IMG/VR virus record: IMGVR_UViG_3300033273_000069
Coordinates: 1-55,280 of that record
Source: a virus
Reading direction: 5' to 3' (one strand)
Length of the DNA: 55,280 bases
The notes under the pieces: model-generated
What the model was told of the DNA's origin: nothing
The model's input: only the letters and a program-made list of their open reading frames with translations
The model's database searches: none
In this document: piece by piece, positions 1 to 55,280 of the stretch
How positions within the stretch are numbered: the stretch's first letter is position 1
Layout: every line of letters starts with the position of its first letter
Program-made: the position numbers and the translations under genes

Positions 1-429
1 ATACTTGCACGCGATCTCGCGTCGCAAGGGCTGCATCGTGCGTCAATGGCGCACGAGGACAGTCGCAAAGCACTCGATGAACTGAGACACGCAGTCAACA
101 TGTTTGACGCGATCCTGTTCGACAAGCCGATGGTGCACGATGAACCCGAGGATGCGACGCCGATCCCCGATCTTCCCGACCTACCCGAAAGGGCGCAAGG
201 GCCAGCCTTACACCACATGAAGGATGGGATACACGTTTATTCGTTCATCGACAACATAGGTGTCGTGATCAACTCGCGTCGTCACCTAGACTACGACGAC
301 CTTGATGCGCTGTACGAAGATGCGCACACGATGTACGGGCTGCGGTTGACCAAGGTGCCGTCACACAACGGGCACCTATATCGCGACCCGAACACAGCCA
401 ATTTCAGTTACACGGAGGATAACGCATGA
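1..429 (+). CDS. Unknown early protein, 3' part of a gene spanning the map junction
   Basis: The frame is open from base 1 to the stop at 427-429. The first internal ATG at 46 has no ribosome-binding site, so 46 is probably not the start. The frame matches exactly the ATG at 55257, whose eight codons run to the last base of the window and which is preceded by AAAGGAG. Joined across the ends, the product is about 150 residues. I recognise no family. The middle is acidic and proline-rich (residues about 60-75), and the rest looks soluble. It leads the plus-strand cassette, and its TGA overlaps the next ATG. The junction reading is an inference from frame continuity. Confidence 0.6.
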   Translation: MLARDLASQGLHRASMAHEDSRKALDELRHAVNMFDAILFDKPMVHDEPEDATPIPDLPDLPERAQGPALHHMKDGIHVYSFIDNIGVVINSRRHLDYDDLDALYEDAHTMYGLRLTKVPSHNGHLYRDPNTANFSYTEDNA

Positions 430-701
430 GAGTAAACCCATTTCGACCAGTCGAAATCCGATACGGCGCCCCATTGGGGCGCGACGGAGGTCGCAAAGCA
501 ATCGACCCAACCAAGCGTATATGCGCACGTTGGGGGTACGGATGCGAAGGATACGACAGTGGTGGTGCCTATTGGGGCGCACCACAAAATATCTGGGCAG
601 TCTGGAATGCAGGCGACCACGAAACAATCAAGTACATACGCGCATGGGACAGAGCCGATGCGCTGAAACAAGCACTCAAAACTACGGAGGATAACACATG
701 A
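426..701 (+). CDS. Unknown small early protein (91 aa)
   Basis: ATG at 426 overlaps the preceding stop (ATGA) and follows the ribosome-binding site GGAGG at good spacing. The product is 91 residues, basic at the N-terminus and unusually rich in Gly, Trp and Tyr in the middle (GYGCEGYDSGGAYWGAP). No family was recognised and there is no signal peptide or membrane segment. Tight coupling on both sides indicates cotranslation with the neighbouring cassette genes. Such short Trp-rich early phage proteins often target host factors, but nothing in the sequence shows this here. Confidence 0.7.
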   Translation: MRVNPFRPVEIRYGAPLGRDGGRKAIDPTKRICARWGYGCEGYDSGGAYWGAPQNIWAVWNAGDHETIKYIRAWDRADALKQALKTTEDNT

Positions 702-904
702 ATACGTACGAGAGATGGGAGCGCCAGTGGTTTGCGCTCCACGCCGACCATTGCCTGCACCGACTAGGCGATCATGGCGACAAAGAAGCAGCGCAAGACA
801 CAGCATTCGACCTTGGATTAGGCGAGTGCATAATCATTGACGCAGACGAAGCAGCGCAATGGGAAGCAGTAATCACACATGTAAAAAAGGAGACACAATC
901 ATGA
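698..904 (+). CDS. Unknown small early protein (68 aa)
   Basis: ATG at 698 overlaps the stop of the upstream gene and follows the same ACGGAGGATAACNC leader that precedes the gene before it. This suggests duplicated translation-initiation regions within the cassette. The 68-residue product is acidic and His/Trp-rich, with no recognisable domain. Its stop overlaps the next start (ATGA). It is supported as real by coupling and ribosome-binding site rather than by homology. Confidence 0.65.
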   Translation: MNTYERWERQWFALHADHCLHRLGDHGDKEAAQDTAFDLGLGECIIIDADEAAQWEAVITHVKKETQS

Positions 905-1068
905 AGTACACAGTAAGCGTAACGCTTTGTGAAGAAGTACACGAAGCAGACACACCCAAGGAGGCGAAACAGGCGTTCATACGCAACTTCGTGCTTGGCG
1001 ATCTCGCCTACGGCAACTGGAAAATCGAAGTGAAGGAGGTGAAGCATGACACCACAGACATGCAATGA
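901..1068 (+). CDS. Unknown small early protein (55 aa)
   Basis: The chosen start is ATG 901, which follows AAAAAGGAG at proper spacing and overlaps the upstream stop as ATGA. An in-frame upstream start at 859 lies inside the previous gene without a ribosome-binding site. The 55-residue product begins MKYTVSVTLCEEVHEADTPK and reads as a short beta-strand followed by a helix (KEAKQAFIRNFV). This resembles small phage proteins with a strand-helix-strand core, but no family can be named. Its 3' end overlaps the next gene by 23 bases. Confidence 0.65.
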   Translation: MKYTVSVTLCEEVHEADTPKEAKQAFIRNFVLGDLAYGNWKIEVKEVKHDTTDMQ

Positions 1069-1279
1069 CTGCGGCGATAGCGTCGCATGGGGCAGCGGTA
1101 AATTCGTGAACCGCGTACCCGCAGACGATGGTTGGATGTGCGCTGATTGCCAAGCAATCGAGTGCGACAACTGCGATACGCCCACGATTGAGTGGGGCCA
1201 CCCGAAGCACGACAACACACAGGTATGGTGCTGTGATTGCTTGGATGAACACAACGCATGGGAGGAAGAAAATGCCTAA
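1046..1279 (+). CDS. Small zinc-binding-like protein with four CxxC pairs (77 aa)
   Basis: ATG 1046 follows GAAGGAGGTGAAGC, a strong ribosome-binding site lying inside the end of the preceding gene. The 77-residue product has CNDC (residues 6-9), CADC (about 32-35), CDNC (about 40-43) and a CCDC near 61-64, enough cysteines for two zinc knuckles. The C-terminus is acidic. Treble-clef or ribbon-type small phage proteins commonly bind nucleic acid or a host enzyme, and which applies here cannot be told. The zinc assignment is inferred from the Cys pairs alone. Confidence 0.65.
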   Translation: MTPQTCNDCGDSVAWGSGKFVNRVPADDGWMCADCQAIECDNCDTPTIEWGHPKHDNTQVWCCDCLDEHNAWEEENA

Positions 1280-1478
1280 AGTGAGATCATACGCGATCAT
1301 GGAGATCGACTTGGAATGGGAGGGTCACGTACCCGACGACGTACCCGAAGATGAGCGTTGGCTCTGGATCAAAGAAAACGTGGACGGTGGCGAGTTCACC
1401 GACACGCAATGCGGATCGTGGACATGGGGTCACGATGTTGACGTCATCGAGGACGATCCACCCGCAGCCACGGAGTAA
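1272..1478 (+). CDS. Unknown small acidic early protein (68 aa)
   Basis: ATG 1272 overlaps the end of the zinc-finger-like gene and follows GGAGGAAGAA, so this start is preferred to the upstream in-frame ATG at 1128 that lies inside the previous gene. The 68-residue product is strongly acidic and Trp-rich (WEGHVPDDVPEDERWLWI, CGSWTWGHDVDVIEDD). Its overall charge suggests a possible DNA mimic or protein-binding role, but this is speculation. No family was recognised. Confidence 0.65.
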   Translation: MPKVRSYAIMEIDLEWEGHVPDDVPEDERWLWIKENVDGGEFTDTQCGSWTWGHDVDVIEDDPPAATE

Positions 1479-1507
1479 CATGTAGGCATAGGTAAGGAGG
1501 TTACACT

Positions 1508-1867
1508 ATGAAGCCTGCACTATTTGTTTTCGCCGACGATCATGGAAGCAACTGCGTTTACGTACACAAGTGCGACGACGACCTAGCTTACGACATGATT
1601 ACCCGAACAGTGACGCACGAATGGGCACCAAGCATGGAGCAGTTTGATCCAAGCGAGTACACAGCCCTGTTCGTAGTGGCGAACAAGAAAGCCCCATTCG
1701 ATATGATCGTGACTGGTAAGTTCGATGAAACCAGTGACGACTACGCTGACATCGAAGCCGTGTACGAGATCGGCAAGACGAGGGATGGCAAAGCGATCCG
1801 CGTCTTAGCCGTGAGCAACGAGCAAGACACAGCGATCTGGGAACTACGAAAGATGGTTCTCCACTAA
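1508..1867 (+). CDS. Unknown early protein (119 aa)
   Basis: ATG 1508 follows AAGGAGGTTACACT, an excellent ribosome-binding site. The product of 119 residues is acidic and soluble with no signal peptide. The first strand MKPALFVFADDHGSN and the pattern of alternating strands suggest a small alpha/beta fold, but I recognise no family. It is the last gene of the short-gene cassette. A 9-bp-stem hairpin and a fresh promoter follow before the CobS-like gene. Confidence 0.7.
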   Translation: MKPALFVFADDHGSNCVYVHKCDDDLAYDMITRTVTHEWAPSMEQFDPSEYTALFVVANKKAPFDMIVTGKFDETSDDYADIEAVYEIGKTRDGKAIRVLAVSNEQDTAIWELRKMVLH

Positions 1868-1886
1868 CTCTACACGTACGCCCGAC

Positions 1887-1907
1887 CAGAATATCAAAGA
1901 TATTCTG
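1887..1907. promoter_or_regulatory. Perfect inverted repeat, 9-bp arms, 3-nt loop
   Basis: CAGAATATC and GATATTCTG are separated by AAA. It lies after the stop of the small-gene cassette and about 70 bases upstream of the cobS-like promoter. There is no T-run on either side, so an intrinsic terminator is less likely than an operator or an mRNA 3' stabilising hairpin. Confidence 0.5.
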
Positions 1908-1973
1908 AGGAACTTAGAGCTATGGATTTCGGCATTCCGCCGAGGTCTGTTTTCTGCTGTCCGCAGATTAAAC

Positions 1974-2002
1974 TTGACACATCGTACGTTGTGTCGGATA
2001 CA
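1974..2002 (+). promoter_or_regulatory. Sigma70-like promoter with internal near-palindromic operator
   Basis: TTGACA (1974-1979) is a perfect -35 box. It is followed after 17 bases by GATACA (1997-2002), a plausible -10. The sequence from 1976 to 1995 is a near-perfect 20-bp palindrome (GACACA, T, CGTACG, T, TGTGTC; only the two bases flanking the centre fail to pair). It lies between the two boxes and is a candidate operator. The promoter would serve the CobS/CobT-like genes. Confidence 0.6.
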
Positions 2003-2030
2003 CTACAACCTGACAACCATGAGGTATCAA

Positions 2031-3614
2031 ATGTCAAACTCAACAGTTACAGTTCAAGAAATCCTTAACACCCACAATGCTCGTGATACGCAGCGTATCC
2101 TACGAGACTACATCGTCCACGAAACCCGTCACTTCCATGACGAGTGGGCGGCTATTGTCGAGGCAGCCAAGAACTCTCGGCTCGTCAATCATGATCACCC
2201 AAACTCTCGCAAGATGCGTAGCGTAAGCCAGTCGCAGATACTGGATCGCATGAACGTGGACGCGTTGGCTATCATGATTAACCTGATGAACGAGGGTGAC
2301 TACGCAGAAGCACTGGAAACACTCAAGTTCCAGTTCGAACACAGAGGCGTAGATCACATCACGATCTGGCCCTTCTACTTAGAAGCGCCCGACCTTGATC
2401 ACGTTGTGTTGAACGTAGACGCGGACGACGTAACGCCCGACACCGATGGTGAGGCCGAGGCGGAGCCAGAGGCCGAGCCTTCTGGTGCGTACAACGTGAA
2501 GGACGATATTGCGTCGGCTGCGAACGTGTTGCTACGTGCCGCAACCAATGGCGAGATGGACGATCTGCAAGCGTTGCTCGATGAGGTCGTGGAGCTACGC
2601 AACAAGCCTAGCTTCGCACCGCTTCCACAGGTGCAAGCGTCTGGTACGATCCCATTCGGTGCACCCATACGCAAGAATGCGCAAGAGGTGTTCGGCATCG
2701 ACAGCGAACTGCTCGACTTCGACATCAACACGTACGAGTGGGACGGTGACAATCCGTTGGTGCCACGCAAGGACGAGAACTACATCTTCAACGTGGACAA
2801 TCTGCACGACGTGTTGTGGGCCAAAGAGAACGGCGAGAACGCATGGCTGACTGGTCACACTGGCACAGGCAAGTCCACGTTCATCGCTCAAGTCTGTGCG
2901 TACACTGGCTACATGATGGTGCGTGTCAACATGGACAGTGCGATTGAACGCCCTGACTTCGTTGGTTCGATGGCTGTCACGACCGATGATGATGGCAACA
3001 CAGTCACACGGTTCAAGGACGGCATCTTGCCCAAGGCGATGCAGCAACCATGCGTGTTGTTGCTTGACGAGATAGATGCTGTACGCGCTGACATCGCATA
3101 CGTGATGCAGCCTGTCCTTGAGGGTCAGCCGTTGCGCTTGCTTGAGGATGGTGGTCGTGTGGTTCACCCACATCCTGACTTCCACATCGTCGCTACTGCC
3201 AACACCACTGGTGCAGGCGATAGCTCGGGCATGTACGCAAGTGCGGTCAAGGTTCAGTCTCGTGCGCTTATCAACCGCTTCAGCACGTTCGTCAGTGTGG
3301 GCTACCTACCCATCGACGACGAGATGCAGTTGGTTCGCAATGCTGCGCCCAACATCAGCGACGAAGCGATGGGCATGATCAAAGACTTCGTGAGTACGTA
3401 CCGCTTGGGCTTCCACGATGGAACGATTGCGACACCCATCTCGCCTCGTAACACCACCACGATTGGCAAGTACGTGAGCAGCATCGAGGGCCGTGTCGGT
3501 GCGACCGATGCAGTACGTCGTGCGCTCAACATGAACGTGATGCTGACCGTCGATGAGGGCGACGCCATTGCCGTGACAGGCATCATGGATCGCATCTCTG
3601 GTCAACCATTCTAA
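2031..3614 (+). CDS. cobS: CobS-like MoxR-family AAA+ ATPase
   Basis: The start chosen is ATG 2031, preceded by GAGG at 6-base spacing. A longer frame to 1974 would start inside the promoter. The 527-residue protein has an N-terminal region of about 180 residues with an acidic linker (EAEAEPEAEP), then an AAA+ core with Walker A GHTGTGKST (275-283) and Walker B CVLLLDEIDAV (D346, E347). The following ATANTTGAGDSSGMY and RALINRF segments match the CobS subunit of cobaltochelatase closely. In bacteria CobS works with CobT and CobN to insert cobalt into hydrogenobyrinate diamide, and MoxR relatives act as chaperones with VWA partners. The next gene supplies the VWA partner. Whether it is a chelatase subunit or a chaperone is unresolved. 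Confidence 0.9.
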   Translation: MSNSTVTVQEILNTHNARDTQRILRDYIVHETRHFHDEWAAIVEAAKNSRLVNHDHPNSRKMRSVSQSQILDRMNVDALAIMINLMNEGDYAEALETLKFQFEHRGVDHITIWPFYLEAPDLDHVVLNVDADDVTPDTDGEAEAEPEAEPSGAYNVKDDIASAANVLLRAATNGEMDDLQALLDEVVELRNKPSFAPLPQVQASGTIPFGAPIRKNAQEVFGIDSELLDFDINTYEWDGDNPLVPRKDENYIFNVDNLHDVLWAKENGENAWLTGHTGTGKSTFIAQVCAYTGYMMVRVNMDSAIERPDFVGSMAVTTDDDGNTVTRFKDGILPKAMQQPCVLLLDEIDAVRADIAYVMQPVLEGQPLRLLEDGGRVVHPHPDFHIVATANTTGAGDSSGMYASAVKVQSRALINRFSTFVSVGYLPIDDEMQLVRNAAPNISDEAMGMIKDFVSTYRLGFHDGTIATPISPRNTTTIGKYVSSIEGRVGATDAVRRALNMNVMLTVDEGDAIAVTGIMDRISGQPF

Positions 3615-3642
3615 TCAATCTCAACATTCACAGGAGACACAC

Positions 3643-5622
3643 ATGTTTTCACAAAATTCAGTATCCGCATTGGCGACAGAGTTGGAAAAACTTTCTCGCA
3701 TCATGGGTGGCAAAGACATACGTACCCAGTTCAAGGGCGACCGTGCGTTCACCGATGGTAAGTTCATCAATGTTCCTGCGATGGACTTGACCGCCGAGCT
3801 TGACCCTACCCACCAAGCAATCATGCGTGGCTACCACATACATGAGGTCAGCCACGTAACAGACACAGACTTTGGCATGTTCCAGAAGCGTGGCATCAAC
3901 AAGATCAAGAGCATCTGGAACTGTTCCGAGGATGTGTTCGTAGAACGCAAGGCGATCCAGAAGTTTGCGGGTGCCCGCAAGAATTTGCAGGAGACAGTGC
4001 AACACGTACTGGCGAACGAGCAACAGTTCCGCAAGGACAATCCTGATCACCCACAGGTCAAGCGTACACGTTGGTGGTCTGAGATACCCTACGCTGCGCT
4101 TCAGCAAGCACGTAAGCAGATGGGGTACGAGAGCGAGGCACTTGATGAGTACCTGTCGGGCTTACCCAAGGAGTTGGCTCGTGAGGCTCGCAAGTTTGCC
4201 AAGCGTATGATCGAGGCTGACAGCAGCGAGGAAGCAGTGAAGGTTGCTCGTGCCATGAAGCGACGCATGGACAAGTTGGGTACACCCGAGGAAGAGCAGC
4301 AAGAGCAGCAGCAAGACGGTGGCATGGCTACGTCATCAGACGATGGACAGCAGCAAGGCGATGGTGGCGACGACAACACCAACGACGAGACTGACGACGA
4401 CGGTGACGAGCAAGGCGATGGCAATCGTACGAACGACGACGACAGCGACGGCGATGATGAAGGCGACGACGGCAGCGGCAGCGGCAGCGGTGACGGCGAC
4501 GAGGACACTGACGACGACGGCAGCGACGACAGTGGCAGCGACGGCGACGCTGATGGTGACGACGGTGGCGACGGTGATGCTGACGAGGACTTCGACCTTG
4601 AGGCTGCGCAAAATCGTGCCGACGAGGCAATGCAGGAACTGTTTGGCAAGTACAACACAGGCACGAGCGACATCAACCAGAACCTTGCACCAATCTTTCG
4701 TACGCATGTCGAGTATTGGGATTACCTACATGACTTGTACCACAATACACCCAACACGAAAGAGGCTCGTGAGTTAGCTGACGTTTGGCGTCAAGAGGTG
4801 ATAGATATTACTGCCAGACAAGCTGCGAAAGAGCACACAAACGATGCCAAGCGGTTAATCAGTGACGATGTACGCCAGTACAGCGCACGACTTGCTCGGT
4901 TGTTGTTGGCGCAGGAAGATCGTCGTAATGAGGGCGGTTACGCAAGCGGTCGCATTGATCGTCGTCGGTTGAGCCAGTTGGTTGCAGGCAACACCAATGT
5001 GTTTGCACGTCCACATGTGACACGTACGAGCGAGACACGCATCATGATTGCGGTCGATGGTTCGGGCAGCATGAATGCATCACGAACAAGACAGGCAATA
5101 CTCGCAATCAATTCGTGCCTTGGTCGTGCAGGGGTCAAGTTCGATATTGTCGAGTGGACGCAGACCACACTCAGAAGAGGCAAAGGGAACACAGCCCGAA
5201 ACAATACTGGCCTGATCTATCACAAGACTGCGAGTGATAGCTGGCGCACGATTGACACTGAGTTTGACTTCCAACCCGTCGGTGGCAGTACGCCCACGTA
5301 CTCTGCGATACTGTCGGTGTCACGCATCATGGCTGAGTGGACTGAGCCTCGTCGCATCTGTTTGTTCGTGACTGATGGGGTGCCGAACGGTTGGACAGTC
5401 GGTGAAGGCGAGGCTGTTGGTGAGCACGTAAGTGCCATGCGCAAGGCCGACATCGAAGTGTACGGCATTGGGATCGGCACCAACTGCAATATCACCCAGA
5501 AGATCATGACGGATATGTTTGACACGCACGTTGTGCATACCGACTTTGAGAAACTTGGCGAGACGATGCTTGGCGGCATCGAGCGCCTATTGATTGCAGA
5601 GGGTCACGCTCATGCCGCGTGA
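3643..5622 (+). CDS. cobT: CobT-like VWA-domain protein
   Basis: ATG 3643 follows CAGGAGACACAC. The 659-residue product has an N-terminal helical domain containing HEVSH (67-71, an HExxH-like motif seen in this family). A very acidic Asp/Gly/Ser repeat stretch follows at about residues 230-325, then a C-terminal von Willebrand A domain. The MIDAS residues are visible: DGSGSMN (D472, S474, S476), the Thr of GGSTPTYS and the Asp of FVTDGVPNGW. This matches CobT, the metal-binding partner of CobS. Directly downstream of the CobS-like ATPase, it probably forms the same ring complex. The low-complexity acidic linker is encoded by GAC/GGC-rich repeats that create long antisense frames. Those are shadows. 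Confidence 0.88.
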   Translation: MFSQNSVSALATELEKLSRIMGGKDIRTQFKGDRAFTDGKFINVPAMDLTAELDPTHQAIMRGYHIHEVSHVTDTDFGMFQKRGINKIKSIWNCSEDVFVERKAIQKFAGARKNLQETVQHVLANEQQFRKDNPDHPQVKRTRWWSEIPYAALQQARKQMGYESEALDEYLSGLPKELAREARKFAKRMIEADSSEEAVKVARAMKRRMDKLGTPEEEQQEQQQDGGMATSSDDGQQQGDGGDDNTNDETDDDGDEQGDGNRTNDDDSDGDDEGDDGSGSGSGDGDEDTDDDGSDDSGSDGDADGDDGGDGDADEDFDLEAAQNRADEAMQELFGKYNTGTSDINQNLAPIFRTHVEYWDYLHDLYHNTPNTKEARELADVWRQEVIDITARQAAKEHTNDAKRLISDDVRQYSARLARLLLAQEDRRNEGGYASGRIDRRRLSQLVAGNTNVFARPHVTRTSETRIMIAVDGSGSMNASRTRQAILAINSCLGRAGVKFDIVEWTQTTLRRGKGNTARNNTGLIYHKTASDSWRTIDTEFDFQPVGGSTPTYSAILSVSRIMAEWTEPRRICLFVTDGVPNGWTVGEGEAVGEHVSAMRKADIEVYGIGIGTNCNITQKIMTDMFDTHVVHTDFEKLGETMLGGIERLLIAEGHAHAA

Positions 5623-5932
5623 CCTGAAGCTACCCACCCGCTTTGATCACAAGGTTTCACCCAAGATGAAACGCGAATGGTATCGGCTGGCTGATGGCTG
5701 GCGACCCCATTCGTGGTGGTGGCATGTGGCGTACGTCATCCGTCTAAAGCGCGTACGCCACGCAGATGAAGAAAAGATCACCCGCATAATGCGGTTGGTC
5801 GATCAACAACTTCCACATCTACAGGAGGATTACACCCGTGGAGGCAATAACACAAGCAGTGCTCTGCCTAGCTATGAACGTATATCACGAGGCGAGATCA
5901 GAGGATATGTTGGGACAACTCGCCGTGGCTGA
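5612..5932 (+). CDS. Unknown protein overlapping both neighbours (106 aa)
   Basis: ATG 5612 lies within the last codons of the CobT-like gene, behind GAGGG at moderate spacing. A TTG start at 5594 is possible but has no ribosome-binding site. The N-terminal 75 residues look genuine: basic and Trp-rich (WYRLADGWRPHSWWWHVAYVIRL), possibly a short amphipathic or membrane-associating segment. The last 30 residues overlap the next gene by 95 bases and look unstructured. Coupled translation with its neighbours is likely. No family was recognised. Confidence 0.5.
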   Translation: MPRDLKLPTRFDHKVSPKMKREWYRLADGWRPHSWWWHVAYVIRLKRVRHADEEKITRIMRLVDQQLPHLQEDYTRGGNNTSSALPSYERISRGEIRGYVGTTRRG

Positions 5933-6230
5933 AGTCACGCTCAATCGAGTAGAGAGCGAGAGGTATCCCGACAACATATGCGACGTCGTGTGGCAGCGGA
6001 AACAATTTTCGTGGACGCATGACGGCAAGAGCGATGTTCCCAGGGACAAAGTTGCCTGGGAACGAGCGCTGTACGTAGCACGTATAGCAATCGAAACCGA
6101 GGACATGGCAGTGGTTGGCGATGGTGTCACTCACTACCACGCCGAGTACGTAACGCCGTACTGGACGACATCCTACACGAGAGTTGCCAAAGTAGGCAGC
6201 CACATTTTCTACAAGCGAGGACAGACATGA
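5838..6230 (+). CDS. SleB-type cell wall hydrolase (Hydrolase_2 family)
   Basis: Starts with GTG 5838 behind AGGAGG at 9-base spacing. The 130-residue product contains the family signature from residue 8: CLAMNVYHEARSEDMLGQ, VAEVTLNRV, YPDNICDVVWQRKQFSWT, and the C-terminal THYHAEYVTPYW and VGSHIFYK. The E of HEAR is the expected catalytic acid of these lytic-transglycosylase/amidase-like enzymes. There is no signal peptide, so export would need a holin-like route, or the enzyme acts from the virion. It lies in the early-type plus-strand block, far from the amidase and spanin genes, which is unusual for a lysis function. Confidence 0.85.
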   Translation: MEAITQAVLCLAMNVYHEARSEDMLGQLAVAEVTLNRVESERYPDNICDVVWQRKQFSWTHDGKSDVPRDKVAWERALYVARIAIETEDMAVVGDGVTHYHAEYVTPYWTTSYTRVAKVGSHIFYKRGQT

Positions 6231-6394
6231 ACGACGCAGACAAAATTTTGAAGAGACTAGACCGTAAGCTGGAGCTTATGAAGATGGACGCGAAAGCGAA
6301 AGGCGATGCGGTCAAGTACGACATTGATGAATGCCTTACACTTGTGAGTATGCTTGAGCGTACTGTTAATCGTACGGTTGGAGAGCAGCAATGA
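6227..6394 (+). CDS. Small helical protein (55 aa)
   Basis: ATG 6227 overlaps the hydrolase stop (ATGA) and follows GAGGACAGAC. Its own TGA at 6392-6394 overlaps the next ATG at 6391. The 55-residue product is highly charged and almost all predicted helix, with heptad-like Leu/Ile spacing (ILKRLDRKLELMKMDAKAK, LTLVSMLERTV), so it probably forms a coiled coil. Double ATGA coupling strongly supports it as a gene despite its size. Confidence 0.65.
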   Translation: MNDADKILKRLDRKLELMKMDAKAKGDAVKYDIDECLTLVSMLERTVNRTVGEQQ

Positions 6395-6771
6395 CGGACT
6401 ACAATCAAGATGACGTCTTGCGCGAGAAGATTTTGGCGTTTGAACGCGAACAAGTGAAGAAGAAGTTACGGCCCCGACTGCCATGCGACATGGCAGGAAG
6501 GGAGCTTTCGTACAGCGAGAGGCAATCACAGGAGCGGTCGATTGAGAAGAAGGATCGACGCAACGACGTGTATAAGGAAATCCTGAATGTGATGGGCGAG
6601 ACTGAACTTCTGAACAGCAGGGATATTGCCAACCGTACAGTATACAACACCCAAACGGTTGCGAACTTTATGCGGTTCATGGTGAAGGAAGAATTGGTCG
6701 CGAAGATACCAAGATACGATAGCAATGGGAGCACTTGGGCGTACGTAAAGACTGGCAAGAAGGTGCGGTGA
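6391..6771 (+). CDS. Winged-helix-like DNA-binding protein (126 aa)
   Basis: ATG 6391 is coupled to the preceding stop and follows GGAGAGCAGC. The N-terminal half is highly charged helix. The C-terminal half has a winged-helix pattern: EILNVMGETELLNSRDIANRTVYNTQTVANFMRFMVKEELVAKI, followed by a hairpin-like YDSNGSTWAYVKTG. This resembles replication-initiator or transcriptional wHTH domains of phage early proteins, though no exact family is claimed. Its target may be the nearby early promoters or a partner in replication. Confidence 0.65.
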   Translation: MTDYNQDDVLREKILAFEREQVKKKLRPRLPCDMAGRELSYSERQSQERSIEKKDRRNDVYKEILNVMGETELLNSRDIANRTVYNTQTVANFMRFMVKEELVAKIPRYDSNGSTWAYVKTGKKVR

Positions 6772-6772
6772 T

Positions 6773-7051
6773 TTGAACGACGAACCTGAAATCAAATACG
6801 TACGCAAGAGATTGTACGTGACCGATGGCAAAGCCCCTGCTTTGAGCATCGACAAGGATGGCTACGTACGCTGCGGGATTACGGCGGACATGACCGAGAA
6901 TGACATGGTTGTACTGGGACTGACGCTCGCGTTGAAGAACAAGGACTGGAAGCAGATGCTGATCGAACGCGTGAAGGGCGAACTGGTTGGGGCTACGACA
7001 CCCACAAGCAGGGCAGCGAGAGTGATGAACTTGTTGAAGGGCGGCGACTAG
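6773..7051 (+). CDS. Unknown early protein with TTG start (92 aa)
   Basis: Begins with TTG 6773, one base after the preceding stop, with AAGGTG upstream. No ATG or GTG is available near the N-terminus. The 92-residue product has an N-terminal beta-rich segment (IKYVRKRLYVTDGKAPALSIDKDGYVRCGI) and a C-terminal amphipathic helix (DWKQMLIERVKGELV). No family was recognised. It is the last gene of the plus-strand block, and its stop codon lies inside the intrinsic terminator hairpin. Confidence 0.65.
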   Translation: MNDEPEIKYVRKRLYVTDGKAPALSIDKDGYVRCGITADMTENDMVVLGLTLALKNKDWKQMLIERVKGELVGATTPTSRAARVMNLLKGGD

Positions 7052-7064
7052 CCGCTCTTTTTTT
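7041..7064 (+). terminator. Rho-independent terminator of the early plus-strand block
   Basis: GCGGC, loop GACTA, GCCGC, then TC and seven T residues. The stem overlaps the TAG of the preceding gene. Confidence 0.85.
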
Positions 7065-7107
7065 GTATATACATTCGTGTATATGGGGGCACCCGAGAAG
7101 GCCCACG

Positions 7108-7143
7108 AAAAAATGGGGCGCTCAGTGACCAACTGAACGCCCC
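7108..7143 (-). terminator. Rho-independent terminator for the minus-strand block
   Basis: A 29-base hairpin (GGGGCG at 7115-7120 pairs with CGCCCC at 7138-7143, with inner TCAGT/ACTGA pairs) is followed on the minus strand by six T residues. It ends transcription arriving leftwards past 7316 and faces the plus-strand terminator at 7041. Confidence 0.75.
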
Positions 7144-7187
7144 GATAAAATACATTCCTGTTGCAACAAGAACGGTGCAGTCTCAGG

Positions 7188-7310
7188 GCCAAGGAGTGTA
7201 AACAGCCTTTACTACACTGACATGGTTGACGCACTCATGCCTTACGTTTGCAGGGAATGCCAAGCCCTGCGATGATTGATGCCCCTGTGAGGGACAATAG
7301 AGGGCATCAA
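7188..7310. other. Structured non-coding stretch with three further hairpins
   Basis: Between the convergent gene ends lie AGTGTAAA/TTTACTACACT (about 7194-7218), GCAGGG/CCCTGC (7250-7270) and TTGATGCCC/GGGCATCAA (7276-7310). None has a T-run or an open frame. It could be the structured 3' end of minus-strand mRNA or a small RNA. Confidence 0.4.
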
Positions 7311-7315
7311 TTCCA

Positions 7316-8017
7316 CTACACAACCACGGTTGGGTTGAGTTGTTCCATGCGACGTCCGTAAACGAGAGACGTGTGCGCTTTTCCCTCAGAGTTGTGTGTT
7401 GTGTATCTGGCCTCCACCAGTTTACCCGCCCGAGCGAGAACGTCGCAACGACTTTGGACTTTGGTGTAGCATCCGTGTTGCGTCTCGTTCATAGACTTTA
7501 GAGGGACAGGATTTATCGAGAGGACAGACCATAAGACGTCTACGAAACCCATCGGATTTACATCCAAAACCTCGAGTATCATGTCGTCTAAGTCAGAGTT
7601 GTCCATGTTCAGCAGAAGAGTAAACATTTGATCGCGCATTGTACGCAGATCGGGTGTGGCAGTCACAGGCTCCACAACTTTTTCTGGTTGTGTAGGTGTG
7701 ACAACTTCGGGCGCAAATTCTTCTGCGGCGTAGTCGTCTTTCTCGACGACTTCTTCTTCTTCATCTTCGTCTGGCACAAGAACTGTGTTCTCGTGATCCT
7801 GATGTAAGCGTACTGCAATCCAATGTGCAATGTGCTGACGCTCTGGATAGTTAGGGCGTAGTGTTGCGTGGTACTTGTCTCCTTTGCGCACGTCACAGGC
7901 TTCCGCCATCGCGACTGAGATGTAACAGTTCTCGCCATCATCCGTGAGTGAATACGCAGAACCGATACGTGTTACGTTAGTTATTTCGATTACTTTAGAT
8001 GTGTATGTGATCATCAT
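7316..8017 (-). CDS. Unknown protein with C-terminal winged-helix-like region (233 aa)
   Basis: The chosen start is the MMITYTSK methionine at 8017. The longer frame would enter the attachment-site region and reads as non-coding. Residues 1-75 (ITNVTRIGSAYSLTDDGENCYISVAMAEACDVRKGDKYHATLRPN) resemble a small beta-barrel. A Glu-rich linker follows at about 80-115 (EDEEEEVVEKDDY). The C-terminal 90 residues have a winged-helix pattern ending RCDVLARAGKLVEARYTTH. A DNA-binding or transcription-modulating role is plausible but inferred. It lies downstream of the integrase and attP on the same strand and ends before the hairpin cluster. Confidence 0.65.
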   Translation of the reverse strand: MMITYTSKVIEITNVTRIGSAYSLTDDGENCYISVAMAEACDVRKGDKYHATLRPNYPERQHIAHWIAVRLHQDHENTVLVPDEDEEEEVVEKDDYAAEEFAPEVVTPTQPEKVVEPVTATPDLRTMRDQMFTLLLNMDNSDLDDMILEVLDVNPMGFVDVLWSVLSINPVPLKSMNETQHGCYTKVQSRCDVLARAGKLVEARYTTHNSEGKAHTSLVYGRRMEQLNPTVVV

Positions 8018-8100
8018 TCTTAACCCAGTAATGTGTGTGCAACACAATAGTTGCGGTGATGTTTGAACCAAGAGTTGTGTACTCTTGGGTTGCTCAATGA

Positions 8101-8249
8101 ACACCGAAAGTTAAATGAAGATTTTGGGAAAACCCTTAGCAGGGGAGCGCCTTCGACCACTCGGCCACGTTTCCATGGACGGTAATACGCAGTAGGCGTT
8201 TGATGTGCAAGAGAGTTATTCATCTTTCTTCCTACTTAACCTTCGGTGT
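8101..8249. repeat. attP arm-like inverted repeat flanking the tRNA-Ser core
   Basis: ACACCGAAAGTTAA at 8101-8114 is the inverted partner of TTAACCTTCGGTGT at 8236-8249 (13 of 14 positions), centred on the tRNA-like core. Two direct copies of AGTTGTGT (8073-8080 and 8257-8264) and a hairpin CCAAGAGT/ACTCTTGG (8068-8088) flank it. The arrangement fits integrase arm-type sites. Confidence 0.55.
8133..8174 (-). other. attP: Probable attP core: 5' half of tRNA-Ser(GCU)
   Basis: Reading the minus strand from 8174, the sequence gives an acceptor-like GGAAACG, TG, a D-arm GCCGAGTGGTCGAAGGC, and an anticodon stem-loop CCCCTGCTAAGGG (anticodon GCT). This is the 5' half of an alphaproteobacterial tRNA-Ser(GCU). 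After the anticodon stem it diverges, with no variable arm, T-arm or pairing 3' acceptor strand, so it is not a working tRNA. Lying about 100 bases beyond the integrase stop codon, it is best explained as the attachment core identical to the host tRNA gene. The phage would supply the 5' half on integration. Confidence 0.75.
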
Positions 8250-8272
8250 GTCCTCAAGTTGTGTGGCTGACC

Positions 8273-9283
8273 CTACGCAAGGGACATCACGGCTGCTTTA
8301 TGATCTTCGAAGGTCGTGTTCATGTAGCGCATGACCATCTTTAGATCGCTGTGCCCAAGTAGATCGGCGATCACTTTGGGCGGTACTCCGTTACGCGCAA
8401 GACGCGTAGCGAATGTGTGTCGTAAGGCGTAAGGCGACTTGGTGATACCAAGTTTGTCAGTGACCTTGCGCCAGTGGTATCCGATCTGTTTGTTCGTTTC
8501 GAAGGCGCGGCCTTCGAGTAAGAACGGATACGTGTGCGGTGGCGGATCGCTCCGTGGGATTGTCGCGAGTGCATTGTCGTTTAGGGGCACCCGACGCTCC
8601 CTGAGTTCTCCGTTTGCGCCCTTATACGAACCGAGGACTACAGTGTTGTTGCTGAAGTCTACGTTGTCGTAGGTTAGACGCATCGCCTCAATCGGACGCG
8701 CACCAGTATGCAGAAGGAAGTTGCAAAGGCGGCGGATGTCAGGATGCAAGTCGGGAAAGATTGCGTCGATCTCTTCTTGCGATAACGTATCCGTTTTGTG
8801 TTTACCTTCGCGCGGCTTCTTCAGCTTTATGGTGTCGCGTAACCCGAGGGATGCTGCAAAGTTTAGAACACCTTGGAGTTGGTTGAGGTCACGCCTTATG
8901 GTTGAGTTGGCGTTGCCCTTGTTGACATGCTTCTCTTCGACATATTCTTCGATGTCGTTCAAGTCGATCTTGTTGACTTGGAAGTCTCCGAAATAATCTA
9001 CGAGACGCATGACGTACTCCTGTGTTGACTTGCTGCTCCCAGTATGGGGCGACTTGAGATAGCGACGAGCGACTGAACGGAATTTGTTTTGTGCTCCGTG
9101 TATGGATTTCTGTCCGAGCTTGATGTGACCCGCTAGAACTTTTGCTTCGTACTCCGCTGCTAATTCTTTTGCGTGTACGTAGTCGGCTGTACCTAGTGAG
9201 TGTCGGACGCGAAAGCCTTGCCAGTTGCCAACCGCGTAGTAAAATTTGCCACCGCTGCGCTTCTTTACTTTGAAGAGTGGCAA
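8273..9283 (-). CDS. int: Tyrosine-type integrase
   Basis: A 336-residue tyrosine recombinase. The N-terminal arm-binding-like region (1-60) is followed by a SAM-like core-binding domain (about 65-150) and a catalytic domain. Catalytic residues are R196 (TGARPIEAMRL), K221, R288 (ALRHTFATR), H311 (LLGHSDLKM) and the nucleophile Y320 (MVMRYMN). The usual His of the HxxR box is Tyr here (Y285-A-L-R288), an accepted but less common variant. The adjacent tRNA-Ser fragment is the likely attP core. The gene starts three bases after the stop of the LuxR-type regulator, suggesting cotranscription and joint control of integration. Confidence 0.95.
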   Translation of the reverse strand: MPLFKVKKRSGGKFYYAVGNWQGFRVRHSLGTADYVHAKELAAEYEAKVLAGHIKLGQKSIHGAQNKFRSVARRYLKSPHTGSSKSTQEYVMRLVDYFGDFQVNKIDLNDIEEYVEEKHVNKGNANSTIRRDLNQLQGVLNFAASLGLRDTIKLKKPREGKHKTDTLSQEEIDAIFPDLHPDIRRLCNFLLHTGARPIEAMRLTYDNVDFSNNTVVLGSYKGANGELRERRVPLNDNALATIPRSDPPPHTYPFLLEGRAFETNKQIGYHWRKVTDKLGITKSPYALRHTFATRLARNGVPPKVIADLLGHSDLKMVMRYMNTTFEDHKAAVMSLA

Positions 9284-9286
9284 GCG

Positions 9287-9826
9287 TTAGTCCTCCTTTC
9301 TGTATAGTGCTGCGTGTGGGTCAGGCACATTTGGATCGTACGTTCGTGCCCAGTCGATTGGTATGCCGCCTGAACTGCGAGCGTATTCGGTAGGGTCTAC
9401 GCGGTCGAGGATGTCGTTAAAAACGAGTGCTGCTTGCCCTCTAGTTTTTGTGCCGACCTTCTTACACACGGCCCTTACATGTAGCTTAACAGTATTCTCT
9501 GCGATATTTAGGACGTCCCCAATATTTTTATTGGCCCATCCCTCTATGAGTAGTTGTGCAGTTATGTGCTGCTTGGCAGTCATAGTTCGGAGCAAAGAGA
9601 GTTCGGCGGGGGACACGGTGCTATAAGCATCTGATATAGACGGCGCATCCTTACCCTGCTGTAGGAGAAGATTAGTGATAATGTCGAGCTTGGCTTCAAG
9701 ACGAGCAAGCTCAAAGCGAAGTGCAGTATTTGTACTAGACATTGTATCATTTTGATCCGTGATAGTTGATGATTGATGACGCCCAAGTTGTTGTGGGCTA
9801 TCTGGAATGTAGTGTTTATGATACAT
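9287..9826 (-). CDS. LuxR/GerE-type HTH regulator
   Basis: A 179-residue protein. An N-terminal segment with a short coiled coil (LRFELARLEAKLDIITNLLLQQ, 37-57) precedes a GerE/LuxR HTH at about 82-137 (MTAKQHITAQLLIEGWANKNIGDVLNIAENTVKLHVRAVCKKVGT), including the hallmark ENTVKxH and a C-terminal helix. There is no autoinducer-binding or receiver domain. The start at 9826 has AGGTG upstream. The internal methionine at 9742 is an alternative if the TTGACA at 9836-9831 is a promoter. It lies immediately upstream of the integrase on the same strand, so it probably controls lysogeny or integration, possibly autoregulating through the palindrome at 9838-9855. Confidence 0.85.
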   Translation of the reverse strand: MYHKHYIPDSPQQLGRHQSSTITDQNDTMSSTNTALRFELARLEAKLDIITNLLLQQGKDAPSISDAYSTVSPAELSLLRTMTAKQHITAQLLIEGWANKNIGDVLNIAENTVKLHVRAVCKKVGTKTRGQAALVFNDILDRVDPTEYARSSGGIPIDWARTYDPNVPDPHAALYRKED

Positions 9827-9856
9827 CTATGTCAACACCTTTCGTTTACGAAAGGC
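9807..9856 (-). promoter_or_regulatory. Lux-box-like operator and promoter of the LuxR-type gene
   Basis: CCTTTCGT, TT, ACGAAAGG (9838-9855) is a perfect inverted repeat. In a 20-base frame it carries CT at positions 3-4 and AG at 17-18, the conserved positions of lux boxes. Next to it on the minus strand is TTGACA (9836-9831), with TACATT 18 bases on. The palindrome abuts the -35 as a lux box does. Confidence 0.55.
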
Positions 9857-9972
9857 TCCCCTATTGCGCAACCTATTGATTACTCATGATAAAAATTTGC
9901 ATTTAGTTAGCAGTCGTGGAAGTGAGTAGCGACTTCTTAAGACTATCTAATTTCGTGCACACTGGTGTAAAC

Positions 9973-10182
9973 CTATACGCCGCAGACCTTTTGGTGTGTC
10001 TCGTTGTGGATTAGTACGTCTAAGAGAAGCTCTTGATCCCTCTCCATCAACCAGTCGATTGTGTCCTGACTGTCAAAATACATAGGTGAGGCTATGTCGC
10101 AGTACGTATCACCGCTTATCTTTGCGCACCCACTTATTAGCACGGTCAACAAGGTAAGGGTCATCAAGGCTACGTATTTCAT
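9973..10182 (-). CDS. Rz1-like outer-membrane spanin lipoprotein
   Basis: ATG at 10182 is preferred to the TTG six bases earlier. The 69-residue product begins MKYVALMTLTLLTVLISGC, a lipoprotein signal with lipobox LISGC (Cys 19 as the lipidated residue). It continues with a short periplasmic segment (DTYCDIASPMYFDSQDTIDWLMERDQELLLDVLIHNETHQKVCG) of a kind commonly found beside Rz genes in alphaproteobacterial phages. The 5' part overlaps the Rz-like gene in another frame, the classical spanin arrangement. It should fuse the inner and outer membranes at lysis with its partner. Confidence 0.75.
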   Translation of the reverse strand: MKYVALMTLTLLTVLISGCAKISGDTYCDIASPMYFDSQDTIDWLMERDQELLLDVLIHNETHQKVCGV

Positions 10183-10348
10183 CGTCAATTTCTTTCTGGG
10201 TTTTGAGGTGGGATATACGCTTCTCGTCTATCTTGCGTTTTACTTTATCGGTTCCCCGCGCGACGCCTGCCGAATAAATGCCAAGCAAGCCGAGTACGAA
10301 TGAAACGGCAATAAGGCCGTAGAGTTGTAGTTTTGATATGCCGAACAT
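10109..10348 (-). CDS. Rz-like inner-membrane spanin
   Basis: A 79-residue protein with one N-terminal membrane helix (LQLYGLIAVSFVLGLLGIYSAGVA, about 7-30) followed by a charged, coiled-coil-prone periplasmic region (KVKRKIDEKRISHLKTQKEIDDEIRSL). Its 3' end overlaps the start of the lipoprotein gene by 74 bases in a different frame. Topology, order after the endolysin gene and overlap identify it as the i-spanin partner. It is shorter than the lambda Rz periplasmic region but in the range of small phage spanins. Confidence 0.7.
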   Translation of the reverse strand: MFGISKLQLYGLIAVSFVLGLLGIYSAGVARGTDKVKRKIDEKRISHLKTQKEIDDEIRSLDDPYLVDRANKWVRKDKR

Positions 10349-10351
10349 TGT

Positions 10352-11020
10352 TTAGTGCCAGCCTTCTGCCCATGCTTTAAGACGTTCCCTCATTATATAC
10401 AGACCAAACAAGATGGTGATGCCTGCAAATCCGAGGATGATGTACTGTGCTGTTTCGTTCATGCCAGAAAGAGCGGTGATGGTTGTGCCTGCGGATGCGG
10501 CGACAGTAGCGGCGGATGCCTTTACTGTTTTTGACTGAGCGGGTTTCGTACGCTCTGGTTTCTTTGCCGTAGCTTCAGAAAGGTTTACGCCAGCCAGCCA
10601 TTTTTGCACGCGGAAACCTGGGCACGCTTTTGTACTTAGCTTATTGTGACCGATGACGTTCTCGTTCTTTACGTTGTACTGATCTTGCAGTTCTTTGATG
10701 AGTGCGTGCAGGCGAGCAAGTTGTACGGGCGTGTAGTGTTCCGTTGCGAGGTCGTCAGCATCGGAGCCAAACCCGCCGATGAGGCAGATAGCGATGGAGC
10801 CTTCGTTGTGTCCCTTCTGGGCGGCAGGGGTTTTTTCTAGGGGGCGGCCCATGACGGCTTCCCCAGCGCGTGAAATCACGTACGAATATCCGATCATGTC
10901 GAAGCCACGTTCGCGATGCCAGCGATCTATTTCTTTTAGTTGCGCGTTGATGCCTTCGTCTGCCATCCATTCTGGGCGTGTGGCGGAGCAGTGTACGACT
11001 ATCTTGTCTATCTTTCTCAT
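10352..11020 (-). CDS. N-acetylmuramoyl-L-alanine amidase endolysin with C-terminal membrane segment
   Basis: A 222-residue protein. Residues 1-140 form a T7-lysozyme-like Amidase_2 domain with zinc ligands H10 (IVVHCSATRP), H125 (VIGHNKL) and C133 (KACPGF), plus K131 at the T7 catalytic lysine position. A Lys/Ala/Thr-rich linker runs to about 190. A hydrophobic helix follows at about 193-211 (AQYIILGFAGITILFGLYIM), ending in a basic/aromatic tail. The domain cleaves the amide bond between MurNAc and L-Ala. The C-terminal transmembrane segment is unusual and may tether the enzyme or serve as a self-delivery or release element. It precedes the spanin pair. Confidence 0.9.
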   Translation of the reverse strand: MRKIDKIVVHCSATRPEWMADEGINAQLKEIDRWHRERGFDMIGYSYVISRAGEAVMGRPLEKTPAAQKGHNEGSIAICLIGGFGSDADDLATEHYTPVQLARLHALIKELQDQYNVKNENVIGHNKLSTKACPGFRVQKWLAGVNLSEATAKKPERTKPAQSKTVKASAATVAASAGTTITALSGMNETAQYIILGFAGITILFGLYIMRERLKAWAEGWH

Positions 11021-11415
11021 AAGGAAAACTCCCGTCGTAAAGTTTCAGTTTGATGTTCAGCAGTGAACAAGTCGGGATTTATCTTAATGGTTAATGGGGG
11101 TATGTCGTCCCATCTGCGGGCGAACATAAGTTCGAGATCGAGGGCGACGAATATGTAGACACCATCGTACGCAGGCTTGCGTGCTTCGTTGACCTTGAAG
11201 TGGTAACGAGGCTGCGGATTGATACGGTCTTTGCGCAGGTGTGGCTTGCGTGCAGACTTTACTTGTACGCGGATGATGTCTCCGTCTGGGTGTGCTGCCC
11301 AGAGATCATCGTAGGGTAGGTCTACGTGACTGACACGAAGTCCTAAGTTTTCTAATGTATATGCTACGAAAAATTCAGCGGAGCGTCCGCTATAGATGTT
11401 TTGTTGGCTAGACAA
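11017..11415 (-). CDS. PD-(D/E)XK nuclease-like protein (132 aa)
   Basis: The motif order fits a small restriction-fold nuclease: an N-terminal helix with SGRSAEFFVAYTLENLG (possible Glu ligand E14), then D37 in YDDLWAAHPDG and VQVKSA with the lysine of the V-x-V-K strand. Length suits the Holliday-junction-resolvase-like or group-I-intron-endonuclease-like subset. It overlaps the endolysin gene by four bases (ATGA). The location inside the lysis cluster is unexpected for a nuclease, which may act in packaging or recombination. Activity is inferred from motifs only. Confidence 0.65.
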   Translation of the reverse strand: MSSQQNIYSGRSAEFFVAYTLENLGLRVSHVDLPYDDLWAAHPDGDIIRVQVKSARKPHLRKDRINPQPRYHFKVNEARKPAYDGVYIFVALDLELMFARRWDDIPPLTIKINPDLFTAEHQTETLRREFSL

Positions 11416-11691
11416 TTATCTGTTTCGCAGAAGTGTCTCCAAGTGAATGATGGTGGTCTTGGCTGTTGATAGGTCTGAACGGAGTTCTGCGATCTCCCCT
11501 AGTAGTTGCTCTATTTGATCGGTCTTTTCGTCTAGCTTGTTAGCTAGTCTATCGACCTGTTGTTTGAGGGTTGTTTGGTATTCTGCGTTCGCGTCCCGCC
11601 GTTGTTTCTCTCTCATGGACATGAATGACCAGAAGCCTGCGCTGCCAATCAATGCGACTGCAATGGTAATGATATGTTCGATACCCACCAC
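11416..11691 (-). CDS. Small membrane protein with coiled coil, holin candidate (91 aa)
   Basis: The N-terminus carries one hydrophobic helix (IEHIITIAVALIGSAGFWSFMSM, about 4-26), followed by a positively charged stop and a long coiled coil (LKQQVDRLANKLDEKTDQIEQLLGEIAELRSDL). One membrane pass and a position upstream of the amidase make it a candidate holin or pinholin regulator. The coiled coil would also suit an additional spanin-like component. It ends one base before the nuclease-like gene begins. Confidence 0.65.
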   Translation of the reverse strand: MVGIEHIITIAVALIGSAGFWSFMSMREKQRRDANAEYQTTLKQQVDRLANKLDEKTDQIEQLLGEIAELRSDLSTAKTTIIHLETLLRNR

Positions 11692-11698
11692 GGTTCCC

Positions 11699-11932
11699 TC
11701 AAGTTCTGCTATCGGCTTTCGGCTGCGAAGCGTTAAGCGTAGCAGCAGCCGCCGTTTGTTTCATATCTATACAACGTGTCACGTACGACGCGTTGGGTGG
11801 CTTAGTCTGTTCTAACATTTGCTCGTACTCGTAGCGTGCTACGAGACAAGACTTTTGATCTGCGAAGATCACAGGCATTGCATTGACCTTATACTGCGTG
11901 CCGATCATGAGGATGGCGAGAAGTACGTACAT
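11699..11932 (-). CDS. Small exported-type protein (77 aa)
   Basis: Begins MYVLLAILMIGTQYKVNAMP, a signal-peptide-like hydrophobic N-terminus with a possible cleavage after NAMA-like residues near 19. A short soluble segment with two cysteines (SCLVARYEYE, TRCIDMK) follows. The start overlaps the stop of the upstream gene as TAATG. The function is unknown. Its position between two membrane-associated genes of the lysis cluster suggests a lysis accessory or antiholin role, which is inference. Confidence 0.55.
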   Translation of the reverse strand: MYVLLAILMIGTQYKVNAMPVIFADQKSCLVARYEYEQMLEQTKPPNASYVTRCIDMKQTAAAATLNASQPKADSRT

Positions 11933-12408
11933 TAGATCAGCCCCCGTACTGAGGCGACGTAATAGAACAGGCCGCCTAAGAATGTTACGAAGATGACACC
12001 CGCAGCGATGTAGCCGTACAGTTCCATTCGTTCTTCTTGAGCTTTGGCTGCGGCTCGCTTTGCTTCCGCACGCTTCTTACGCATCTCGGCCTCGAAACTT
12101 ACGAAGCGATCCCAACTGCCTGGGCGACCGTAGAGTTTCATCATGCTCTCAAGATTTTTACGGTTCTCTCGCATCTGTTCGAGACACTGGAACGCCTCGA
12201 AATCTGAGGCCGACTTACCCAACATTTTATTTAGGGGAGAGTTTTTTTGTTTTTCGACTTGCTGCTTTAGCTGATCTTCGCTGTCGATCACCACGCCGAT
12301 CTTGTCCATTACGGTAGTGAGTTCACGACCGTTCTGGATGCACGTCTTGATGGTGCTGTAAGCTGCGTTACACGCGCTTGCTATTGCGAGGACTTCGGCT
12401 ACTGGCAC
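11932..12408 (-). CDS. C-terminally membrane-anchored protein (158 aa)
   Basis: The GTG at 12408, behind GGAG at 9-base spacing, is chosen because the protein-like region starts with PVAEVLAIASACNAAYSTIKTCIQNGRE. The frame can be extended to 12531 but looks less coding there. The centre is helical and charged, with coiled-coil content (EMRKKRAEAKRAAAKAQEERMELYG). A single membrane helix lies near the C-terminus (YIAAGVIFVTFLGGLFYYVASV). This architecture recurs in small virion or lysis-associated proteins of alphaproteobacterial phages, with no established function. Confidence 0.6.
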   Translation of the reverse strand: MPVAEVLAIASACNAAYSTIKTCIQNGRELTTVMDKIGVVIDSEDQLKQQVEKQKNSPLNKMLGKSASDFEAFQCLEQMRENRKNLESMMKLYGRPGSWDRFVSFEAEMRKKRAEAKRAAAKAQEERMELYGYIAAGVIFVTFLGGLFYYVASVRGLI

Positions 12409-12526
12409 GACGAACAACTCCGTTGACTGACACGGTTGTCTTAGGTGTTCGTAAATTTTTCGTGTACGCAGACTTAGCTGCGCGACCACGCTTTGAGTTT
12501 GATTTTGGTTTACGTGCCATTCATAG

Positions 12527-12557
12527 AACATAACGGATATGCAAAAAGCTGTCGTCC
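12527..12557 (-). promoter_or_regulatory. Late-type GGACGAC box, copy 1
   Basis: Minus-strand GGACGAC (12557-12551) begins at the stop codon of the upstream nuclease gene and precedes the lysis genes. TATGTT (12532-12527) lies 18 bases downstream at a -10-like distance. Flanking CAAAAAGGGCTG and CAGCTTTTTG can pair around the box. Confidence 0.5.
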
Positions 12558-12934
12558 TAGATCAGCCCTTTTTGTAGTAACAGTGCTGTGTAAAGTTGAC
12601 GCCAATCCTTCAGGCGCATGACGACAAGACTGTCGTTGAGTGCTTCTTGATTACGCCGTGTGATTACGACTGGCGCTTCGGGTGAGCGAGTATCTTTGAT
12701 GTTGCGTTCGGCCTGTGCCATAGCGTCCCGAAAGTTCAGACGTTCTACGCGCTTTGCCTCGATGAATATTTCGGGTGTACCGAGGATGTCAGCGCCGCCT
12801 GCTTGAAGGCCGACCTTTCCGCCTCCGCTAAGGGGCGCACGTTGGCAACGATCTTCACAGAAGATGTGCTCGTTGAACCACTTTGCCAAATCGTTTTCGT
12901 ACTTGTCGCCTTTGCGCTTCTGTGGATTTCCCAT
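12557..12934 (-). CDS. PD-(D/E)XK endonuclease (Holliday-junction-resolvase-like)
   Basis: A 125-residue protein with the compact motif series of phage Holliday-junction resolvase-like nucleases. N-terminal helix KGDKYENDLAKWFNEHI (Glu 13 as possible first ligand) is followed by PLSGGGKVGLQAGGADILGTPEIFIEAKRV, where D50 and E-A-K form the PD-(D/E)XK core. It probably trims or resolves branched replicated DNA before packaging. The gene follows directly on a zinc/HTH protein and ends at the late-type GGACGAC box. Confidence 0.75.
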   Translation of the reverse strand: MGNPQKRKGDKYENDLAKWFNEHIFCEDRCQRAPLSGGGKVGLQAGGADILGTPEIFIEAKRVERLNFRDAMAQAERNIKDTRSPEAPVVITRRNQEALNDSLVVMRLKDWRQLYTALLLQKGLI

Positions 12935-13294
12935 TTACCAAGGAACCTCTGGTTTGTACGGCTTCTTGCGAGCCTGCGTTTCATTGTTCTGCTCTTCGTA
13001 GGAAACGCGAGCAGCGTCTGCTTCCCTGTCTAGGCATGGGTCACACCTAAACTGGTTTTTTGGTCTTGCCTTCGTGCATCCGCACATAAGACAAGGCCGC
13101 CTCCATTTTTTAGGAGACGGCTTGATCTGGTACTTGGCCCCTGGAAAATATTGAAGATTGAGGCGCATCAGTATTCTCTTGAGCGTGTCTACGCACACCG
13201 AGTATCGTTCTGCTAGTGCCTTGTGCGTGAAGTCGTTGTGATGATTACGGAGCCAAGCTACCTCTTCGTCTGGTAGCTTTGTTCTTCGTGCCAT
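12935..13294 (-). CDS. HTH and zinc-finger protein (119 aa)
   Basis: The start is placed at ATG 13294 (MARRTKLPDEEVAWLRNHH), which has AAGGCGGCA upstream. The frame stays open for 94 more codons without a convincing start. The N-terminal 50 residues form a homeodomain-like HTH (DEEVAWLRNHHNDFTHKALAERYSVCVDTLKRILMRL). A C-terminal CLMCGC...RCDPC cluster (four Cys in two pairs, about 75-95) can bind zinc. A DNA-binding role, perhaps regulating the genes downstream or recognising the inverted repeats just upstream, is plausible. Confidence 0.7.
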   Translation of the reverse strand: MARRTKLPDEEVAWLRNHHNDFTHKALAERYSVCVDTLKRILMRLNLQYFPGAKYQIKPSPKKWRRPCLMCGCTKARPKNQFRCDPCLDREADAARVSYEEQNNETQARKKPYKPEVPW

Positions 13295-13362
13295 TGCCGC
13301 CTTCGCAATTATTTCCTGCGTGAACATGTTATGTCTTGTAGCAAATACACAACTTTTAGTAA

Positions 13363-13393
13363 ACGTACGGTCGTAAAAAATATCTCCGTACGT
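13363..13393. repeat. Inverted repeat, 8-bp arms
   Basis: ACGTACGG (13363-13370) and CCGTACGT (13386-13393) are separated by 15 A/T-rich bases. It lies in the 450-base gene-free interval between the HTH/zinc-finger gene and the primase-helicase gene. Confidence 0.55.
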
Positions 13394-13394
13394 A

Positions 13395-13422
13395 TTGACT
13401 TTTCCGACAAAGACGATAAAAT
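13395..13422 (+). promoter_or_regulatory. Candidate plus-strand promoter
   Basis: TTGACT (13395-13400), a 16-base spacer and TAAAAT (13417-13422) match five of six positions in each box. It points away from the HTH gene, towards the terminator at 13718. A weaker candidate is TTGAAG/TAAACT at 13586-13614. The product would be an RNA of roughly 130-320 bases. Confidence 0.45.
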
Positions 13423-13518
13423 CGCAAGCGATGTAGGCGACTGCAAGCGAGTTCGCCGATGCGGTAGCATCTGCGAACGAGAGCAGGACAAAGACGTAAG
13501 AGAGCAGCGATTTTATCG
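13414..13518. other. Long-range inverted repeat with internal hairpin: origin or structured RNA
   Basis: CGATAAAATCGC (13414-13425) has an exact 12-base complement GCGATTTTATCG at 13507-13518. Between them sits a second strong hairpin (13451-13478): GTTCGC, mismatch, GATGC, loop GGTA, GCATC, mismatch, GCGAAC. An A/T-rich tract follows at about 13537-13615. Next to the primase-helicase gene this fits a replication origin. As RNA it would fold into a two-stem structure. The interval 13295-13745 holds no convincing gene. Confidence 0.55.
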
Positions 13519-13717
13519 GTTTCGATACGAACGCTGTACGCACAGAAAAAAAGATTTCCTGAGAAATTTTTTGCAAATAATTTTGTTGAAGTGTGTCTTA
13601 AACTTATGCTAAACTTTAGTTGTTGAAGTTGGTCGTGGTGAGGGGTTCATCTCTTGCTGCGGCTTAAATAAATGCTTGGTGGATGCCTGTTCCATCTGCT
13701 CCAAAATTTCAAACTGA

Positions 13718-13747
13718 AAGCGCCCCACTTGGAGGCGCTTTTTTTTT
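13718..13747 (+). terminator. Rho-independent terminator reading rightwards
   Basis: AAGCGCC (13718-13724), a 9-base loop, GGCGCTT (13734-13740) and a run of nine T residues. The T-run is on the plus strand, so it stops rightward transcripts from the gene-free interval, against the end of the primase-helicase gene. CTCCAA upstream can pair with TTGGAG in the loop, a possible alternative fold. Confidence 0.75.
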
Positions 13748-15695
13748 ACTGCGAGTTAGATACCCACGATGCGGTTGATGTTTCTCTTATTGGCCTTGTC
13801 CATTCTTCTACTGTGGATACTGGACGACCAACCCGATCAGCAATCTCCAAGTCAGATAACGGTGGGCGAGTTGCCCCCGATGCATCAGACCACTCCTGCG
13901 CAAAAGTAAGTGCGCGTTGCTTGGCTGTCTTAGGCGCAATGACAGACACCGTATCGTCAGTCTGTGATGATGCGAACGCCATGTTGTAGACAGGCTCGTG
14001 TGCGTCTGACCATTCACGTACCTTGCCGAAGCGAAGCTGCATCATCACATCGAGGCGCTTGTGCTCTGCGTCAGCGGCTGCCTGCATATCTACGAACGGA
14101 GATGCGGGGATTGTCTCTTCATAGATACCCGCCTTTACGTCAGCCGTTTCCTTGTCCCAGAATACTTGCGTGACTTTGATCTGGGTTTCGAGGACGGTCA
14201 ACTGGTTCGAGCTACCTGCCTCACGACCTGATGCTGTGCCCTCACTTGGCTTGTTGCTGTGGTGTAGTAGCCATACGCATAGCCCTGCGTTCCGTAACTT
14301 GAGGCAGAGTTGGTTGATGTACCCCCACTGTTCTGCTGAGTTCTCTTGCAATCCAGGGAAGGCCGAACGGATCGTGTCAATCACAACGTGCGTAGGCTTC
14401 GTAGCTTTGATCCACTGCTCGAAGTTCTTGATACCCGCTTCGTTCATCAGGTTCATGTCTCGGTCGTCATGGAAAGGTGCCCAGATCATGAAGTTATTTC
14501 CTGCATCACCGAAGCTACGTTTAGAGCGATCTAAAAACTTAGCGATGTTTGCTCGGCTGTTCTCGAAGTCGAAGTACAAAACTTTCGATGTCTTGTTTAG
14601 ATCAAATGGGCCGAAGCGATACTGCCCAGAGCTTGCTGCGTACAGTAGGTTTCGTACGAACATTGACTTACCGTGACCAGAGTAACCGAACACCTGAATG
14701 ATTGTCCCTGTCGTTGGCGCAATCGGGTCAATGAAAAACTCCCTTTGATCTAAGTAGGACTGTAGCGCGAAAAGGTCGCTCGTAGTGATCGGCTTCAGGA
14801 GGCGTGGCTTTGGCTGCTCTGGTACCACTTTCTCGGGCGCTACGTTGCCCTTGCGTACCTCATTCTCCTCGGCTCGCTCACACATCTGGCGAACCTTGCT
14901 GTCCTCGATGGGGTTCTGGAAGAATGCATCCATGAAACGATACGCACCATCGACAAGTTCTTCGCCGCGATCACCCTGCCCTGCAAGTGACGATATGTAC
15001 TTATACAGACGATCATCACGACCGTTGCCACCACCATCAGGAAGTTTGCCAACACGCGCCACCAGTTCTTCAGTGCGCTGCCATATAGGCTTGTCTACAT
15101 GTACGTCATTAAGAGACATACCCTCAAAGCGAAATGAGTTGAAGTCTACCACATTTGTTTGGGTGTTCGATGTCCCAGCCAGATCGTGTAGGCGTGGTGC
15201 GTACACTGGAAGATCATCAAAGTCGTGACCCTGTAACATTTCCCACTGGTAATTTTTACTAGGCGGTGCAAGGACGTAACCCTTCGATCCACGTAGATCG
15301 AGGCCGTCAACACGAGGCCAGTCCCGACCATTGCCATCTGCACCAACACGGTTCTTGATCCACCCTGATCCCTTGGGGAACTTGAAGTAGAAGTGCCAAC
15401 CCTTCTTCGTGCGTACAGATATAGGTGTGGACGTCAGCCCATACTTCTTTGCTTCATCGACAGCATTTTCGTTGTCGCAATCTACAACGATAATTTCCGA
15501 CATCTCACCTGTAAGTATGGCGATGTTTGCATTGGGCCACTTCTCGAACCAATCAATCACCTCTTCTTCTGTCGGCATTACGTGGTTGTCTATGTAATGC
15601 CCCCACCTTATGAGCGGCTTCTTTGTGTCAGGGCTGATCGGTATTACCGCCCACCCGTAATCCAGATACTCTAGTGCCGCGTCCAGTATTTCCAT
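13746..15695 (-). CDS. Bifunctional primase/polymerase-helicase (Prim-Pol plus RepA-like ATPase)
   Basis: A 649-residue replication protein. Residues 1-170 are an archaeo-eukaryotic Prim-Pol domain (ALEYLDYGWAVIPISPDTKKPL, metal-binding D72-C-D74 in VVDCDNENA, then GWHFYFKFP). Residues about 320-520 form a RecA-like hexameric helicase domain with Walker A GYSGHGKS (337-344), Walker B HVVIDTIRSAF and the later LLHHSNK sensor. The C-terminal 60 residues contain an HTH-like segment (LSDLEIADRVGRPVSTVEEW). It would prime and unwind at the phage origin while the host supplies the polymerase, since no polymerase gene is visible. Confidence 0.9.
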   Translation of the reverse strand: MEILDAALEYLDYGWAVIPISPDTKKPLIRWGHYIDNHVMPTEEEVIDWFEKWPNANIAILTGEMSEIIVVDCDNENAVDEAKKYGLTSTPISVRTKKGWHFYFKFPKGSGWIKNRVGADGNGRDWPRVDGLDLRGSKGYVLAPPSKNYQWEMLQGHDFDDLPVYAPRLHDLAGTSNTQTNVVDFNSFRFEGMSLNDVHVDKPIWQRTEELVARVGKLPDGGGNGRDDRLYKYISSLAGQGDRGEELVDGAYRFMDAFFQNPIEDSKVRQMCERAEENEVRKGNVAPEKVVPEQPKPRLLKPITTSDLFALQSYLDQREFFIDPIAPTTGTIIQVFGYSGHGKSMFVRNLLYAASSGQYRFGPFDLNKTSKVLYFDFENSRANIAKFLDRSKRSFGDAGNNFMIWAPFHDDRDMNLMNEAGIKNFEQWIKATKPTHVVIDTIRSAFPGLQENSAEQWGYINQLCLKLRNAGLCVWLLHHSNKPSEGTASGREAGSSNQLTVLETQIKVTQVFWDKETADVKAGIYEETIPASPFVDMQAAADAEHKRLDVMMQLRFGKVREWSDAHEPVYNMAFASSQTDDTVSVIAPKTAKQRALTFAQEWSDASGATRPPLSDLEIADRVGRPVSTVEEWTRPIRETSTASWVSNSQ

Positions 15696-15885
15696 ACGTT
15701 GCCTCCGTGAAATATTGATCGAGGTCTAGCGAAGGCCAAACCTCTTTGATTTTTGACAGGTAAGTGGAGGAAACAAAGTCTCTGCGTACCCACCCATACG
15801 GCGTGGTTCGGCAGATGCCCAACGACTTAGCTACAGCGGGTGCCCCACCTAAGTCGTCGATCAGTCTTTGAATATCAAAGTGCAT
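15628..15885 (-). CDS. Cro-like HTH protein (85 aa)
   Basis: Starts at ATG 15885 with AGGAAAACG upstream. Residues 5-58 form a small HTH of the Cro/YdaS kind (IQRLIDDLGGAPAVAKSLGICRTTPYGWVRRDFVSSTYLSKIKEV). The last 27 residues overlap the primase gene by 68 bases and look like frame shadow. The gene diverges from the recombination operon, whose promoter at 15902-15930 contains a short palindrome. It is therefore a natural candidate repressor of that promoter and of its own. Confidence 0.75.
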   Translation of the reverse strand: MHFDIQRLIDDLGGAPAVAKSLGICRTTPYGWVRRDFVSSTYLSKIKEVWPSLDLDQYFTEATYGNTGRGTRVSGLRVGGNTDQP

Positions 15886-15901
15886 TTTTTTCGTTTTCCT
15901 C

Positions 15902-15930
15902 TTGCAATAAACTTGAATGTATCATATACA
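15902..15930 (+). promoter_or_regulatory. Promoter of the recombination operon with overlapping operator
   Basis: TTGCAA (15902-15907), 17 bases and TATACA (15925-15930). TGTAT-CAT-ATACA (15918-15930) is a 13-base palindrome covering the -10. The Cro-like gene diverges from here, so this interval is a compact control region. Confidence 0.6.
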
Positions 15931-15988
15931 CTACTACAACACAACCTCTGATCTGTACTTACAGCATCAAATTTCAAGGACAAACATC

Positions 15989-16408
15989 ATGGACGAGATT
16001 ATTTTCGGTGACACCCCTATACAGTTAGCGCCAGTTCATCCTAAGCAGGACAGGCTAAAGGGTCATGCTGCCCAGTATGTCGAAGCCCTTGCAAAGATTG
16101 AACATCTAAAGGCCACAACGGATTACCTTAAAGAAATACTCCTGAGCGATCTACCTGAAGAGGCGGGAGAATATCCCATAGAAATGGACGACGGGCGTAC
16201 GCTTATGATTAAGATACCCGAGAGGTGGTCATGGGATAAAAAGTTGTTGAAAGAGACATACGAAGTTGCAGGGTTGCCTGAGTGTGTCAGCCAAAGTTTC
16301 CTCGTTGATCGGAAGAAGTACGAAGCCGCTCCCGACAACGTGAAGGAAGTGCTGAGAAAAGCACTAACCATCGAATGCGGCTCACCCACAATCAAGGTTC
16401 AGACATGA
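15989..16408 (+). CDS. Unknown protein of the recombination module (139 aa)
   Basis: ATG 15989 follows CAAGGACAAACATC. An upstream in-frame start at 15917 lies inside the promoter and is rejected. The product has a helical N-terminal half with Leu repeats (YVEALAKIEHLKATTDYLKEILLSDLPEEAGEYPIEMDDG) and then a conserved-looking IPERWSWDKKLLKETYEV and SFLVDRKKYEAAPDNVKEVLRKALT. Similar proteins occur directly before Sak4-type recombinases in other phages, so a recombination-accessory role is likely. The stop overlaps the recombinase start (ATGA). Confidence 0.7.
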   Translation: MDEIIFGDTPIQLAPVHPKQDRLKGHAAQYVEALAKIEHLKATTDYLKEILLSDLPEEAGEYPIEMDDGRTLMIKIPERWSWDKKLLKETYEVAGLPECVSQSFLVDRKKYEAAPDNVKEVLRKALTIECGSPTIKVQT

Positions 16409-17172
16409 AAATCACACCGCTAAAGACTAATGACGCGACCGTATCGGAAACGTCAAAGACTTTGGTGTATGGGCCGCACGGATCGGGTAAGACTACCCAG
16501 TGCGCGAACTACGCCAAACGATACGGTAAGGGGTTGATCCTGTCAGGAGAGAGTGGACTATCCTCAATCTCTGACATGGCTATCGACTACTTACCTTTCT
16601 CGACATTTGATCGAGAGCCAAAGGAAGGACAGTATTCCTTCAAGCAACTGATGCAGTACATCAACTCTGACGACTTTCGCAAAGAGGATTACAAGTGGAT
16701 TGCAATCGACAGTGCGACAGAACTTTCGCAGAAATGTTTTGCGGACGTTGAAGCTGAGACAGCAGGATCACAAAACAACTTCGAGAAGTGGAGCGTGTAC
16801 GAACGCAAGATCACATTCGCTCTGAAGTGGGTGCGCGATCTGCCGATGCACGTACTGATTACGGCTCTTGCTAACGAAGAGAACGACGATAACGGCGTCA
16901 CAAATTACTGGCCCATGATGGTTCAGAAGAAGGTGCAGCGGTTGATCCCTGCCCTCTACGACAACGTGTTCCCACTTGTACGCAAGACATCGGAGCAAGG
17001 CGGTAAGGTTTCTGTTCGCAGATACTTAATTACCGACAACGTAAATGGGTGGCACGGCAAAGTACGCGACCCGCATCGTCGCCTCAAGCCCTTCGAGGAA
17101 GTGGACGACGTAACTGAACTTCTATCCCTCATTTACATGTCGGATGCTGAGTACAACAAACGGAGCGAATAA
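16405..17172 (+). CDS. Sak4-like RecA-fold recombinase (AAA_24 family)
   Basis: ATG 16405 overlaps the preceding stop. The 255-residue protein has Walker A GPHGSGKTT (23-31), Walker B KWIAIDSATEL (about 101-111) and the AAA_24-type flow SKTLVYGPHGSGKTTQCANYAKRYGKGLILSGESGL. Sak4 proteins are minimal RecA-like phage recombinases that anneal single strands and depend on a cognate SSB, and an SSB is encoded two genes downstream. The protein probably drives phage recombination, including circularisation or concatemer formation. The C-terminal third (GWHGKVRDPHRRLKPFEEVDD) is typical of these proteins. Confidence 0.85.
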   Translation: MKITPLKTNDATVSETSKTLVYGPHGSGKTTQCANYAKRYGKGLILSGESGLSSISDMAIDYLPFSTFDREPKEGQYSFKQLMQYINSDDFRKEDYKWIAIDSATELSQKCFADVEAETAGSQNNFEKWSVYERKITFALKWVRDLPMHVLITALANEENDDNGVTNYWPMMVQKKVQRLIPALYDNVFPLVRKTSEQGGKVSVRRYLITDNVNGWHGKVRDPHRRLKPFEEVDDVTELLSLIYMSDAEYNKRSE

Positions 17173-17173
17173 A

Positions 17174-17386
17174 ATGGAAATTAAAATCCTCAGACTACCA
17201 CAGGTAATCGAGTACACAGGACTATCCCGTTCATCCATCCTTGTGATGGCTAAAGAGGGAGAGCTTGATTTCCCGAAGCCTGTGAAGATTGGGAAGCGAG
17301 CGATGGGGTGGAGAAGCCATGACATCGAGGCATGGTTATCAAATCTCGCAGAACCAAAAGCATATGGAGAAAACGAAAATGACTGA
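17174..17386 (+). CDS. AlpA-like MerR-fold regulator or excisionase (70 aa)
   Basis: ATG 17174 begins MEIKILRLPQVIEYTGLSRSSILVMAKEGELDFPKPVKIGKRAMGWRSHDIEAWL, a textbook AlpA-family winged HTH with the GWRxxDIEAWL wing-helix ending. There is only a weak ribosome-binding site, so coupling to the upstream gene is likely. AlpA-type proteins act as excisionases or as activators of prophage excision. With an integrase and attP in the genome, excision control is the likely role, though the gene lies in the recombination operon rather than beside int. Confidence 0.85.
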   Translation: MEIKILRLPQVIEYTGLSRSSILVMAKEGELDFPKPVKIGKRAMGWRSHDIEAWLSNLAEPKAYGENEND

Positions 17387-17819
17387 ATTTCTCGGATTAG
17401 AAGGAATGGACTTGTCTGACGTTGAGGTCAAGACAACACAAATCTTGGGCGTAGGTCGCCACGTTGTGAAGATCACTGGCGCAGAGGTGGAGAAAGACGA
17501 TAGCCGCAACACCGCGCGTTTGGTTCTTTCGTACGAAAACACAGACGGTTCCATTCGTCAGTGGATTTACGTGTACCACGGTGGGTCACCGAAGGCGACC
17601 GAGGTTGGCAAGAAGCAACTGAAAGAGTTGCTGTTGACCTTGGGCCACGACGGTAAAGAGGCACCAAATCCAAGTTACTTCAAGGGCAAGACTGTTGGTA
17701 TCAACGTCAAGAACGAGGAGTACAACGGCAAGACACAAGCGAAAGTGTCGTACCACTTTACTCCGAAGGAAGCGGCACCCGCAGCGGGTAAGCCAATGGA
17801 TGATGAAATCCCGTTCTAG
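17379..17819 (+). CDS. Single-stranded DNA-binding protein (DUF669-like)
   Basis: ATG 17379 follows GGAGAAAACGAAA and overlaps the AlpA-like stop. The 146-residue protein is beta-rich (GVGRHVVKITGAEVEKDDSRNTARLVLSYENTDGSIRQWIYVYHGG), has an OB-like core and ends in the acidic tail DDEIPF, the classic SSB C-terminus that recruits partner proteins. It matches the DUF669-type SSBs of phages. Together with the Sak4-like recombinase it forms a recombination pair. Confidence 0.85.
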   Translation: MTEFLGLEGMDLSDVEVKTTQILGVGRHVVKITGAEVEKDDSRNTARLVLSYENTDGSIRQWIYVYHGGSPKATEVGKKQLKELLLTLGHDGKEAPNPSYFKGKTVGINVKNEEYNGKTQAKVSYHFTPKEAAPAAGKPMDDEIPF

Positions 17820-17828
17820 GAGGTAGGT

Positions 17829-18086
17829 ATGAGCTTTGACCTTACAGACAAGAATTGCTTATTATACGCAATAGATGGATCATACAAGCGCTCATTTAAG
17901 GTGCTGCGAGATAATGGTGAGTACCTCTACGTTGAGGAGCTTTCAGATGGGCACAAGGAAGATGGCGCACAGATCATCCGTTCAATCATAAGCAAGCAAG
18001 CTATAAGCTCAAATCCAAGCCTTTCACGGTTCGTCGTTTTTGAGAACTTTGAGGCTAGTGAAGCCTTTGAAAAAGGGCTGAATTAA
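17829..18086 (+). CDS. Unknown small protein (85 aa)
   Basis: ATG 17829 follows CTAGGAGGTAGGT, an excellent ribosome-binding site that also contains the SSB stop. The 85-residue product has a strand-rich N-terminus (NCLLYAIDGSYKRSFKVLRDNGEYLYVEEL) and a helical C-terminus. No family was recognised. Position between SSB and exonuclease suggests a role in DNA metabolism, without further support. Confidence 0.65.
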   Translation: MSFDLTDKNCLLYAIDGSYKRSFKVLRDNGEYLYVEELSDGHKEDGAQIIRSIISKQAISSNPSLSRFVVFENFEASEAFEKGLN

Positions 18087-18089
18087 ATC

Positions 18090-18917
18090 ATGCATCCAGT
18101 ACACCCACTTGCCCAGAAAGTCGTTGACGCCATTGACGATGGGTACAGTAACGAAGATCACGGCGAAGCTCGCTGCTACATAGGGGCTTCGATGGCAGGG
18201 ACAGACTGCATTGCGCAGATGGCACTGTCCCTACGTGGCTTCCCCGACGTAGACCCAGATGCATCATTGAAGCGCATCTTTCGTGCGGGGCACCGCATCG
18301 AAGATTGGGTTGTTTGGGACTTGAAGAACAAAGCCGATCTTCGGGTGTACGAAAAGGATGATATGACTGGTCGGCAGCACAGACGAGAGTGGCTGAATGG
18401 TCATGTGGTTTGTAACTCAGATGGACTTGTTGATTTCGAAGATGGTTCGGGTCAAGCGATCCTTGAGATTAAATCCATGAATGACGCTAACTTTAAGAAG
18501 TTCCAGACGACTGGCGTTAAGGCATCGCATCGGAAGTATTATCGGCAGATGTGCATGATGATGGCGATGTTTCGTATCGAGCGCTGTTTGTTCATTTCGT
18601 ACAATAAAAATAACTCTCAATATCACGCCGAGATCGTTCCGTTCGATCAGGAAGAATGGGACACAATGTACGTAAAGATACAGGCTGCTCTTGATGGGCA
18701 GGCAGAGCGCGTCGCCACAGCACCCGAAGACTGGAGATGCAAGTCGTGCTTCAAGAGGGAAAGTTGTTGGAATGCTCCCGACGTTAGCCCTGCCTGCCGC
18801 TTTTGCAAACATAGTTTCGCCAACAAGAATGGTGGATGGACATGTAACTTAACAGGACGAGAAGTCATGGATGTCTGTGATAAGTATGAGATGTTCAGAC
18901 CAACACAGAAAGCATAA
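18090..18917 (+). CDS. Cas4/RecB-like PD-(D/E)XK exonuclease
   Basis: A 275-residue protein. The nuclease core shows H68 (RAGHRIED), D111 (SDGLVDF), E126-x-K128 (ILEIKSM) and the following QM (about 153), the RecB-nuclease arrangement. The C-terminal third has many cysteines (CKSCFKRESCW, ACRFCKHS, TCNLTGRE, DVCDKY), consistent with an iron-sulphur or zinc cluster as in Cas4/AddB-type enzymes. It would resect double-stranded ends to feed the Sak4/SSB annealing system upstream in the same operon. Confidence 0.85.
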   Translation: MHPVHPLAQKVVDAIDDGYSNEDHGEARCYIGASMAGTDCIAQMALSLRGFPDVDPDASLKRIFRAGHRIEDWVVWDLKNKADLRVYEKDDMTGRQHRREWLNGHVVCNSDGLVDFEDGSGQAILEIKSMNDANFKKFQTTGVKASHRKYYRQMCMMMAMFRIERCLFISYNKNNSQYHAEIVPFDQEEWDTMYVKIQAALDGQAERVATAPEDWRCKSCFKRESCWNAPDVSPACRFCKHSFANKNGGWTCNLTGREVMDVCDKYEMFRPTQKA

Positions 18918-18921
18918 CTCA

Positions 18922-19152
18922 ATGGACACACTCAGAGAACTTAGTGATGCCCGACAAGGCATCATACGCAAAGAGGCTGAGATCGAAAGTATATACGAAC
19001 GCTTAGAGGCGTTGGATCATAGCAATATCGACGATATTCACAGAGCTAAGACAAAGCTGCGCCATGAAAAGGAGCGGCTCGTTGACCTGAAGTGTAAGGC
19101 TACCGAGTTAGAGATTGACCTTATGCGGATGGGATACTTGAAGAATGTCTAA
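18922..19152 (+). CDS. Coiled-coil protein (76 aa)
   Basis: The start used is ATG 18922, four bases after the exonuclease stop. The frame can be extended upstream only through that gene. The 76 residues are almost entirely amphipathic helix with two coiled-coil segments (ARQGIIRKEAEIESIYERLEAL and IHRAKTKLRHEKERLVDLKCKATELEIDL). It probably oligomerises or binds a partner of the replication/recombination operon. Its 3' end overlaps the next start by eight bases. Confidence 0.6.
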   Translation: MDTLRELSDARQGIIRKEAEIESIYERLEALDHSNIDDIHRAKTKLRHEKERLVDLKCKATELEIDLMRMGYLKNV

Positions 19153-19483
19153 GCCTAGAGACTTACCGCTTGAAGAAGCGAAGCGGCTGATTAACGCCGA
19201 CAGAAATAAAGAGTACGGTGAACCGTACGATAACTTCACTGATATAGCCTCGATGATCAACGTGATCTTACGTTCGGTCTTAAAGGAAGGCGAACGTGTG
19301 AAAGTAGAGCATGTCGCGATGATTATGATCATCGTAAAACTGTCCCGAATGACGACCTCCCCTAGAAAACTTGATAGTTGGATAGACATTGCGGGATACG
19401 TAGGAACTGGTTGGGAGGCCATCGAACAGGACAGGAGGAAAGAAGATGTCCGACATGGAACTGGCGAGGAAGCAACTGACTGA
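19145..19483 (+). CDS. DUF6378-like phage protein (112 aa)
   Basis: The central block ADRNKEYGEPYDNFTDIASMINVIL...VEHVAMIMIIVKLSRMTTSPRKLDSWIDIAGYVGTGWEAI matches a family widespread in phage early regions (DUF6378). The family has conserved YG-x-x-x-x-NF and KLDSW-DIAGY motifs but no proven function, although a relation to nucleotide-pool or helical enzymes has been suggested by its all-helical pattern. It overlaps both neighbours slightly, as the operon genes do. Confidence 0.75.
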   Translation: MSKPRDLPLEEAKRLINADRNKEYGEPYDNFTDIASMINVILRSVLKEGERVKVEHVAMIMIIVKLSRMTTSPRKLDSWIDIAGYVGTGWEAIEQDRRKEDVRHGTGEEATD

Positions 19484-19799
19484 AGCGATCCAGTTGATAC
19501 ACGACGAGCAGTACGCAGAAGCGTGCGAGCACATTCAGAACGCGTACAACAATACGTTCAGGGTGTACACGCGCAAGAAGTCTGGAAACGAAAGCAACCC
19601 AATCACTCAAGAAATTCGTGATGGCGTACTATCAGACCACTGGATGAGTAACATGTCTCACAGAGCGCTTGCTGAAAAGTACAACATAAACAGCGGTAGG
19701 GTTTCTGAAATACTGGATGGTTGGTACAACGACAAGTTCGACGGGCCGCCCCCGATCTCTACTATTAGCCCTCCCCCAAAGCCAGAAGAAATAAACTAA
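19446..19799 (+). CDS. HTH-containing unknown protein (117 aa)
   Basis: ATG 19446 follows ACAGGAGGAAAGAAG, a strong ribosome-binding site inside the end of the preceding gene. The N-terminus is helical (MELARKQLTEAIQLIHDEQYAEACEHIQNAYNNTF), TPR-like in look. Residues about 55-95 resemble an HTH (ITQEIRDGVLSDHWMSNMSHRALAEKYNINSGRVSEILDGW). The C-terminus is Pro-rich. It may be a DNA-binding regulator. It ends the plus-strand operon and faces the giant virion gene tail-to-tail. Confidence 0.65.
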   Translation: MSDMELARKQLTEAIQLIHDEQYAEACEHIQNAYNNTFRVYTRKKSGNESNPITQEIRDGVLSDHWMSNMSHRALAEKYNINSGRVSEILDGWYNDKFDGPPPISTISPPPKPEEIN

Positions 19800-19803
19800 G
19801 AAT

Positions 19804-19826
19804 GGAGGGGGCTAGTAGCCCCCTCC
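19804..19826. terminator. Strong hairpin between convergent operons
   Basis: GGAGGGGGCT, loop AGT, AGCCCCCTCC: a perfect 10-bp G/C-rich stem containing the stop codon of the giant minus-strand gene. T-runs are poor on both sides, so it may act as a bidirectional block rather than a classical terminator. Confidence 0.55.
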
Positions 19827-22800
19827 AAATCCGCCTCCGTATCCAGAAGATTTCTTGCCGCCTGCACCGCGTACACCCGCGACCGTATCGACAATACCTT
19901 CTTTAGCCCACGATACTCCGCCGAGAACTGGTACGCGCCCTGCAATTTCACGAACTGCTGCGCGACGCAAACCATTAGTTTCGTCATCATCCCACCAAGA
20001 ACGTGCACCTTGCATCACTGTTTGAGCGTCGTTGAATAGTCCGACAGTTGGGCCGCCGATAGTTTCAAGAGTACGTTGTGCACCGTACGCACCATTGTCT
20101 GTTTGAGATGCAATGTCGTACATCAACTCACCAACTAGACCTAGACCGCCGAGTGCAACCATACCATCGAAGTACCAACCCATAAGGATGTCCAAGTCCT
20201 CGTTCTCTACGAACGCCTCAGATACGGTTTCCGACAACTTGCGTTCACGTAGCGCAAACTCACGATTGTCCTCTCCACCACGACCTTGAACAACATCTTT
20301 TGCTCCGACCGCGATGCCACCCATTGCAGGGCCAGCTACGAGAAGGGCAGCCAGTGGGCCAAGGCGGTTGTCGCTCTGACCTACGAACGCTTTAGCGAAG
20401 TTCGCGCCACGCTCTGCAACTGTATCTCCACGGAATGCCTCACCCGCTACTGTGTTAATCAAGCGTGTCATCATCAGTGGGTATGACTTCAACTGGAAGG
20501 CAATCGCGCCAAGCGGCGTCTGCGCCCACAGAGGGATGTCATTTGGGTTTGGCGTGAAGATCATCTGGTTTGTTAGCTTGATCGTGGACGATGCCAACTT
20601 GTTCGCAAGTGGATGTTCTAAACCGCTGAAGCGGCTTTCCATGATCAAATCCATATCGAGTGATTGATCCTCGACGAACTCAGCTAGACCCTCTTCCCGT
20701 AAGATACGGCGAGCAATCCTACCAGCCCTAGAATTTGGACGGTTTTTCAGGATTTTGTGCTGCGCTTTTAGGTGTTCGTACGAAACTGCACCCGCAACGT
20801 CACGCATCATATCTGTCCAGGGGGTCAACAATGTAGCGTTAAAGAAGCCCGTCATGAACTGCGTACTATCTACACCATGAGCAACTGTCAGACGTTGGTG
20901 TACTGCGTTCTCTGTTGCAGCACCGATGTTGCGTATCATGTCGCGGTACTCTGGGTCGCTCGCAAACTTGTATAGAGACTTAGTGTACGCCCCAATGTCA
21001 CCTGAACGGATCAATGGAAGGATCAAGTCACCAAGTGAAGTTAGCGTTGTGAAGCCCAGCAGTGTCACCGCGTTCACACCACGCAACCACTTGGACGCAT
21101 TCTTGAGCGAGTACGTACCGTGCACTCCGTCGATTGGACGGCGCATCGCTGCGTTCATAAAGCCCTGTGCGTGCTTGAGGTTGTCGTTAGATGCGAGCTT
21201 TGTCAGCCCTTGTGTATCAGCTAGTGCACTTGCGATAGCTTTGGCTCTCTTGCGGAAGTTTTCACGAAGCATGTTTGCATCAGGATTTTGCGAAAGCTGA
21301 TCGCCAAGCAAGTCCATAATGTTTGCCTCGATCTCAGCAGCAGTCGAACCACGCTGCGCCATTTCGATTAGCTCGTCAGCTTTTATCTTTGCACCATCTT
21401 TGTTCTTGATTGGTGCGTAGAAGTAATTGTTGTCGAACTTCATCTCCTTGACGCCGTGATCTGATCCACCTGAACGAACATAGGTCGCAGTGATAATCTT
21501 GTTCGTGGATAGTAGCTTACCGATAACCTCACGCGGGTTCATCGGCTGCGCAACAATCGCCATGTAGTCGTGATACCCGTGTGCGCCGACGCCAAACTCT
21601 TGTGCAATGTCGATACGATGTTCGACGTTATCACTGTATTTGGTCATCGCTACGAGAATATCGTTCTCCATAAATACAGCAAGACTGTCGGGTGTATCAA
21701 AGTCTGTAAACTCTGGATACTCATCAAGTCTAATTACACGATTGTAGTCTAGGTGATCAGACTGATCGCCTGCCTTATCAGACATACGCTTGAAGTTCTG
21801 TGATGGGTTCGACAGGACGCCATCCTCATCAATTATGCGCTGCATAACCCGACGAGCAGACTTCTCAGCTTTCTCTGCGTTGCCGCCACCTTTGCGTTCA
21901 GCCAAGAAGTAACGAGTTAGTCTGCGTACAAACTCTTCTGGGTCAGCTTCGATCAAGTCTTTGCGCCAGATTTGAGGAACATAGTTCTTCTTAATCTCAC
22001 CAACAATAGCGCCAGCAGCACGCATACGGCCTACAGCCTCATCCAGATACCCGCGTGCGTGGTCATATACAGCACGCTCTGCTGGTGTCAAAGATGGAAC
22101 TTTATTGGCGTCACGTAGCGCACTCATCACACGAAGATGACTTGCAGGTTGGGTCAATCGACGCTTCGGATTGATGCCCAATGCACCCATTGCACTTTCC
22201 GCCATCATCTGCGGGCCAGTACGCCAGTAGTTGATGAGTTTATTATTGCTGTCAGGTAGCTGTTTCAGCAACTTTGTTAGCGGGATAACGAATTTACCCA
22301 TGCGGGCGTTCGTACGCTCGAAGTGCCCGCCACTTCCGTCCTTTGGCTCAAAGAAGTTAGCTAGGGTTTTAAGCCCAGAGCGATCCATAATTTTTGAGTT
22401 TGTACGTAGTGGATTAAATATGCTGGACTTGCGTATCTCTGCGGCTGCGTCTGACGGCATACCACGCCCGCGTGCGACAGAGATCATAGCTTCCAGCGTA
22501 CGCGCTGGGACGCCTGCTTCTTCTAGTTCTGTTGCTGCTTGACTAAAGATACGAACAGGATCACCACCAGATGATGCCGCCTGCATGATGCGACCGTTTA
22601 CTGAGTGTACGCGCGATGCTTCACCCAACACTGGTCTTGCATCTTCGAACACATCGCTACGGATGCCGCGAACATTGCGAGAAGAAAGCATGAGCTTCTC
22701 ATCGCCTAGCTCGATACTTGTAAAGCCAGCATCGCCCATCGCTTTCTTGAACTTGCGTACGCCACCTAACTTAGAGACAAGCTCTCTTGCCATATCTTCT

Positions 22801-25800
22801 GGTAGCTGCAAGCCACGCATTGCAGCAATTTCTTCTGCAACTCTATTGCGACCCTCAGATTTAAGGTGGCTAATAAGAGCCTTAACGATTGGGTGACGAA
22901 CCGACATATCGCCACTGAACACGGCAGGCTGTACGTCGCGGATAAACACTGGGTCTGTGTCTGCGCTTACGTTTATACCCATGCCTGTAAGTTCTTCGGT
23001 TAGAACATCGTCTAGCGTGTAGAGCTTGTCGATGTACTCGTTTGAAGAGTTAGGGTCGATACGTGCAGCATTGACTTTAGCGCGTGCCATTTCTAGCGCA
23101 TCAACCAAGTCCTCTACGTTTTCTCTCATTTCGGGAGACGCCGAACCAATGATGTCGTCACGACGGTTCTGTATTGTATTCATCGGCAAACGGGTGACGT
23201 AAGTGCCCCGACCAAAGACACCATCTTTTTGACCGTTGGTGAAATGCGGAACCATGTTGTCGTTAGTAAAGTCACGAACCGCCTCATAACCCGCCATTGT
23301 GTAGTCAAGCATGATTTCGTTGGCGTGGTCAATCGCGTACTCAGCAGGAACTGTGTCGCCATAGCGAGCACGAGGGCTGCCTTTTCTAGTACCAGAGGTG
23401 CCAATCATGTCGCCGTAGGCAGTGATAGCCGAGAAGCGTTCGCGTGCCGCTGTACTGGTTATAACGCCGTTCAGAACGTATCCAGCAGCCTCTAGTATTT
23501 CGTTGTCCAACTCCTCAATGAAGTCATCGAACAAGTCCATGTCCTCTGCGTCCATAACATTCTGGATTGCCTTGACTTGAGGGCTTCCGACATCGAGGTC
23601 AGAAACTTCAACAAGAATATCGCTGAATAACTTTTCTGGCGGAATGCCAAGGACTGCACTCGCCTTTGACATGACGTTGCGGGTAGCATGAGAAACGGCA
23701 TGACTTGCGTACAGCCCCTCACCTACAAAAGCTATTGCCTGCGAGATGTCGTCGCCACGTACAAGGTTCGTACCAACTGTACGAACGGCTTTCCTGTACG
23801 AACCGTACGAAGATGCATCGACTGACTGCGGTAAGTTCTCCGCTCCCAGGCGTGCAAGGCGTGCAGTAATCGTACGTGATACAAGTTCAATACGGTTGTC
23901 ACGGTGTGTGATACCACGAAGATACTCGCGCATCTTGACCGTTGCATTCTGCGGAATGCCATTTTCGAATGCTGTACCCGCATCTTGCGCCTGCTCAATA
24001 ACGATTGCCTTCTCGACGGCATTCGCTTCTTTGTTACCTCGTTTTGCAGCACGGTTCTGGTGACGAGTTCTAATTAGGTGCTTGATGATATTCATCGCCT
24101 GCTCTGGCGATGCACCCAAGCCTTTAATCGTTTCCTTGTCGGCAGAGAACGACAGCCCTAACACAAGCTCTGGCTTCTGGGCTTCAACGGCTTTGCCTTT
24201 GTTGCCACCGCCTTTTACCTTCTCCTTAGACTGCCAAGTGTTAAAGATCGCCTGCTCTTCTTCGGTTAGCGTGATGTCTTTAACTTCTGTTTGGACAAGG
24301 TGGTAAACACGTCTTGCCAGCTTGTTACCAAACTGTGTGGGGTTCCCGTCCTTGTCGATCTGACGACGATACTCAGACAGTGCTTCTATCAAGGAATACT
24401 TGTTAGGATCGCCGCCCTTGGTGCCCTTTACGACCTGACCCTTAAACTCAACCTTGTTAGATTTCGCTTGGGCGCTCATGATCTGTTCGAGAGACTTCTT
24501 AAAGTTGCGACGTTGTACGTTTACCGCACGCTTCATCTCTTTAGAGCGAGAAATCTTCTCCATCTTTTCTGGAGTAAGCCCATTGATCTCACGACGCGAA
24601 AGAATTTCGTCTGAAATCTTGTACTCAGGGATGTCACCACCCTCGACCTTCATAAAGACTTCATTGATCTGCTCCAACTTGCCGCGTGCGTATTTACCCA
24701 AACGGCTGTTCCATAGCTCGATCATGTCTTTAGGCATGTCTGAATGGTAGGTAGACCCGCCAACAACCATGTCATCGCCGACTTGACTTACAGTGTAGTC
24801 AACTGATGCAGTAATCTTGTTGATCTCTTCAGCAAGCGCACGCATTTGTCTGTGGCCTTTGATCGCTTGGAATGCACCTGAATAGCTTTCGATAAGTGCA
24901 CGATCTGTAGCAGTTGCCCGACCCTCACGCGTCGATGCGATTGCACGCTCACGCTTTGTCATGGCAATACCGCTAAACGCGGCTGATAGTTGACGAGAAG
25001 CTAGACCCATTTTCTCGATGTCATGCATATCAGGATAACCCTGCATTGCTTCCTCGAATGCATGTATCGCTTGGTTGATCTGGTCGTAACGAATACGAAG
25101 AGATGCACCAAGTTTTGTCTCTGGTGATTTGGGGTTCACAAAGCGTACACGACGAGCTTCGTCTTTATCTGCAATCATCTTCTCGAAGATTGGTTCCAAC
25201 TCGGGATCTACAATGTGACGGTTAGTGATGTGCTTCCAAAGTTTCTGGATAATTTTCGTAGCTTTTTCGAACACGCTCATAGGCGCAATCGGAGCTTCGT
25301 ACTTCTTGTGCGCCCATAGAGCGAACTGGTTAGCAAACAACTCACCTGGGTTTTGCTGCGCGTTAGACATGCCAGCAAAGTTCTGACCGTCTTGAACCAT
25401 TGGAGAGTACGCATCTAGCAATGTACCATCTACGCGGTCAGATACGAAGCCTCCGTCGAACTTACCGTTCTGGTCGTAGTATTTACTTACTGACTGCCAA
25501 AACTCTAGTTTCAGTTCAGGAGTAAGTAGGTTCATGTACGCCCAGTGACCAAGCTCGTGCATGATTGTAAAGGATGCAGATACACCCGTCTTTTCGCCAC
25601 GATGGTCTAGTGTTTTCCCGTTTAGGAAAATGTTATTGAAGTCTGGGCCGACATTACCTGTCGCTGCATCTGGGCCAGCCTTACTAAACTCTTGCATTCT
25701 CAACGGACGGCTTGCGAACAACCCCTGTACGTCATCTGGCAACAAGTCAGATAGGTTGTAATCTTCGAGGGGTTTGATTACAGGCGCAGATGACTTCGGT

Positions 25801-28800
25801 ACAATCGCTCGGAACATACGCTCGATGTGTGCAAACGTAGATGGGTTCATCTTGTTTGTCACTTTGCGTAGCTGCTTCACAGACTTATCAATGTCCTGAC
25901 CAGGCATACGCAAGCCCAGTGGAGCCTCTTTGCCAAGTACGTGTAGGTACGCAGTGATCGCATCGAGGCGACGGTTGAACGGTATTTCCTGCTTCGTACC
26001 TGGAATGTCCATGCGGAACGATGCATTTTCTAGGTCTTTGAGTACGTCAGCAAGTTCAGCAATAGTGATGCGCCCCTCTGACAAAAACTCATCAACTGTG
26101 CTTTCCATGATCATCTGAGAGTTTACCATGCGTGCGCCGATAAACAGGCGTTGCGCAATGGATTTACCCTCTGGTGTTGAAGCTAGGCTCTTGATGTCTA
26201 CTTCAACATCAAACGCCTCTTCGTACTCCATAGGAGCTTTCGGAAGATTGTCAGCAGACTTCTTCGGTACAGGCTGTGCACCGATGTCATTATTCTTGTC
26301 GAGTGGCTCGAACACAGACTTGATAATGTCTCGGTCTGTTGCCGCGCTTGGACGCTTCCCGTCTATCTCTCTTGGTATGTAACCGATATTGAAGTTCTTG
26401 ATGTCGCCCTTACCCAACATCTCTTTTAGACCAGCACCACGCTCTTCTTGAGCTTTACCTAGTACGCGAGGTTTTTGCTCAAGGGTCTTGGGAAGAAGTA
26501 CAAGGATTTTGTCATCACGTACAGCGGGCACATCTGGAAGCTCTTGCGATGTGGTTACGTCGTTACCCTGACCATCAACAACTTTCTTAGTAGCTGGGCC
26601 ATCTACGGTAACACCACCCTTACGGGCTTTTGCCTTTAGGATTTCTGTTTCTTCTTCAAACTTATCGAGGTCGCCATCTTTTGCGAACTTAGCTTCTGCC
26701 TCGTCCATCATACGCTCGAAGTCCTCGCGTACAGAGATGCCCTTCTCGTTCGGGTCTACGATCTTGTACTTCTCTTCTTGCTTGATACCCATGCGGGCTT
26801 TTGCAAGTGCTTCTGTTTCGTACGTGTCGAAGCGTTTGTACCCAGTCTTAGGGTTGACTGTCATAACGCCGAACACTTCTTGACCTTCGGAGGCAGGAGC
26901 TTTCGCGCCATTGATGTGCTGACCTGCGCGGGCTTTGTACGCGTAAATGCCTTGTACTACACCTTTAGTTGCTAGATCGTTTTCTGCTTTGGCGCGTGCA
27001 AGCTCACGAGTTTCGTTCTTACGAAGGAAAATGTCGTACCCTTCAGTAATAGTGTACCCGTCACTTGTTTCGCGGCCTGGGCGCAAGAAGGATTGTATCT
27101 TGCCAACTTTCTTCTTTGTCTCACCAGTTTTAGGGTCGATGTAGTCAGTAAGTACGCGACCAGCGATCTTGTCCATTTCAAGAACTTTGCCTGCACGGGC
27201 GGTACTGCCGCCAATGCCGTACGAAGTCTCGCCACCTTTCTGACGTGCACGCGTAGATAGCGTTTCCTTGAACTTAGCAATCTCTTGCTGGTTCTTAAAT
27301 GAAATGTACGTTTCGCCTACGTCACCGTCTAGCTGATCAATACGACGACGGATTGCAGCCGCGACCTCATTCTTGACGGGGGTGCCATCGTCCGCAGCCG
27401 CCTTCAAGAACGCAGAGAAACGGTTGCGTACAGAGTTGACCTTGAGGGTTTTGTAGAAACCAGACTTCTCAACGATGTCGTAAAACAAAGCATCAGCATC
27501 GTCAGAAATTTGTGCGGCTTCTACGTCTGTATCTTTTTTGGCTATAGCATCTTCAGCTTTAGCTAACTTAGGGTCTGTAAAGGAGGCATCATCTTTTCGA
27601 ACAGGCGTACCATATACTTCGTTTACTAGCTGCTTTGTATAAACAGAACCTGTCCTGCCGTTGAAAGTTCTTCCTTCTCTGGCGGCTATGTGTATATTTA
27701 TAGCCTGCCGACCCGCAGGAGTTATTTTGCCATCTTTCATATGGGCTTTATCGGCTGCAAGAATTTTGCCAATTTCAGCTTTAGTAAGGGGCTTATTGTT
27801 TGTTCCGTTTTTTTCGTTTGCCTCTTTTACTTTGTTGCCGTCTAAGTGGGATTTTACGGTTTTTTCAAGCTGTGCAGTCCAACCACCTTTAGTATCCGTT
27901 GAATACTTGACGGCTTTTACATCTGGGATTTCTGGAACTTTTGGGACAGCAGGAGCCGCAACGTCGCCTGCCTTTACCTCGCCGCCTGTATCTCCTTGAC
28001 CTTCTGCGTTATCGGTGTTGTCAGGTGTACCTTCTGCCTTATCACCACCTTGATCCCCTGCCGTATCTTCTGCGGGTGGCTCTTCATTTCCAGTCTTTGT
28101 CGAGTTAGGAGATGCTTTCTTTTTCTTAGCTTCGTCAGCTTTCCTCTGAGCTTCGGCAGCCGCTTCTGCTTCTGCGATACGGTTGCTACGAATGTCGGCA
28201 GCATCTAATCGGTTTACCCGCTCGATGTCAGTAGACGTTAAGATTTCTTGGAACTTCTTGTACTTCTGATCGTAGTCAGCCTGTAACGCACTTGTATTAG
28301 AACCTTCAGTCTTGGCTGTCTCTAGCTGCTTGGCAGTATTCTCTAGTTCATTTTCTAGCTGTACTGCACGCTGTACTGCCGCTTGTACGTCAGCACGCTC
28401 TTTCTCGATATTAACAAGTTCTTCTGCTGCATCTTCGCGTGCTTCAGGAGGCAAAGTATCATCAGCTACTGCGGACTGAGCCGAACGCTCCATGTCGTTC
28501 AGTTCAGTGATACGAGCATTTGCTTTCTCACCGAATGGTGTGCCTTCTTTCCATTCAAGCGCACGTTGTGCAGGAGCCTTAGAAGCTAGAGCACCGATAC
28601 CCGCACCGACTGCGCCACTGAACACACCTTCGATTGCACCAGATGTGGCGATTTGAGTAGTGTCGTACTCGTCTCGTAGACCCTGCTGGATTTGGCGAGA
28701 CTGCTGTAGGGCGTCAAAGCTAGAACCGATACCCGCGCCTAGAGAACCTTCAAGCAAAGCACCGCGTTTTGCGCCTGCCTTCATTGCGGCTTTCGTAGCG

Positions 28801-29249
28801 GCTGCTTTGGTTAGACCTGATGCTTGTGCAGCTTTCGCAACCTTACTTGCCTTTGACGCTGCGCCTGCGTACGGCACAAAGTTAATAGGGTCAGCGATTG
28901 TGGCTAGGCCGTAGTCTTTGACCTTCTCGAACATCGAGCCGCGTGTCGGAGCGTTTTGCCATGCCTTTGACAAACGTGCCAGCATAGCCTGATCAGAACC
29001 CGCATTCTTATACTCAGCCATATCCAATGCGCCAGACAAGAAGTTGCTGTCTTTCCAGCGATTGTCTGTGTACCAATCATCGAGCATGTCAGATGTGGTC
29101 GCAAAGGTCTTACCTTTACTGTCGTAGTATTTACGCAAGTCATCAAGGAAGCCTTGGTCGCGTAAAAGCTCTCCACCTGAAAGATTAGTATAGTCGGATT
29201 GTTGGCTGCTGCTAGAACCGCCTTTGCGATACTTGTCTAAGAATGACAT
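19812..29249 (-). CDS. Giant polyvalent internal virion protein with metallopeptidase-like motif
   Basis: About 3,145 residues. ATG 29249 (MSFLDKYRKGG) is preferred because it has GGAG six bases upstream. An ATG 12 bases earlier has a poor site. The N-terminal 250 residues are Ala/Gly-rich and amphipathic, as in ejection proteins. An acidic repeat-like linker (EDTAGDQGGDKAEGTPDN) follows near 390-430. A zinc peptidase motif HELGH lies near 1235 with a helix before it. A segment near 2006-2022 (PHFTNGQKDGVFGRGTYVT) resembles the H and Y motifs of ADP-ribosyltransferases. The C-terminal 400 residues resemble large-polyvalent-protein-associated domains, with hydrophobic stretches and a Gly-rich tail (GGGFGGGY). 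It probably enters the cell with the DNA and acts early. No RNA-polymerase motifs were seen. Confidence 0.8.
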   Translation of the reverse strand: MSFLDKYRKGGSSSSQQSDYTNLSGGELLRDQGFLDDLRKYYDSKGKTFATTSDMLDDWYTDNRWKDSNFLSGALDMAEYKNAGSDQAMLARLSKAWQNAPTRGSMFEKVKDYGLATIADPINFVPYAGAASKASKVAKAAQASGLTKAAATKAAMKAGAKRGALLEGSLGAGIGSSFDALQQSRQIQQGLRDEYDTTQIATSGAIEGVFSGAVGAGIGALASKAPAQRALEWKEGTPFGEKANARITELNDMERSAQSAVADDTLPPEAREDAAEELVNIEKERADVQAAVQRAVQLENELENTAKQLETAKTEGSNTSALQADYDQKYKKFQEILTSTDIERVNRLDAADIRSNRIAEAEAAAEAQRKADEAKKKKASPNSTKTGNEEPPAEDTAGDQGGDKAEGTPDNTDNAEGQGDTGGEVKAGDVAAPAVPKVPEIPDVKAVKYSTDTKGGWTAQLEKTVKSHLDGNKVKEANEKNGTNNKPLTKAEIGKILAADKAHMKDGKITPAGRQAINIHIAAREGRTFNGRTGSVYTKQLVNEVYGTPVRKDDASFTDPKLAKAEDAIAKKDTDVEAAQISDDADALFYDIVEKSGFYKTLKVNSVRNRFSAFLKAAADDGTPVKNEVAAAIRRRIDQLDGDVGETYISFKNQQEIAKFKETLSTRARQKGGETSYGIGGSTARAGKVLEMDKIAGRVLTDYIDPKTGETKKKVGKIQSFLRPGRETSDGYTITEGYDIFLRKNETRELARAKAENDLATKGVVQGIYAYKARAGQHINGAKAPASEGQEVFGVMTVNPKTGYKRFDTYETEALAKARMGIKQEEKYKIVDPNEKGISVREDFERMMDEAEAKFAKDGDLDKFEEETEILKAKARKGGVTVDGPATKKVVDGQGNDVTTSQELPDVPAVRDDKILVLLPKTLEQKPRVLGKAQEERGAGLKEMLGKGDIKNFNIGYIPREIDGKRPSAATDRDIIKSVFEPLDKNNDIGAQPVPKKSADNLPKAPMEYEEAFDVEVDIKSLASTPEGKSIAQRLFIGARMVNSQMIMESTVDEFLSEGRITIAELADVLKDLENASFRMDIPGTKQEIPFNRRLDAITAYLHVLGKEAPLGLRMPGQDIDKSVKQLRKVTNKMNPSTFAHIERMFRAIVPKSSAPVIKPLEDYNLSDLLPDDVQGLFASRPLRMQEFSKAGPDAATGNVGPDFNNIFLNGKTLDHRGEKTGVSASFTIMHELGHWAYMNLLTPELKLEFWQSVSKYYDQNGKFDGGFVSDRVDGTLLDAYSPMVQDGQNFAGMSNAQQNPGELFANQFALWAHKKYEAPIAPMSVFEKATKIIQKLWKHITNRHIVDPELEPIFEKMIADKDEARRVRFVNPKSPETKLGASLRIRYDQINQAIHAFEEAMQGYPDMHDIEKMGLASRQLSAAFSGIAMTKRERAIASTREGRATATDRALIESYSGAFQAIKGHRQMRALAEEINKITASVDYTVSQVGDDMVVGGSTYHSDMPKDMIELWNSRLGKYARGKLEQINEVFMKVEGGDIPEYKISDEILSRREINGLTPEKMEKISRSKEMKRAVNVQRRNFKKSLEQIMSAQAKSNKVEFKGQVVKGTKGGDPNKYSLIEALSEYRRQIDKDGNPTQFGNKLARRVYHLVQTEVKDITLTEEEQAIFNTWQSKEKVKGGGNKGKAVEAQKPELVLGLSFSADKETIKGLGASPEQAMNIIKHLIRTRHQNRAAKRGNKEANAVEKAIVIEQAQDAGTAFENGIPQNATVKMREYLRGITHRDNRIELVSRTITARLARLGAENLPQSVDASSYGSYRKAVRTVGTNLVRGDDISQAIAFVGEGLYASHAVSHATRNVMSKASAVLGIPPEKLFSDILVEVSDLDVGSPQVKAIQNVMDAEDMDLFDDFIEELDNEILEAAGYVLNGVITSTAARERFSAITAYGDMIGTSGTRKGSPRARYGDTVPAEYAIDHANEIMLDYTMAGYEAVRDFTNDNMVPHFTNGQKDGVFGRGTYVTRLPMNTIQNRRDDIIGSASPEMRENVEDLVDALEMARAKVNAARIDPNSSNEYIDKLYTLDDVLTEELTGMGINVSADTDPVFIRDVQPAVFSGDMSVRHPIVKALISHLKSEGRNRVAEEIAAMRGLQLPEDMARELVSKLGGVRKFKKAMGDAGFTSIELGDEKLMLSSRNVRGIRSDVFEDARPVLGEASRVHSVNGRIMQAASSGGDPVRIFSQAATELEEAGVPARTLEAMISVARGRGMPSDAAAEIRKSSIFNPLRTNSKIMDRSGLKTLANFFEPKDGSGGHFERTNARMGKFVIPLTKLLKQLPDSNNKLINYWRTGPQMMAESAMGALGINPKRRLTQPASHLRVMSALRDANKVPSLTPAERAVYDHARGYLDEAVGRMRAAGAIVGEIKKNYVPQIWRKDLIEADPEEFVRRLTRYFLAERKGGGNAEKAEKSARRVMQRIIDEDGVLSNPSQNFKRMSDKAGDQSDHLDYNRVIRLDEYPEFTDFDTPDSLAVFMENDILVAMTKYSDNVEHRIDIAQEFGVGAHGYHDYMAIVAQPMNPREVIGKLLSTNKIITATYVRSGGSDHGVKEMKFDNNYFYAPIKNKDGAKIKADELIEMAQRGSTAAEIEANIMDLLGDQLSQNPDANMLRENFRKRAKAIASALADTQGLTKLASNDNLKHAQGFMNAAMRRPIDGVHGTYSLKNASKWLRGVNAVTLLGFTTLTSLGDLILPLIRSGDIGAYTKSLYKFASDPEYRDMIRNIGAATENAVHQRLTVAHGVDSTQFMTGFFNATLLTPWTDMMRDVAGAVSYEHLKAQHKILKNRPNSRAGRIARRILREEGLAEFVEDQSLDMDLIMESRFSGLEHPLANKLASSTIKLTNQMIFTPNPNDIPLWAQTPLGAIAFQLKSYPLMMTRLINTVAGEAFRGDTVAERGANFAKAFVGQSDNRLGPLAALLVAGPAMGGIAVGAKDVVQGRGGEDNREFALRERKLSETVSEAFVENEDLDILMGWYFDGMVALGGLGLVGELMYDIASQTDNGAYGAQRTLETIGGPTVGLFNDAQTVMQGARSWWDDDETNGLRRAAVREIAGRVPVLGGVSWAKEGIVDTVAGVRGAGGKKSSGYGGGFGGGY

Positions 29250-29277
29250 CGGGTACTCCATTTAACCTGATCGTCAC

Positions 29278-29309
29278 AGATTAGTTGAGAGTACCCTGTC
29301 AAGTCGTCC
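29278..29309 (-). promoter_or_regulatory. Late-type GGACGAC box, copy 2
   Basis: Minus-strand GGACGAC (29309-29303) follows the consecutive stops of the upstream internal virion gene. TAATCT (29283-29278) lies 19 bases on, and the giant gene begins 54 bases after the box. Confidence 0.5.
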
Positions 29310-29313
29310 TTTA

Positions 29314-31878
29314 TCAGTTACGACGGTCGCCTCGTTTTTCGTTCCCGATTGTTGGGTTGAAGAAGTCAGGTAGCCAGTTTTCTTGACGCTGACTTTGCTC
29401 TGCGGGTGTGTAGTCTGGGTTACGTTTTGTGCTCTTATCTTCGATGGTTTCGCTGATCTGAACATTACCCGCTGCAATGGCAGCCTCTTCTTCTTTCGCG
29501 AGGATCGCTAGACCCGCTTGCTCAAGGGTATTTAGTTCGCTGTCGATTGCCCTAATGGTTGCAAGCTGAGACTGAATAATCAGCAATCTATTCTCTAAGT
29601 TCTCGCCCATCGTTTGTAGCTGAGTTAGCTCACCTTCATGGTTTTGTTTGTAGATGGGAGAGCGACCAAGTGTACGCAAGCGACGAATTTCAGATTGTAT
29701 CTGAGCGGCTGTTTGCTCAAGTTTATCTTCTGTCGCGATGATCTCGTTAATTGTATCCAGTGCAGATGTGCCTGCGGGGCCACCACCCTGTATTCGCTGT
29801 ACGAAGTCTTTAGGGTCTGTTCTTGTAAGAGCCTGAACCGCTTGTATCGAAGCATCTGCATCTGACTGAACACTGTCAAAGCTATCTATGATCTGGTTCG
29901 ATGGAGCTAAGTCCTCTGTGACTGTAACTCCACGTACGATGTCAAACTCTTGCTGACGTACTTTCTCGCGTGATTTCGCGTACGTATTACGCCACTCTTG
30001 CTGACCCTCGTCGTTGAGCAACATTACTTCTGTAATGTCGTTTAGACCAAGTTCGTTCAGTGCATCGCTAACTGCTCTTTCTTCAAGAGTTGCATTCGCA
30101 TTACCTTGGAACTGTACTTGTGCGTACGCCTGTAGGAATGCTGCCTCCATTACGTCGTTAGGAAGCTCTCCGTTTTCTAGCAGATAGGCTTCACCAGTCT
30201 TTGACAGTTCAGTTGCAATTATTCTGATCTGGTTGACGTATTCATTAGCGAGAATATCGGTGACTGGAATATCTAGCATACGCCCCATGTTCTGCACAGA
30301 CGTCATAACTTGACCTTTTACTATAGCCAAGTTCATACCCACTGTTTCATCGTCAGTGCCAGTGATTGCAGGAACTTTTAGGATTGTGTCAGCGCGTTTT
30401 TCCACGTCGTCGTAGTTAAAGCTCTGCTGTCGAGAAAGCCCCCCGCCCTCGCCGTTCTCCATCTGAGCGCGTACTTCACTCATCTTGGCATCTTCGGCTT
30501 CATCCATTGCTCCACGAACCAGCGTCTCAGCTTTGTTCCAAAGATCGTCGATGATAGGCTCATAGGGTTTTGTGTCTTGAATGCCTTTGGCTTGTAGCTC
30601 CAGTTCAAACTGCTTAATGAAGTCAGCTTTTGCTGAACCTAGAACTTGTGCTGCACCTTCACCGTCGAGCCGCCCACTAAGAGCAGTTTCGACCTGTGCG
30701 TACAAGCTGCTCTGAATGTCCTGAATGGTCGCGACAATTTCTTCCTTGTCACTCTTAGAGAGTTTAGTCCCACGTCCGCCACCTTCAGTTTCATCAAAAT
30801 TCTTTTCTACTAAAGCGCCGATGGTATCTGCATCATAGATACCTTTCTTAATTTGCTCTTCGATCAAAGCGTCTGCTTGCTGAACAGTTTGAGATAGCGC
30901 ACGCGCGTCAGCCGCACCTTGCTCTTCTTTTATTTTTGCAACTCGGTCGTCGATAATTTTATTCGCATCGCCGAAGTTAAATGTGTAACCTTCATCTTCG
31001 TACTGCTTAGTGAGAGCCGCGATAGCGTCGTTATATGCTTGTCGGTCAGTGGCACTCCTTGCGATGTCAATGGCTTGACCCTCAACTTTAGAAATAATGT
31101 CAGCCTTTTCATCGGCGACTAATTTCTTCTGGGCTGCAAGTACACCGCTTGGGTCTACTACTACACCTGGGTATTTTTTCCTGATTAGGTCGATCTTAGC
31201 GTTCAGTTCTTTTTCGTCCTTGATGCCGCGTAGCTGCTCAATTTCTTGAGCCGCAGCTTGCGTACGCTCTGCCTGCGTTCTGTCAAAAATTGACTTATAA
31301 GTATCTGTAACTCTCTTACCCCAAACATCACCGCCTTGTAGGATCAAGGCGTCTAGTCCCGCTTGTGTTGGGTTTTCAATGAACGCATTGATCAGTCCTT
31401 GGTTCGCGGACTGCCATTCATTCCATGCCTTTTTACCAGCCGCTTCTTTTGCTGCTGGAATAAGGCTTGGGTCTATCTCAAGATCGCCGAACTGCGTCTT
31501 TAAGAAATCGTCGAAGTCCTCTTTTCCATACTGATTGGAGAAACTTTGGCCCAACTCACCCGCTAGTCTTATGTTCGCGATTTTGCGCTGACGCTCTTTC
31601 TCTTTCCTGCGCTCTGCTTCAGCCGCTGCTTTCTTAGCTTCGGCGTCTTTATACTTTTTGTAGTTGCTTTCCATCTGGGCTTTTGTGGGAAGCCCTGCAC
31701 TGCCGACGCCTGTATCCTTGATTAGCTTGTTTGCGTAGTCTAGGCGTTCTTGCGTTGTCGCCCCAGGATTGAGGCGAATAAACTCATTGTATAGACGAGC
31801 GTTTTCTTTTCGCGTTTCCTTGCGACGCTCCTCGTTTAAGTTCATTCGCTTAGTAAATTCACCAAGACCAAAAAGCAT
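29314..31878 (-). CDS. Internal virion (ejection) protein, coiled-coil rich (854 aa)
   Basis: ATG 31878 follows AGGATTACAGAC. The product is very rich in Ala, Glu, Gln and Lys and almost wholly helical. A long charged helix lies near 75-105 (AKKAAAEAERRKEKERQRKIANIRLAGE), followed by many repeated Ala/Gln helices. No enzymatic motif was seen. Size, composition and position between two other large virion genes match the podoviral internal core or ejection proteins (functional analogues of T7 gp15/gp16). It ends just before the GGACGAC box of the giant gene. Confidence 0.7.
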   Translation of the reverse strand: MLFGLGEFTKRMNLNEERRKETRKENARLYNEFIRLNPGATTQERLDYANKLIKDTGVGSAGLPTKAQMESNYKKYKDAEAKKAAAEAERRKEKERQRKIANIRLAGELGQSFSNQYGKEDFDDFLKTQFGDLEIDPSLIPAAKEAAGKKAWNEWQSANQGLINAFIENPTQAGLDALILQGGDVWGKRVTDTYKSIFDRTQAERTQAAAQEIEQLRGIKDEKELNAKIDLIRKKYPGVVVDPSGVLAAQKKLVADEKADIISKVEGQAIDIARSATDRQAYNDAIAALTKQYEDEGYTFNFGDANKIIDDRVAKIKEEQGAADARALSQTVQQADALIEEQIKKGIYDADTIGALVEKNFDETEGGGRGTKLSKSDKEEIVATIQDIQSSLYAQVETALSGRLDGEGAAQVLGSAKADFIKQFELELQAKGIQDTKPYEPIIDDLWNKAETLVRGAMDEAEDAKMSEVRAQMENGEGGGLSRQQSFNYDDVEKRADTILKVPAITGTDDETVGMNLAIVKGQVMTSVQNMGRMLDIPVTDILANEYVNQIRIIATELSKTGEAYLLENGELPNDVMEAAFLQAYAQVQFQGNANATLEERAVSDALNELGLNDITEVMLLNDEGQQEWRNTYAKSREKVRQQEFDIVRGVTVTEDLAPSNQIIDSFDSVQSDADASIQAVQALTRTDPKDFVQRIQGGGPAGTSALDTINEIIATEDKLEQTAAQIQSEIRRLRTLGRSPIYKQNHEGELTQLQTMGENLENRLLIIQSQLATIRAIDSELNTLEQAGLAILAKEEEAAIAAGNVQISETIEDKSTKRNPDYTPAEQSQRQENWLPDFFNPTIGNEKRGDRRN

Positions 31879-31888
31879 GTCTGTAATC

Positions 31889-33070
31889 CTACGATATAGG
31901 GGTTCTGTCTGAGTTCAGCCACTTGTCTGCGTAATCAGCAAAAGCACCAAAGCTCTCTCCTGTCGCTTTAATCATGGTGTTTGTTAGATTTTCTGCTGAA
32001 GAGAGCGCATTACCAAACCCAGCGTTCGTACCGCCATCTGCTGCGAACTTGTATGGAGATGCCGCCATTTGCATTTGGTCAGCCACATAATCATTAAAGA
32101 TGCTAGACTGCGTATTCATTGTACTTAGACCAGTCAGGTAATCGTTCAACGCAGCGTCGTTACGTAAACCTTGCAATAAACCAAGGTCTGTAATGGCCTG
32201 CGTACGCGCATCGTTGTAGTTGTCGTAGACATCCATGCCGTAGTTACCCATGTTGATCTCGCGGGTGACGGCATCATTTGCGTACTGACTTGCATTCTTG
32301 ATAAGGTCTTGACCGAACTTACGCTCGGTTAGGTTCATTAACTGTTCGCCTGCTGTCGTTTCCTGTACGCCCTTCGTATAACGTAGTGCGTCATCCATAC
32401 CCGCAATCATAGCGTCGTTCAGGGCTTTCTGCTCGAAGTCTGCTGCGCTACGTGCAAGCTCTACTTCGAGGGTAGAGCCACCACCGCGACCTTGATTGCC
32501 TTGATCGCTAAGTAAGCCGCGACGTGCAAGATCGGCTGCACCCTTGGAATACATGCGGTCGGCTGCGCCTTTTGCATTTGCCATGCGTGCGTTTATGAAC
32601 TTGCTTGCAATCTTGTCGATGTCTTGCGCCATGTCGTATGTGCTTGGCGCGTTGTAGTTGAAGATCGCGTCTTGATCATCTACACGGCCTTCACCTTGGC
32701 GCATCCAGCGCATCGACTTATCGCGGAAGTCGCTTTCCAAGTTGAAAAGCATTTGCAGATCACGGGCTTCTTCAGCGTCTACTTTACCTTCGTTTACAGC
32801 TTCCTCTAACTGACGTGCGGTAGAGAAGTAGTCCTTCATGCTTTTGAAGTTCTCGACGCTTATGTCGTCGTAAGTGCCGAAGCTGCCATATAGCTCCGAC
32901 ATTACGTTCTTCATTTCTTCAGAGCCTTGTTCGTAAAGCTCCATGATCTTTTTGTTACGCTCTATCTCAGCAAGAGTAAGAGCGTTCTGCTGATCCAGCG
33001 CTTTATTGGCCTTGTTGTTTGACATCAAAGTGTTGATGCCAGTCAAAGCCGTCATGAAGGTATTGAACAT
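31889..33070 (-). CDS. Internal virion protein (393 aa)
   Basis: ATG 33070 follows AGGAGCTAGACC. The product has a short hydrophobic N-terminus (MFNTFMTALTGINTLMSNNKANKALDQQNALTLAEIERNKKIMELY). It continues as Ala/Met/Asn-rich helices (ISKFINARMANAKGAADRMYSKGAADLARRGLLSDQGNQGRGGGSTLEVELARSAADF). This pattern, with an ARRGLLSDQGN-like segment, is common in phage internal virion proteins of the T7 gp14-like functional class. It is cotranscribed with the larger core proteins downstream. Confidence 0.7.
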   Translation of the reverse strand: MFNTFMTALTGINTLMSNNKANKALDQQNALTLAEIERNKKIMELYEQGSEEMKNVMSELYGSFGTYDDISVENFKSMKDYFSTARQLEEAVNEGKVDAEEARDLQMLFNLESDFRDKSMRWMRQGEGRVDDQDAIFNYNAPSTYDMAQDIDKIASKFINARMANAKGAADRMYSKGAADLARRGLLSDQGNQGRGGGSTLEVELARSAADFEQKALNDAMIAGMDDALRYTKGVQETTAGEQLMNLTERKFGQDLIKNASQYANDAVTREINMGNYGMDVYDNYNDARTQAITDLGLLQGLRNDAALNDYLTGLSTMNTQSSIFNDYVADQMQMAASPYKFAADGGTNAGFGNALSSAENLTNTMIKATGESFGAFADYADKWLNSDRTPIS

Positions 33071-33080
33071 GGTCTAGCTC

Positions 33081-34178
33081 CTATAAGAATGAACCGAAGC
33101 CTGTTCTCCGTTCGTTTCTGAACATTGAAAGCCCGTCGTTGCCCATAGTTGCGCCAGCGCCGATTGGAACATTGACGTAGCGAATTTCGCCTGTGTCTTT
33201 GTCTTTAACTGCACGACGCATGTAAACACCGTTTGTATTAGAGAACGTCGGAATAATTCCACCAAACGCGGCTGGATCGAGAGCAAAGCCGTAAGCGTTC
33301 AGGAATGCCGCAGGATCGTACGCGCTTGAGCCAAGGTCTAGGTTATCAAAGTAACGAGCCAAGTCCGCTTCTGTTAGATAGTCATCAGGCAGTGCTGTTT
33401 CTGTACCGCCAGAACCTTCGTACACGATTGTTGTACCGCCTCTACCGCCAGTATTCATATTCGCAAGTTGATTTTGCAAGTCTGCAATCTGGTTCTCAAG
33501 GTCTGTGATCAGATCGTTATTTGTGGTGTCTGTTGATGTGGTGGTTGTGCTAGTCGATGTATCGCTGCCACCTGAAGTAGAAGTGTCGGTTGAAGTGTTT
33601 GTGTTCGTGTTTGTATTGGTGTTTGTGCTTGTAGATGAGCTATCGTTTCCGCCTATCGCCACATCGTTAGAACCGCTTGAAAGTGCAGACGTCACAGAAT
33701 TTGTTGTGTCAATGTTATCCGAACCATCAATGCCGCCAGGCAAGTTATTGTTGCCGTCTTGCCCAGCAGATGTTTCAGCGAAGCTGATGTGACCATCATT
33801 GTTCGTGTCCATTGCGGTGTTGTCAGTGTTCGAATAACTATCACCAGATGCACCTGGCCCACCACCGTCAAACATATCAAAGAAGCTAGTGTAGCCGCTT
33901 GAAGAACTGTTGTTTGAAGAAGAGCCGCCGTTATAAGTTCCATCGCGGTCTGCAACCAACTTGTTCAACTCTGCACCATCTGTACCCCAAGGGTCATTGC
34001 TGTTTGCGTATATCTCGTTGATACGATCTTGGTTCGTCATCGTACTGGAGCTAGAGCTAGAGCTAGAACTGTCGTCGTTCGAGCTATTGCTAGAGCTATC
34101 GTTTCCACCGCCGCCGCAACGAGCGATCATCGCATTTTTATTCCAAGACAGCCCACAAAGTTCGTTAAAGGTTCTCAT
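33081..34178 (-). CDS. Ser/Asn/Thr-rich virion protein with EF-hand-like loop
   Basis: A 365-residue protein whose first 230 residues are mostly low-complexity Ser, Asn, Thr, Gly and Asp, including perfect Asn-Thr dipeptide runs and poly-Ser. Residues 124-135 read DTNNDGHISFAE, which satisfies the EF-hand calcium loop at D1, N3, D5, G6, I8 and E12. The C-terminal 110 residues are ordered (TEADLARYFDNLDLGSSAYDPAAFLNAYGFALDPAAFGGIIPTFSNTNGVYMRRAVKDKDTGEI) and probably form the conserved structural part. Its location between GNAT and internal virion genes indicates a virion component. The function is otherwise unknown. Confidence 0.7.
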   Translation of the reverse strand: MRTFNELCGLSWNKNAMIARCGGGGNDSSSNSSNDDSSSSSSSSSTMTNQDRINEIYANSNDPWGTDGAELNKLVADRDGTYNGGSSSNNSSSSGYTSFFDMFDGGGPGASGDSYSNTDNTAMDTNNDGHISFAETSAGQDGNNNLPGGIDGSDNIDTTNSVTSALSSGSNDVAIGGNDSSSTSTNTNTNTNTNTSTDTSTSGGSDTSTSTTTTSTDTTNNDLITDLENQIADLQNQLANMNTGGRGGTTIVYEGSGGTETALPDDYLTEADLARYFDNLDLGSSAYDPAAFLNAYGFALDPAAFGGIIPTFSNTNGVYMRRAVKDKDTGEIRYVNVPIGAGATMGNDGLSMFRNERRTGFGSFL

Positions 34179-34639
34179 AGCCTAGCCCTCACTGTATATC
34201 CAAACGGGGCCATGCCTAACTTACCCCAAAGTTTCTGTACTCGCTCGGGCCTGATACCCGCGTTTGCGCCACCGATAGCTTCGTCTGCGTTAATAGACTT
34301 TGCCCAAGTGACAAATTTTTTCATAAGTCTAGGGCCAGTCATGCCGCCCCTATATTCCTTACGAACGTAAATTAACTTCTCTCGTGCCTGCCGTGCGTCG
34401 CTGAAAAGCATTGTTCCGTAGTCTCCTAAGAGCAGGCCAATAATTTTTCCGTCGTCCACAGCTAACTTAGCGAAAGTTTCAGGTTGATTTTTAACGTACC
34501 CGTATAAGTTACGCGCCATCTTTTCGGCGTTGAACTTGAACTTAGGGTCGTTGCCCCAGACAGTCTCGGCGTGCATCAAGCTAGTTAAGCGCACGATTTC
34601 AAAAAGATCGTCTAGTGTTGCGTCCCTATATGTGATCAT
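34175..34639 (-). CDS. GNAT-family N-acetyltransferase
   Basis: A 154-residue GNAT fold: MITYRDATLDDLFEIVRLTSLMHAET at the N-terminus, then central strands (FAKLAVDDGKIIGLLLGDYG), the acetyl-CoA-binding motif A region IYVRKEYRGGMTGPRLMKKFVTWAK and the C-terminal LGMAPFGYTV. It lies within the virion block and overlaps neighbours by one to four bases, so it is made with structural proteins. Phage GNATs of this position may acetylate a virion or host protein. The substrate is unknown. Confidence 0.85.
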   Translation of the reverse strand: MITYRDATLDDLFEIVRLTSLMHAETVWGNDPKFKFNAEKMARNLYGYVKNQPETFAKLAVDDGKIIGLLLGDYGTMLFSDARQAREKLIYVRKEYRGGMTGPRLMKKFVTWAKSINADEAIGGANAGIRPERVQKLWGKLGMAPFGYTVRARL

Positions 34640-34887
34640 TACTTGCGACCTGTCGCCTTACGCACCATGTCATCAATGTTGTAGAACTCGATCATCCCGC
34701 TCTTTGGGTTGAAGGTTCCTGCGCCACCGATGTCTTGAAGCAACTTGATCGTGAAGGGTGATGCGCGAACTACCATGCTGTCGCCTTCACGGCCCATGTC
34801 CGCAGACTTTGCGTCGATTGCCGCTTCTTCTCGACGGGTTGCGATTGACTTGCCCGTGTTCGGGCCGAAAACGTCACTAAATGCCAT
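34639..34887 (-). CDS. Small virion-block protein (82 aa)
   Basis: ATG 34887 follows CAGGAGGCCATT. The 82-residue product has a structured C-terminal half (MVVRASPFTIKLLQDIGGAGTFNPKSGMIEFYNIDDMVRKATGRK). No enzyme motif was seen. As the first gene after a GGACGAC box and before the GNAT gene, it is expected to be expressed late. It is probably a minor structural or assembly protein. Confidence 0.65.
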   Translation of the reverse strand: MAFSDVFGPNTGKSIATRREEAAIDAKSADMGREGDSMVVRASPFTIKLLQDIGGAGTFNPKSGMIEFYNIDDMVRKATGRK

Positions 34888-34912
34888 AATGGCCTCCTGA
34901 GTTGTTTACCAA

Positions 34913-34949
34913 ACTATAGGGTAATCGACATGCTACAGTCGTCCCTAAT
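34913..34949 (-). promoter_or_regulatory. Late-type box, copy 3 (full 14-base form)
   Basis: ATTAGGGACGACTG (34949-34936) includes the stop codon of the 415-residue gene and is identical to the copy at 40133-40120. TATAGT (34918-34913) lies 19 bases after the GGACGAC core, and the next gene starts 51 bases after it with AGGAGG between. Confidence 0.6.
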
Positions 34950-36192
34950 CCATCATCATTTGCTTTGCTCTGCGTCTTGCATCCCTACGCAACACCCGAT
35001 TGGTGTAGCGGTGCTCGTTCGTTTCAGGGCGACGACCGCGACGTTTCATTTCGTCACCGATCATATCCGCTGCCTGAAGTGCCTCGGCTGCCAACGACCT
35101 GTCGATCTCCATGTAGCGACGCGCTTCGTTGTAGTTGTGCATCATCTCTTCTTGAAGATCGCGCTCTGTACGCTGACGATAAAGTTTTGCCGATCCCATT
35201 CGACCAAAGAACCCTGCATTCATAGCTGGGTCGCCAACGTCATAGATATAACTGAAAGCACCCTTGGCATCAGCAAGGGCGTCATAGTAACTTTGCTGAT
35301 CAGAGCCATACGAAAGCTCAGTATATCCCGTTGCATCGTCACCGAGGATCAAGCTGTAAATGCCGTCGCGGCCCTGCTCAATCATTATCGAGCCAGAAAG
35401 ATTATCCTGCATATTTCGAGGTAATGAAGCACGATAGCTTTCCATCGCATTCTTCGACATTTCAGATGTCATGTACGAACGGATGTCGTCGTGCTGTCGC
35501 TGTAAGTGCTCGGGAGTTTTATTACCACGCATGTCAGACGAGAGGTTTAATTTATCGTCTACGTATGCAAGTCCAGATGTCGCCATAGGGCCACCAATGT
35601 CTAGGGTTGCCCTGCTCCCAGCAACAGAAAGAAGTTGGCGCATGTCAGCCCACTTAAATTCATCTTGCGAGTAGTAAGCAGGACGCCGTTTATCGTACTT
35701 AAATTCTGGAGGATTATTTGGGTCGTAAGTGTAGCGATAGTTATTACCGTACTTACCCTCTGATGTGCCTCCTTCCAGCATGTCCACGATAGAGGCTTCT
35801 TCTGGCGTTACATGGATAGGCTGCTTTCCGTCAGCGCCCATGTTTTGTTTGATGATGTCACCGTCCATATCCATAATCCTATGTATTTCACGAGCGCGAT
35901 TGTTAAGTTGCTCGCCGCTGTCGTACATGGGCCAAAGACCCTGATCTATTTCATCACGCCAGTAGTCGTACGCTTCGCCCTCGGTGAGCGGACGATCTGA
36001 GTTTACGTCAGGCACCCACCCTGGGACTGATACGAACTTTCCTGCATTCGGCCCGTCGTCGATACGTATGCCGAGTGAGTGAAGTGTGATTGGCAACCCG
36101 CCCTCGTCCAATCCAACACGACCAGTGCTTGCTGAGTTATTGTGATGCTCAACAAGCCGCTGTTCGAGTTTGGATAGACCTTCATCAGACAT
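34945..36192 (-). CDS. Unknown virion-block protein (415 aa)
   Basis: ATG 36192 overlaps the stop of the upstream fibre gene. The 415-residue product is hydrophilic, rich in Asp, Tyr and Met, and has no signal peptide. An N-terminal segment with LHSLGIRIDDGPNAGKFVSVPGWVPD resembles virion peptidoglycan-related or tail proteins only vaguely. The C-terminus is basic and helical (RRGRRPETNEHRYTNRVLRRDARRRAKQMMMD). I do not recognise a family. It is expected to be a tail or internal virion component from its place between the fibre and the core genes. Confidence 0.6.
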   Translation of the reverse strand: MSDEGLSKLEQRLVEHHNNSASTGRVGLDEGGLPITLHSLGIRIDDGPNAGKFVSVPGWVPDVNSDRPLTEGEAYDYWRDEIDQGLWPMYDSGEQLNNRAREIHRIMDMDGDIIKQNMGADGKQPIHVTPEEASIVDMLEGGTSEGKYGNNYRYTYDPNNPPEFKYDKRRPAYYSQDEFKWADMRQLLSVAGSRATLDIGGPMATSGLAYVDDKLNLSSDMRGNKTPEHLQRQHDDIRSYMTSEMSKNAMESYRASLPRNMQDNLSGSIMIEQGRDGIYSLILGDDATGYTELSYGSDQQSYYDALADAKGAFSYIYDVGDPAMNAGFFGRMGSAKLYRQRTERDLQEEMMHNYNEARRYMEIDRSLAAEALQAADMIGDEMKRRGRRPETNEHRYTNRVLRRDARRRAKQMMMD

Positions 36193-37753
36193 TCGTAATC
36201 ACAGCCGCCAATGTTACCTCGATGTCGCTCACGCTGTTTGCAGATGAAACAGTGAACGCGACTTCACGAGATGTGGTTGTTGCGTCGATAGCGATTGAAG
36301 CTGACAAGTTCTGTTCTGTAAGCGTTGAGCTAACTGGGATAACGTCACCCGCGTTGATGCCGTTCACTTTTAGCTGAATGTTTGCTGTGCCAGATGTGGT
36401 CTTAGCTGCAATCGCGTCGATACGTACGTTCTGTTTGAATGCTCGCGTAACTACGTAGTCTTGGTTCGTGATCGAACCTGACTGCTGGAAGAAGAACGAG
36501 CGAGTAGCAAACGTATCAGGCAACTGCGCAATAGGCAGACGACCTGTAGCATCTAAGCCAGCAACACCATCAGCCGCACCGATGTATGTTTTGGGAACAA
36601 GTGCAGTGAAGTCTACGTTGGCAAATTCTAGGCCGCCACCTGTTGAGTTGACGCGCAAGAACTGTAGGGCGTTCGTTGTGGTGAAGGCAGGGATACCTGT
36701 GTCTGGTGACGTAAGCAGCCAACCTGTCCCGTTGTAGAACTTTAGGACGTTGGGTGATGCCGCAATGTCCACCCACATATCGCCTGCGTTTGCATTCGTA
36801 GGTTCAGATGCAGACACGTAAACGCGACCACGGTTTGCTAGTAGTGTGGAGATGCCGTTCACTTTGTTCTGCGGGATTTCGTCATCCGAGATAGCCAGTT
36901 TCGCAAACGGGATAAAACCGTTGCTGTCTGTGAACTTGTCCTCTGTCATCAAACCAGAGACACGAACCTGAGATGTGTCCTCAACGATGATAAACGTAAC
37001 CAAGTCACCCGCAGTCAAAGCTGACGTAAACGTAATCGTAGAGTTAGCAGGCTGTTGGGTGTAGTCATTCGTACCACCCTGACGCTGTAGAACACCGTTG
37101 CGGTACACAAGAACTTTCTGATCTTCGCTGTGTACGAACGGGAACACAGCCTGTGATGTACCAGCGATAACGTCTTCACGAACAAAGCCACTGTCGTTTG
37201 CAGACTGTACTTTGTAGATCGTGACCAGATCGTTCTCGTCAGTTGTATCATTTAGCGTAACTGTATTGTTCGCAGGAGTATTCGTGTAGTCGCTTCGAGC
37301 AAGAAGCGCACCATTCAAGTAAACAACAATCTCGTCTGCATCCTCGTGGATGTAGTTAAATACAGTTGTACCTGTTGGGTAAGCAATAACACCATCGTCG
37401 TCTGCTTCATTGATGATCACGTCGATACGTGCCGAAAACAATGGGGCACCGATTGTACCGACGTCAGAGCCAGAGTTTCCTCGGATTTCGGCAGAAGTTG
37501 CAAGTTGCTTCCAGCCTTCTTCGGCTTCTGCGTACGTACCAACGCGGTACTGCAATCCGTTTATTGTATCGTTACGAAGTTGAACGGGAGCTTTCAGAAC
37601 CCCCTCGTTGTCGTACAATACTTTCAATAACTCAGCGACTGTGTTGTCACCAAGTTCTGCGGAGTTCAGGTAGCGCACGATGTTTTCAATGTCTGCGCCA
37701 ATATTTCCTGAACTCGTATGGTTTCCTGGGTACAGGACTTTTAAGCGAGCCAT
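36185..37753 (-). CDS. Tail fibre or appendage protein with repeated beta modules
   Basis: ATG 37753 (MARLKVLYPGNHTSSGN) follows AAGGAGAAGTAGC. The longer frame to 37930 overlaps the upstream gene and is rejected. The 522-residue protein has at least two tandem beta modules of the kind VYLNGALLARSDYTNTPANNTVTLN...DLVTIYK and VYRNGVLQRQGGTNDYTQQPANSTITF...GDLVTFI, typical of phage fibre shafts. A knob-like region with GDMWVDIAASPNVLKFYNGTGW and a C-terminal beta domain follow. It sits beside the hub gene, so it probably attaches to the tail and contacts the receptor. Confidence 0.8.
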   Translation of the reverse strand: MARLKVLYPGNHTSSGNIGADIENIVRYLNSAELGDNTVAELLKVLYDNEGVLKAPVQLRNDTINGLQYRVGTYAEAEEGWKQLATSAEIRGNSGSDVGTIGAPLFSARIDVIINEADDDGVIAYPTGTTVFNYIHEDADEIVVYLNGALLARSDYTNTPANNTVTLNDTTDENDLVTIYKVQSANDSGFVREDVIAGTSQAVFPFVHSEDQKVLVYRNGVLQRQGGTNDYTQQPANSTITFTSALTAGDLVTFIIVEDTSQVRVSGLMTEDKFTDSNGFIPFAKLAISDDEIPQNKVNGISTLLANRGRVYVSASEPTNANAGDMWVDIAASPNVLKFYNGTGWLLTSPDTGIPAFTTTNALQFLRVNSTGGGLEFANVDFTALVPKTYIGAADGVAGLDATGRLPIAQLPDTFATRSFFFQQSGSITNQDYVVTRAFKQNVRIDAIAAKTTSGTANIQLKVNGINAGDVIPVSSTLTEQNLSASIAIDATTTSREVAFTVSSANSVSDIEVTLAAVITNV

Positions 37754-37754
37754 G

Positions 37755-39275
37755 CTACTTCTCCTTATGCAGTAGAAATGCGAAACTGATGATAGTGACG
37801 TCACTATCAACGTCTTTATCTTCCGTACGGAAGCGGAGCCGAATGCCCCTAAAGATGTGTGTAAACGGGAAAGAATAGTCTTGATAAAGCGGAGCATCGC
37901 CCCACTTCTTGTCACCTTCGATACGGTCAAGGTTTACCTCCACCGAGCCAATGTCCGATCCGTTTTCATCGGTCATGTCTACGTAAAAGCGACCACGACC
38001 AGTCGCTTGAATAATGAATGTATGCGAACGCTTCGTACCTAAGAAGTCACCCAACCAGAGAACGGGTGTCTCTGCATTCATAGGTGAGCGACGCAGATCA
38101 GATAAACCTGTGTCCTGCACGAATGTTCGTGCCGTTGCTTCGTACACGCCGTCAGCCGTGCCAAACATTAAGCGACCGCCAAGGAAAGAACCGCACTTAG
38201 GAAGAAGTGTATCGCCCAACTGAAAGTTTACGTTTTCGTACCCAGCGCGGAAGTTCATAGACAGACGCTGCGTTTGAGTGCCGCCAGGGCGTGGGAAGAA
38301 TACGTGGTACGTCTGAGTGTCTGGATCGTAGACGGCTGATATAGCTTCTGGGTTTGGAGTTGTACGAACAAGCTCCTGATACAGAGGTTCGACCTCATCA
38401 GACAGAGAGGCTTCCGCAATCGTGATACCGTTCTGCTCCGAACGCATGATCGAGTGGATACCGCGACGCGAACAGAACAAGAGGTCTGAACCCGCGTTGA
38501 CGATAGTGTTGTGCGAGATACAGCCAATACGAAGGTTCGCACGACTGTCCAACTGCCACTGCTCGAAGTCAGGGTCGATGATGTAAACGAGTGTCTGGTC
38601 TTTGGTGAATACCGCAAGACGGTTAGCTTCGAACGTACCCATACCCACAATCTCGTCGGCAGTACCGATTAGGTTCGAGATGTCGATGAATGATGCACGC
38701 GTTACTTCTTCTGTTGGCGCTTCTTCTTCAAGAAAGATGTCAGGATTATCTACACGGCTAAACTCAATGGTCGTTGGGCGATCCTTAAACCCAGCGACTG
38801 CTAGGCGACGCTGAATAGGCACGCCAAACTTCGGCTTGATTGAGGCAGTCGATGTGGAGAACTCAAACCCGTCGTAGCGGTACATGCGCGTATCTTGGTT
38901 GAAGATGTGCACCTTACCTTGGAAGTTTGTCATGGAGACAGTGGCTTCTTTGTCGAACGCATTAAGAAGTTTATGCCCACGATCAGATGCAAGGTGTGTA
39001 CCCGCAGCATCCTCTTCAGCGAAGCAAACACCATCACGGTTGTAAAAGCGCAAGCACTTTACAGGGAAACGGTTGGAGCCTTGGTGTAGGTAGAAAGCAG
39101 GGTCACGGATAAGCTGACCACGGTAGTCTACGTAGCAGTTATCAAGCTGCCAAAAGTTCTGGTCTTTCTCTGTTTCCAGAGCCGTAATGTCACGCGATCT
39201 ATCAATACCACGAAAGCCGTAATAAGTACGGCTGTCTGACTTTACAGATATGGGTGAGTACGCAAGTCTCGACAT
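37755..39275 (-). CDS. Tail hub/tubular protein B-like (506 aa)
   Basis: A 506-residue beta-rich protein. The opening SRTYYGFRGIDRSRDITALETEKDQNFWQLDNCYVDYRGQLIRDPAF and the internal NRLAVFTKDQTLVYIIDPDFEQWQLDSRANLRIGCISHNTIVNAGSDLLFCSRRGIHSI resemble the propeller-type gp12/stabilisation proteins of podoviral tails. It follows the adaptor gene with a TAATG overlap, the usual order for tail tubular A and B. It would form the nozzle between the adaptor ring and the fibres. Confidence 0.75.
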   Translation of the reverse strand: MSRLAYSPISVKSDSRTYYGFRGIDRSRDITALETEKDQNFWQLDNCYVDYRGQLIRDPAFYLHQGSNRFPVKCLRFYNRDGVCFAEEDAAGTHLASDRGHKLLNAFDKEATVSMTNFQGKVHIFNQDTRMYRYDGFEFSTSTASIKPKFGVPIQRRLAVAGFKDRPTTIEFSRVDNPDIFLEEEAPTEEVTRASFIDISNLIGTADEIVGMGTFEANRLAVFTKDQTLVYIIDPDFEQWQLDSRANLRIGCISHNTIVNAGSDLLFCSRRGIHSIMRSEQNGITIAEASLSDEVEPLYQELVRTTPNPEAISAVYDPDTQTYHVFFPRPGGTQTQRLSMNFRAGYENVNFQLGDTLLPKCGSFLGGRLMFGTADGVYEATARTFVQDTGLSDLRRSPMNAETPVLWLGDFLGTKRSHTFIIQATGRGRFYVDMTDENGSDIGSVEVNLDRIEGDKKWGDAPLYQDYSFPFTHIFRGIRLRFRTEDKDVDSDVTIISFAFLLHKEK

Positions 39276-39703
39276 TATTGATACCTGTGATTAGACCCGC
39301 CATCTACTACTTTGCGTGTGTATGCTTTGTTGCCGTACGCACGTTCGTGCAGAATGTTTGCCATGTTTGCTTGGTAAAGCTGCAAGAACATCATAGCTTT
39401 CTCGCTGCCTTGCTGAATGAAGTAGTGCGCAGTCAGACCGTCAATGACTATCATGTCAGGTATTGGACGTCGCTCCGTGATGTCTTGGTAGTAATCAACG
39501 TCGCCGCCTTCCCAGTACGGGTGTTGGCGGACATCTTCGACTACACGGTTGGCTAGTTCAATCATGAGCATCATGACCTCACCGTCTACGCGAGAGGGAG
39601 AGAAGTTGCCCGCGCGTACAAGAGCAGAGCGCACTAGGCTTTCAAGGGGTGTGAACTTTTCCTTACCCGCCGCAAACGGCTTCTGTACGCTCTTCTCTGC
39701 CAT
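39275..39703 (-). CDS. Tail tubular A / head-tail adaptor-like protein (142 aa)
   Basis: A 142-residue protein with an all-helical adaptor pattern (KFTPLESLVRSALVRAGNFSPSRVDGEVMMLMIELANRVVEDVRQHPYW) and a conserved-like DYYQDITERRPIPDMIVIDGLTAHYFIQQGSEKAMMFLQLYQANMANIL segment, as in gp11/gp4-type head-tail adaptors of podoviruses. The start overlaps the previous stop as TAATG. Order next to the hub gene supports the assignment. Confidence 0.65.
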   Translation of the reverse strand: MAEKSVQKPFAAGKEKFTPLESLVRSALVRAGNFSPSRVDGEVMMLMIELANRVVEDVRQHPYWEGGDVDYYQDITERRPIPDMIVIDGLTAHYFIQQGSEKAMMFLQLYQANMANILHERAYGNKAYTRKVVDGGSNHRYQ

Positions 39704-40068
39704 TAATCTTCCTCGGCGTTAATGATGCGACCTGACCAAACCATGTGGTGCTGCATCATTGCTTCAGTCAGTGACGTTGGGACACGCCAGCTTACATGTT
39801 CGCGAGCACCATCCCAGATGCCACGTACCTTCACGTCACCCACACGCAAATCGTAGACAGACGCTTCTGGGTTTGCGGATACGAACATAGTAAATGCAGG
39901 CGCTGGGGCGGGAGCCTTCTTCGCTTTTGCTTTCTTAGAGGCTTTCTCTCGCTTCGCTGCCTTTTCGTCTGCACTCTCTTCTACTTCAACCCACGCCTCA
40001 TTTTCTGGTGTGGTGGGGTCGTCGGCAACAAAGTGTCCGTCTTTGGTGCGTGCGCGTTTACGTGCCAT
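39703..40068 (-). CDS. Small virion-block protein with charged N-terminus (121 aa)
   Basis: ATG 40068 follows CAGGAGAAGCTC. The first 55 residues are highly charged, Lys/Ala/Pro-rich and disordered (KREKASKKAKAKKAPAPAPA). Residues 58-118 are ordered (FVSANPEASVYDLRVGDVKVRGIWDGAREHVSWRVPTSLTEAMMQHHMVWSGRI). It is the first gene after a late-type box and ahead of the adaptor, so a capsid-vertex or connector accessory role is likely. The family was not recognised. Confidence 0.65.
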   Translation of the reverse strand: MARKRARTKDGHFVADDPTTPENEAWVEVEESADEKAAKREKASKKAKAKKAPAPAPAFTMFVSANPEASVYDLRVGDVKVRGIWDGAREHVSWRVPTSLTEAMMQHHMVWSGRIINAEED

Positions 40069-40096
40069 TGAGCTTCTCCTGATAAAATTACCATTT

Positions 40097-40133
40097 ATTT
40101 ATGGTCGTTTTTTGCGGAGCAGTCGTCCCTAAT
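40097..40133 (-). promoter_or_regulatory. Late-type box, copy 4 (full 14-base form)
   Basis: ATTAGGGACGACTG (40133-40120) lies just after a hairpin that follows the capsid gene. ATAAAT (40102-40097) lies 19 bases beyond GGACGAC, and the next gene begins 54 bases after the box. Confidence 0.6.
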
Positions 40134-40135
40134 GC

Positions 40136-40165
40136 GAAAGGGCCACACCGTAGTGCAGCCCTTTC
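40136..40165 (-). terminator. Hairpin after the capsid gene
   Basis: GAAAGGGC (40136-40143) pairs with GCCCTTTC (40158-40165), with an inner CAC/GTG. The stem ends in three T residues on either strand, so it is a weak terminator or an mRNA-protecting hairpin. It directly precedes late-type box 4. Confidence 0.5.
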
Positions 40166-40193
40166 TATAATGAGTTTCAGCGCTGGGAGAGAA

Positions 40194-41360
40194 TTACGCT
40201 GAAACCGCATTCCAGTTTTTGATATAGTGATGCGTCTTGTCTTGCAGTAGTTCCAAACCACACTCGGTTAGGTACTCGTGCTTGACCGCATCCATATCGT
40301 TCGCCTGACGATCACGTAGCAACTGTGTGTCGCGACCTTCCATGTAGCGATACTTCAGGTCAGGGAAGTCGATGATGACTGCCGCATTTTCCATGCCAGG
40401 GATTTGACGGAACTGTGGGTGCAAGTGAACCATCAAGTCGCCCGCGAATGTCGCGTAGCGAGTTAGGTTCACACCGTAAGTACCTTCAACCACTGTTGGC
40501 TGCCAGCGGTCTTTGCCGAACTTCTGCAAGTGACCAGCAACTTTCGCGCCACAGAACATGATCTTCTGGTTGCTTCCGAATGCGAAAACATCTTCGATCA
40601 ATGCACGGTCGAACTGATCTTCAGTCATAACGCCAGATGAACCAGAGCGGTCATTTACGTTAGTGATTGTGTTGATCAAGCCGCCCGTGTAGCGAGTTGG
40701 TTGTGAAGAAGAGCCGTTTGCTTCGTGCTTTTTGCCGAAGAACATGGCACGCTCGATGTCCTGCATGTGCAGTTTAAGAGCTTTCGTAGCCATCTCATCT
40801 TCTTTATCGCCTGTACGAAGGTTAGTCGCACGCAAAGTTTCCGTTACAGTGAACGCTGTACGGAAAATCTGTGTGTAGTTCGACGCCACTGACGCATCAA
40901 AAGAGATGCCTGTTGGTGATGTCGCGCCTTCTTCGTAGGCTGTGCCCGCGATGAATAGTTCATCGCCTGCTGTGATAGTGGCTGCGCCACCACCGATACC
41001 ACGCTCAACAGTCAAAGTCGTTGCTGTACCGTCGCCAGTACAACGCATTACCTCGCCTGTAGCTTGGTTGACAACTAGAGCACCCGCAACTGCGAATGTG
41101 CCTGCGTCGTTGTCTGTGATCGAGATAGTTGTGTCAGAGGCAGTGTTGCCGCTGTCAGCTACTAACGCACGAGCAGGAAGCTCGTCACGGAAGTTTTTAT
41201 ACTCGGGGTCATCAGTTGCTTCTGATGAAGTCATCGCAAGCAGAGCGTTCAGGGGTGCGTTCCCGTTTGGCTCAAGAAGCGAATATAGCTCGCGATAGTT
41301 CTTGGGGCGGAAGTCCGTTGTAAACTGACCAGTGCCCCGCAGTCCTTGAATACCAGCCAT
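40194..41360 (-). CDS. Major capsid protein, SU10/DUF5309-like HK97 fold
   Basis: ATG 41360 follows AAGGAGACTAGCA. The 388-residue product shows the SU10-type capsid features: an N-terminal arm with FRPKNYRELYSLLEPNGNAPLNALLAM, an inserted beta domain (about 70-160), and SNYTQIFRTAFTVTETLRATNLRTGDKEDEMATKALKLHMQDIERAMFFGKKHE, the spine helix. The C-terminal P- and A-domain segment ends GLELLQDKTHHYIKNWNA. It lies directly after the scaffold-like gene, has its own late box and terminator-bounded leader, and is followed by a hairpin, which would allow high, independent expression. Confidence 0.88.
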   Translation of the reverse strand: MAGIQGLRGTGQFTTDFRPKNYRELYSLLEPNGNAPLNALLAMTSSEATDDPEYKNFRDELPARALVADSGNTASDTTISITDNDAGTFAVAGALVVNQATGEVMRCTGDGTATTLTVERGIGGGAATITAGDELFIAGTAYEEGATSPTGISFDASVASNYTQIFRTAFTVTETLRATNLRTGDKEDEMATKALKLHMQDIERAMFFGKKHEANGSSSQPTRYTGGLINTITNVNDRSGSSGVMTEDQFDRALIEDVFAFGSNQKIMFCGAKVAGHLQKFGKDRWQPTVVEGTYGVNLTRYATFAGDLMVHLHPQFRQIPGMENAAVIIDFPDLKYRYMEGRDTQLLRDRQANDMDAVKHEYLTECGLELLQDKTHHYIKNWNAVSA

Positions 41361-41493
41361 TGCTAGTCTCCTTCTAGGTTTTGGTTACTTTATGTGCGAG
41401 GTACTCAAGATCACGCGGAACAATCACGCGAAACCTATCGTCCCATATAGCAACATCGACATAAAAGGAGCCGTAGCGCCCATCGACATTGAT

Positions 41494-41527
41494 TAGATAT
41501 TGTCAGAAAATTCTGTAGTGGTCGTCC
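41494..41527 (-). promoter_or_regulatory. Late-type box, copy 5, in the capsid-gene leader
   Basis: GTGGGACGACCAC (core 41527-41521) follows immediately after the scaffold terminator. TATCTA (41499-41494) lies 21 bases on. The remaining leader to the capsid start is about 130 bases and contains no gene with a standard start codon. Confidence 0.5.
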
Positions 41528-41534
41528 CACATGT

Positions 41535-41560
41535 AAAAAAAATCGGCCCGAAGGCCGACT
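41535..41560 (-). terminator. Rho-independent terminator after the scaffold gene
   Basis: On the minus strand TCGGCC, loop TTCG, GGCCGA and eight T residues. It separates the scaffold unit from the capsid unit. Confidence 0.85.
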
Positions 41561-41563
41561 TTC

Positions 41564-42562
41564 TTAACCCATGCGCTTATTCATAGCGCCCACTGCAAGT
41601 CGTGCGAGGGTATCATCTTGATCAGATGCCGCTGCTTCGCTTGTCGGGCCACCCGATTGAGAACGCAAATACGCCTCACGACGGGACGCCATTTCACGCA
41701 AGCGTTCGAACTCTGGTGTGTTCATTTGGTTTTTGAAGTCGTTGACGACTTTGTTGGTGAGGCCAGCATCTGCAAAGTCCTCGGCAGTGTACCCACGCTC
41801 CAATGCGTACGCACGGAAGTCGTCGATAGCTTCGTCAGGTAATCCTGCCGCCTGCTGTGCGCGGTCTAAGTTGTTACGAATAGACTGCATGATCGCTTCT
41901 TCACGAGAGCTAATTGCTTGCTCGCGAGACTGGTTGCCTTGCTGACCCGCTGCTTGGGCTTGCTGTAGGATTTGCTGCATCATCTGCATCTGCGCACCCA
42001 TAGCCTGCTCCATACGTCCTATACGGTCGATCTGCTCGCGATAGCCTGGGGGAAGTGAAATCGCGTTCTCATCTTCGTACTTCTGGAACTCTTCAGACAG
42101 CTTGGCTGACATTGCCGCCGCGTCACCCTTTTCGGCAGCGACTGGTTGAGCCACGCCAGGTTGCGCTGGGCGGTCGTTGCCCATCTTCGCATTCTTTGTC
42201 ATGGATTTGAGTGCGGCTGCCATAAGTTTAGCAGTGTCCTCTGGGCCACGGCCCGTCTTTTCCATGATTAAGTTTGCGATGTCGTTGATCGGCTTCATCT
42301 GCGCCTGCTTGTAGTTCAGGTCACGATAGCGTTCGTACGTACCCGCAATCTGTGATGGAGATAGCTGACGCTCTTCGTCGCCGATCTTCACGTTGTAGAT
42401 GATTGCGTCCGCTTGCGTCTTATCGCCTTCAGTCTCTGGTGATGCTGCGGCTACTGCTTTTTCTTGTGCAGTTGGCGGCGCGTCTTTCGGTGCTGGGGCG
42501 GGTTCGCCCATTTGCTTTGCGGCGATGCGAGCTACTTGCTCGTTGTCCATTGGGTTAGCCAT
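41564..42562 (-). CDS. Capsid scaffolding protein
   Basis: ATG 42562 follows GAAAGGATAGACA. The 332-residue product is Gln-, Ala-, Met- and Glu-rich and helical. It has a proline-rich disordered N-terminus (PAPAPKDAPPTAQEKAVAAASPETEG), a region YNVKIGDEERQLSPSQIAGTYERYRDLNYKQAQMKPI, and a long Met/Gln coiled coil (IDRIGRMEQAMGAQMQMMQQILQQAQAAGQQ). Composition and position immediately upstream of the capsid gene are those of podoviral scaffolds. It should be made in excess and leave the procapsid. Confidence 0.8.
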   Translation of the reverse strand: MANPMDNEQVARIAAKQMGEPAPAPKDAPPTAQEKAVAAASPETEGDKTQADAIIYNVKIGDEERQLSPSQIAGTYERYRDLNYKQAQMKPINDIANLIMEKTGRGPEDTAKLMAAALKSMTKNAKMGNDRPAQPGVAQPVAAEKGDAAAMSAKLSEEFQKYEDENAISLPPGYREQIDRIGRMEQAMGAQMQMMQQILQQAQAAGQQGNQSREQAISSREEAIMQSIRNNLDRAQQAAGLPDEAIDDFRAYALERGYTAEDFADAGLTNKVVNDFKNQMNTPEFERLREMASRREAYLRSQSGGPTSEAAASDQDDTLARLAVGAMNKRMG

Positions 42563-42839
42563 TGTCTATCCTTTCTGAGCGGCCTTGGCGGCTCGTGGCT
42601 TCTTCAAGTGAAAGCTCGCCCTCAAGTTTGTGGACGAGCCTTTCGGGCAGATTAAGCAGTTGCTCTGCTGCCCATATTGCCCCTCTTTGAAAGTCCATTT
42701 GCTGTTGCGTCATTTCTTGGGTTCGAGCCATAGACAAAGCAAGTTGCAGGATTTCCTGTCTCATTACTTCGTTTACGTGGCCCCACCCTTTACTTTCAGC
42801 GAGGTCTATGATGTCTTTGATCTTGTTCTTGATTGTCAT
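42555..42839 (-). CDS. Helical protein upstream of the scaffold (94 aa)
   Basis: A 94-residue helical protein (KIKDIIDLAESKGWGHVNEVMRQEILQLALSMARTQEMTQQQMDFQRGAIWAAEQLLNLPERLVHKLEGEL). No family was recognised. The ribosome-binding site is weak, and the stop overlaps the scaffold start by eight bases, so translation is probably coupled. It may be a small assembly factor. Confidence 0.65.
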   Translation of the reverse strand: MTIKNKIKDIIDLAESKGWGHVNEVMRQEILQLALSMARTQEMTQQQMDFQRGAIWAAEQLLNLPERLVHKLEGELSLEEATSRQGRSERIDNG

Positions 42840-42855
42840 GGTGAGGGGGTTGAGG

Positions 42856-42963
42856 TTACTTCTTGGTTTTTAGGCCAGAGGGCTTCTTCTTAACGGGTGC
42901 CTTCCCAGCGCGTACTGGTGAGCAGCCCTTCTTTTTGACTGCGCTTTTCTTTCCGTATGCCAT
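42856..42963 (-). CDS. Tiny Lys-rich protein (35 aa)
   Basis: ATG 42963 sits at the stop of the upstream gene and begins MAYGKKSAVKKKGCSPVRAG. The stop is at 42856-42858. The 35-residue product has about a dozen lysines and one cysteine. It is supported by tight packing with three similar small basic genes and by composition. It could be a DNA-compacting or capsid-lining virion peptide. Confidence 0.55.
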   Translation of the reverse strand: MAYGKKSAVKKKGCSPVRAGKAPVKKKPSGLKTKK

Positions 42964-43172
42964 TACTTTTTTCCTTTCTTCCAAGAGATGCGCTTGGAAC
43001 TGGTTTTCTTTTTTGCTGCGCTTGTGCATTGCGCTTTCGTAGGTCGGCAGGCTGGATACGACTTACGCTTCTCACCCTTCTGACGACCACACGGTTTTCC
43101 TGTCTTACAATCTATCCAGCCCTTGCCACCGTTCTGGGCGAACCAAGTACGCAGGCTATTTTTTTCTGCCAC
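42963..43172 (-). CDS. Small basic Cys-containing phage protein (69 aa)
   Basis: GTG 43172 behind GGGG at 8-base spacing is preferred over a TTG at 43199. The product (VAEKNSLRTWFAQNGGKGWIDCKTGKPCGRQKGEKRKSYPACRPTKAQC) resembles a family of small basic virion-associated proteins common in marine phages (DUF5872-like), with four regularly spaced cysteines. It overlaps the preceding gene by 17 bases. A nucleic-acid-binding or head-decorating role is possible. Confidence 0.65.
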   Translation of the reverse strand: MAEKNSLRTWFAQNGGKGWIDCKTGKPCGRQKGEKRKSYPACRPTKAQCTSAAKKKTSSKRISWKKGKK

Positions 43173-43314
43173 TTTTGTTTCCCCAGTTCTTTGCGCCAAC
43201 CTTACGGCACTTGGCGACTGCTCCGCTTGCGTACGCAGAAGGCCACACCTTGTAGCGGGCCTTTACTTTCTTTGCGCAAGCATCGAGCTTCTTCTTTTTC
43301 GCTTTAGCAGGCAT
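43156..43314 (-). CDS. Small basic phage protein, KVWPSAYASGAV family (52 aa)
   Basis: The start is set at ATG 43314 (MPAKAKKKKLDACAKKVKARYKVWPSAYASGAVAKCRKVGAKNWGNK). The longer frame to 43458 overlaps the upstream gene and is probably not used. The VKARYKVWPSAYASGAVAKCRK segment recurs in many marine phages, but its function is unknown. It is lysine-rich with two cysteines. It belongs to the run of five small basic genes between the oxygenase and scaffold genes. Confidence 0.7.
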   Translation of the reverse strand: MPAKAKKKKLDACAKKVKARYKVWPSAYASGAVAKCRKVGAKNWGNKSGRKK

Positions 43315-43318
43315 CGGA

Positions 43319-43411
43319 CTAACCTTGCGTACACGGGCAGTCTTTGTGCTGCATCGTGCCTGACTGCGTTTTCTTGCCGAGCTTTTTGACTTCTTTAGAC
43401 GTCTTAGCCAT
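43319..43411 (-). CDS. Tiny basic Cys-containing protein (30 aa)
   Basis: ATG 43411 is preceded by AAGGACATCGAGAC. The stop at 43319-43321 is four bases before the next ATG. The 30-residue product (MAKTSKEVKKLGKKTQSGTM...) is lysine-rich and ends with two cysteines close together (CPC). It is too short for ordinary gene finding, and is supported by ribosome-binding site, exact fit between its neighbours and similar composition. Confidence 0.5.
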   Translation of the reverse strand: MAKTSKEVKKLGKKTQSGTMQHKDCPCTQG

Positions 43412-43430
43412 GTCTCGATGTCCTTCCTCG

Positions 43431-43691
43431 TTAGCAGTTCCATGCCTTGCGCGACCAATAGTTCGCCGACAGTTTGTTGGAGGTGCCCTTGATGCCACCC
43501 GAACGGGCGCAGTACGACTTCTTGCGTGCAGGCTTAGACTTCTTGATGGTCATCTTGGGATCGCCGAAGCGGATGATCTTCTCTTTGCCGTTCGCACAAG
43601 CCTTCACGATAGACTTTTTCTTAGACCCCGCAGGCGCTCTGCGGGGTTTGTTGCATGGCATATCTTTTTTGCTGGCACGTTTAGCTGGCAT
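43431..43691 (-). CDS. Small basic phage protein, DUF6321-like (86 aa)
   Basis: ATG 43691 follows AAGGAGAAATGCG. The 86-residue product contains GKEKIIRFGDPKMTIKKSKPARKKSYCARSGGIKGTSNKLSANYWSRKAWNC, a pattern seen in a small phage family (DUF6321-like) with conserved RFGD, YCARS and W-x-x-K/C ending. It is highly basic. It opens the run of small basic genes, directly after late-type box 6, so it is probably made in large amounts late in infection. Confidence 0.7.
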   Translation of the reverse strand: MPAKRASKKDMPCNKPRRAPAGSKKKSIVKACANGKEKIIRFGDPKMTIKKSKPARKKSYCARSGGIKGTSNKLSANYWSRKAWNC

Positions 43692-44421
43692 CGCATTTCT
43701 CCTTGAGTGAAGTATCTACTAAAAAGAAAGAACTGTCGTCCCGTAATGCGTCGTTGTTTCTGGTCCTATGTTCATCTTCGACTAATGGTCTTATGCGTGA
43801 AACCATTGAGTTAGTAAGCACCGCATTACTGCTAAAGATAATGCGTTCTTGCTTACCCATGTGAGGCTTAGTGCGGTGTGGCATGAATGAGGGGAATATA
43901 ATCATTCGACCCCTCTTTGCCTCTACGTCAATGCTGTCGTACCACATTGTCGTAGCTCCCTCGGTCATGTGACCGTAAATGGGATAAGCAGGGTTCTTGA
44001 ATATGATCTGACCAGTACCTTCCTCGGCCTGACCATAAAAAACCATACTTAGATGCGAGTTGGGGTGAGTATGCTCTGGGACGTAACAACCCTCGTCATA
44101 GGTTGCTACCCAAGATGTATCTATGTAAAAGTCACCGAACTGTTCGCAGCTATGAAAATACTCTTGGTATAAGGCACACGCGGCTTGGTGAACTTTGGGA
44201 ACCGCGCCAAGAGTGGCGAGGTTGTAATTTGTAAAACTGGTGTAGCCGTACTTTGCATAGTCTTCGGGAGACTTCGCTGTCTTCCCAAACTCCTCACCTA
44301 TTAAGCCACCTTCGCGGTCACGCTCTCGGAGCCTTAGAGTAAAGTCACAAAGTTCATCAGCTATTTCATCACCGTCTGGTAAGTCGCGTACCAGTATGGG
44401 AAAGGAGAAGGGATGGATCAT
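43681..44421 (-). CDS. 2-oxoglutarate/Fe(II)-dependent oxygenase-like protein
   Basis: A 246-residue protein matching the 2OG-FeII_Oxy_5 type. It has WVATYDEGCYVPEHTHPNSHLSMVFYGQ (iron-binding H119 or H123), the strand GQIIFKNPAYPIYGH, GRMIIFPSFMPHRTKPH (H182) and R193 in QERIIFSSNAVL, which would bind 2-oxoglutarate. Phage members of this family are found in marine myo- and podoviruses, often among structural genes. The substrate is unknown: it may hydroxylate a virion or host protein. The 3' end contains late-type box 6 within its coding sequence. Confidence 0.82.
   Translation of the reverse strand: MIHPFSFPILVRDLPDGDEIADELCDFTLRLRERDREGGLIGEEFGKTAKSPEDYAKYGYTSFTNYNLATLGAVPKVHQAACALYQEYFHSCEQFGDFYIDTSWVATYDEGCYVPEHTHPNSHLSMVFYGQAEEGTGQIIFKNPAYPIYGHMTEGATTMWYDSIDVEAKRGRMIIFPSFMPHRTKPHMGKQERIIFSSNAVLTNSMVSRIRPLVEDEHRTRNNDALRDDSSFFLVDTSLKEKCDAS
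43711..43741 (-). promoter_or_regulatory. Late-type box, copy 6, inside the end of the oxygenase gene
   Basis: ATTACGGGACGACAG (core 43741-43735) lies in the last codons of the oxygenase frame, encoding RDDS. GATACT (43716-43711) lies 18 bases on, and the first small basic gene starts 44 bases after the core. Confidence 0.45.
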
Positions 44422-44646
44422 TTAATCTATCCCCATTGCCTCCTTAATTCGCCTAACTATTGACGAGGGTTTTTCGGTTGTCAGAATGAAACCCATGTTC
44501 TCATTCAAGGCAACCTTCGTCAGAACTGATTGGACTTGCCCGTTTTCATCAACAGGCCCGTCTTGTACCGTCATTGTGAACATAACCCTTGACGCATCAA
44601 AAAAGTTTTCTTCGCCAAATTCGTCAACGTAAGTAATAAACTTCAT
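44422..44646 (-). CDS. Unknown virion-block protein (74 aa)
   Basis: A 74-residue protein beginning MKFITYVDEFGEENFFDASRVMFTMTVQDG. Beta-rich, acidic and soluble, with GAGGA upstream at long spacing. No family was recognised. It lies between the fibre-assembly-like gene and the oxygenase with almost no gaps. It may be a cofactor of either, but nothing in the sequence decides this. Confidence 0.6.
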   Translation of the reverse strand: MKFITYVDEFGEENFFDASRVMFTMTVQDGPVDENGQVQSVLTKVALNENMGFILTTEKPSSIVRRIKEAMGID

Positions 44647-44654
44647 GGTGTGCT

Positions 44655-44969
44655 TTAGTCCTCTGCTGCTGATTGTGCTGCTATTGCCTCTGCGTCACGG
44701 TCTGCTTGAGCAGATGATGCTGCTGATGCTTCATTAGGAGACAGTGGCATAGCTGGTAAGTTTGAAAGGTCATCCTCCAACGGATCAGGGATGCTTGCTG
44801 GGTAATCGCGCAGTGCTTGTCTGTACGTCACCCAATCGGCTCGTGCTGTTGCAAAAGCCGCGAATGATGCTGCGTCCTCAATAGAACGCAGCATATCAAT
44901 GTCACTTTGTTTTAGCTTCTCGTTACGTGTTGCGCGACTTGAAGCAAGGATGTCATCACGAATTGTCAT
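44655..44969 (-). CDS. Tail fibre assembly chaperone-like protein (104 aa)
   Basis: The start is placed at ATG 44969 (MTIRDDILASSRATRNEKLKQSDIDML), overlapping the fibre stop. The longer frame lies inside the fibre gene. The signature ADWVTYRQALRDYPASIPDP near residues 48-67 is the W-x-x-YRQALRD motif of tail fibre assembly proteins. The C-terminus is Ala/Ser/Glu-rich. Its position directly after the Gly-rich adhesin gene supports a folding or attachment chaperone for that fibre. Confidence 0.75.
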   Translation of the reverse strand: MTIRDDILASSRATRNEKLKQSDIDMLRSIEDAASFAAFATARADWVTYRQALRDYPASIPDPLEDDLSNLPAMPLSPNEASAASSAQADRDAEAIAAQSAAED

Positions 44970-47101
44970 TATGATTGCCCCGCGATTTTCATTGTTTTCT
45001 TCTCGGTTGTGTAGTTGTACGGATAGCAACGTGTGGTTCCATCAGAAGCTACGCCCCAGATGATTTTCACACCACCTGATCCGCCGTTTCCACCGCCCCA
45101 CGAGGTGCCCGATCCACCACCGCCTGCGCCGTGCATACCGCCTTGGCCTCCACGTTGAAAACTGTTTTCACCGTTGTCGTATTGGTTTTGGCGATAAACC
45201 CCACGAGAGCCGCCAGAGCCACCCCCGCCAGCACCACGGTAGTTGGCGGAACCTTCATAGTAAGAGTTCTCATTTCCCTGCGTACCACCATAACCTGATC
45301 CAGCTTGATCGTTTTGATCTGGGCGGCTGTCTGACTGTGAACCACGAAAGCCTTGACCGTCTAGGCCAGTACCGCCGCCACCGCCCTGACCATAGGTCGA
45401 GGAGTAGTTATTACTATTTCCACCGCCGCCATATTGACCATTAGAGTTGTTGCTATTAACGTTTTGGCCTCTATAACCACCCGCGCCAGTGCCGTGACGA
45501 TCATTAGAATATCCAGCACCACCACCGCCATAGTGCCAGCTATTAGTACCATCGCTTACGCTCGAGCCTTCTGAAGTGCGCATCCCGTAACCACCGCCGT
45601 CACGGCTGTTGTTATAGTTATACCCATTGCCTCTGTTCCAGTAGGTCAAGCCCATAATGCTTTCCCCACCAGTGTAGTTTGAGCTTTGACCATTAGGGTT
45701 GCTGGTAGAGAAGTTGGTGTAGCCGCCTTGCTGCGCGTAAATCAAACAATTCCCCGTAGATGCTCGAATTAAGAAGCTAGGGCCACCACCATATGATCCG
45801 TGATTGCTTTCTGAATAGCGTCCTAGTCCAACACCGACGATAAATTCTTCACCAGGAGTTACGCTAATTCCATTCATCCAACCAAGTCCAGCTCCGCCAC
45901 CACCGTCAGCAGACCAGTTGTACGCGCCCATACCACCGCCACCAATGCAACATGCTGCTATTTGGGTGACGCCAACTGGAACAATCCAACGGAAACGGAC
46001 AGTTTGGTAGTTGCTGCTCGACTGCCAAACTTGTGTATCGCTGTTGTGGAAGCCCAGCGATCCATTCTTTCTATATGCGGTTGTTGTATTGTTTGCATAA
46101 TTCGACGGACTGCTTACGCGAGTTTGCATGTCGTTTGCCCATTCGCAGCCGTAACCATCATTAAAAAGATAGGGAGATGTGTCATACCGATTATCTTGAT
46201 ACCGACGAAGTGCGCCTGTTCCCTTACTAAAGTTAAGGTCTTGCTGTGTTTCAGCAAGACTACGGCTTGCGCCAGAAGTAAAATTTACCCGCGCATTGGC
46301 TGGACTAAACAGTGCAGAACCATATGGGTCGCCGTAGCCTATGTCACCAGTAAAGGTTTGCGAAAAAGTACCAAGCTCAGAACCAAGATTAGCCGTAACA
46401 GTATATTGGTGAGGGCTTGGGTCTTGTTCAATCGCGCCAACATTGGTCACTTTCACCTGACCAGTGGCAGGGTCAATAATTGGCGTTATGCCAGCAGGGA
46501 AGCCCGAAACACCTGATAAGGTAAATATTGCGCCAGAGTATGTTGTGGTTGGCCCATCCGCTAAGACCTGATCGCCAGCCGTGTTTTGCAAAATTTGAGA
46601 GAATTTGTGAACGTTTGTAGACCAAACAGGAGTTGTGCCAGCAGGGAAACGCTTCAACTCGTAATGAATAGTCGCCTCTGTTCCAGCGTTGTCGTAATAC
46701 TTAATAGAAAACGTCGATGTACCCTCTGTCGAAGGTGTGCCATAGATACGGTAAGCACCAATATCAGTATTCGTACTGTCACCATCAGTGGATGACGAAA
46801 CACCAGCAGGTAAGGCTGTTGCCCCATCCGTATAAGTGAACTCGAAAGTACCTGTAGCTGTTTCAAACGCATTGTCGAAATAGATGTACTGATCTTTCGC
46901 TTCAATCGCTGTATTAACATCCATCTTGACGGTAATTGTGTCACCGTCATTCAGGTATCCATCAAAGTTATTATTGTTTGAGTAGATGCTACCTTTGGCG
47001 ATACGAAGCGTACCGCCAGCAGCAGTTGTTCCTGATGCACCGCCGCCACCAAACGTGTACTCGTCACCAGAAATTTTATACTTTCTACGTCTACGTGCCA
47101 T
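44969..47101 (-). CDS. Glycine-rich tail fibre/adhesin (710 aa)
   Basis: ATG 47101 follows GAGGAATAACGACAC. The N-terminal 20 residues are basic (MARRRRKYKISGDEYTFGGGG). Residues 30-260 form immunoglobulin-like beta domains with putative-Ig repeats (TEGTSTFSIKYYDNAGTEATIHYELKRFPAGTTP). The C-terminal 300 residues are extraordinarily Gly-, Asn-, Ser- and Tyr-rich with many GGGG runs, as in the polyglycine-II sandwich adhesins of T-even-like gp38 proteins. It probably makes the receptor-binding tip. The following gene encodes a fibre-assembly-like chaperone. Confidence 0.82.
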   Translation of the reverse strand: MARRRRKYKISGDEYTFGGGGASGTTAAGGTLRIAKGSIYSNNNNFDGYLNDGDTITVKMDVNTAIEAKDQYIYFDNAFETATGTFEFTYTDGATALPAGVSSSTDGDSTNTDIGAYRIYGTPSTEGTSTFSIKYYDNAGTEATIHYELKRFPAGTTPVWSTNVHKFSQILQNTAGDQVLADGPTTTYSGAIFTLSGVSGFPAGITPIIDPATGQVKVTNVGAIEQDPSPHQYTVTANLGSELGTFSQTFTGDIGYGDPYGSALFSPANARVNFTSGASRSLAETQQDLNFSKGTGALRRYQDNRYDTSPYLFNDGYGCEWANDMQTRVSSPSNYANNTTTAYRKNGSLGFHNSDTQVWQSSSNYQTVRFRWIVPVGVTQIAACCIGGGGMGAYNWSADGGGGAGLGWMNGISVTPGEEFIVGVGLGRYSESNHGSYGGGPSFLIRASTGNCLIYAQQGGYTNFSTSNPNGQSSNYTGGESIMGLTYWNRGNGYNYNNSRDGGGYGMRTSEGSSVSDGTNSWHYGGGGAGYSNDRHGTGAGGYRGQNVNSNNSNGQYGGGGNSNNYSSTYGQGGGGGTGLDGQGFRGSQSDSRPDQNDQAGSGYGGTQGNENSYYEGSANYRGAGGGGSGGSRGVYRQNQYDNGENSFQRGGQGGMHGAGGGGSGTSWGGGNGGSGGVKIIWGVASDGTTRCYPYNYTTEKKTMKIAGQS

Positions 47102-47107
47102 GTGTCG

Positions 47108-48964
47108 TTATTCCTCAATGCCGTGGATGCGAACAACAATGTCGTCTGCATCGGTGGTTACGATTACTTGTTCACCTTGTGAGGCCATGATTGCTGTACG
47201 TTCCAAGATTTCGCCCACCGCGATCTCGGCTTTTTCGTACTTGTCAGCTTGTGGCAATTCAAAGAAACGCTTTTCGCGCATGTATAGTTCGCCGTTGAAC
47301 ATTAAGTCGTAGCGGCGGTTCGCGTCACCGTTGTCTGAGTTCCACAGTGTAGACGTGACCAAAGCCGTTGCGTCATCATGTGGATCAGTTGTTTCTTCAT
47401 CTACGATTGAAAACGCCCAGCCCATGCCACTATGGTTAGGGCAGTAGGTGTAAAGCGTGTCTGGCGCGTTAGAAGGTACAGTCCACTCAATAATCTTTGG
47501 TTGCGATGCATATGTCGCGTCCTCGAAATGAGTTTCGTAGTCTGCCGCTGTCGTCACGACTTGCGCGTGATCCGCTGTAGCTGTCGCATCACCAACATAG
47601 TAAGTTACGCCACTCTCATACGCTGTGCCGTTTGAGTGTGGACCATCCTCTGTTGTGGAGAACAACATAGGGTGGTTGGTGTTTGAAGCGTCTGTCTGGT
47701 GGAAGCGATATGTGCGTCCACGTACAAATGTCCATTCAGGTACTTTTGTAGTAAGCTGCCCGTCAATAAAACGGTTAGACCCGTCGATTGAGGATACCCC
47801 AACATTCACTGGAACTTTTGCGTAGTGCTTGCTCTCAGTCCAAGTCAAGCCCAAGTCCGTTGTCGAGTGCTTCTTACCACCAGCCACAACAATAACGAAT
47901 GCGTTGCCCTCTGAACGAATGTCCAAAACATCCGCATACGCAACACCTGTTGGGAAGTCGAATACACTGTAGCCAGTTGTCGGGAAAGGAACTGCCGCTG
48001 TGTAAGCCGCGTACGCAACATTGCCGCCAGAGTACGCGATGTATAAGTTGCCTTCACCCGATGTCTCACCCTCAATCGCAGCCGCACCAATCATATAACC
48101 AGATACGCCTGTGGGTGGTGACATTGAATTAGATGTAAACTCAGCCTGTGTTTCAGGAGTGTCGTCATTTGAGATATAGTTAAAGCCCGTTGATGTACCA
48201 ACAATGAAGCGTTCTTCCGCTGTCTTAACACCAGCAATCTTCGAAATAGAGCCTAGACCCCAAGTAAACGCTGTGTTGTATGCCGCCGCGTTCGCACGGT
48301 AGTCAGCAATCGTGTTGACCAATGAGCCTGCCGCACCAGGAACACCCTGTACGTACGCCATTGCAAACGCGCCCTCTTGGTTGGTTGCCCACAATATGTT
48401 GTCTGTTGCTGTCATACCGTAGTTGGTAGCTGCTGTTGTAGCTGTCCCGCCAGATGTGATGTAGTTGGATAGAGTGTATACACCGCCGTCGTGTGGAGCG
48501 CGGATGTAAAGCTCTGTACCGTTATAGAACGGCAGAGGGTTGCCAACATTGTCTGTGTCTTGAACAACGTAGTTGACATCCGAACCGCTTACATTTTGCG
48601 CTGTCTGATATGTAAATATCTCTTTCGCCGCGATTGGGTTAGACGCAGTGTTCGCTGATGCTGGTTCGACAGGAGTTGTCTTTAGAGCAGTCAAAAGCGT
48701 AGATGTGCTTGTGCCAATCAGATCAAGTGTGTTCGAAGTATCCGCGTCGATCCATGTCTTTGAATACATAGACGGGCTTAGATAGTCCTCAAAGTCTTGC
48801 GCCTGATATGCCTTGTCAGAGACATACACATTTACGTTGGCGGCTGCGTCGCCATCGTTCAAGATGTTCAAGTTGAAGGTCGTCGTGCGGGATGCAGGAA
48901 CAGTGTAAACTACTTCTGTATCGCGAGCATTTACGACCTTTTTTCCTAATAGTCCGTTAGCCAT
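47108..48964 (-). CDS. Tail/virion protein with cupredoxin-like insert (618 aa)
   Basis: ATG 48964 follows GAGGACAACT. The 618-residue beta-rich protein begins with a domain typical of phage tail proteins (LNILNDGDAAANVNVYVSDKAYQAQDFEDYLSP). Near 415-515 it contains FVRGRTYRFHQTDASNTNHPMLFSTTEDGPHSNGTAY...TVPSNAPDTLYTYCPNHSGMG, a cupredoxin-like segment with possible copper ligands H431, C508, H511 and M514 in the type-1 copper pattern. This insert is known in some marine phage structural proteins, with unknown function. It is between other fibre genes and is likely part of the adsorption apparatus. Confidence 0.75.
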   Translation of the reverse strand: MANGLLGKKVVNARDTEVVYTVPASRTTTFNLNILNDGDAAANVNVYVSDKAYQAQDFEDYLSPSMYSKTWIDADTSNTLDLIGTSTSTLLTALKTTPVEPASANTASNPIAAKEIFTYQTAQNVSGSDVNYVVQDTDNVGNPLPFYNGTELYIRAPHDGGVYTLSNYITSGGTATTAATNYGMTATDNILWATNQEGAFAMAYVQGVPGAAGSLVNTIADYRANAAAYNTAFTWGLGSISKIAGVKTAEERFIVGTSTGFNYISNDDTPETQAEFTSNSMSPPTGVSGYMIGAAAIEGETSGEGNLYIAYSGGNVAYAAYTAAVPFPTTGYSVFDFPTGVAYADVLDIRSEGNAFVIVVAGGKKHSTTDLGLTWTESKHYAKVPVNVGVSSIDGSNRFIDGQLTTKVPEWTFVRGRTYRFHQTDASNTNHPMLFSTTEDGPHSNGTAYESGVTYYVGDATATADHAQVVTTAADYETHFEDATYASQPKIIEWTVPSNAPDTLYTYCPNHSGMGWAFSIVDEETTDPHDDATALVTSTLWNSDNGDANRRYDLMFNGELYMREKRFFELPQADKYEKAEIAVGEILERTAIMASQGEQVIVTTDADDIVVRIHGIEE

Positions 48965-48976
48965 AGTTGTCCTCGT

Positions 48977-49345
48977 TTACGATTGTGACAGGAAAAAGAC
49001 CTTTGACGGTGACATTTGGTATGCGTTCAACGCAGACTGAATGCTCGTCTGTAGGCCGTTAAGAGCGTTTTGCTCGGTTAAAGATGCAGCCTGTACCGCT
49101 GCAATCTGAGTATCACCTTCGCTCGCAACGTCTGCGATCTCGGTGTCACCCGCTGACGTGACGCGAGCAAGCTGCGCATCACCTTCTGCCGACACTGCCG
49201 ATAGGTTGGCATTGCCGTTAAAGATTTCGATCATACGCGCCAAGTACACCAGTTCGGCGTTCGGCGTGGATGACGTTAAATTCGTTAAGCGACTAGATAG
49301 TTCGTCTGCAAGAGACTGCTGATCTGCGACTGAAATATTGGGCAT
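48977..49345 (-). CDS. Small fibre protein with repeated EGDxQIAxV units (122 aa)
   Basis: ATG 49345 follows GGGAGCACTTTGTA. Residues about 50-85 contain three 11-residue repeats (SAEGDAQLARV, TSAGDTEIADV, ASEGDTQIAAV). These form a right-handed or hendecad coiled-coil-type stalk, as found in phage fibres. The C-terminus is helical and ends hydrophobic (SKVFFLSQS). Location between fibre genes supports a stalk or adaptor role. Confidence 0.7.
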   Translation of the reverse strand: MPNISVADQQSLADELSSRLTNLTSSTPNAELVYLARMIEIFNGNANLSAVSAEGDAQLARVTSAGDTEIADVASEGDTQIAAVQAASLTEQNALNGLQTSIQSALNAYQMSPSKVFFLSQS

Positions 49346-49881
49346 TACAAAGTGCTCCCGTCAAAGAGTTCTCCGTGTAGCTGGGCGATCAGGATGCCCT
49401 GCGCAATCACGGTTGGAGTGGTTTGGTACGCTTGGTTCATGTACGTCTGCGCAAGATCGCGTGCAGAGTTCGCTGCATCGCGTGCCCCTTCAGCCAAGCT
49501 CTGCGCAAGCTCCGCTGCATTCTCAGAGGCAAGGGCTTCTTCTGCGCTCTGCTCCGCGTCTGCACGCTTAGTTTCCATGTTGGCGAGAGCCGTAGTCTTG
49601 AAGTTCTCCAAGTCTGTGAAGAGTTGCGTGAAGGATGCGATCTCTTGGAACTGACCGTCCGTACCGATGCGAAGTTCTAATGTCTGAGTGTCGTTCGCGT
49701 TTGTGTAGCGGAACTCAAAGGCGTCGATGTCACCCGTCGCGTCGTTGAACAACTTACCCATAAGGGTCGCCAGTGATAGGCCGCCCATCTCCGCATCTTC
49801 AAGATACGTATCAAGAAGAGTGGTGCCCGTATTCTGCGAGCGGAAGTTAAGCTGTTCGGAAGGGACGCGCGTACGTGCCAT
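49345..49881 (-). CDS. Fibre-related coiled-coil protein (178 aa)
   Basis: ATG 49881 overlaps the previous stop as TAATG. The N-terminal 80 residues are beta-rich and contain LSLATLMGKLFNDATGDIDAFEFRYTNANDTQTLELRIGTDGQFQEIASF. The C-terminal half is a long Ala/Glu-rich coiled coil (METKRADAEQSAEEALASENAAELAQSLAEGARDAANSARDLAQTYMNQAY), as in fibre shaft proteins. It probably forms a trimeric stalk with the next gene product. Confidence 0.7.
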   Translation of the reverse strand: MARTRVPSEQLNFRSQNTGTTLLDTYLEDAEMGGLSLATLMGKLFNDATGDIDAFEFRYTNANDTQTLELRIGTDGQFQEIASFTQLFTDLENFKTTALANMETKRADAEQSAEEALASENAAELAQSLAEGARDAANSARDLAQTYMNQAYQTTPTVIAQGILIAQLHGELFDGSTL

Positions 49882-50153
49882 TAATTATCCTCATCCATTC
49901 GTTTCGCCAGATCAGCCAACTTAGCTGCGCGGCTTGCTGACATTGCGAGCAGTTCTTCGGTGTTAGCCATCCGACCCGCTACGTCGCCCATGTCGCGCTG
50001 TAGGCTTTCTCTTGCTGCCAATATTGCACTACGAAGGGCCGCTATGTCGTCCCTCATAGGTTTTAATTCTTCATGAATACGGGCGTCGATGTACTCACGC
50101 GTTGTTGCGTCTACCTGAGACGCCCAATGGCGGCTTGGTACGGGGTTCGTCAT
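49881..50153 (-). CDS. Small coiled-coil protein (90 aa)
   Basis: A 90-residue protein with an N-terminal segment (VPSRHWASQVDATTREYIDARIHEELKPMRDD) and a coiled coil (LRSAILAARESLQRDMGDVAGRMANTEELLAMSASRAAKLADLAKRM). The start overlaps the portal stop by four bases (ATGA). Such small proteins directly after the portal are common in podoviruses. The role is unknown, perhaps connecting portal and fibre. Confidence 0.65.
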   Translation of the reverse strand: MTNPVPSRHWASQVDATTREYIDARIHEELKPMRDDIAALRSAILAARESLQRDMGDVAGRMANTEELLAMSASRAAKLADLAKRMDEDN

Positions 50154-52066
50154 CGCTGCGGTGCCTCTCTCATTGGGACTAGGTTTCCTTTCCTGACTTG
50201 ATCCTCAATCTGCTCTTGAGGCTGTACGTTCGCGCCACGTAGTTTTTCCATCATCATCATTTGCTGTGACGGAGTTGGCCCTTGCTGCTGCTGCTCTTTC
50301 GAGATTTTGAACTGATCAAGGTCAGATACACCCATGCTGCGGATCGCCTCTTCGACGATCTTGCCGCTGTTGTACTCCATCGCCATGCCAGTCTCGTTCA
50401 GAGTACGAAGCATAGTGATCCATGTCTCCGCATTGCGGGTCGGCTCTAGTGGAAGCGTACCGTCTACGACGAGGTACTCGATCTCGCCCTGAATGTCTTG
50501 GAGCGAGAAGTCTAGGTAGCCGTCCTTCACCATATCCGCGACAGAAGATGCACTGTCGTTCTCGGAAATGCGGATCGAACTTTCTGGCGCAAAGAAGTCT
50601 TGGATGTTTGCTACCATCATGCGCACCATAGGGCGCACCGAGGTAGCTGAGATCGTACGCGCCAGTACGCCAAGACGTTGAGAGCCTAGCTGGGTCAGAC
50701 GCTGGATTTCTGTGGCTGTACGAATACCGTCAGACGTTGGCATACCCTGCTGCGCATCTGAAGCGGCTGATAGACGTTGCTTGAGTTCGCCCATCGCCTG
50801 AATGTCATTCCAGTGACCGCGTGTTACGTCAGGTATCTGACTGATGAACACACCCTCACCTGGCTTTACGCCTGGAAGTGTACGAACGATGCCATGTGGG
50901 TTGCGGTCGATCAGGTCGCCAATAGCGATCTGCGTCGGATCAACGAACATGAGGTTGGTTAAGGCGGCCTGCACGTTGTCGATACGTGACCGAAGCAGCC
51001 AAGTCGCAACGTCGTGGAGGGGGAGGAGCAAATCATACAACGATTGCGAATAGGTCTTATGCGCGTCGTGGTACAGGCCGCCGATTACGACAGGGAACTG
51101 TCTGCCGTAAGGGTTCAACTGACAACGGATAACTACGTTCTCATCGAGTATTGTGATACACAGCCACAACTGTTCTATTTGAGGAACGCCGATCTCGTAA
51201 CCAGCCAAACGAACCCAGCACTCGTCAACGACACGGCTATCTCCGAGGGCGAAGAAAGTTCCGCCACTTTCGCGACGGTTGCGCTCTGCTGGGTCAATAC
51301 TTAATCCTCGTCCCGCTTCTTTGTGCCATCTATGTCCGTCCCAGCCACCAGCAGGAGGCGTAAGGCGGTTGCGCAACGACGGGTACTGCTTGAGTTTGGG
51401 ATACATTCCCGTCTGGAGGAGGCTGTCGTAAGAGGCGAAGTCAGAGAAGATGATGTACTGCATCCGCTCCCAATCGCCCCATTGGACGCGGGGGTCGTGG
51501 AAAACGCGTCGCGGGTCGAAGTTTGTGATGTGGTTTGTTCGCGACGAAGCATCCCACGTAACTTTCGTGGGTGCGTATCCGTACCGAATGCTGTCAAGAA
51601 GGTGTTGGGCAAGGCGTGCTTCTCCTGCTGTTCTACGCATTTGCTGATGCAGCAAACGCTCAATGATTGCAGATGATTTACGAGACTTGCGATTTAATCC
51701 TTCTAACTGGAACATTGGGTTGCGGCCCGTAAGGGCTGCCATCAAGTAAGTCAGTACCGTGTCTGCGATAGCACGGGTATCTGCGATGACTGCCTTCTCG
51801 CGGAACGCGGTAGCATGTGGGTCTACGTACACGTCGTGTGCACGGTCTGCCTGCGTCCAATGATCGTAACGGCGCGAGATGCGGTCATATGACATCTGCA
51901 TTGCCGAACGGACATAATCCACTATGCGCTGCTCCTGTTCTTCAGAAAGCAACGATGAAATGTCCTCATAAGCCATGAGGGCATCAGCGTGTTCGGATAA
52001 GTCTACGACGATGCCGTCGCTCTCAGGAACAAAATCCGCACGGTAATTTGTTGTCGTCAGTGCCAT
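50150..52066 (-). CDS. Portal (head-tail connector) protein
   Basis: A 638-residue protein of the podoviral head-to-tail connector kind. Features are an N-terminal helical segment (EEQEQRIVDYVRSAMQMSYDRISRRYDHWTQADRAHDVYV), a central region ending LYHDAHKTYSQSLYDLLLPLHDVATWLLRSRIDNVQAALTNLMFVDPTQIAIGDLIDRNPHGIVRTLPG, and a GMPTSDGIRTATEIQRLTQLGSQRLGVLARTISA helix near 470. The C-terminus is Gln-rich (KEQQQQGPTPSQQMMMMEKLRGANVQPQEQ). It follows TerL and a late-type box and forms the dodecameric channel for DNA packaging. Confidence 0.9.
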   Translation of the reverse strand: MALTTTNYRADFVPESDGIVVDLSEHADALMAYEDISSLLSEEQEQRIVDYVRSAMQMSYDRISRRYDHWTQADRAHDVYVDPHATAFREKAVIADTRAIADTVLTYLMAALTGRNPMFQLEGLNRKSRKSSAIIERLLHQQMRRTAGEARLAQHLLDSIRYGYAPTKVTWDASSRTNHITNFDPRRVFHDPRVQWGDWERMQYIIFSDFASYDSLLQTGMYPKLKQYPSLRNRLTPPAGGWDGHRWHKEAGRGLSIDPAERNRRESGGTFFALGDSRVVDECWVRLAGYEIGVPQIEQLWLCITILDENVVIRCQLNPYGRQFPVVIGGLYHDAHKTYSQSLYDLLLPLHDVATWLLRSRIDNVQAALTNLMFVDPTQIAIGDLIDRNPHGIVRTLPGVKPGEGVFISQIPDVTRGHWNDIQAMGELKQRLSAASDAQQGMPTSDGIRTATEIQRLTQLGSQRLGVLARTISATSVRPMVRMMVANIQDFFAPESSIRISENDSASSVADMVKDGYLDFSLQDIQGEIEYLVVDGTLPLEPTRNAETWITMLRTLNETGMAMEYNSGKIVEEAIRSMGVSDLDQFKISKEQQQQGPTPSQQMMMMEKLRGANVQPQEQIEDQVRKGNLVPMREAPQR

Positions 52067-52081
52067 AACACAACATTTACT

Positions 52082-52105
52082 CCTATAATTACCCTTCAGT
52101 CGTCC
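52082..52105 (-). promoter_or_regulatory. Late-type box, copy 7, before the portal gene
   Basis: AATAAGGACGACTG (core 52105-52099) begins at the TAA of the terminase gene. The spacing to the portal start is only 33 bases, and the best -10-like match, TATAGG (52087-52082), is closer than at the other copies. This is the copy that least fits a standard promoter. Confidence 0.4.
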
Positions 52106-53770
52106 TTATTCGCCCCAACCACGCCACGCTCCGATGAGCTTGTTTAAGTCGGACTTCTGGCTCCATAAACTGTCGCTTGCCTTGGGCAATGCGAACGAAG
52201 GTGGTGAGTAGTATTCACCCGTGGCAGGCGTACGTGCGAGTACGTCGAGGCCGATAGTCATGGCGTCCACGATGTCGTCGTGCGTACCAGACGGGAACGA
52301 TTGCATCTCCTCGTGGAATACGTCGAGCCAAGGGGCCGCGCTGGGAATAAGTACGCGCCCACCCTCGATGAGCGGCAGGACTGCCGCGAGGCGAGATACT
52401 TTGTCGTTTGAGACTTTGTACGGGATTACAGATACGCCGCTCTCGCGCTTGAGTTCTTGCAAGAGGGACTGGCCCGATGCCTTGTCCTCGATGTAGATGC
52501 CGCGCAAGCCACGACCACGCCACTGGTTGTTCAGCATGATCATGCGGCGTTTAAGATCGGGGAACTCGAAGCGGTCACGCAGTACATCGACGATGTAGAT
52601 GTCGCCTGTATTGTCGAGGCCCATCGTCATCATGACAGAATAGTCGCTGTCTTGGCGGGCTTTGAAGGCGGTGTCCGCCGCGATGATGAGAGAGTTGAAG
52701 TTTTCGGGCTTCATATCCTCTGGGTACGTACGCCACCAGTGCGAGCGGATCATGTTGCCGCCCTGAATGTAGGGTGTCTGTTGGTACAGAGATGCGAACT
52801 CGCGTGGGTTCAGTCTTTGACGACGTTCCAAATCTTCGAGAGAAAACCGTTCGGGCCAGAGGGCGGTCTTTTCAGTCTTACGTATGTATCGCTTTCCTGC
52901 GGAGAGCTTACTCGCTTCACCTGGGGCAAGGTACTGCGGGTGATCGGCTGGTAGATTGGAGCGGGAAATCTTACCACCGTCTCCCTGAATTGGTCTTTCT
53001 TCAATGGCAGGGAAATTAATGTGAAGCCAACGTCCTTCGTGCCAGTCATCAGTTTGCATAAGTCGCCCCGCGAGATCGTCGGGGTGCCAGCGGGTGAGGA
53101 TGATGATCTGGGCGGGGGGTACACCGTCAACGTCGGGTTGGAGACGCGTTGATAGAGCGGATACATAATAATTCCAGACTTTGTTGCGCTGCGTCGCACT
53201 CTCTGCCTCCTCTCGTGACTTTAGTGGATCGTCGAACAGGAGAAGATTGGCTGCACGACCAGATGTTGTACCGCCCACACCAATGAAATACGCGGCTCCG
53301 CCGCCCGTCGTACGCCACTGGTCTACTGCACGGCTGTCCTGGGACATCTCAAAGTCGGGGAACGCTTGGGATGTGAGGGGTTCGTTGCAGAGATCGCGGA
53401 CTTGGCGACCGAAATCAGTGGCGAGTTGGCTGTTGTAGGACGTGGACATGAGGAAACGCGACGGTTTGCGCGACATGAAGTAGGCGGGGAAGATCACGGA
53501 GCCATACGTAGACTTGCCGTGGCGCGGCGGCATGGTGATGAGAAGGTTACGTACGGGTACTTCCTCGGTCTTTGCCCGCTCTGCGGCTGATAGGCCGTGG
53601 TGGGACGTGAGGGTGTTCTTCTCTAGCTTGTCGAGGGCGTCGATCATATCGAGATGGAACTGCGGTAGCTTCCAGTTCGGGTACTGTAGGCGCACCCAGC
53701 CTAAGAAACTGTCCTCGGCGGCCTTCAGTTTGAGCAGATGTTTCGCGGCGTCTTGTGCTGTAAGTGTCAA
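52106..53770 (-). CDS. terL: Terminase large subunit
   Basis: Starts with TTG 53770 (no ATG or GTG in frame) behind GAGG at 8-base spacing. The 554-residue protein has ATPase Walker A MPPRHGKST (80-88), Walker B LLLFDD (D180, D181) and the coupling motif region IIILTRWHPDDLAG. The C-terminal RNase-H-like nuclease has IIAADTAFKARQDSDYS (D366, D375) and DDIVDAMTIGLD near 500. It cuts and packages DNA with the small subunit encoded upstream. Two small genes lie between TerS and TerL. Confidence 0.93.
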   Translation of the reverse strand: MTLTAQDAAKHLLKLKAAEDSFLGWVRLQYPNWKLPQFHLDMIDALDKLEKNTLTSHHGLSAAERAKTEEVPVRNLLITMPPRHGKSTYGSVIFPAYFMSRKPSRFLMSTSYNSQLATDFGRQVRDLCNEPLTSQAFPDFEMSQDSRAVDQWRTTGGGAAYFIGVGGTTSGRAANLLLFDDPLKSREEAESATQRNKVWNYYVSALSTRLQPDVDGVPPAQIIILTRWHPDDLAGRLMQTDDWHEGRWLHINFPAIEERPIQGDGGKISRSNLPADHPQYLAPGEASKLSAGKRYIRKTEKTALWPERFSLEDLERRQRLNPREFASLYQQTPYIQGGNMIRSHWWRTYPEDMKPENFNSLIIAADTAFKARQDSDYSVMMTMGLDNTGDIYIVDVLRDRFEFPDLKRRMIMLNNQWRGRGLRGIYIEDKASGQSLLQELKRESGVSVIPYKVSNDKVSRLAAVLPLIEGGRVLIPSAAPWLDVFHEEMQSFPSGTHDDIVDAMTIGLDVLARTPATGEYYSPPSFALPKASDSLWSQKSDLNKLIGAWRGWGE

Positions 53771-53780
53771 AATATCATCC

Positions 53781-53882
53781 TCAGAGGGTCGTCGTCGAGC
53801 AATACGGGATTGTCAGTTTCGATGTAGCAGAACCATCTTCATGCTCTGTGATCTTGTTTATGTGGATCATGTCGTCACTCAT
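53781..53882 (-). CDS. Tiny unknown protein before terL (33 aa)
   Basis: ATG 53882 follows AAGGAGAAAAACT, a strong ribosome-binding site. The stop at 53781-53783 is ten bases before the terL start and lies in its ribosome-binding region, so the gene may couple translation to terL. The product begins MSDDMIHINKITEHEDGSAT and has no known family. It is too short for ordinary gene finders. Confidence 0.5.
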   Translation of the reverse strand: MSDDMIHINKITEHEDGSATSKLTIPYCSTTTL

Positions 53883-53930
53883 AGTTTTTCTCCTTATCCT
53901 TTGCGGTAAATACAGGTAATATTCTCCGCA

Positions 53931-54215
53931 TTACTTGCTGGTTTTATTCTTTACGGTAAGCATCCAAGCATTGAAGTCTGCACTTGCCATGTAGTCTGCA
54001 AGCACACGTTCAATAGCCCGCAGCAGGTCTTCGTCAGGCTCTATGTATTCACCCACTGTGTTGTCGATCTTGGTGGGCTTACTACACAAGGCGTGATACT
54101 TCATAAGAGATACGATAACAATTTCTTCTTCGTAGTCGTCCTCTAGTTCACGTAGCATATTGCTGAACCTGTCAGTAATTGTATCTGCTATAGTACGGGT
54201 TACGTTGTAGTTACT
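53931..54215 (-). CDS. Unknown small protein (94 aa)
   Basis: The start is set at ATG 54215 (MSNYNVTRTIADTITDRFSNMLRELEDDYEEEIVIVSLMKYHALCSK), which follows GGAGGAGATAGAA. The frame can be extended to 54290 only into the preceding gene. Acidic and helical, with no family recognised. It overlaps the upstream gene by five bases and precedes the tiny pre-terL gene. Confidence 0.6.
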   Translation of the reverse strand, partial: SNYNVTRTIADTITDRFSNMLRELEDDYEEEIVIVSLMKYHALCSKPTKIDNTVGEYIEPDEDLLRAIERVLADYMASADFNAWMLTVKNKTSK

Positions 54216-54516
54216 CATTTCTATCTCCTCCGCACATTGGGCAGGGATTAAGCCCCTTAATCTCCGCATAGCCAACACCATAGTCGTCATGCTTCACCTC
54301 TATGATGTCGTGGTTATTCAAGAGCCTTCCCATGTCGTTTCGCACACGAGCGATAATCCATCGTATGTCGTCAGGCGTTTCACCCCATAATTCTACAGGG
54401 CTAAACCCCCATGCGTCCCCTACCTCTTCGGTGGCAGGGTAAAACTCATGCACAGCGTAGTATGCTTCGCCTTTGGGGTAGATGTGCTTGATTAGTCGGT
54501 AATGCCATGTGCTCAT
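54211..54516 (-). CDS. Unknown protein with CPMC motif (101 aa)
   Basis: A 101-residue protein starting MSTWHYRLIKHIYPKGEAYYAVHEFYPATEEVGDAWGFSPVELWGETPDDIRWIIARV. It ends with a CPMCGGDRNE tail, one half of a possible zinc knuckle. Such proteins (W/Y-rich with a PVELWGETPDDI segment) occur in several phages beside terminase genes, but the function is unknown. It overlaps TerS by four bases. Confidence 0.65.
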   Translation of the reverse strand: MSTWHYRLIKHIYPKGEAYYAVHEFYPATEEVGDAWGFSPVELWGETPDDIRWIIARVRNDMGRLLNNHDIIEVKHDDYGVGYAEIKGLNPCPMCGGDRNE

Positions 54517-54842
54517 TCGTCTTTGTCCTCCACAACTTCGGCGTCGATGATGTCGTTCATACCCGCAGCGATTGCTTCGAGTTGCTCACGAGACATTTTT
54601 TCGGGGGCTTCTTGTACAGCGTGCTCGTGCTGTACGAACTGTGCGGTCAGATCGGGCATGACTTTGTTGAGCATTGCCGTGAACACCCGCGCTTGTGTGG
54701 GGTTCCACTCCTGTTTGCCCATGACGACGTTGTGGGCCTCGTCTATTTGCTTCTCAACACGGCGGTATAGACCCGCTCGCATGTTGGCGACTTGGAGGGG
54801 CGTAAGTTTTGCGCCCGTTTGTACTGAATTTTTGCGTGACAT
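54513..54842 (-). CDS. Terminase small subunit-like protein
   Basis: A 109-residue helical protein. The central LTPLQVANMRAGLYRRVEKQIDEAHNVVMGKQEWNPTQARVFTAMLNKVMPDLTAQFVQHEH has the NPTQARVFTAMLNKVMPDL pattern found in many small terminase-like proteins of phages, followed by an acidic C-terminus (DIIDAEVVEDKDE) that may contact TerL. It opens the minus-strand late block near the divergent control region. The order TerS then TerL, with small genes between, supports the assignment. Confidence 0.7.
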   Translation of the reverse strand: MSRKNSVQTGAKLTPLQVANMRAGLYRRVEKQIDEAHNVVMGKQEWNPTQARVFTAMLNKVMPDLTAQFVQHEHAVQEAPEKMSREQLEAIAAGMNDIIDAEVVEDKDE

Positions 54843-54925
54843 TGATTGGTTCCAGACGTTTTCAATTTTGCTCAGATTTCTCGAGGGGTCGGAGATGGCA
54901 ATTCGCGAGCGGGCGGCGGCGGGAT

Positions 54926-54940
54926 GGGGGGTGGCCCCCC
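54926..54940. repeat. Perfect G/C hairpin
   Basis: GGGGGG, loop TGG, CCCCCC, in the gene-free stretch upstream of the small terminase gene. No clear T-run follows on either strand. Confidence 0.5.
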
Positions 54941-55011
54941 TTTCGTACAGGATTTTGCCTCATTTTAGTCACATGACCGCGCTAATGCGTTGATTTTGCT
55001 GCATTTTCGCT

Positions 55012-55030
55012 CCCCTCGTAGGGGATTTTT
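55012..55030 (+). terminator. Terminator-like hairpin in the control region
   Basis: CCCCT, CGT, AGGGG, ATTTTT on the plus strand. It would insulate the rightward early unit beginning at 55257. The interval 54843-55256 contains no full-size gene. Confidence 0.45.
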
Positions 55031-55072
55031 GGGGTTTTTTCGCGTTACGAAAATTTCCAATTTCGCTCCTCT

Positions 55073-55097
55073 CGCGTATGAAAATTAGCCATACGCG
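55073..55097. promoter_or_regulatory. Operator-like inverted repeat, 8-bp arms
   Basis: CGCGTATG (55073-55080) and CATACGCG (55090-55097) separated by nine A/T-rich bases, next to the GTTACGCA palindrome. Confidence 0.5.
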
Positions 55098-55098
55098 C

Positions 55099-55129
55099 AT
55101 GTTACGCATTTGCGTAACGCACGTCGTCC
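55099..55129 (-). promoter_or_regulatory. Late-type box, copy 8, with operator palindrome
   Basis: GGACGAC (55129-55123) reads towards the small terminase gene. TAACAT (55104-55099) lies 18 bases on. GTTACGCA, TT, TGCGTAAC (55101-55118) is a perfect palindrome spanning the spacer and -10. Related GTTACG or GTAACGCA sequences lie at 55044-55049 and 55235-55242. Confidence 0.5.
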
Positions 55130-55143
55130 TGCGTGGGCGCGAC

Positions 55144-55159
55144 CAAAGATAAATCTTTG
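55144..55159. promoter_or_regulatory. Inverted repeat CAAAGAT-AA-ATCTTTG
   Basis: A perfect 7-bp-arm palindrome in the control region, 98 bases upstream of the plus-strand early start. A candidate operator. Confidence 0.45.
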
Positions 55160-55169
55160 AGGAACATCA

Positions 55170-55226
55170 ATGGGTGCCAGCTTCGATTGGAGGATGGCCC
55201 GTGCCCTGACGACAGGGCGCGGATGA
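55170..55226 (+). CDS. Possible 18-residue leader peptide
   Basis: ATG 55170 follows TTGAGGAACATCA (good spacing). The 18 codons end at TGA 55224. A strong hairpin (CGTGCCCTG/CAGGGCGCG, 55200-55221) lies over its end, 35 bases upstream of the next start. The arrangement resembles a leader peptide controlling downstream translation or transcription, but no repeated regulatory codons are seen. Confidence 0.3.
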   Translation: MGASFDWRMARALTTGRG

Positions 55227-55256
55227 TCGCATGTGTAACGCAAAAGGAGAAATCAC

Positions 55257-55280
55257 ATGACAAAAGCAACTACAAACACA
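55257..55280 (+). CDS. Start of the gene that continues at base 1
   Basis: ATG 55257 follows AAAAGGAGAAATCAC, a strong ribosome-binding site. Eight codons (MTKATTNT) run exactly to the last base, and the frame continues without a stop at base 1 (ILARDLASQG...). The window ends are therefore probably adjacent in the genome. See the entry at 1-429. Confidence 0.65.

Follow-up and report, generated by a model that had tools for sequence, protein, structure and literature searches.

How would a temperate phage that inserts into a tRNA gene keep that gene expressed, if the phage carries the 5' half of the gene in place of the usual 3' part? The question is raised by a locus in the virus record IMGVR_UViG_3300033273_000069, which was analyzed as a single stretch of 55,280 bases (hereafter, the window). 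Recombination from the 5' side of tRNA genes is described as considerably rarer than recombination from the 3' side (PMC6563490), and a review states that bacterial tRNA genes rebuilt by integration retain their own promoter, with very few exceptions (PMC8371274). We find that the site in the window is very likely the attP of a CRP-810-type temperate phage, whose 5' half, combined with a 3' half from the host, would rebuild tRNA-Ser(GCU).

The attP core and the genes beside it

Read along the minus strand from 8174 to 8133, the core comprises, in order, the acceptor 5' strand, the D arm, the 5' strand of the anticodon stem, the loop CTGCTAA, and GGG, after which it departs from host tRNA-Ser(GCU) genes (Table 1). 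The original prediction of an attP made from the 5' half of this tRNA is thus borne out over 42 nt, as is, by comparison with the host genes, its divergence after the anticodon stem. The core begins 98 nt beyond the stop codon of a tyrosine integrase, and the 42-nt stretch matches known phage records (E values of 2e-8 to 1e-6). The window therefore has the arrangement of a 5'-half element, i.e., a tRNA 5' part beside an integrase, and the 3' part found in a conventional attP is absent. ARAGORN detects no complete tRNA in the 55,280 nt, and hence no complete phage tRNA of the target isotype such as characterizes tRNA-dependent lysogeny; no RNA family exceeds its Rfam threshold in the window.

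Five residues of the integrase (R196, K221, R288, H311, and Y320), which we take to be the catalytic Arg, Lys, Arg, His, and Tyr, are invariant in 13 aligned sequences, in keeping with a tyrosine recombinase, and its box II has the form YxxR. The gene next to the attP on the other side (7316-8017) is conserved. A structural model of its product (pLDDT 79.9; 11 sequences) predicts an N-terminal OB-like barrel, an acidic linker, and a helix-rich C-terminal domain; the modeled barrel has a weak resemblance to the OB folds in Rho and IF-1, none of its matches reaching E <=0.001. An open frame crosses the core (8020-8223, minus strand) in all Ser-type lineages tested and exhibits no sign of protein selection.

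Table 1. Positions of the attP, its flanking repeats, and the adjacent genes in the window
Feature	Position	Strand	Basis or remark
Gene just past attP, 233 aa	7316..8017	-	read in the direction of the tRNA half; no family match
Frame across attP core, 67 codons, probably no gene	8020..8223	-	no synonymous excess
Outer repeat AGTTGTGT, second copy	8073..8080	+	sequence
Right arm repeat ACACCGAAAGTTAA, inverted partner of 8236-8249	8101..8114	+	13/14
attP core, first 42 nt of tRNA-Ser(GCU)	8133..8174	-	sequence; G1 = 8174
Candidate strand exchange, anticodon loop	8136-8142	-	likely, inferred
Anticodon GCT	8138-8140	-	within attP core
Putative -10 element TATTAC, ending 7 nt before G1	8182..8187	-	TA at -13 in relatives
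Putative -35 element TTGCAC, spacer 17	8205..8210	-	TTG at -36 in relatives
Left arm repeat ACACCGAAGGTTAA (integrase strand), putative integrase arm site	8236..8249	-	13/14 inverted repeat
Outer repeat AGTTGTGT (ACACAACT on integrase strand), putative second arm site	8257..8264	+	sequence
Tyrosine integrase, 336 aa	8273..9283	-	PF00589 E 1.1e-21; phrog_1 E 4.2e-56
LuxR/GerE-type regulator adjoining integrase	9287..9826	-	PF00196 E 2.5e-10

Integrase relatives and a change of target

Searching viral contigs with the integrase protein identified 27 relatives, a number that a profile search increased. We counted the 31 viral loci with an integrase identity of at least 45% (L005-L030 and L038-L042), and scored L007, whose core is truncated, as Ser; the distant or fragmentary matches L031 and L043-L073, nine of which were inspected, were left out of this number. 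A Ser(GCU) 5' half lies downstream of the integrase in 23 of the 31. The same place is taken by the 5' half of tRNA-Arg(CCU) in six (L026, L027, L029, L038, L039, and L040), such that 29 of the 31 carry one half or the other. The core is conserved across relatives while the flanks diverge, and the Arg(CCU) halves break in the same anticodon region as the Ser halves. In a tree constructed without L113, L162, L114, and CRP-810, the Arg rows make up one clade (100/100), apart both from the Ser rows of the window's clade (86/95) and from a clade of L028 and L042 (100/100). Because the Arg clade is separate from both Ser clades, the target must have changed at least once.

A tRNA half is absent from the remaining two loci, L025 and L041. 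The integrases of L041 and L042 are very close, and L041 (around 3987-4140) is without the attP core and its flanks between the integrase and the next gene; it is possibly a phage that is no longer able to integrate. L025 is a relative of 59% identity in which no tRNA half is recognizable after the integrase (about 4011-4260).

Half tRNA genes in other viral contigs

The 5' half had been put forward as an exception to the 3' part that most phages carry, but it is not singular. A 34-nt pattern from the Ser 5' half is matched exactly in at least 119 stretches of viral contigs, representing at least 80 loci; these counts describe a sample. Among the matches listed (80 loci), 37 are halves, 40 are intact, and three are too short to tell. 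Among the matches listed, 33 of the 37 halves but only four of the 40 intact copies have a tyrosine integrase at a distance of up to 250 nt, as found with the window's integrase profile (E <=1e-4); the window's own family accounts for 11 of those 33 integrase-adjoining halves, again among the matches listed. Two layouts are encountered: the integrase either precedes the half, with both on one strand, or follows it in the facing orientation. The listed Ser halves may represent attP or attL. Two Rhizobium phage genomes have a Ser 5' half that adjoins the integrase on the other strand. The 17 viral stretches obtained for Arg(CCU) comprise six halves, ten intact copies, and one that is cut.

A promoter-like sequence at native spacing

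Counted from the first base of the tRNA, a TTG starting at -36 and a TA starting at -13 are found together in seven of seven non-redundant Ser-type attPs, with a 17-nt spacer and then 7 nt to the tRNA. Redundancy was reduced by removing attPs at least 75% identical over 60 nt, which took 23 Ser rows to seven and five Arg rows to four; the seven Ser lineages include L028 and L042, with integrases 45-47% identical to that of the window. In five native host tRNA-Ser(GCU) genes, the TTG lies at -36 or -37 and the TA at -13. Given that the phage elements are spaced like those of the host's own promoters, a replacement tRNA promoter at native spacing is probably provided by the phage. A strict scan of 7950-8350 for the E. 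coli sigma-70 consensus yielded no promoters, and the native host sites look equally far from that consensus; we therefore call the sequence only a probable promoter, a label that derives from the spacing it has in common with the native genes. TTG at -36 is absent from all four non-redundant Arg-type attPs.

The same -35/-10-like sequence might instead serve the 233-aa gene in the free phage, with the tRNA being read from elsewhere, e.g., by read-through from the integrase gene. That gene is indeed read in the same direction in the aligned relatives and begins shortly after the core, and the integrase lies upstream on the strand of the tRNA half. We nonetheless hold this explanation to be unlikely. 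The spacing is fixed to base 1 of the tRNA and is equal to that of native tRNA-Ser genes, and the promoter-like sequence is kept in L028 and L042, in both of which the attP is followed by another gene. Further, a TTG occurs at a like distance (between -39 and -36) in all 21 of the non-redundant Ser(GCU) halves that lie beyond the family, compared with an average of 16% for other upstream 7-nt stretches, with the proviso that some of these 21 may be host promoters at attL. The 21 halves were taken from the listed loci plus L232, with L002 and L003 put through the same filter.

Repeats flanking the core

The 13/14 inverted repeat that had been predicted around the core (8101-8114 and 8236-8249) is present, as are the two flanking copies of AGTTGTGT, at 8073-8080 and 8257-8264. 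When both flanks were shuffled, the score of the inverted repeat was reached by one of 1000 shuffles. It was undetected by the default repeat finder, a miss explained by the longest exact run of 8 nt, given a seed of 9. In 13 representatives, the best 14-mer inverted repeat around the core matches at 11-14 of 14 positions, and no more than 15 of 1000 shuffles attain its score in 11 of the 13; the arm repeats are weaker in L022 (27/1000 shuffles) and L039 (112/1000). Most relatives thus retain the inverted repeat on both sides of the core, in the manner of arm sites, and the arm motif is alike for Ser and Arg targets, which is the expectation for integrase arm sites. A ACACAACT-like sequence adjoins the integrase stop codon in most Ser-type relatives. 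We regard the flanking repeats as putative integrase arm sites, a role assigned from sequence.

Past the right arm, the window (8068-8088) and several relatives contain a hairpin-like dyad (e.g., CCAAGAGT...ACTCTTGG) with no T run.

A relative at a chromosome junction

A scan of genome contigs revealed a sole close relative of the integrase in a cellular genome, L032, from Ascidiaceihabitans sp. isolate AH-135-O06 (72% identity). The order in L032 is a sequence resembling the end of the regulator, the integrase (318-1328), 98 nt of phage type, an intact tRNA-Ser(GCU) (1427-1516), and bacterial genes. Its downstream flank is 85% identical over 125 nt to that of a congener (G399). The upstream sequence that is common to the native tRNA-Ser(GCU) of several congeners is missing, and phage DNA is found there instead. 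The first bases of the half in L032 are AGAGACG, as in several congeners, and pairing with the 3' strand of the host is possible; the other phage copies shown start with GG. Integration from the 5' side predicts such a layout. The check proposed with the original prediction, a prophage in an alphaproteobacterial tRNA-Ser(GCU), thus returned an intact tRNA with phage DNA upstream and host DNA downstream, a combination seen in this one relative only. The expectation that the phage would replace the 5' half and promoter of the host gene holds insofar as the upstream side in L032 is phage; it falls short in that the native promoter is not merely removed, and a replacement appears to be brought. 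It is possible that the L032 junction is an assembly chimera formed at the 42-nt shared stretch, and the isolate name suggests a single-cell genome.

The junction bears on two other accounts of the half gene. Transfer RNA genes are common in phages, Bcep781 having a whole tRNA-Ser(GCU), and the half could accordingly be the decaying remnant of such a gene with no function as an attachment site. We reject this exceedingly improbable reading because host sequence completes the tRNA gene at the L032 junction and because the identical cut point recurs, beside the integrase, both in a second tRNA and in lineages whose flanks have diverged.

The fragment could also be a separate RNA, or part of a small protein that is encoded through the attP and shortened by integration. 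Mycobacteriophage BPs has such integration-dependent immunity, in which a product is cut short by integration. A frame of 53-79 codons over the core is the most open of the three upstream in eight of eight lineages and downstream in seven of eight (not L028), and in L032 the frame through the core ends right after the anticodon stem. In the close group, however, synonymous differences number 24 against 259 non-synonymous ones upstream, with no third-position excess, and 74 against 492 downstream, with a slight third-position excess. Moreover, L021, L028, and L042 do not share the ATG at -49, and none of the four Arg-type attPs tested keeps the frame open. The small protein was rejected as the main reading since the codon changes are mostly non-synonymous, and we judge this pair of alternatives, RNA or protein, to be very improbable.

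We thus favor integration from the 5' side. In the proposed mechanism, the core sites bound by the integrase would lie at the anticodon stem-loop and its arm sites in the repeats on either side, and the anticodon regions of the phage half-gene and the host tRNA-Ser(GCU) would recombine. The orientation would be the opposite of the usual one: the phage 5' half would be joined to the host 3' half, and a complete tRNA would consequently lie at the integrase end of the prophage. The native host promoter and 5' half would be displaced to the far end of the prophage, and the tRNA-type promoter of the phage, at its native spacing, would keep the rebuilt gene expressed. The point of strand exchange, the binding of the arms, the activity of the promoter, and integration of the window phage itself by this route are what we infer from these comparisons. 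After integration, the 7316-8017 gene would sit behind the native tRNA promoter. Integration could then amount to a reciprocal exchange of promoters, or a state switch, with the host's only AGC/AGU tRNA placed under the phage promoter and the native promoter driving the 7316-8017 gene in lysogens; we consider this extension doubtful. Were it true, the phage promoter over the AGC/AGU tRNA could be regulated, and the cell would depend on prophage DNA for an essential tRNA, making abnormal loss of the prophage lethal.

Host genomes and elements at tRNA-Arg(CCU)

A tRNA-Ser(GCU) search gave one match each in eight of 12 genomes of the host genus and no match in four. One junction is known for the window's integrase family, and no attL was found; the left junction, consisting of the native promoter and the displaced 5' half, was not found in the fragmented 1.9-Mb assembly of L032, in which there is one match. 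A search without a positive control for the window's exact 44-nt attB (acceptor GGAAACG) found it in none of 142 alphaproteobacterial genomes. Across 394 genomes of the host family, the integrase profile picked out G001 only, and a search of G001 for a window phage protein, also without a positive control, produced no match. Exact half-tRNA patterns gave one and zero matches in the 394 genomes; halves that run on as GGGA, or that end ahead of GG, escape these patterns.

Elements unrelated to the window phage show both ends of a 5'-side promoter swap at tRNA-Arg(CCU) in the same host genus. In G399, foreign sequence precedes an intact tRNA-Arg(CCU), and a 5' half that retains the native upstream sequence is found on that strand at a distance of 7.8 kb. 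G402 is arranged likewise, except that its half has decayed, and in G395 a tRNA-Arg(CCU) half follows native upstream sequence. The end with the intact gene has an integrase-like gene with a weak match to the window's integrase profile (E 8e-10 in G399; split, with E 1.4e-7, in G402). These elements of ~7.5-7.8 kb (G399:C7 16133-23931, L246; G402:C9, L247) entered tRNA-Arg(CCU) from the 5' side, and both of their ends are visible.

The idea that Arg-type phages are without the promoter-like sequence as tRNA-Arg(CCU) is dispensable is one that we do not claim, because the unrelated elements in G399 and G402 have upstream sequences of the TTGATC and TTGACT types.

Relation to known systems

Integration by means of a tRNA 5' half is already known and is described as rare. 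Elements of this kind were reportedly treated by Zhao and Williams in 2002. What is new here is the phage family, its conserved promoter mimic, the switch of target, and the frequency of the arrangement in the sample; no report of this attP or of such a promoter mimic was found among the titles and abstracts that searches of an open-literature collection brought up. For archaeal pTN3-like elements, a review attributes expression of the rebuilt tRNA to the promoter of the element's integrase (PMC8371274). The window's site resembles 5'-half and pTN3-like elements in that a tRNA 5' half is carried and the gene is rebuilt from the 5' side. It differs from these elements in belonging to a tailed phage of marine alphaproteobacteria, in having an attP outside the integrase gene, and in coming from a family that has switched between Ser(GCU) and Arg(CCU) and in which a promoter-like sequence of tRNA type, dedicated to the tRNA, is placed at native spacing. 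With conventional 3'-half attPs it shares a tyrosine integrase, a crossover within the tRNA gene, and restoration of that gene, but the orientation is reversed, and the promoter and 5' half come from the phage. In the tRNA-dependent lysogeny of mycobacteriophages, a complete phage tRNA substitutes for the broken host gene (PMC10865867). There, too, the damage done by inserting into an essential tRNA gene is made good by the phage, whereas in window-type phages the host gene itself is rebuilt.

These comparisons have several consequences. A marine phage group seemingly reverses, at a single-copy tRNA gene, the rule that the host gene keeps its own promoter: the tRNA rebuilt on insertion should be driven by phage DNA and not by the host's promoter. 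Prophage takeover of the expression of an essential tRNA thereby becomes testable. Further, attP prediction that is restricted to 3' halves will miss such sites.

The portal protein places the window with CRP-810-type phages, being 69.5% identical to that of CRP-810 over 100% of its length. Roseobacter phage CRP-810 is described as inserting midway in tRNA-Thr by way of a 13-bp core and as having an entire tRNA-Thr gene of its own (PMC11288001). The two integrases are 28.9% identical. A LuxR gene lies beside the integrase in both phages, with cobT also near that of CRP-810, and the window holds phage families of the porphyrin- and cobalamin-biosynthesis types. Thus, where CRP-810 targets tRNA-Thr and brings the whole gene, the window has the 5' half alone and no complete tRNA, and one phage group appears to hold two solutions, namely a half gene with a promoter or a whole tRNA. 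In the CRP-810 sequence, the complete tRNA-Thr (about 4946-5023 in L231) is located just past the integrase and is followed by the short core. A tRNA-Thr also lies beside the integrase in L060.

Follow-up and report, generated by a model that had tools for sequence, protein, structure and literature searches.

A conserved 18-bp dyad at three putative promoters, and its most likely Cro/YdaS-like binding protein, in a CRP-810-type phage with a GerE regulator-integrase operon

A LuxR family protein is encoded by Roseobacter phage CRP-810 and 107 related genomes; a lysis-lysogeny role has already been proposed for it, and integration of CRP-810 has been demonstrated (PMC11288001). In the published view, LuxR couples the lysogeny of these phages to quorum sensing; Cro, repressor, operator and promoter are all unmentioned in the main text of that paper. 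Phage LuxR-type receptors (PMC6456758) and the LuxI/LuxR modules of Phaeobacter prophages, which also belong to marine Rhodobacteraceae (PMC13345283), likewise tie a GerE helix-turn-helix (HTH) to lysogeny genes, and the proteins described there bind or respond to autoinducers. In the PaaR2/YdaS/YdaT region of CP-933P, YdaS is a Cro analogue encoded beside replication genes, and the footprint region holds 18-bp palindromes over divergent promoters (PMC8630535); the CP-933P immunity region has no GerE protein.

The stretch of DNA analyzed here (the window), 55,280 bases long, is an entire IMG/VR virus record. Its closest annotated relative is CRP-810, whose integrase gp14 comes directly after gp13, a product with the annotation LuxR family regulator. 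The two phages have the cobS/cobT, primase and AAA genes in common. As in the CRP-810-type phages (PMC11288001), the LuxR-family gene of the window lies directly before the integrase gene, and cobS-cobT, luxR-int, primase and AAA ATPase genes are present in synteny (Table 1). By this synteny the window phage belongs to the same family, and we take it to be a temperate phage that infects marine Rhodobacteraceae. However, the luxR proteins of the two phages are only 34% identical and, in contrast to the CRP-810-type phages, the putative attP of the window matches tRNA-Ser(GCU), not tRNA-Thr. Because this 42-bp stretch, located 3' of the integrase gene, has exact matches in nine genomes, all of them from Rhodobacteraceae, the host is probably a marine member of that family. 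A 95% match to the attP core is also seen in two Rhizobium phages. Scanning the window for Rfam families and tRNAs gave no match.

Table 1. Computed gene calls and putative regulatory features in the window
Feature	Position	Strand	Evidence or remark
Putative operator O3, TGTGTCGGATACACTACA	1990-2007	+	covers -10 of putative cobS promoter
cobS-like and cobT-like genes, downstream of O3	2019-5622	+	AAA_5, CobT/VWA matches; tblastn to CRP-810 cobS
Putative attP core	8133-8174	-	42 bp identical to 5' half of Rhodobacteraceae tRNA-Ser(GCU)
Tyrosine integrase	8273-9283	-	PF00589 1.1e-21; phrog_1 4.2e-56
GerE-only regulator gene (luxR), 151 aa	9287-9742	-	Pfam GerE 1.7e-10; about 30 related sequences; AF2 pLDDT 86.5
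Putative 5'-leader hairpin of luxR-int mRNA (GCCCA...TGGGC)	9774-9798 (approximate bounds)	-	z -3.96 in window
Putative luxR-int promoter	9806-9835	-	TTGACA (9835-9830), 18 bp, TACATT (9811-9806)
Putative operator O1, TGTATCATAAACACTACA	9808-9825	-	covers spacer and -10 of luxR-int promoter
Palindrome CCTTTCGTTTACGAAAGG	9838-9855	.	just upstream of luxR-int -35
Prim-Pol/AAA primase	13746-15695	-	PF09250 1.1e-25
Cro/YdaS-like repressor gene, 85 aa	15628-15885	-	Pfam YdaS 1.4e-4, below cut-off
Putative operator O2, TGTATCATATACACTACT	15918-15935	+	between Cro-like gene and rightward early genes
Rightward early genes after O2: small ORF, AAA_24 ATPase, AlpA/HTH_17 gene	15989-17386	+	
AlpA/HTH_17 gene, early operon	17144-17386	+	PF05930 1.4e-15

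A gene for a GerE HTH protein adjoining the integrase gene had been recognized from the sequence alone, and both Pfam assignments bear this out. The integrase gene starts directly after the luxR stop codon on the same strand and is preceded by an AAGGAGG ribosome-binding site; luxR is the first and the integrase gene the second gene of a luxR-int operon. In the majority of luxR-bearing loci spanning both genes, luxR likewise sits directly upstream of int, and the two are probably co-transcribed. A longer, 179-aa open reading frame starts within the promoter, whereas the alignment of relatives sets in at the ATG at 9742, so the 151-aa reading is most likely the correct one. The luxR-int promoter and the divergent early and cobS promoters described below were assigned by consensus only; the TTGACA and the TAC core of the former are kept in 12 of 12 aligned sequences. 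Just 3' of this promoter, the leader contains a hairpin of 5-9 bp (in the window and in the leaders of L002-L117), the sequence of which varies freely among relatives while the pairing is mostly kept (mean z -2.0 for 19 distinct leaders).

The GerE HTH occupies residues 55-107 of the 151-aa product, with a Pfam score (PF00196) above the cut-off. A coiled-coil-like N-terminus had also been noticed, and the AF2 model, built from alignments of the window and IMG/VR loci only, without a CRP-810 row, indeed shows one long helix (residues 2-29) there, followed by a short disordered link, the GerE HTH and a C-terminal tail with the conserved pattern SGG-P-DW... Only this 28-residue helix and the linker lie ahead of the HTH. 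The protein therefore has the C-terminal GerE/LuxR HTH of LuxR-type receptors but not their N-terminal autoinducer-binding domain (PF03472): the GerE match is present in 32 of 32 family members, whereas neither PF03472 nor a receiver domain was recognized in any of the 32, and a PF03472 search of six genomes gave no match, with the E. coli positive control being matched. In contrast to the receptors of PMC6456758 and PMC13345283, then, no AHL-binding domain was found in either the protein or the genome of the window phage, so the proposed reading of quorum-sensing signals or targets is unsupported, although the protein may sense a signal through an unrecognized domain. It is most likely a constitutive, ligand-independent DNA-binding protein of the lysogeny operon, and probably dimeric. 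No relatives were found in the contigs of the genome collection.

The sequence-only reading had further proposed that this protein is the lysogeny switch, that it binds a lux-box-like palindrome upstream of its own -35 element, and that it may read quorum-sensing targets. The palindrome itself was confirmed: its arms, CCTTTCGT-TT-ACGAAAGG, occur in this arrangement once in the genome, 2 nt upstream of the minus-strand TTGACA, and the CT-N12-AG letters are present. Both the position and these letters speak for such a role, as do one-mismatch copies in the three closest relatives. However, the window contains 14 inverted repeats with arms of 8 bp or more and spacers of 0-4 bp, as opposed to 4.2 in shuffled sequences, so the palindrome by itself is weak evidence. 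Of the 21 first-round relatives compared, just the three with 88-89% identical proteins retain the left arm, and they do so with one mismatch. No relative with a protein identity of 80% or lower still has this arm, although the recognition helix of the GerE protein, ENTVKLHVRAVCKKVG, stays the same as far as 65% identity; the palindrome was accordingly rejected as the main conserved operator. Nor was it found in host-type DNA: three Rhodobacteraceae genomes that carry the attB sequence lack it, even when one mismatch is tolerated. The loss of the left arm, the frequency of such repeats and the absence from these genomes make the palindrome an unlikely main operator, and the window lacks the conserved lux-box-like operator that a LuxR-type receptor would have at its own promoter. 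Together with the missing AHL-binding domain, this leaves a GerE switch acting through the palindrome very unlikely. Most relatives down to about 65% identity retain the right half of the palindrome, CGAAAGG, which may play a role of some kind in the nearer ones; copies of this half-site are scattered in the window, none of them at O2 or O3. No target site of the GerE protein's own was found in this analysis.

Instead, the luxR-int promoter shares an 18-bp dyad with two other regions of the genome. O2 overlaps the -10 elements of both putative divergent early promoters, and O3 lies at a putative cobS promoter (TTGACA at 1974-1979, a 17-bp spacer and GATACA at 1997-2002). Copies of the dyad are present at equivalent places in relatives of the window phage. 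A palindromic matrix trained only on O2-type sites gave O2, O1 and O3 as its top three scores in the window; these also head the list in G001 and G002, and high-scoring sites occur in CRP-810 and G013, too, both at O2 and ahead of luxR. With a matrix built from the O2 sites of another clade only, the top three window sites were again O1 (22.0), O2 (21.0) and O3 (14.0). None of 300 shuffled sequences reached the score of O1 or O2 with this matrix, whereas 10% reached that of O3; O3 alone is thus not significant against shuffles and rests on conservation. Sites above 12 bits were found in 75% of 88 distinct cro upstream regions, a partly in-sample figure, as compared to 1.8% of null windows, and in 50% of 28 distinct luxR upstream regions as compared to 3.6% of null windows. 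The other half of the luxR upstream regions have no site above 12 bits, some of them through motif drift.

The gene beside O2, the first of the primase operon, encodes a Cro/YdaS-like protein; the primase gene overlaps and follows it. The match to Pfam YdaS (22.1 bits) is below the cut-off of 30, and 25 of 50 relatives of the protein match this family. The best PDB matches of its predicted fold were Xfaso 1 Cro, P22 Cro and N15 Cro, with TM-scores by target of about 0.7 and Foldseek E-values all above 0.08; a PDB sequence search with the profile of the protein returned nothing, and in 295 host-family genomes the profile gave one weak partial match and no clear prophage. The gene is present in nearly every locus that covers its place. 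The statement that no CI-like repressor is obvious elsewhere was therefore wrong in substance, given this gene and that of the AlpA/HTH_17 protein. The arrangement resembles that of CP-933P (PMC8630535) in having a candidate YdaS-family Cro analogue beside replication genes and 18-bp palindromes overlapping divergent promoters. Unlike CP-933P, the window phage has no recognized CI-like gene, has a GerE protein, and has a second, putatively regulated operon, luxR-int, 6 kb away. As would be expected of a Cro/YdaS-type operator, the 18-bp dyad lies over the putative divergent promoters at its own locus (O2) and is reused at other phage promoters (O1 and O3).

Binding of the dyad by the GerE protein, which was our initial hypothesis, was dropped in view of the luxR-less genomes that keep the dyad and of a covariation test. 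Three near-complete genomes without luxR (G007, G008 and G009) encode no GerE domain anywhere and yet retain the O2 dyad. Among luxR-less phages, the dyad precedes int in two of three lineages: it is directly upstream of int in G007 and G009 but not in the G008 type, and phages of the L175 type likewise lack it at int. In 17 hand-chosen groups, operator distance was associated with the helix of the Cro-like protein when the GerE helix was controlled for (partial r 0.60, p 2e-4), and in the same hand-chosen groups its association with the GerE helix, with the Cro helix controlled for, was close to zero (partial r -0.10, p 0.75). These comparisons point to the Cro/YdaS-like protein encoded beside O2 as the most likely binder of the dyad. 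They also bear on the suggestion that the GerE protein is a CI-like partner that shares O1, O2 and O3 with the Cro-like protein. Such sharing has precedents, as lambda CI and Cro, and PaaR2 and YdaS (PMC8630535), bind the same or overlapping operators, and luxR does sit with int in a lysogeny operon. However, a dyad that is kept in genomes without a GerE gene and that shows no independent association with the GerE helix makes a shared operator unlikely.

A lysogeny role of the GerE protein, as already proposed for the CRP-810 family, is nevertheless plausible because luxR is first in an operon with int; what did not hold in the idea of a LuxR-family switch is the operator, since the conserved one tracks the Cro-like repressor. 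Some int-bearing relatives lack the GerE protein, which is thus accessory within the phage family. The position of luxR directly upstream of int, and their probable co-transcription, in most luxR-bearing loci covering both would also suit an accessory recombination factor (Xis/RDF-like) for the integrase that is not a transcription regulator at all. The GerE fold, however, usually belongs to transcription factors, several int-bearing relatives do without the protein, and the AlpA/HTH_17 protein of the early operon is a better candidate for the excisionase, so that we regard a recombination factor as distinctly improbable.

The explanation that we consider probable as a whole combines a Cro-like repressor acting through O1-O3 with a ligand-independent, accessory GerE regulator of lysogeny. 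According to this scheme, the Cro-like protein would bind all three operators; it would repress luxR-int during lytic growth, and would also repress the operon that encodes it, the rightward early genes and cobST. Made together with the integrase, the GerE protein would serve as the accessory regulator on the lysogeny side. As the Cro-like gene is the first gene of the primase operon, action of its product on the lytic side is favored over that of a CI-type maintenance repressor. The circuit looks like a repressor-type lysis-lysogeny switch of the ordinary kind, to which an uncommon additional regulator has been added, and not like a quorum-sensing system. A broader reading, which we offer tentatively and with some doubt, is that a widespread marine phage family has a two-protein switch in which the partner of a Cro/YdaS-like repressor is, in place of a CI-type repressor, a pared-down, signal-independent GerE protein that is produced along with the integrase and acts as the regulator on the lysogeny side. 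For the CRP-810-type phages, one putative 18-bp operator at three putative promoters, a named candidate repressor and a GerE protein in which no AHL-binding domain is recognized together offer an alternative to the published link between lysogeny and quorum sensing, and caution against reading a "LuxR family" annotation in phages as quorum sensing.

Further operator-like sites were detected with the O2-trained matrix at positions 9590 and 14360 of CRP-810 and at 35867 of G013, located after int and elsewhere; these are possibly extra members of the regulon. The luxR-less phages of the L175 type (L175, L177, L179 and L190) carry a different dyad, TGTACCCCACGTTGTACA or TGTATCCCACGTTGTACA, upstream of int. 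Elsewhere in the window, an open frame of 3149 codons (19812-29261, minus strand) probably encodes a giant virion protein.

Follow-up and report, generated by a model that had tools for sequence, protein, structure and literature searches.

GGACGAC boxes as probable upstream elements of late promoters in marine phages of the CRP-810 family

A repeated heptamer at late-gene boundaries

In the viral genome analysed here (the window, 55,280 nt), the heptamer GGACGAC recurs at boundaries between the minus-strand late genes, which raises the question of what so short a sequence does there. A preliminary description had listed eight copies and read them as late promoters in which an activator box stands where the -35 would be, or else as RNA-processing signals. 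An exact search recovered all eight on the minus strand, with 5' ends at 12557, 29309, 34944, 40128, 41527, 43741, 52105, and 55129, and we detected a ninth, intragenic copy (50046-50052) that the earlier reading had missed. The sites, with the hexamers found downstream of them, are:

55123-55129, minus strand: box before the packaging unit (small and large terminase); -10-like TAACAT at 55099-55104, spacer 18
52099-52105, minus strand: box between TerL and portal; weak -10 GTAAAT at 52075-52080, spacer 18
50046-50052, minus strand: ninth box, within gene 49881-50153 and before the tail-fibre unit; -10-like CAATAT at 50021-50026, spacer 19
43735-43741, minus strand: box before gene 43431-43691; -10-like GATACT at 43711-43716, spacer 18
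41521-41527, minus strand: box of the putative capsid (MCP) promoter, preceded immediately by a hairpin-T-run terminator; -10-like CAATAT at 41497-41502, spacer 18
40122-40128, minus strand: box after the MCP terminator; -10-like CATAAATA from 40103, spacer 18
34938-34944, minus strand: box before gene 34639-34887; -10 TATAGT at 34913-34918, spacer 19
29303-29309, minus strand: box ahead of the gene for the giant virion protein (3149 aa); -10 TAATCT at 29278-29283, spacer 19
12551-12557, minus strand: box that follows rusA directly and precedes the lysis unit; -10 TATGTT at 12527-12532, spacer 18
11104-11110, minus strand: possible tenth box, intragenic, before the amidase gene; -10-like TAAGAT at 11081-11086, spacer 17

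The setting of the boxes also proved to be as first described. A hairpin and T-run stand directly before the capsid box (41527) and a hairpin before the post-capsid box (40128), and other boxes begin at a stop codon or just past one. The 14-base identity reported between two copies (ATTAGGGACGACTG) is real, and this sequence occurs exactly twice in the window.

Over both strands the window holds 17 copies of GGACGAC, compared with 7.8 expected from shuffles (maximum 15). Such genome-wide counts are unconvincing alone because the reversed word, CAGCAGG, is strand-biased too, and the signal sits in the non-coding gaps; plain counts were therefore dropped as evidence and replaced by a test restricted to those gaps. 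No 7-mer is more over-represented than GGACGAC in the minus-strand gaps that separate late genes: these gaps total 1640 nt and contain it 6 times, against an expectation of 0.11 (about 5e-5 once corrected for 16,384 words). Chance appears to explain the five plus-strand copies, and also the copy at 34451, which is present in 1 of 13 relatives.

Affiliation with the CRP-810 family

On sequence grounds we assign the window phage to the CRP-810 family of marine phages infecting Roseobacter and SAR11 (CRP-810-type phages were described by Wu et al. 2024, PMC11288001). Homologues of portal, TerL, MCP, prim-pol, YqaJ nuclease, and AAA ATPase occur in conserved order; all six core genes have counterparts in CRP-810, to whose MCP that of the window is 69% identical. 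Gene order, CobS/CobT, prim-pol, and an integrase are shared with CRP-810-type phages in general. The word "promoter" does not occur in the CRP-810 paper (PMC11288001), and the literature searched held nothing relevant on GGACGAC as a phage promoter and no transcription study of the only cultured member of the family.

Conservation of the box across relatives

A motif search in related phages found the box across the whole CRP-810 family. In the sense-strand non-coding DNA of about 57 non-redundant relatives, none of the other 16,384 possible heptamers is as common as GGACGAC, which 109 gaps contain, compared with 2 for the reversed word and 4 for the reverse complement. It is kept at homologous boundaries, before the same genes, and stays exact while the flanks diverge, with its spacing also kept. 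Operon-internal starts are without it (TerL, 0/27; scaffold, 0/29; the gene at 29314, 0/11).

Conservation varies from site to site. All 85 non-redundant MCP upstream regions carry the box (40 exact) or a one- or two-base variant (45), and the portal box is exact in 31 of 33 non-redundant relatives, almost always 35-40 nt ahead of the portal start. The lysis box was found in 7/7 relatives, 37-39 nt ahead of the start, and the post-MCP box in 27/30 (35/39 in a wider set). The box before gene 34639-34887 is present in 18 of 24 relatives and in 19/22 of a wider set, 16 of them with spacer 19; that before gene 43431-43691 occurs in 13 of 37, with spacer 18 in all 13. For the giant virion protein the box is exact in 7/13 relatives and a variant in 4, and it is present in CRP-810, G010, G019, G021, and G022. 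Cultured CRP-810, which infects Roseobacter CHUG strain FZCC0198, carries its packaging-unit box at the corresponding site (57576-57582, ahead of gp63), and the boxes in this phage have their first G at 57582, 54984, 44227, 42591, 41248, and 31279. Of the TerS boxes, only 4 of 28 relatives have a copy within 220 nt of the TerS start, which is an undercount, as the window's own box is 287 nt away. In two AT-rich genomes (G020 and G023) the capsid box has drifted to GGTAGAC or GGAAGAC, the portal box of G023 likewise, and some boundaries are without a recognisable box.

The ninth box lies in coding sequence and is unaltered in 33 of 34 relatives, including those whose protein is as little as 37% identical. 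Its Asp codons are GAC in 66/66 cases, compared with 72/126 (57%) elsewhere, and the third base of the Arg or Lys codon is G in 33/33, compared with 97/357 elsewhere. This codon bias shows selection on the DNA sequence. The copy at 11104-11110, exact in 17 of 29 relatives, is possibly a tenth box; it encodes Trp-Asp-Asp, and protein constraint could account for its conservation.

Spacing to the -10

The preliminary description had placed a -10-like hexamer 18-21 bases beyond most boxes; the hexamer is there, and the relatives narrow the distance to 18-19. In the window, seven of the eight boxes first listed are followed by a hexamer whose second base is A and whose sixth is T, or by CATAAATA, starting 18 or 19 bases downstream; the exception is the portal copy (52105), with only the weak GTAAAT. 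Of 107 diverse sites, 52 have their best -10 at a spacer of 17-20, compared with 11.7 in shuffles (maximum 20), and about half of the diverse sites have a TAnnnT-like -10 18-19 bp downstream. TAnnnT stands at exactly 18 in 30 of 66 putative capsid promoters, and an NAnnnT hexamer at spacer 17-20 in 68 of the 85 MCP upstream regions (50 of these at 18). A TAnnnT-like hexamer at a fixed distance from an upstream element is the pattern of a -10 read by a housekeeping sigma. Given this spacing, the box spans -37 to -31, which is the position of the -35. Among viral contigs, 70 contain GGACGAC-N18-CATAAATA; 50 of them come from the CRP-810 family, and the remaining 20 appear to be fortuitous matches in coding sequence.

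A probable class of late promoters

We consider it probable that the boxes are the upstream elements of one class of late promoters, used by the host RNA polymerase together with a phage factor. The 18-19 bp spacing, the position after terminators, the restriction to late units, and the conservation across the family all point to promoter function. In such a promoter GGACGAC would occupy about -37 to -31 and be separated by 18 or 19 bp from a -10 of the sigma-70 type, with the sequence TAnnnT or one close to it. Late units would each close with a terminator or at the end of a gene, the following promoter starting at once; host polymerase with its housekeeping sigma would read the -10 and begin transcripts downstream of the box, and a phage DNA-binding protein from the early or middle operon would read GGACGAC in lieu of the missing -35, so switching on all late units together. 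The poor -10 of the portal promoter and the drifted or missing boxes of G020 and G023 count against this reading.

As the preliminary description had held, no phage RNA polymerase is visible. A T7-type enzyme (PF00940) was absent from eight family genomes, the T7 positive control being detected, and sigma-70 region 2 (PF04542) from six, again with positive controls detected; multi-subunit and N4-type polymerases were covered by Pfam scans of selected proteins.

If correct, this would give the CRP-810 family, a globally distributed group of marine phages, its first defined scheme of gene expression, with transcript starts predicted to a few bases in hundreds of genomes. It would also offer a clean, portable test of -35 replacement outside T4 and name an unannotated protein as the likely switch, and the 7-bp tag helps to spot the family in metagenomes.

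Candidate readers of the box

Of the phage proteins, a small one with a helix-turn-helix (HTH) and four cysteines is the most likely reader:

12935-13294, minus strand: HTH-Cys4 protein, 119 aa, ATG start at 13294; candidate late activator

Its gene is flanked by primase and rusA and stands just upstream of the first late box, at a place where the CRP-810 GenBank record has no feature. HTH-Cys4 is present in every family genome searched (7/7, 6/6, 5/5, and 13/13 further genomes), a count biased by genomes fetched with HTH-Cys4 itself (G010-G014, G016, and G019-G023), so that only the 7/7 and 13/13 sets, picked by capsid or portal and in one case by the promoter pattern, are unbiased. The recognition helix, CxDTxxR, is near-invariant and the four cysteines are invariant. 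An AlphaFold2 model, of middling confidence (pLDDT 75.5, pTM 0.39), shows a three-helix HTH with a Cys-rich tail, and searches of solved structures and with Foldseek returned no strong match, only weak HTH matches.

Three remotely related cultured phages, with capsids about 30% identical, have neither HTH-Cys4 nor an exact box before their late genes. In the most distant HTH-Cys4 contigs (L276, L277, and L279; G012 and G013) the GGACGAC copies were judged to be coding; these fragments hold no identifiable capsid or portal region and are thus uninformative either way. The clade of G020 and G023 has a changed helix (CVDTIKRILVRHN) alongside its drifted boxes, and coevolution of box and helix was set aside, two genomes of one clade being too few.

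The same promoters could be read by a different phage protein, which we regard as unlikely though well worth weighing. One contender is a YdaS/Cro-like protein (15628-15885), detected in 18/18 genomes and in the seven compared first; as it is equally widespread, co-occurrence alone cannot single out HTH-Cys4. YdaS/Cro proteins normally act as dimers on symmetrical operators, and this one is encoded at what we take to be the divergent early region, which we counted against it as reader. It was not detected in the divergent genome G022, and G022 does carry boxes. The other contender is a LuxR/GerE-type protein (9287-9826) with a GerE HTH and weak similarity to sigma region 4; it was rejected as a universal reader, not being found in 9 of 18 genomes, several of them box-bearing. 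A protein that we failed to recognise would fall under the same heading.

Other explanations

The boxes might instead be RNA elements at the 5' ends of late mRNAs that are cut out of long read-through transcripts, serving in their processing or stability. Their place between genes, often straight after a stop codon, would suit this, as would the structured leader of the capsid mRNA:

41361-41489, minus strand: structured 5' leader of the MCP mRNA, with a UNCG-type hairpin, C(UACG)G, and a second helix

The leader matched no Rfam family at the gathering threshold; its conserved structure begins just past the predicted transcription start and not at the box. The fixed 18-19 nt distance to the -10-like hexamer and the position downstream of terminators are left unexplained, and this option of the preliminary description, much the weaker of its two, is in our judgement very unlikely.

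That the -35 is read by a host protein, either an alternative sigma factor or an activator, would agree with the failure to find a sigma in the phages, and is highly improbable. The box is shared by phages whose GC content ranges over 39-66%, among them Roseobacter-type phages and one found in a gammaproteobacterial assembly, and the pattern is close to exclusive to the CRP-810 family; that all of these phages should meet a single common host factor is unlikely. That the boxes are module-boundary sequences for recombination or packaging is scarcely credible: they do lie at module borders, but they are strand-specific, keep a fixed distance to the -10, occur within a gene as well (50046), and precede only the first genes of late units. 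Chance, or shared ancestry of unconstrained DNA, could appeal to total genome counts little above those of the reversed word, and is refuted by the 109 to 2 ratio in non-coding DNA, the exact box amid diverged flanks, and the intragenic codon bias, which leave it a negligible prospect.

Comparison with known systems

The likeness to T4 MotA boxes suggested earlier holds for the logic and fails for the geometry. As in T4 middle promoters, a phage-specific, short, asymmetric box would replace the -35, with the sigma-70 -10 kept and host polymerase used (PMC2988021). The MotA box (TGCTTtA) lies 12 +/- 1 bp from the -10, centred at -30 (PMC2988021), whereas the box described here lies 18-19 bp away, is centred at -34, and has the core GGACGAC, not TGCTT. 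The promoters here serve late and not middle genes, and the candidate reader is a small HTH-Cys4 protein in place of the double-wing MotA. Pfam and PHROGs scans of selected proteins gave neither MotA/AsiA nor Ogr/Delta among the matches listed.

Ogr/Delta proteins of P2 are small Cys4 zinc-finger late activators whose partly symmetrical sites are centred near -55, upstream of the -35. HTH-Cys4, as proposed, would resemble them as a small phage Cys4 protein that activates several late operons together, with the difference that its box takes the place of the -35. We put forward tentatively, at somewhat less than an even chance, that HTH-Cys4 represents, as its first member, a new family of late activators in phages, which would dock on the host polymerase at the -35 and replace sigma region 4 in recognition of the upstream element, a second, independently evolved replacement of the -35 besides T4 MotA/AsiA.

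A box starting with GGA at the -35 is also seen with ECF sigma factors (GGAAC-type), and the HTH-Cys4 fold weakly resembles region 4 of SigW and SigR (E above 1); unlike in ECF sigma systems, no sigma region 2 was found in the six phage genomes searched, and the -10 resembles that of the housekeeping sigma. GcrA is a small alphaproteobacterial HTH sigma cofactor that works with the housekeeping sigma on chosen promoters (PMC7403470). GcrA differs in recognising methylated sites and in binding to region 2 of sigma, and HTH-Cys4 has a Cys4 module as its C-terminal part.

Boxes and -10-like hexamers in the late-gene gaps

GGACGAC is the top 7-mer in the minus-strand late-gene gaps of the window (6 copies in 1640 nt vs 0.11 expected; ~5e-5 once corrected for all 7-mers). 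An exact search located all eight minus-strand copies listed in the preliminary description (5' ends 12557, 29309, 34944, 40128, 41527, 43741, 52105 and 55129), and the 14-base identity it reported, ATTAGGGACGACTG, is real. The contexts it described were also recovered: the capsid box is 3' of a hairpin and T-run, the post-capsid box 3' of a hairpin, and others start at or just past a stop codon. As it had proposed for most boxes, a -10-like hexamer (second base A and sixth base T, or CATAAATA) is present at seven of the eight (TATGTT, TAATCT, TATAGT, CATAAA(TA), CAATAT, GATACT and TAACAT; the portal box has GTAAAT alone), but the spacer between box end and hexamer is 18 or 19 bases rather than 18-21. 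The box therefore covers -37 to -31.

Of 107 diverse sites in relatives, 52 have their best -10 at spacer 17-20, nearly all at 18 or 19, vs 11.7 sites (maximum 20) in the shuffle control, and TAnnnT occurs at spacer exactly 18 in 30 of 66 capsid promoters. The sequence logo holds little information outside the box and the -10. We found the pattern GGACGAC-N18-CATAAATA in 70 viral contigs, 50 of which hold genes of the CRP-810 family; the remaining 20 appear to be coincidental hits within coding sequence. Judged by position, spacing and conservation, the GGACGAC boxes are very probably late promoters.

Conservation at gene boundaries

Relatives were sampled by capsid and portal searches (160 loci); they are for the most part metagenomic fragments, and some genomes were picked via the HTH-Cys4 protein itself.

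Further window features
11104-11110: possible tenth box
12935-13294 (-): HTH-Cys4, 119 aa
15628-15885 (-): YdaS/Cro-like protein, divergent early region
19812-29261 (-): giant virion protein, 3149 aa
41361-41489 (-): capsid mRNA leader
50046-50052 (-): ninth box, inside gene 49881-50153

No other heptamer is as common as GGACGAC in the sense-strand non-coding DNA of 57 non-redundant loci, where it occurs in 109 gaps; in the same set the reversed word occurs in 2 gaps and the reverse complement in 4. The boxes flanking the capsid gene are exact in relatives although the surrounding DNA diverges.

Relatives with the box, by boundary
Portal: 31/33
Capsid: 85/85 (40 exact; 45 variant: GGACGAA/T, GGATGAC, GGTAGAC or GGAAGAC)
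Post-capsid gene: 27/30
Gene 34639: 18/24
Lysis: 7/7
Gene 43431: 13/37
Giant protein: 7/13, plus 4 variants

No box was found at the operon-internal starts of TerL (0/27), scaffold (0/29) or the 29314 gene (0/11), and the HTH-Cys4 gene start has one in 1 of 19. Cultured CRP-810 carries the box before the TerS-side genes, portal, gp48, capsid (as GGACGAA), post-capsid gene and gp36. The system reaches a 66%-GC phage (G010; boxes at portal, 29860 and giant, GGACGAA before capsid) as well as AT-rich marine phages. The giant protein, which has its own late box, showed no domain over the Pfam cut-off.

The ninth box, absent from the preliminary description, precedes the tail-fibre unit, and 33 of 34 relatives keep it exactly, to as low as 37% protein identity, with CAATAT, CATTAT or CATTGT at spacer 19. 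Its Asp codons are GAC in 66/66 cases vs 72/126 at other positions of these genes, and the Arg/Lys codon just before has a final G in 33/33 vs 97/357, which shows selection on the DNA word, not the protein. The copy at 11104-11110 may be a tenth box, though coding constraint may also explain it.

Capsid leader RNA

Just past the predicted start of the capsid transcript, the mRNA leader has a UNCG-type hairpin, with a conserved CGC(UACG)GC apex and a strongly covarying stem (alignments A4 and A5), and a second helix of GAGC..GCUC around GCG..CGC. The leader is conserved across the CRP-810 family; helix 1 is paired in 98.5% of cells and the less regular helix 2 in 77%, and the covariation score of both is 0.467 vs 0.167 shuffled and 0.02-0.10 when slid. 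No Rfam family was matched at the gathering threshold. That the leader begins after, not before, the predicted start fits the promoter reading; it possibly serves capsid mRNA stability or translational control.

Candidate readers of the box

P2 Ogr-type activators work from about -55. As in T4 middle promoters, a phage box stands in place of the -35 and the -10 is kept. MotA boxes, however, have their centre at -30, with 12 +/- 1 bp between box and -10 (PMC2988021), so the predicted CRP-810-family promoter is not a T4 middle promoter.

Three DNA-binding proteins are widespread in the family (LuxR/GerE, YdaS/Cro-like and HTH-Cys4). We somewhat favour HTH-Cys4 as candidate reader, from its co-occurrence with the boxes and its conserved helix. 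It lay within a longer TTG-start ORF, and a DNA match places its CRP-810 gene at OR671924 14050-14316 (-), where GenBank has no annotation. It was detected in 7/7 capsid/portal-chosen genomes, in 13/13 further, mainly capsid-chosen genomes, and in the other genomes, which were fetched with HTH-Cys4 as query. Across 40-90% identity, four cysteines and the recognition helix barely vary; the helix reads CxDTxxR in nearly all copies, most often as CVDTLKRIL. An AlphaFold2 model of moderate confidence shows an HTH of three helices with a Cys-rich tail, closest to GerE-type and ECF region-4 HTH domains, every match being weak. In cultured Kuura, VS-ABTNL-3 and PaP2 (capsids ~30% identical), a profile search found no HTH-Cys4, and no exact box precedes late genes.

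The main rival is the YdaS/Cro-like protein, likely an early repressor: it is present in 18/18 family genomes, none was detected in G022, a 60.6 kb CRP-810-like contig, and co-occurrence with boxes separates HTH-Cys4 from it without certainty. In 9 of 18 genomes no LuxR/GerE protein was detected. A sigma-factor system and a T7-type system were rejected, as sigma-70 region 2 was not found in six genomes (positive controls detected) nor a T7-type RNA polymerase in eight (T7 detected as positive control).

In the AT-rich clade G020/G023 (L402-L404, L412-L414), the late box has become GGTAGAC at the capsid and, in G023, GGAAGAC at the portal, a drift accompanied by a changed HTH-Cys4 recognition helix (CVDTIKRILVRHN). 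The clade is a natural test of box-helix coevolution.

Phage family and host

By sequence, the window, a viral record in IMG/VR, is a member of the CRP-810 family, with a capsid 69% identical to that of Roseobacter phage CRP-810 and the same core genes. The family was described in 2024 with 251 relatives, eight subgroups and prophages in SAR11; that paper mentions neither promoters nor RNA polymerase (PMC11288001). The G022 contig (C23; L359, L408-L411), in a marine gammaproteobacterial MAG, has HTH-Cys4 and late boxes; the host range may exceed Alphaproteobacteria, or the contig may be a mis-binned phage. Part of window 53824-54516 shares ~90% DNA identity with CRP-125, a Roseobacter phage whose 38.9 kb genome is of another type, and gene 53931-54290 (phrog_37819) within it matched none of the fetched relatives, so that it looks like a recent transfer. 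This stretch hints at a Roseobacter host.
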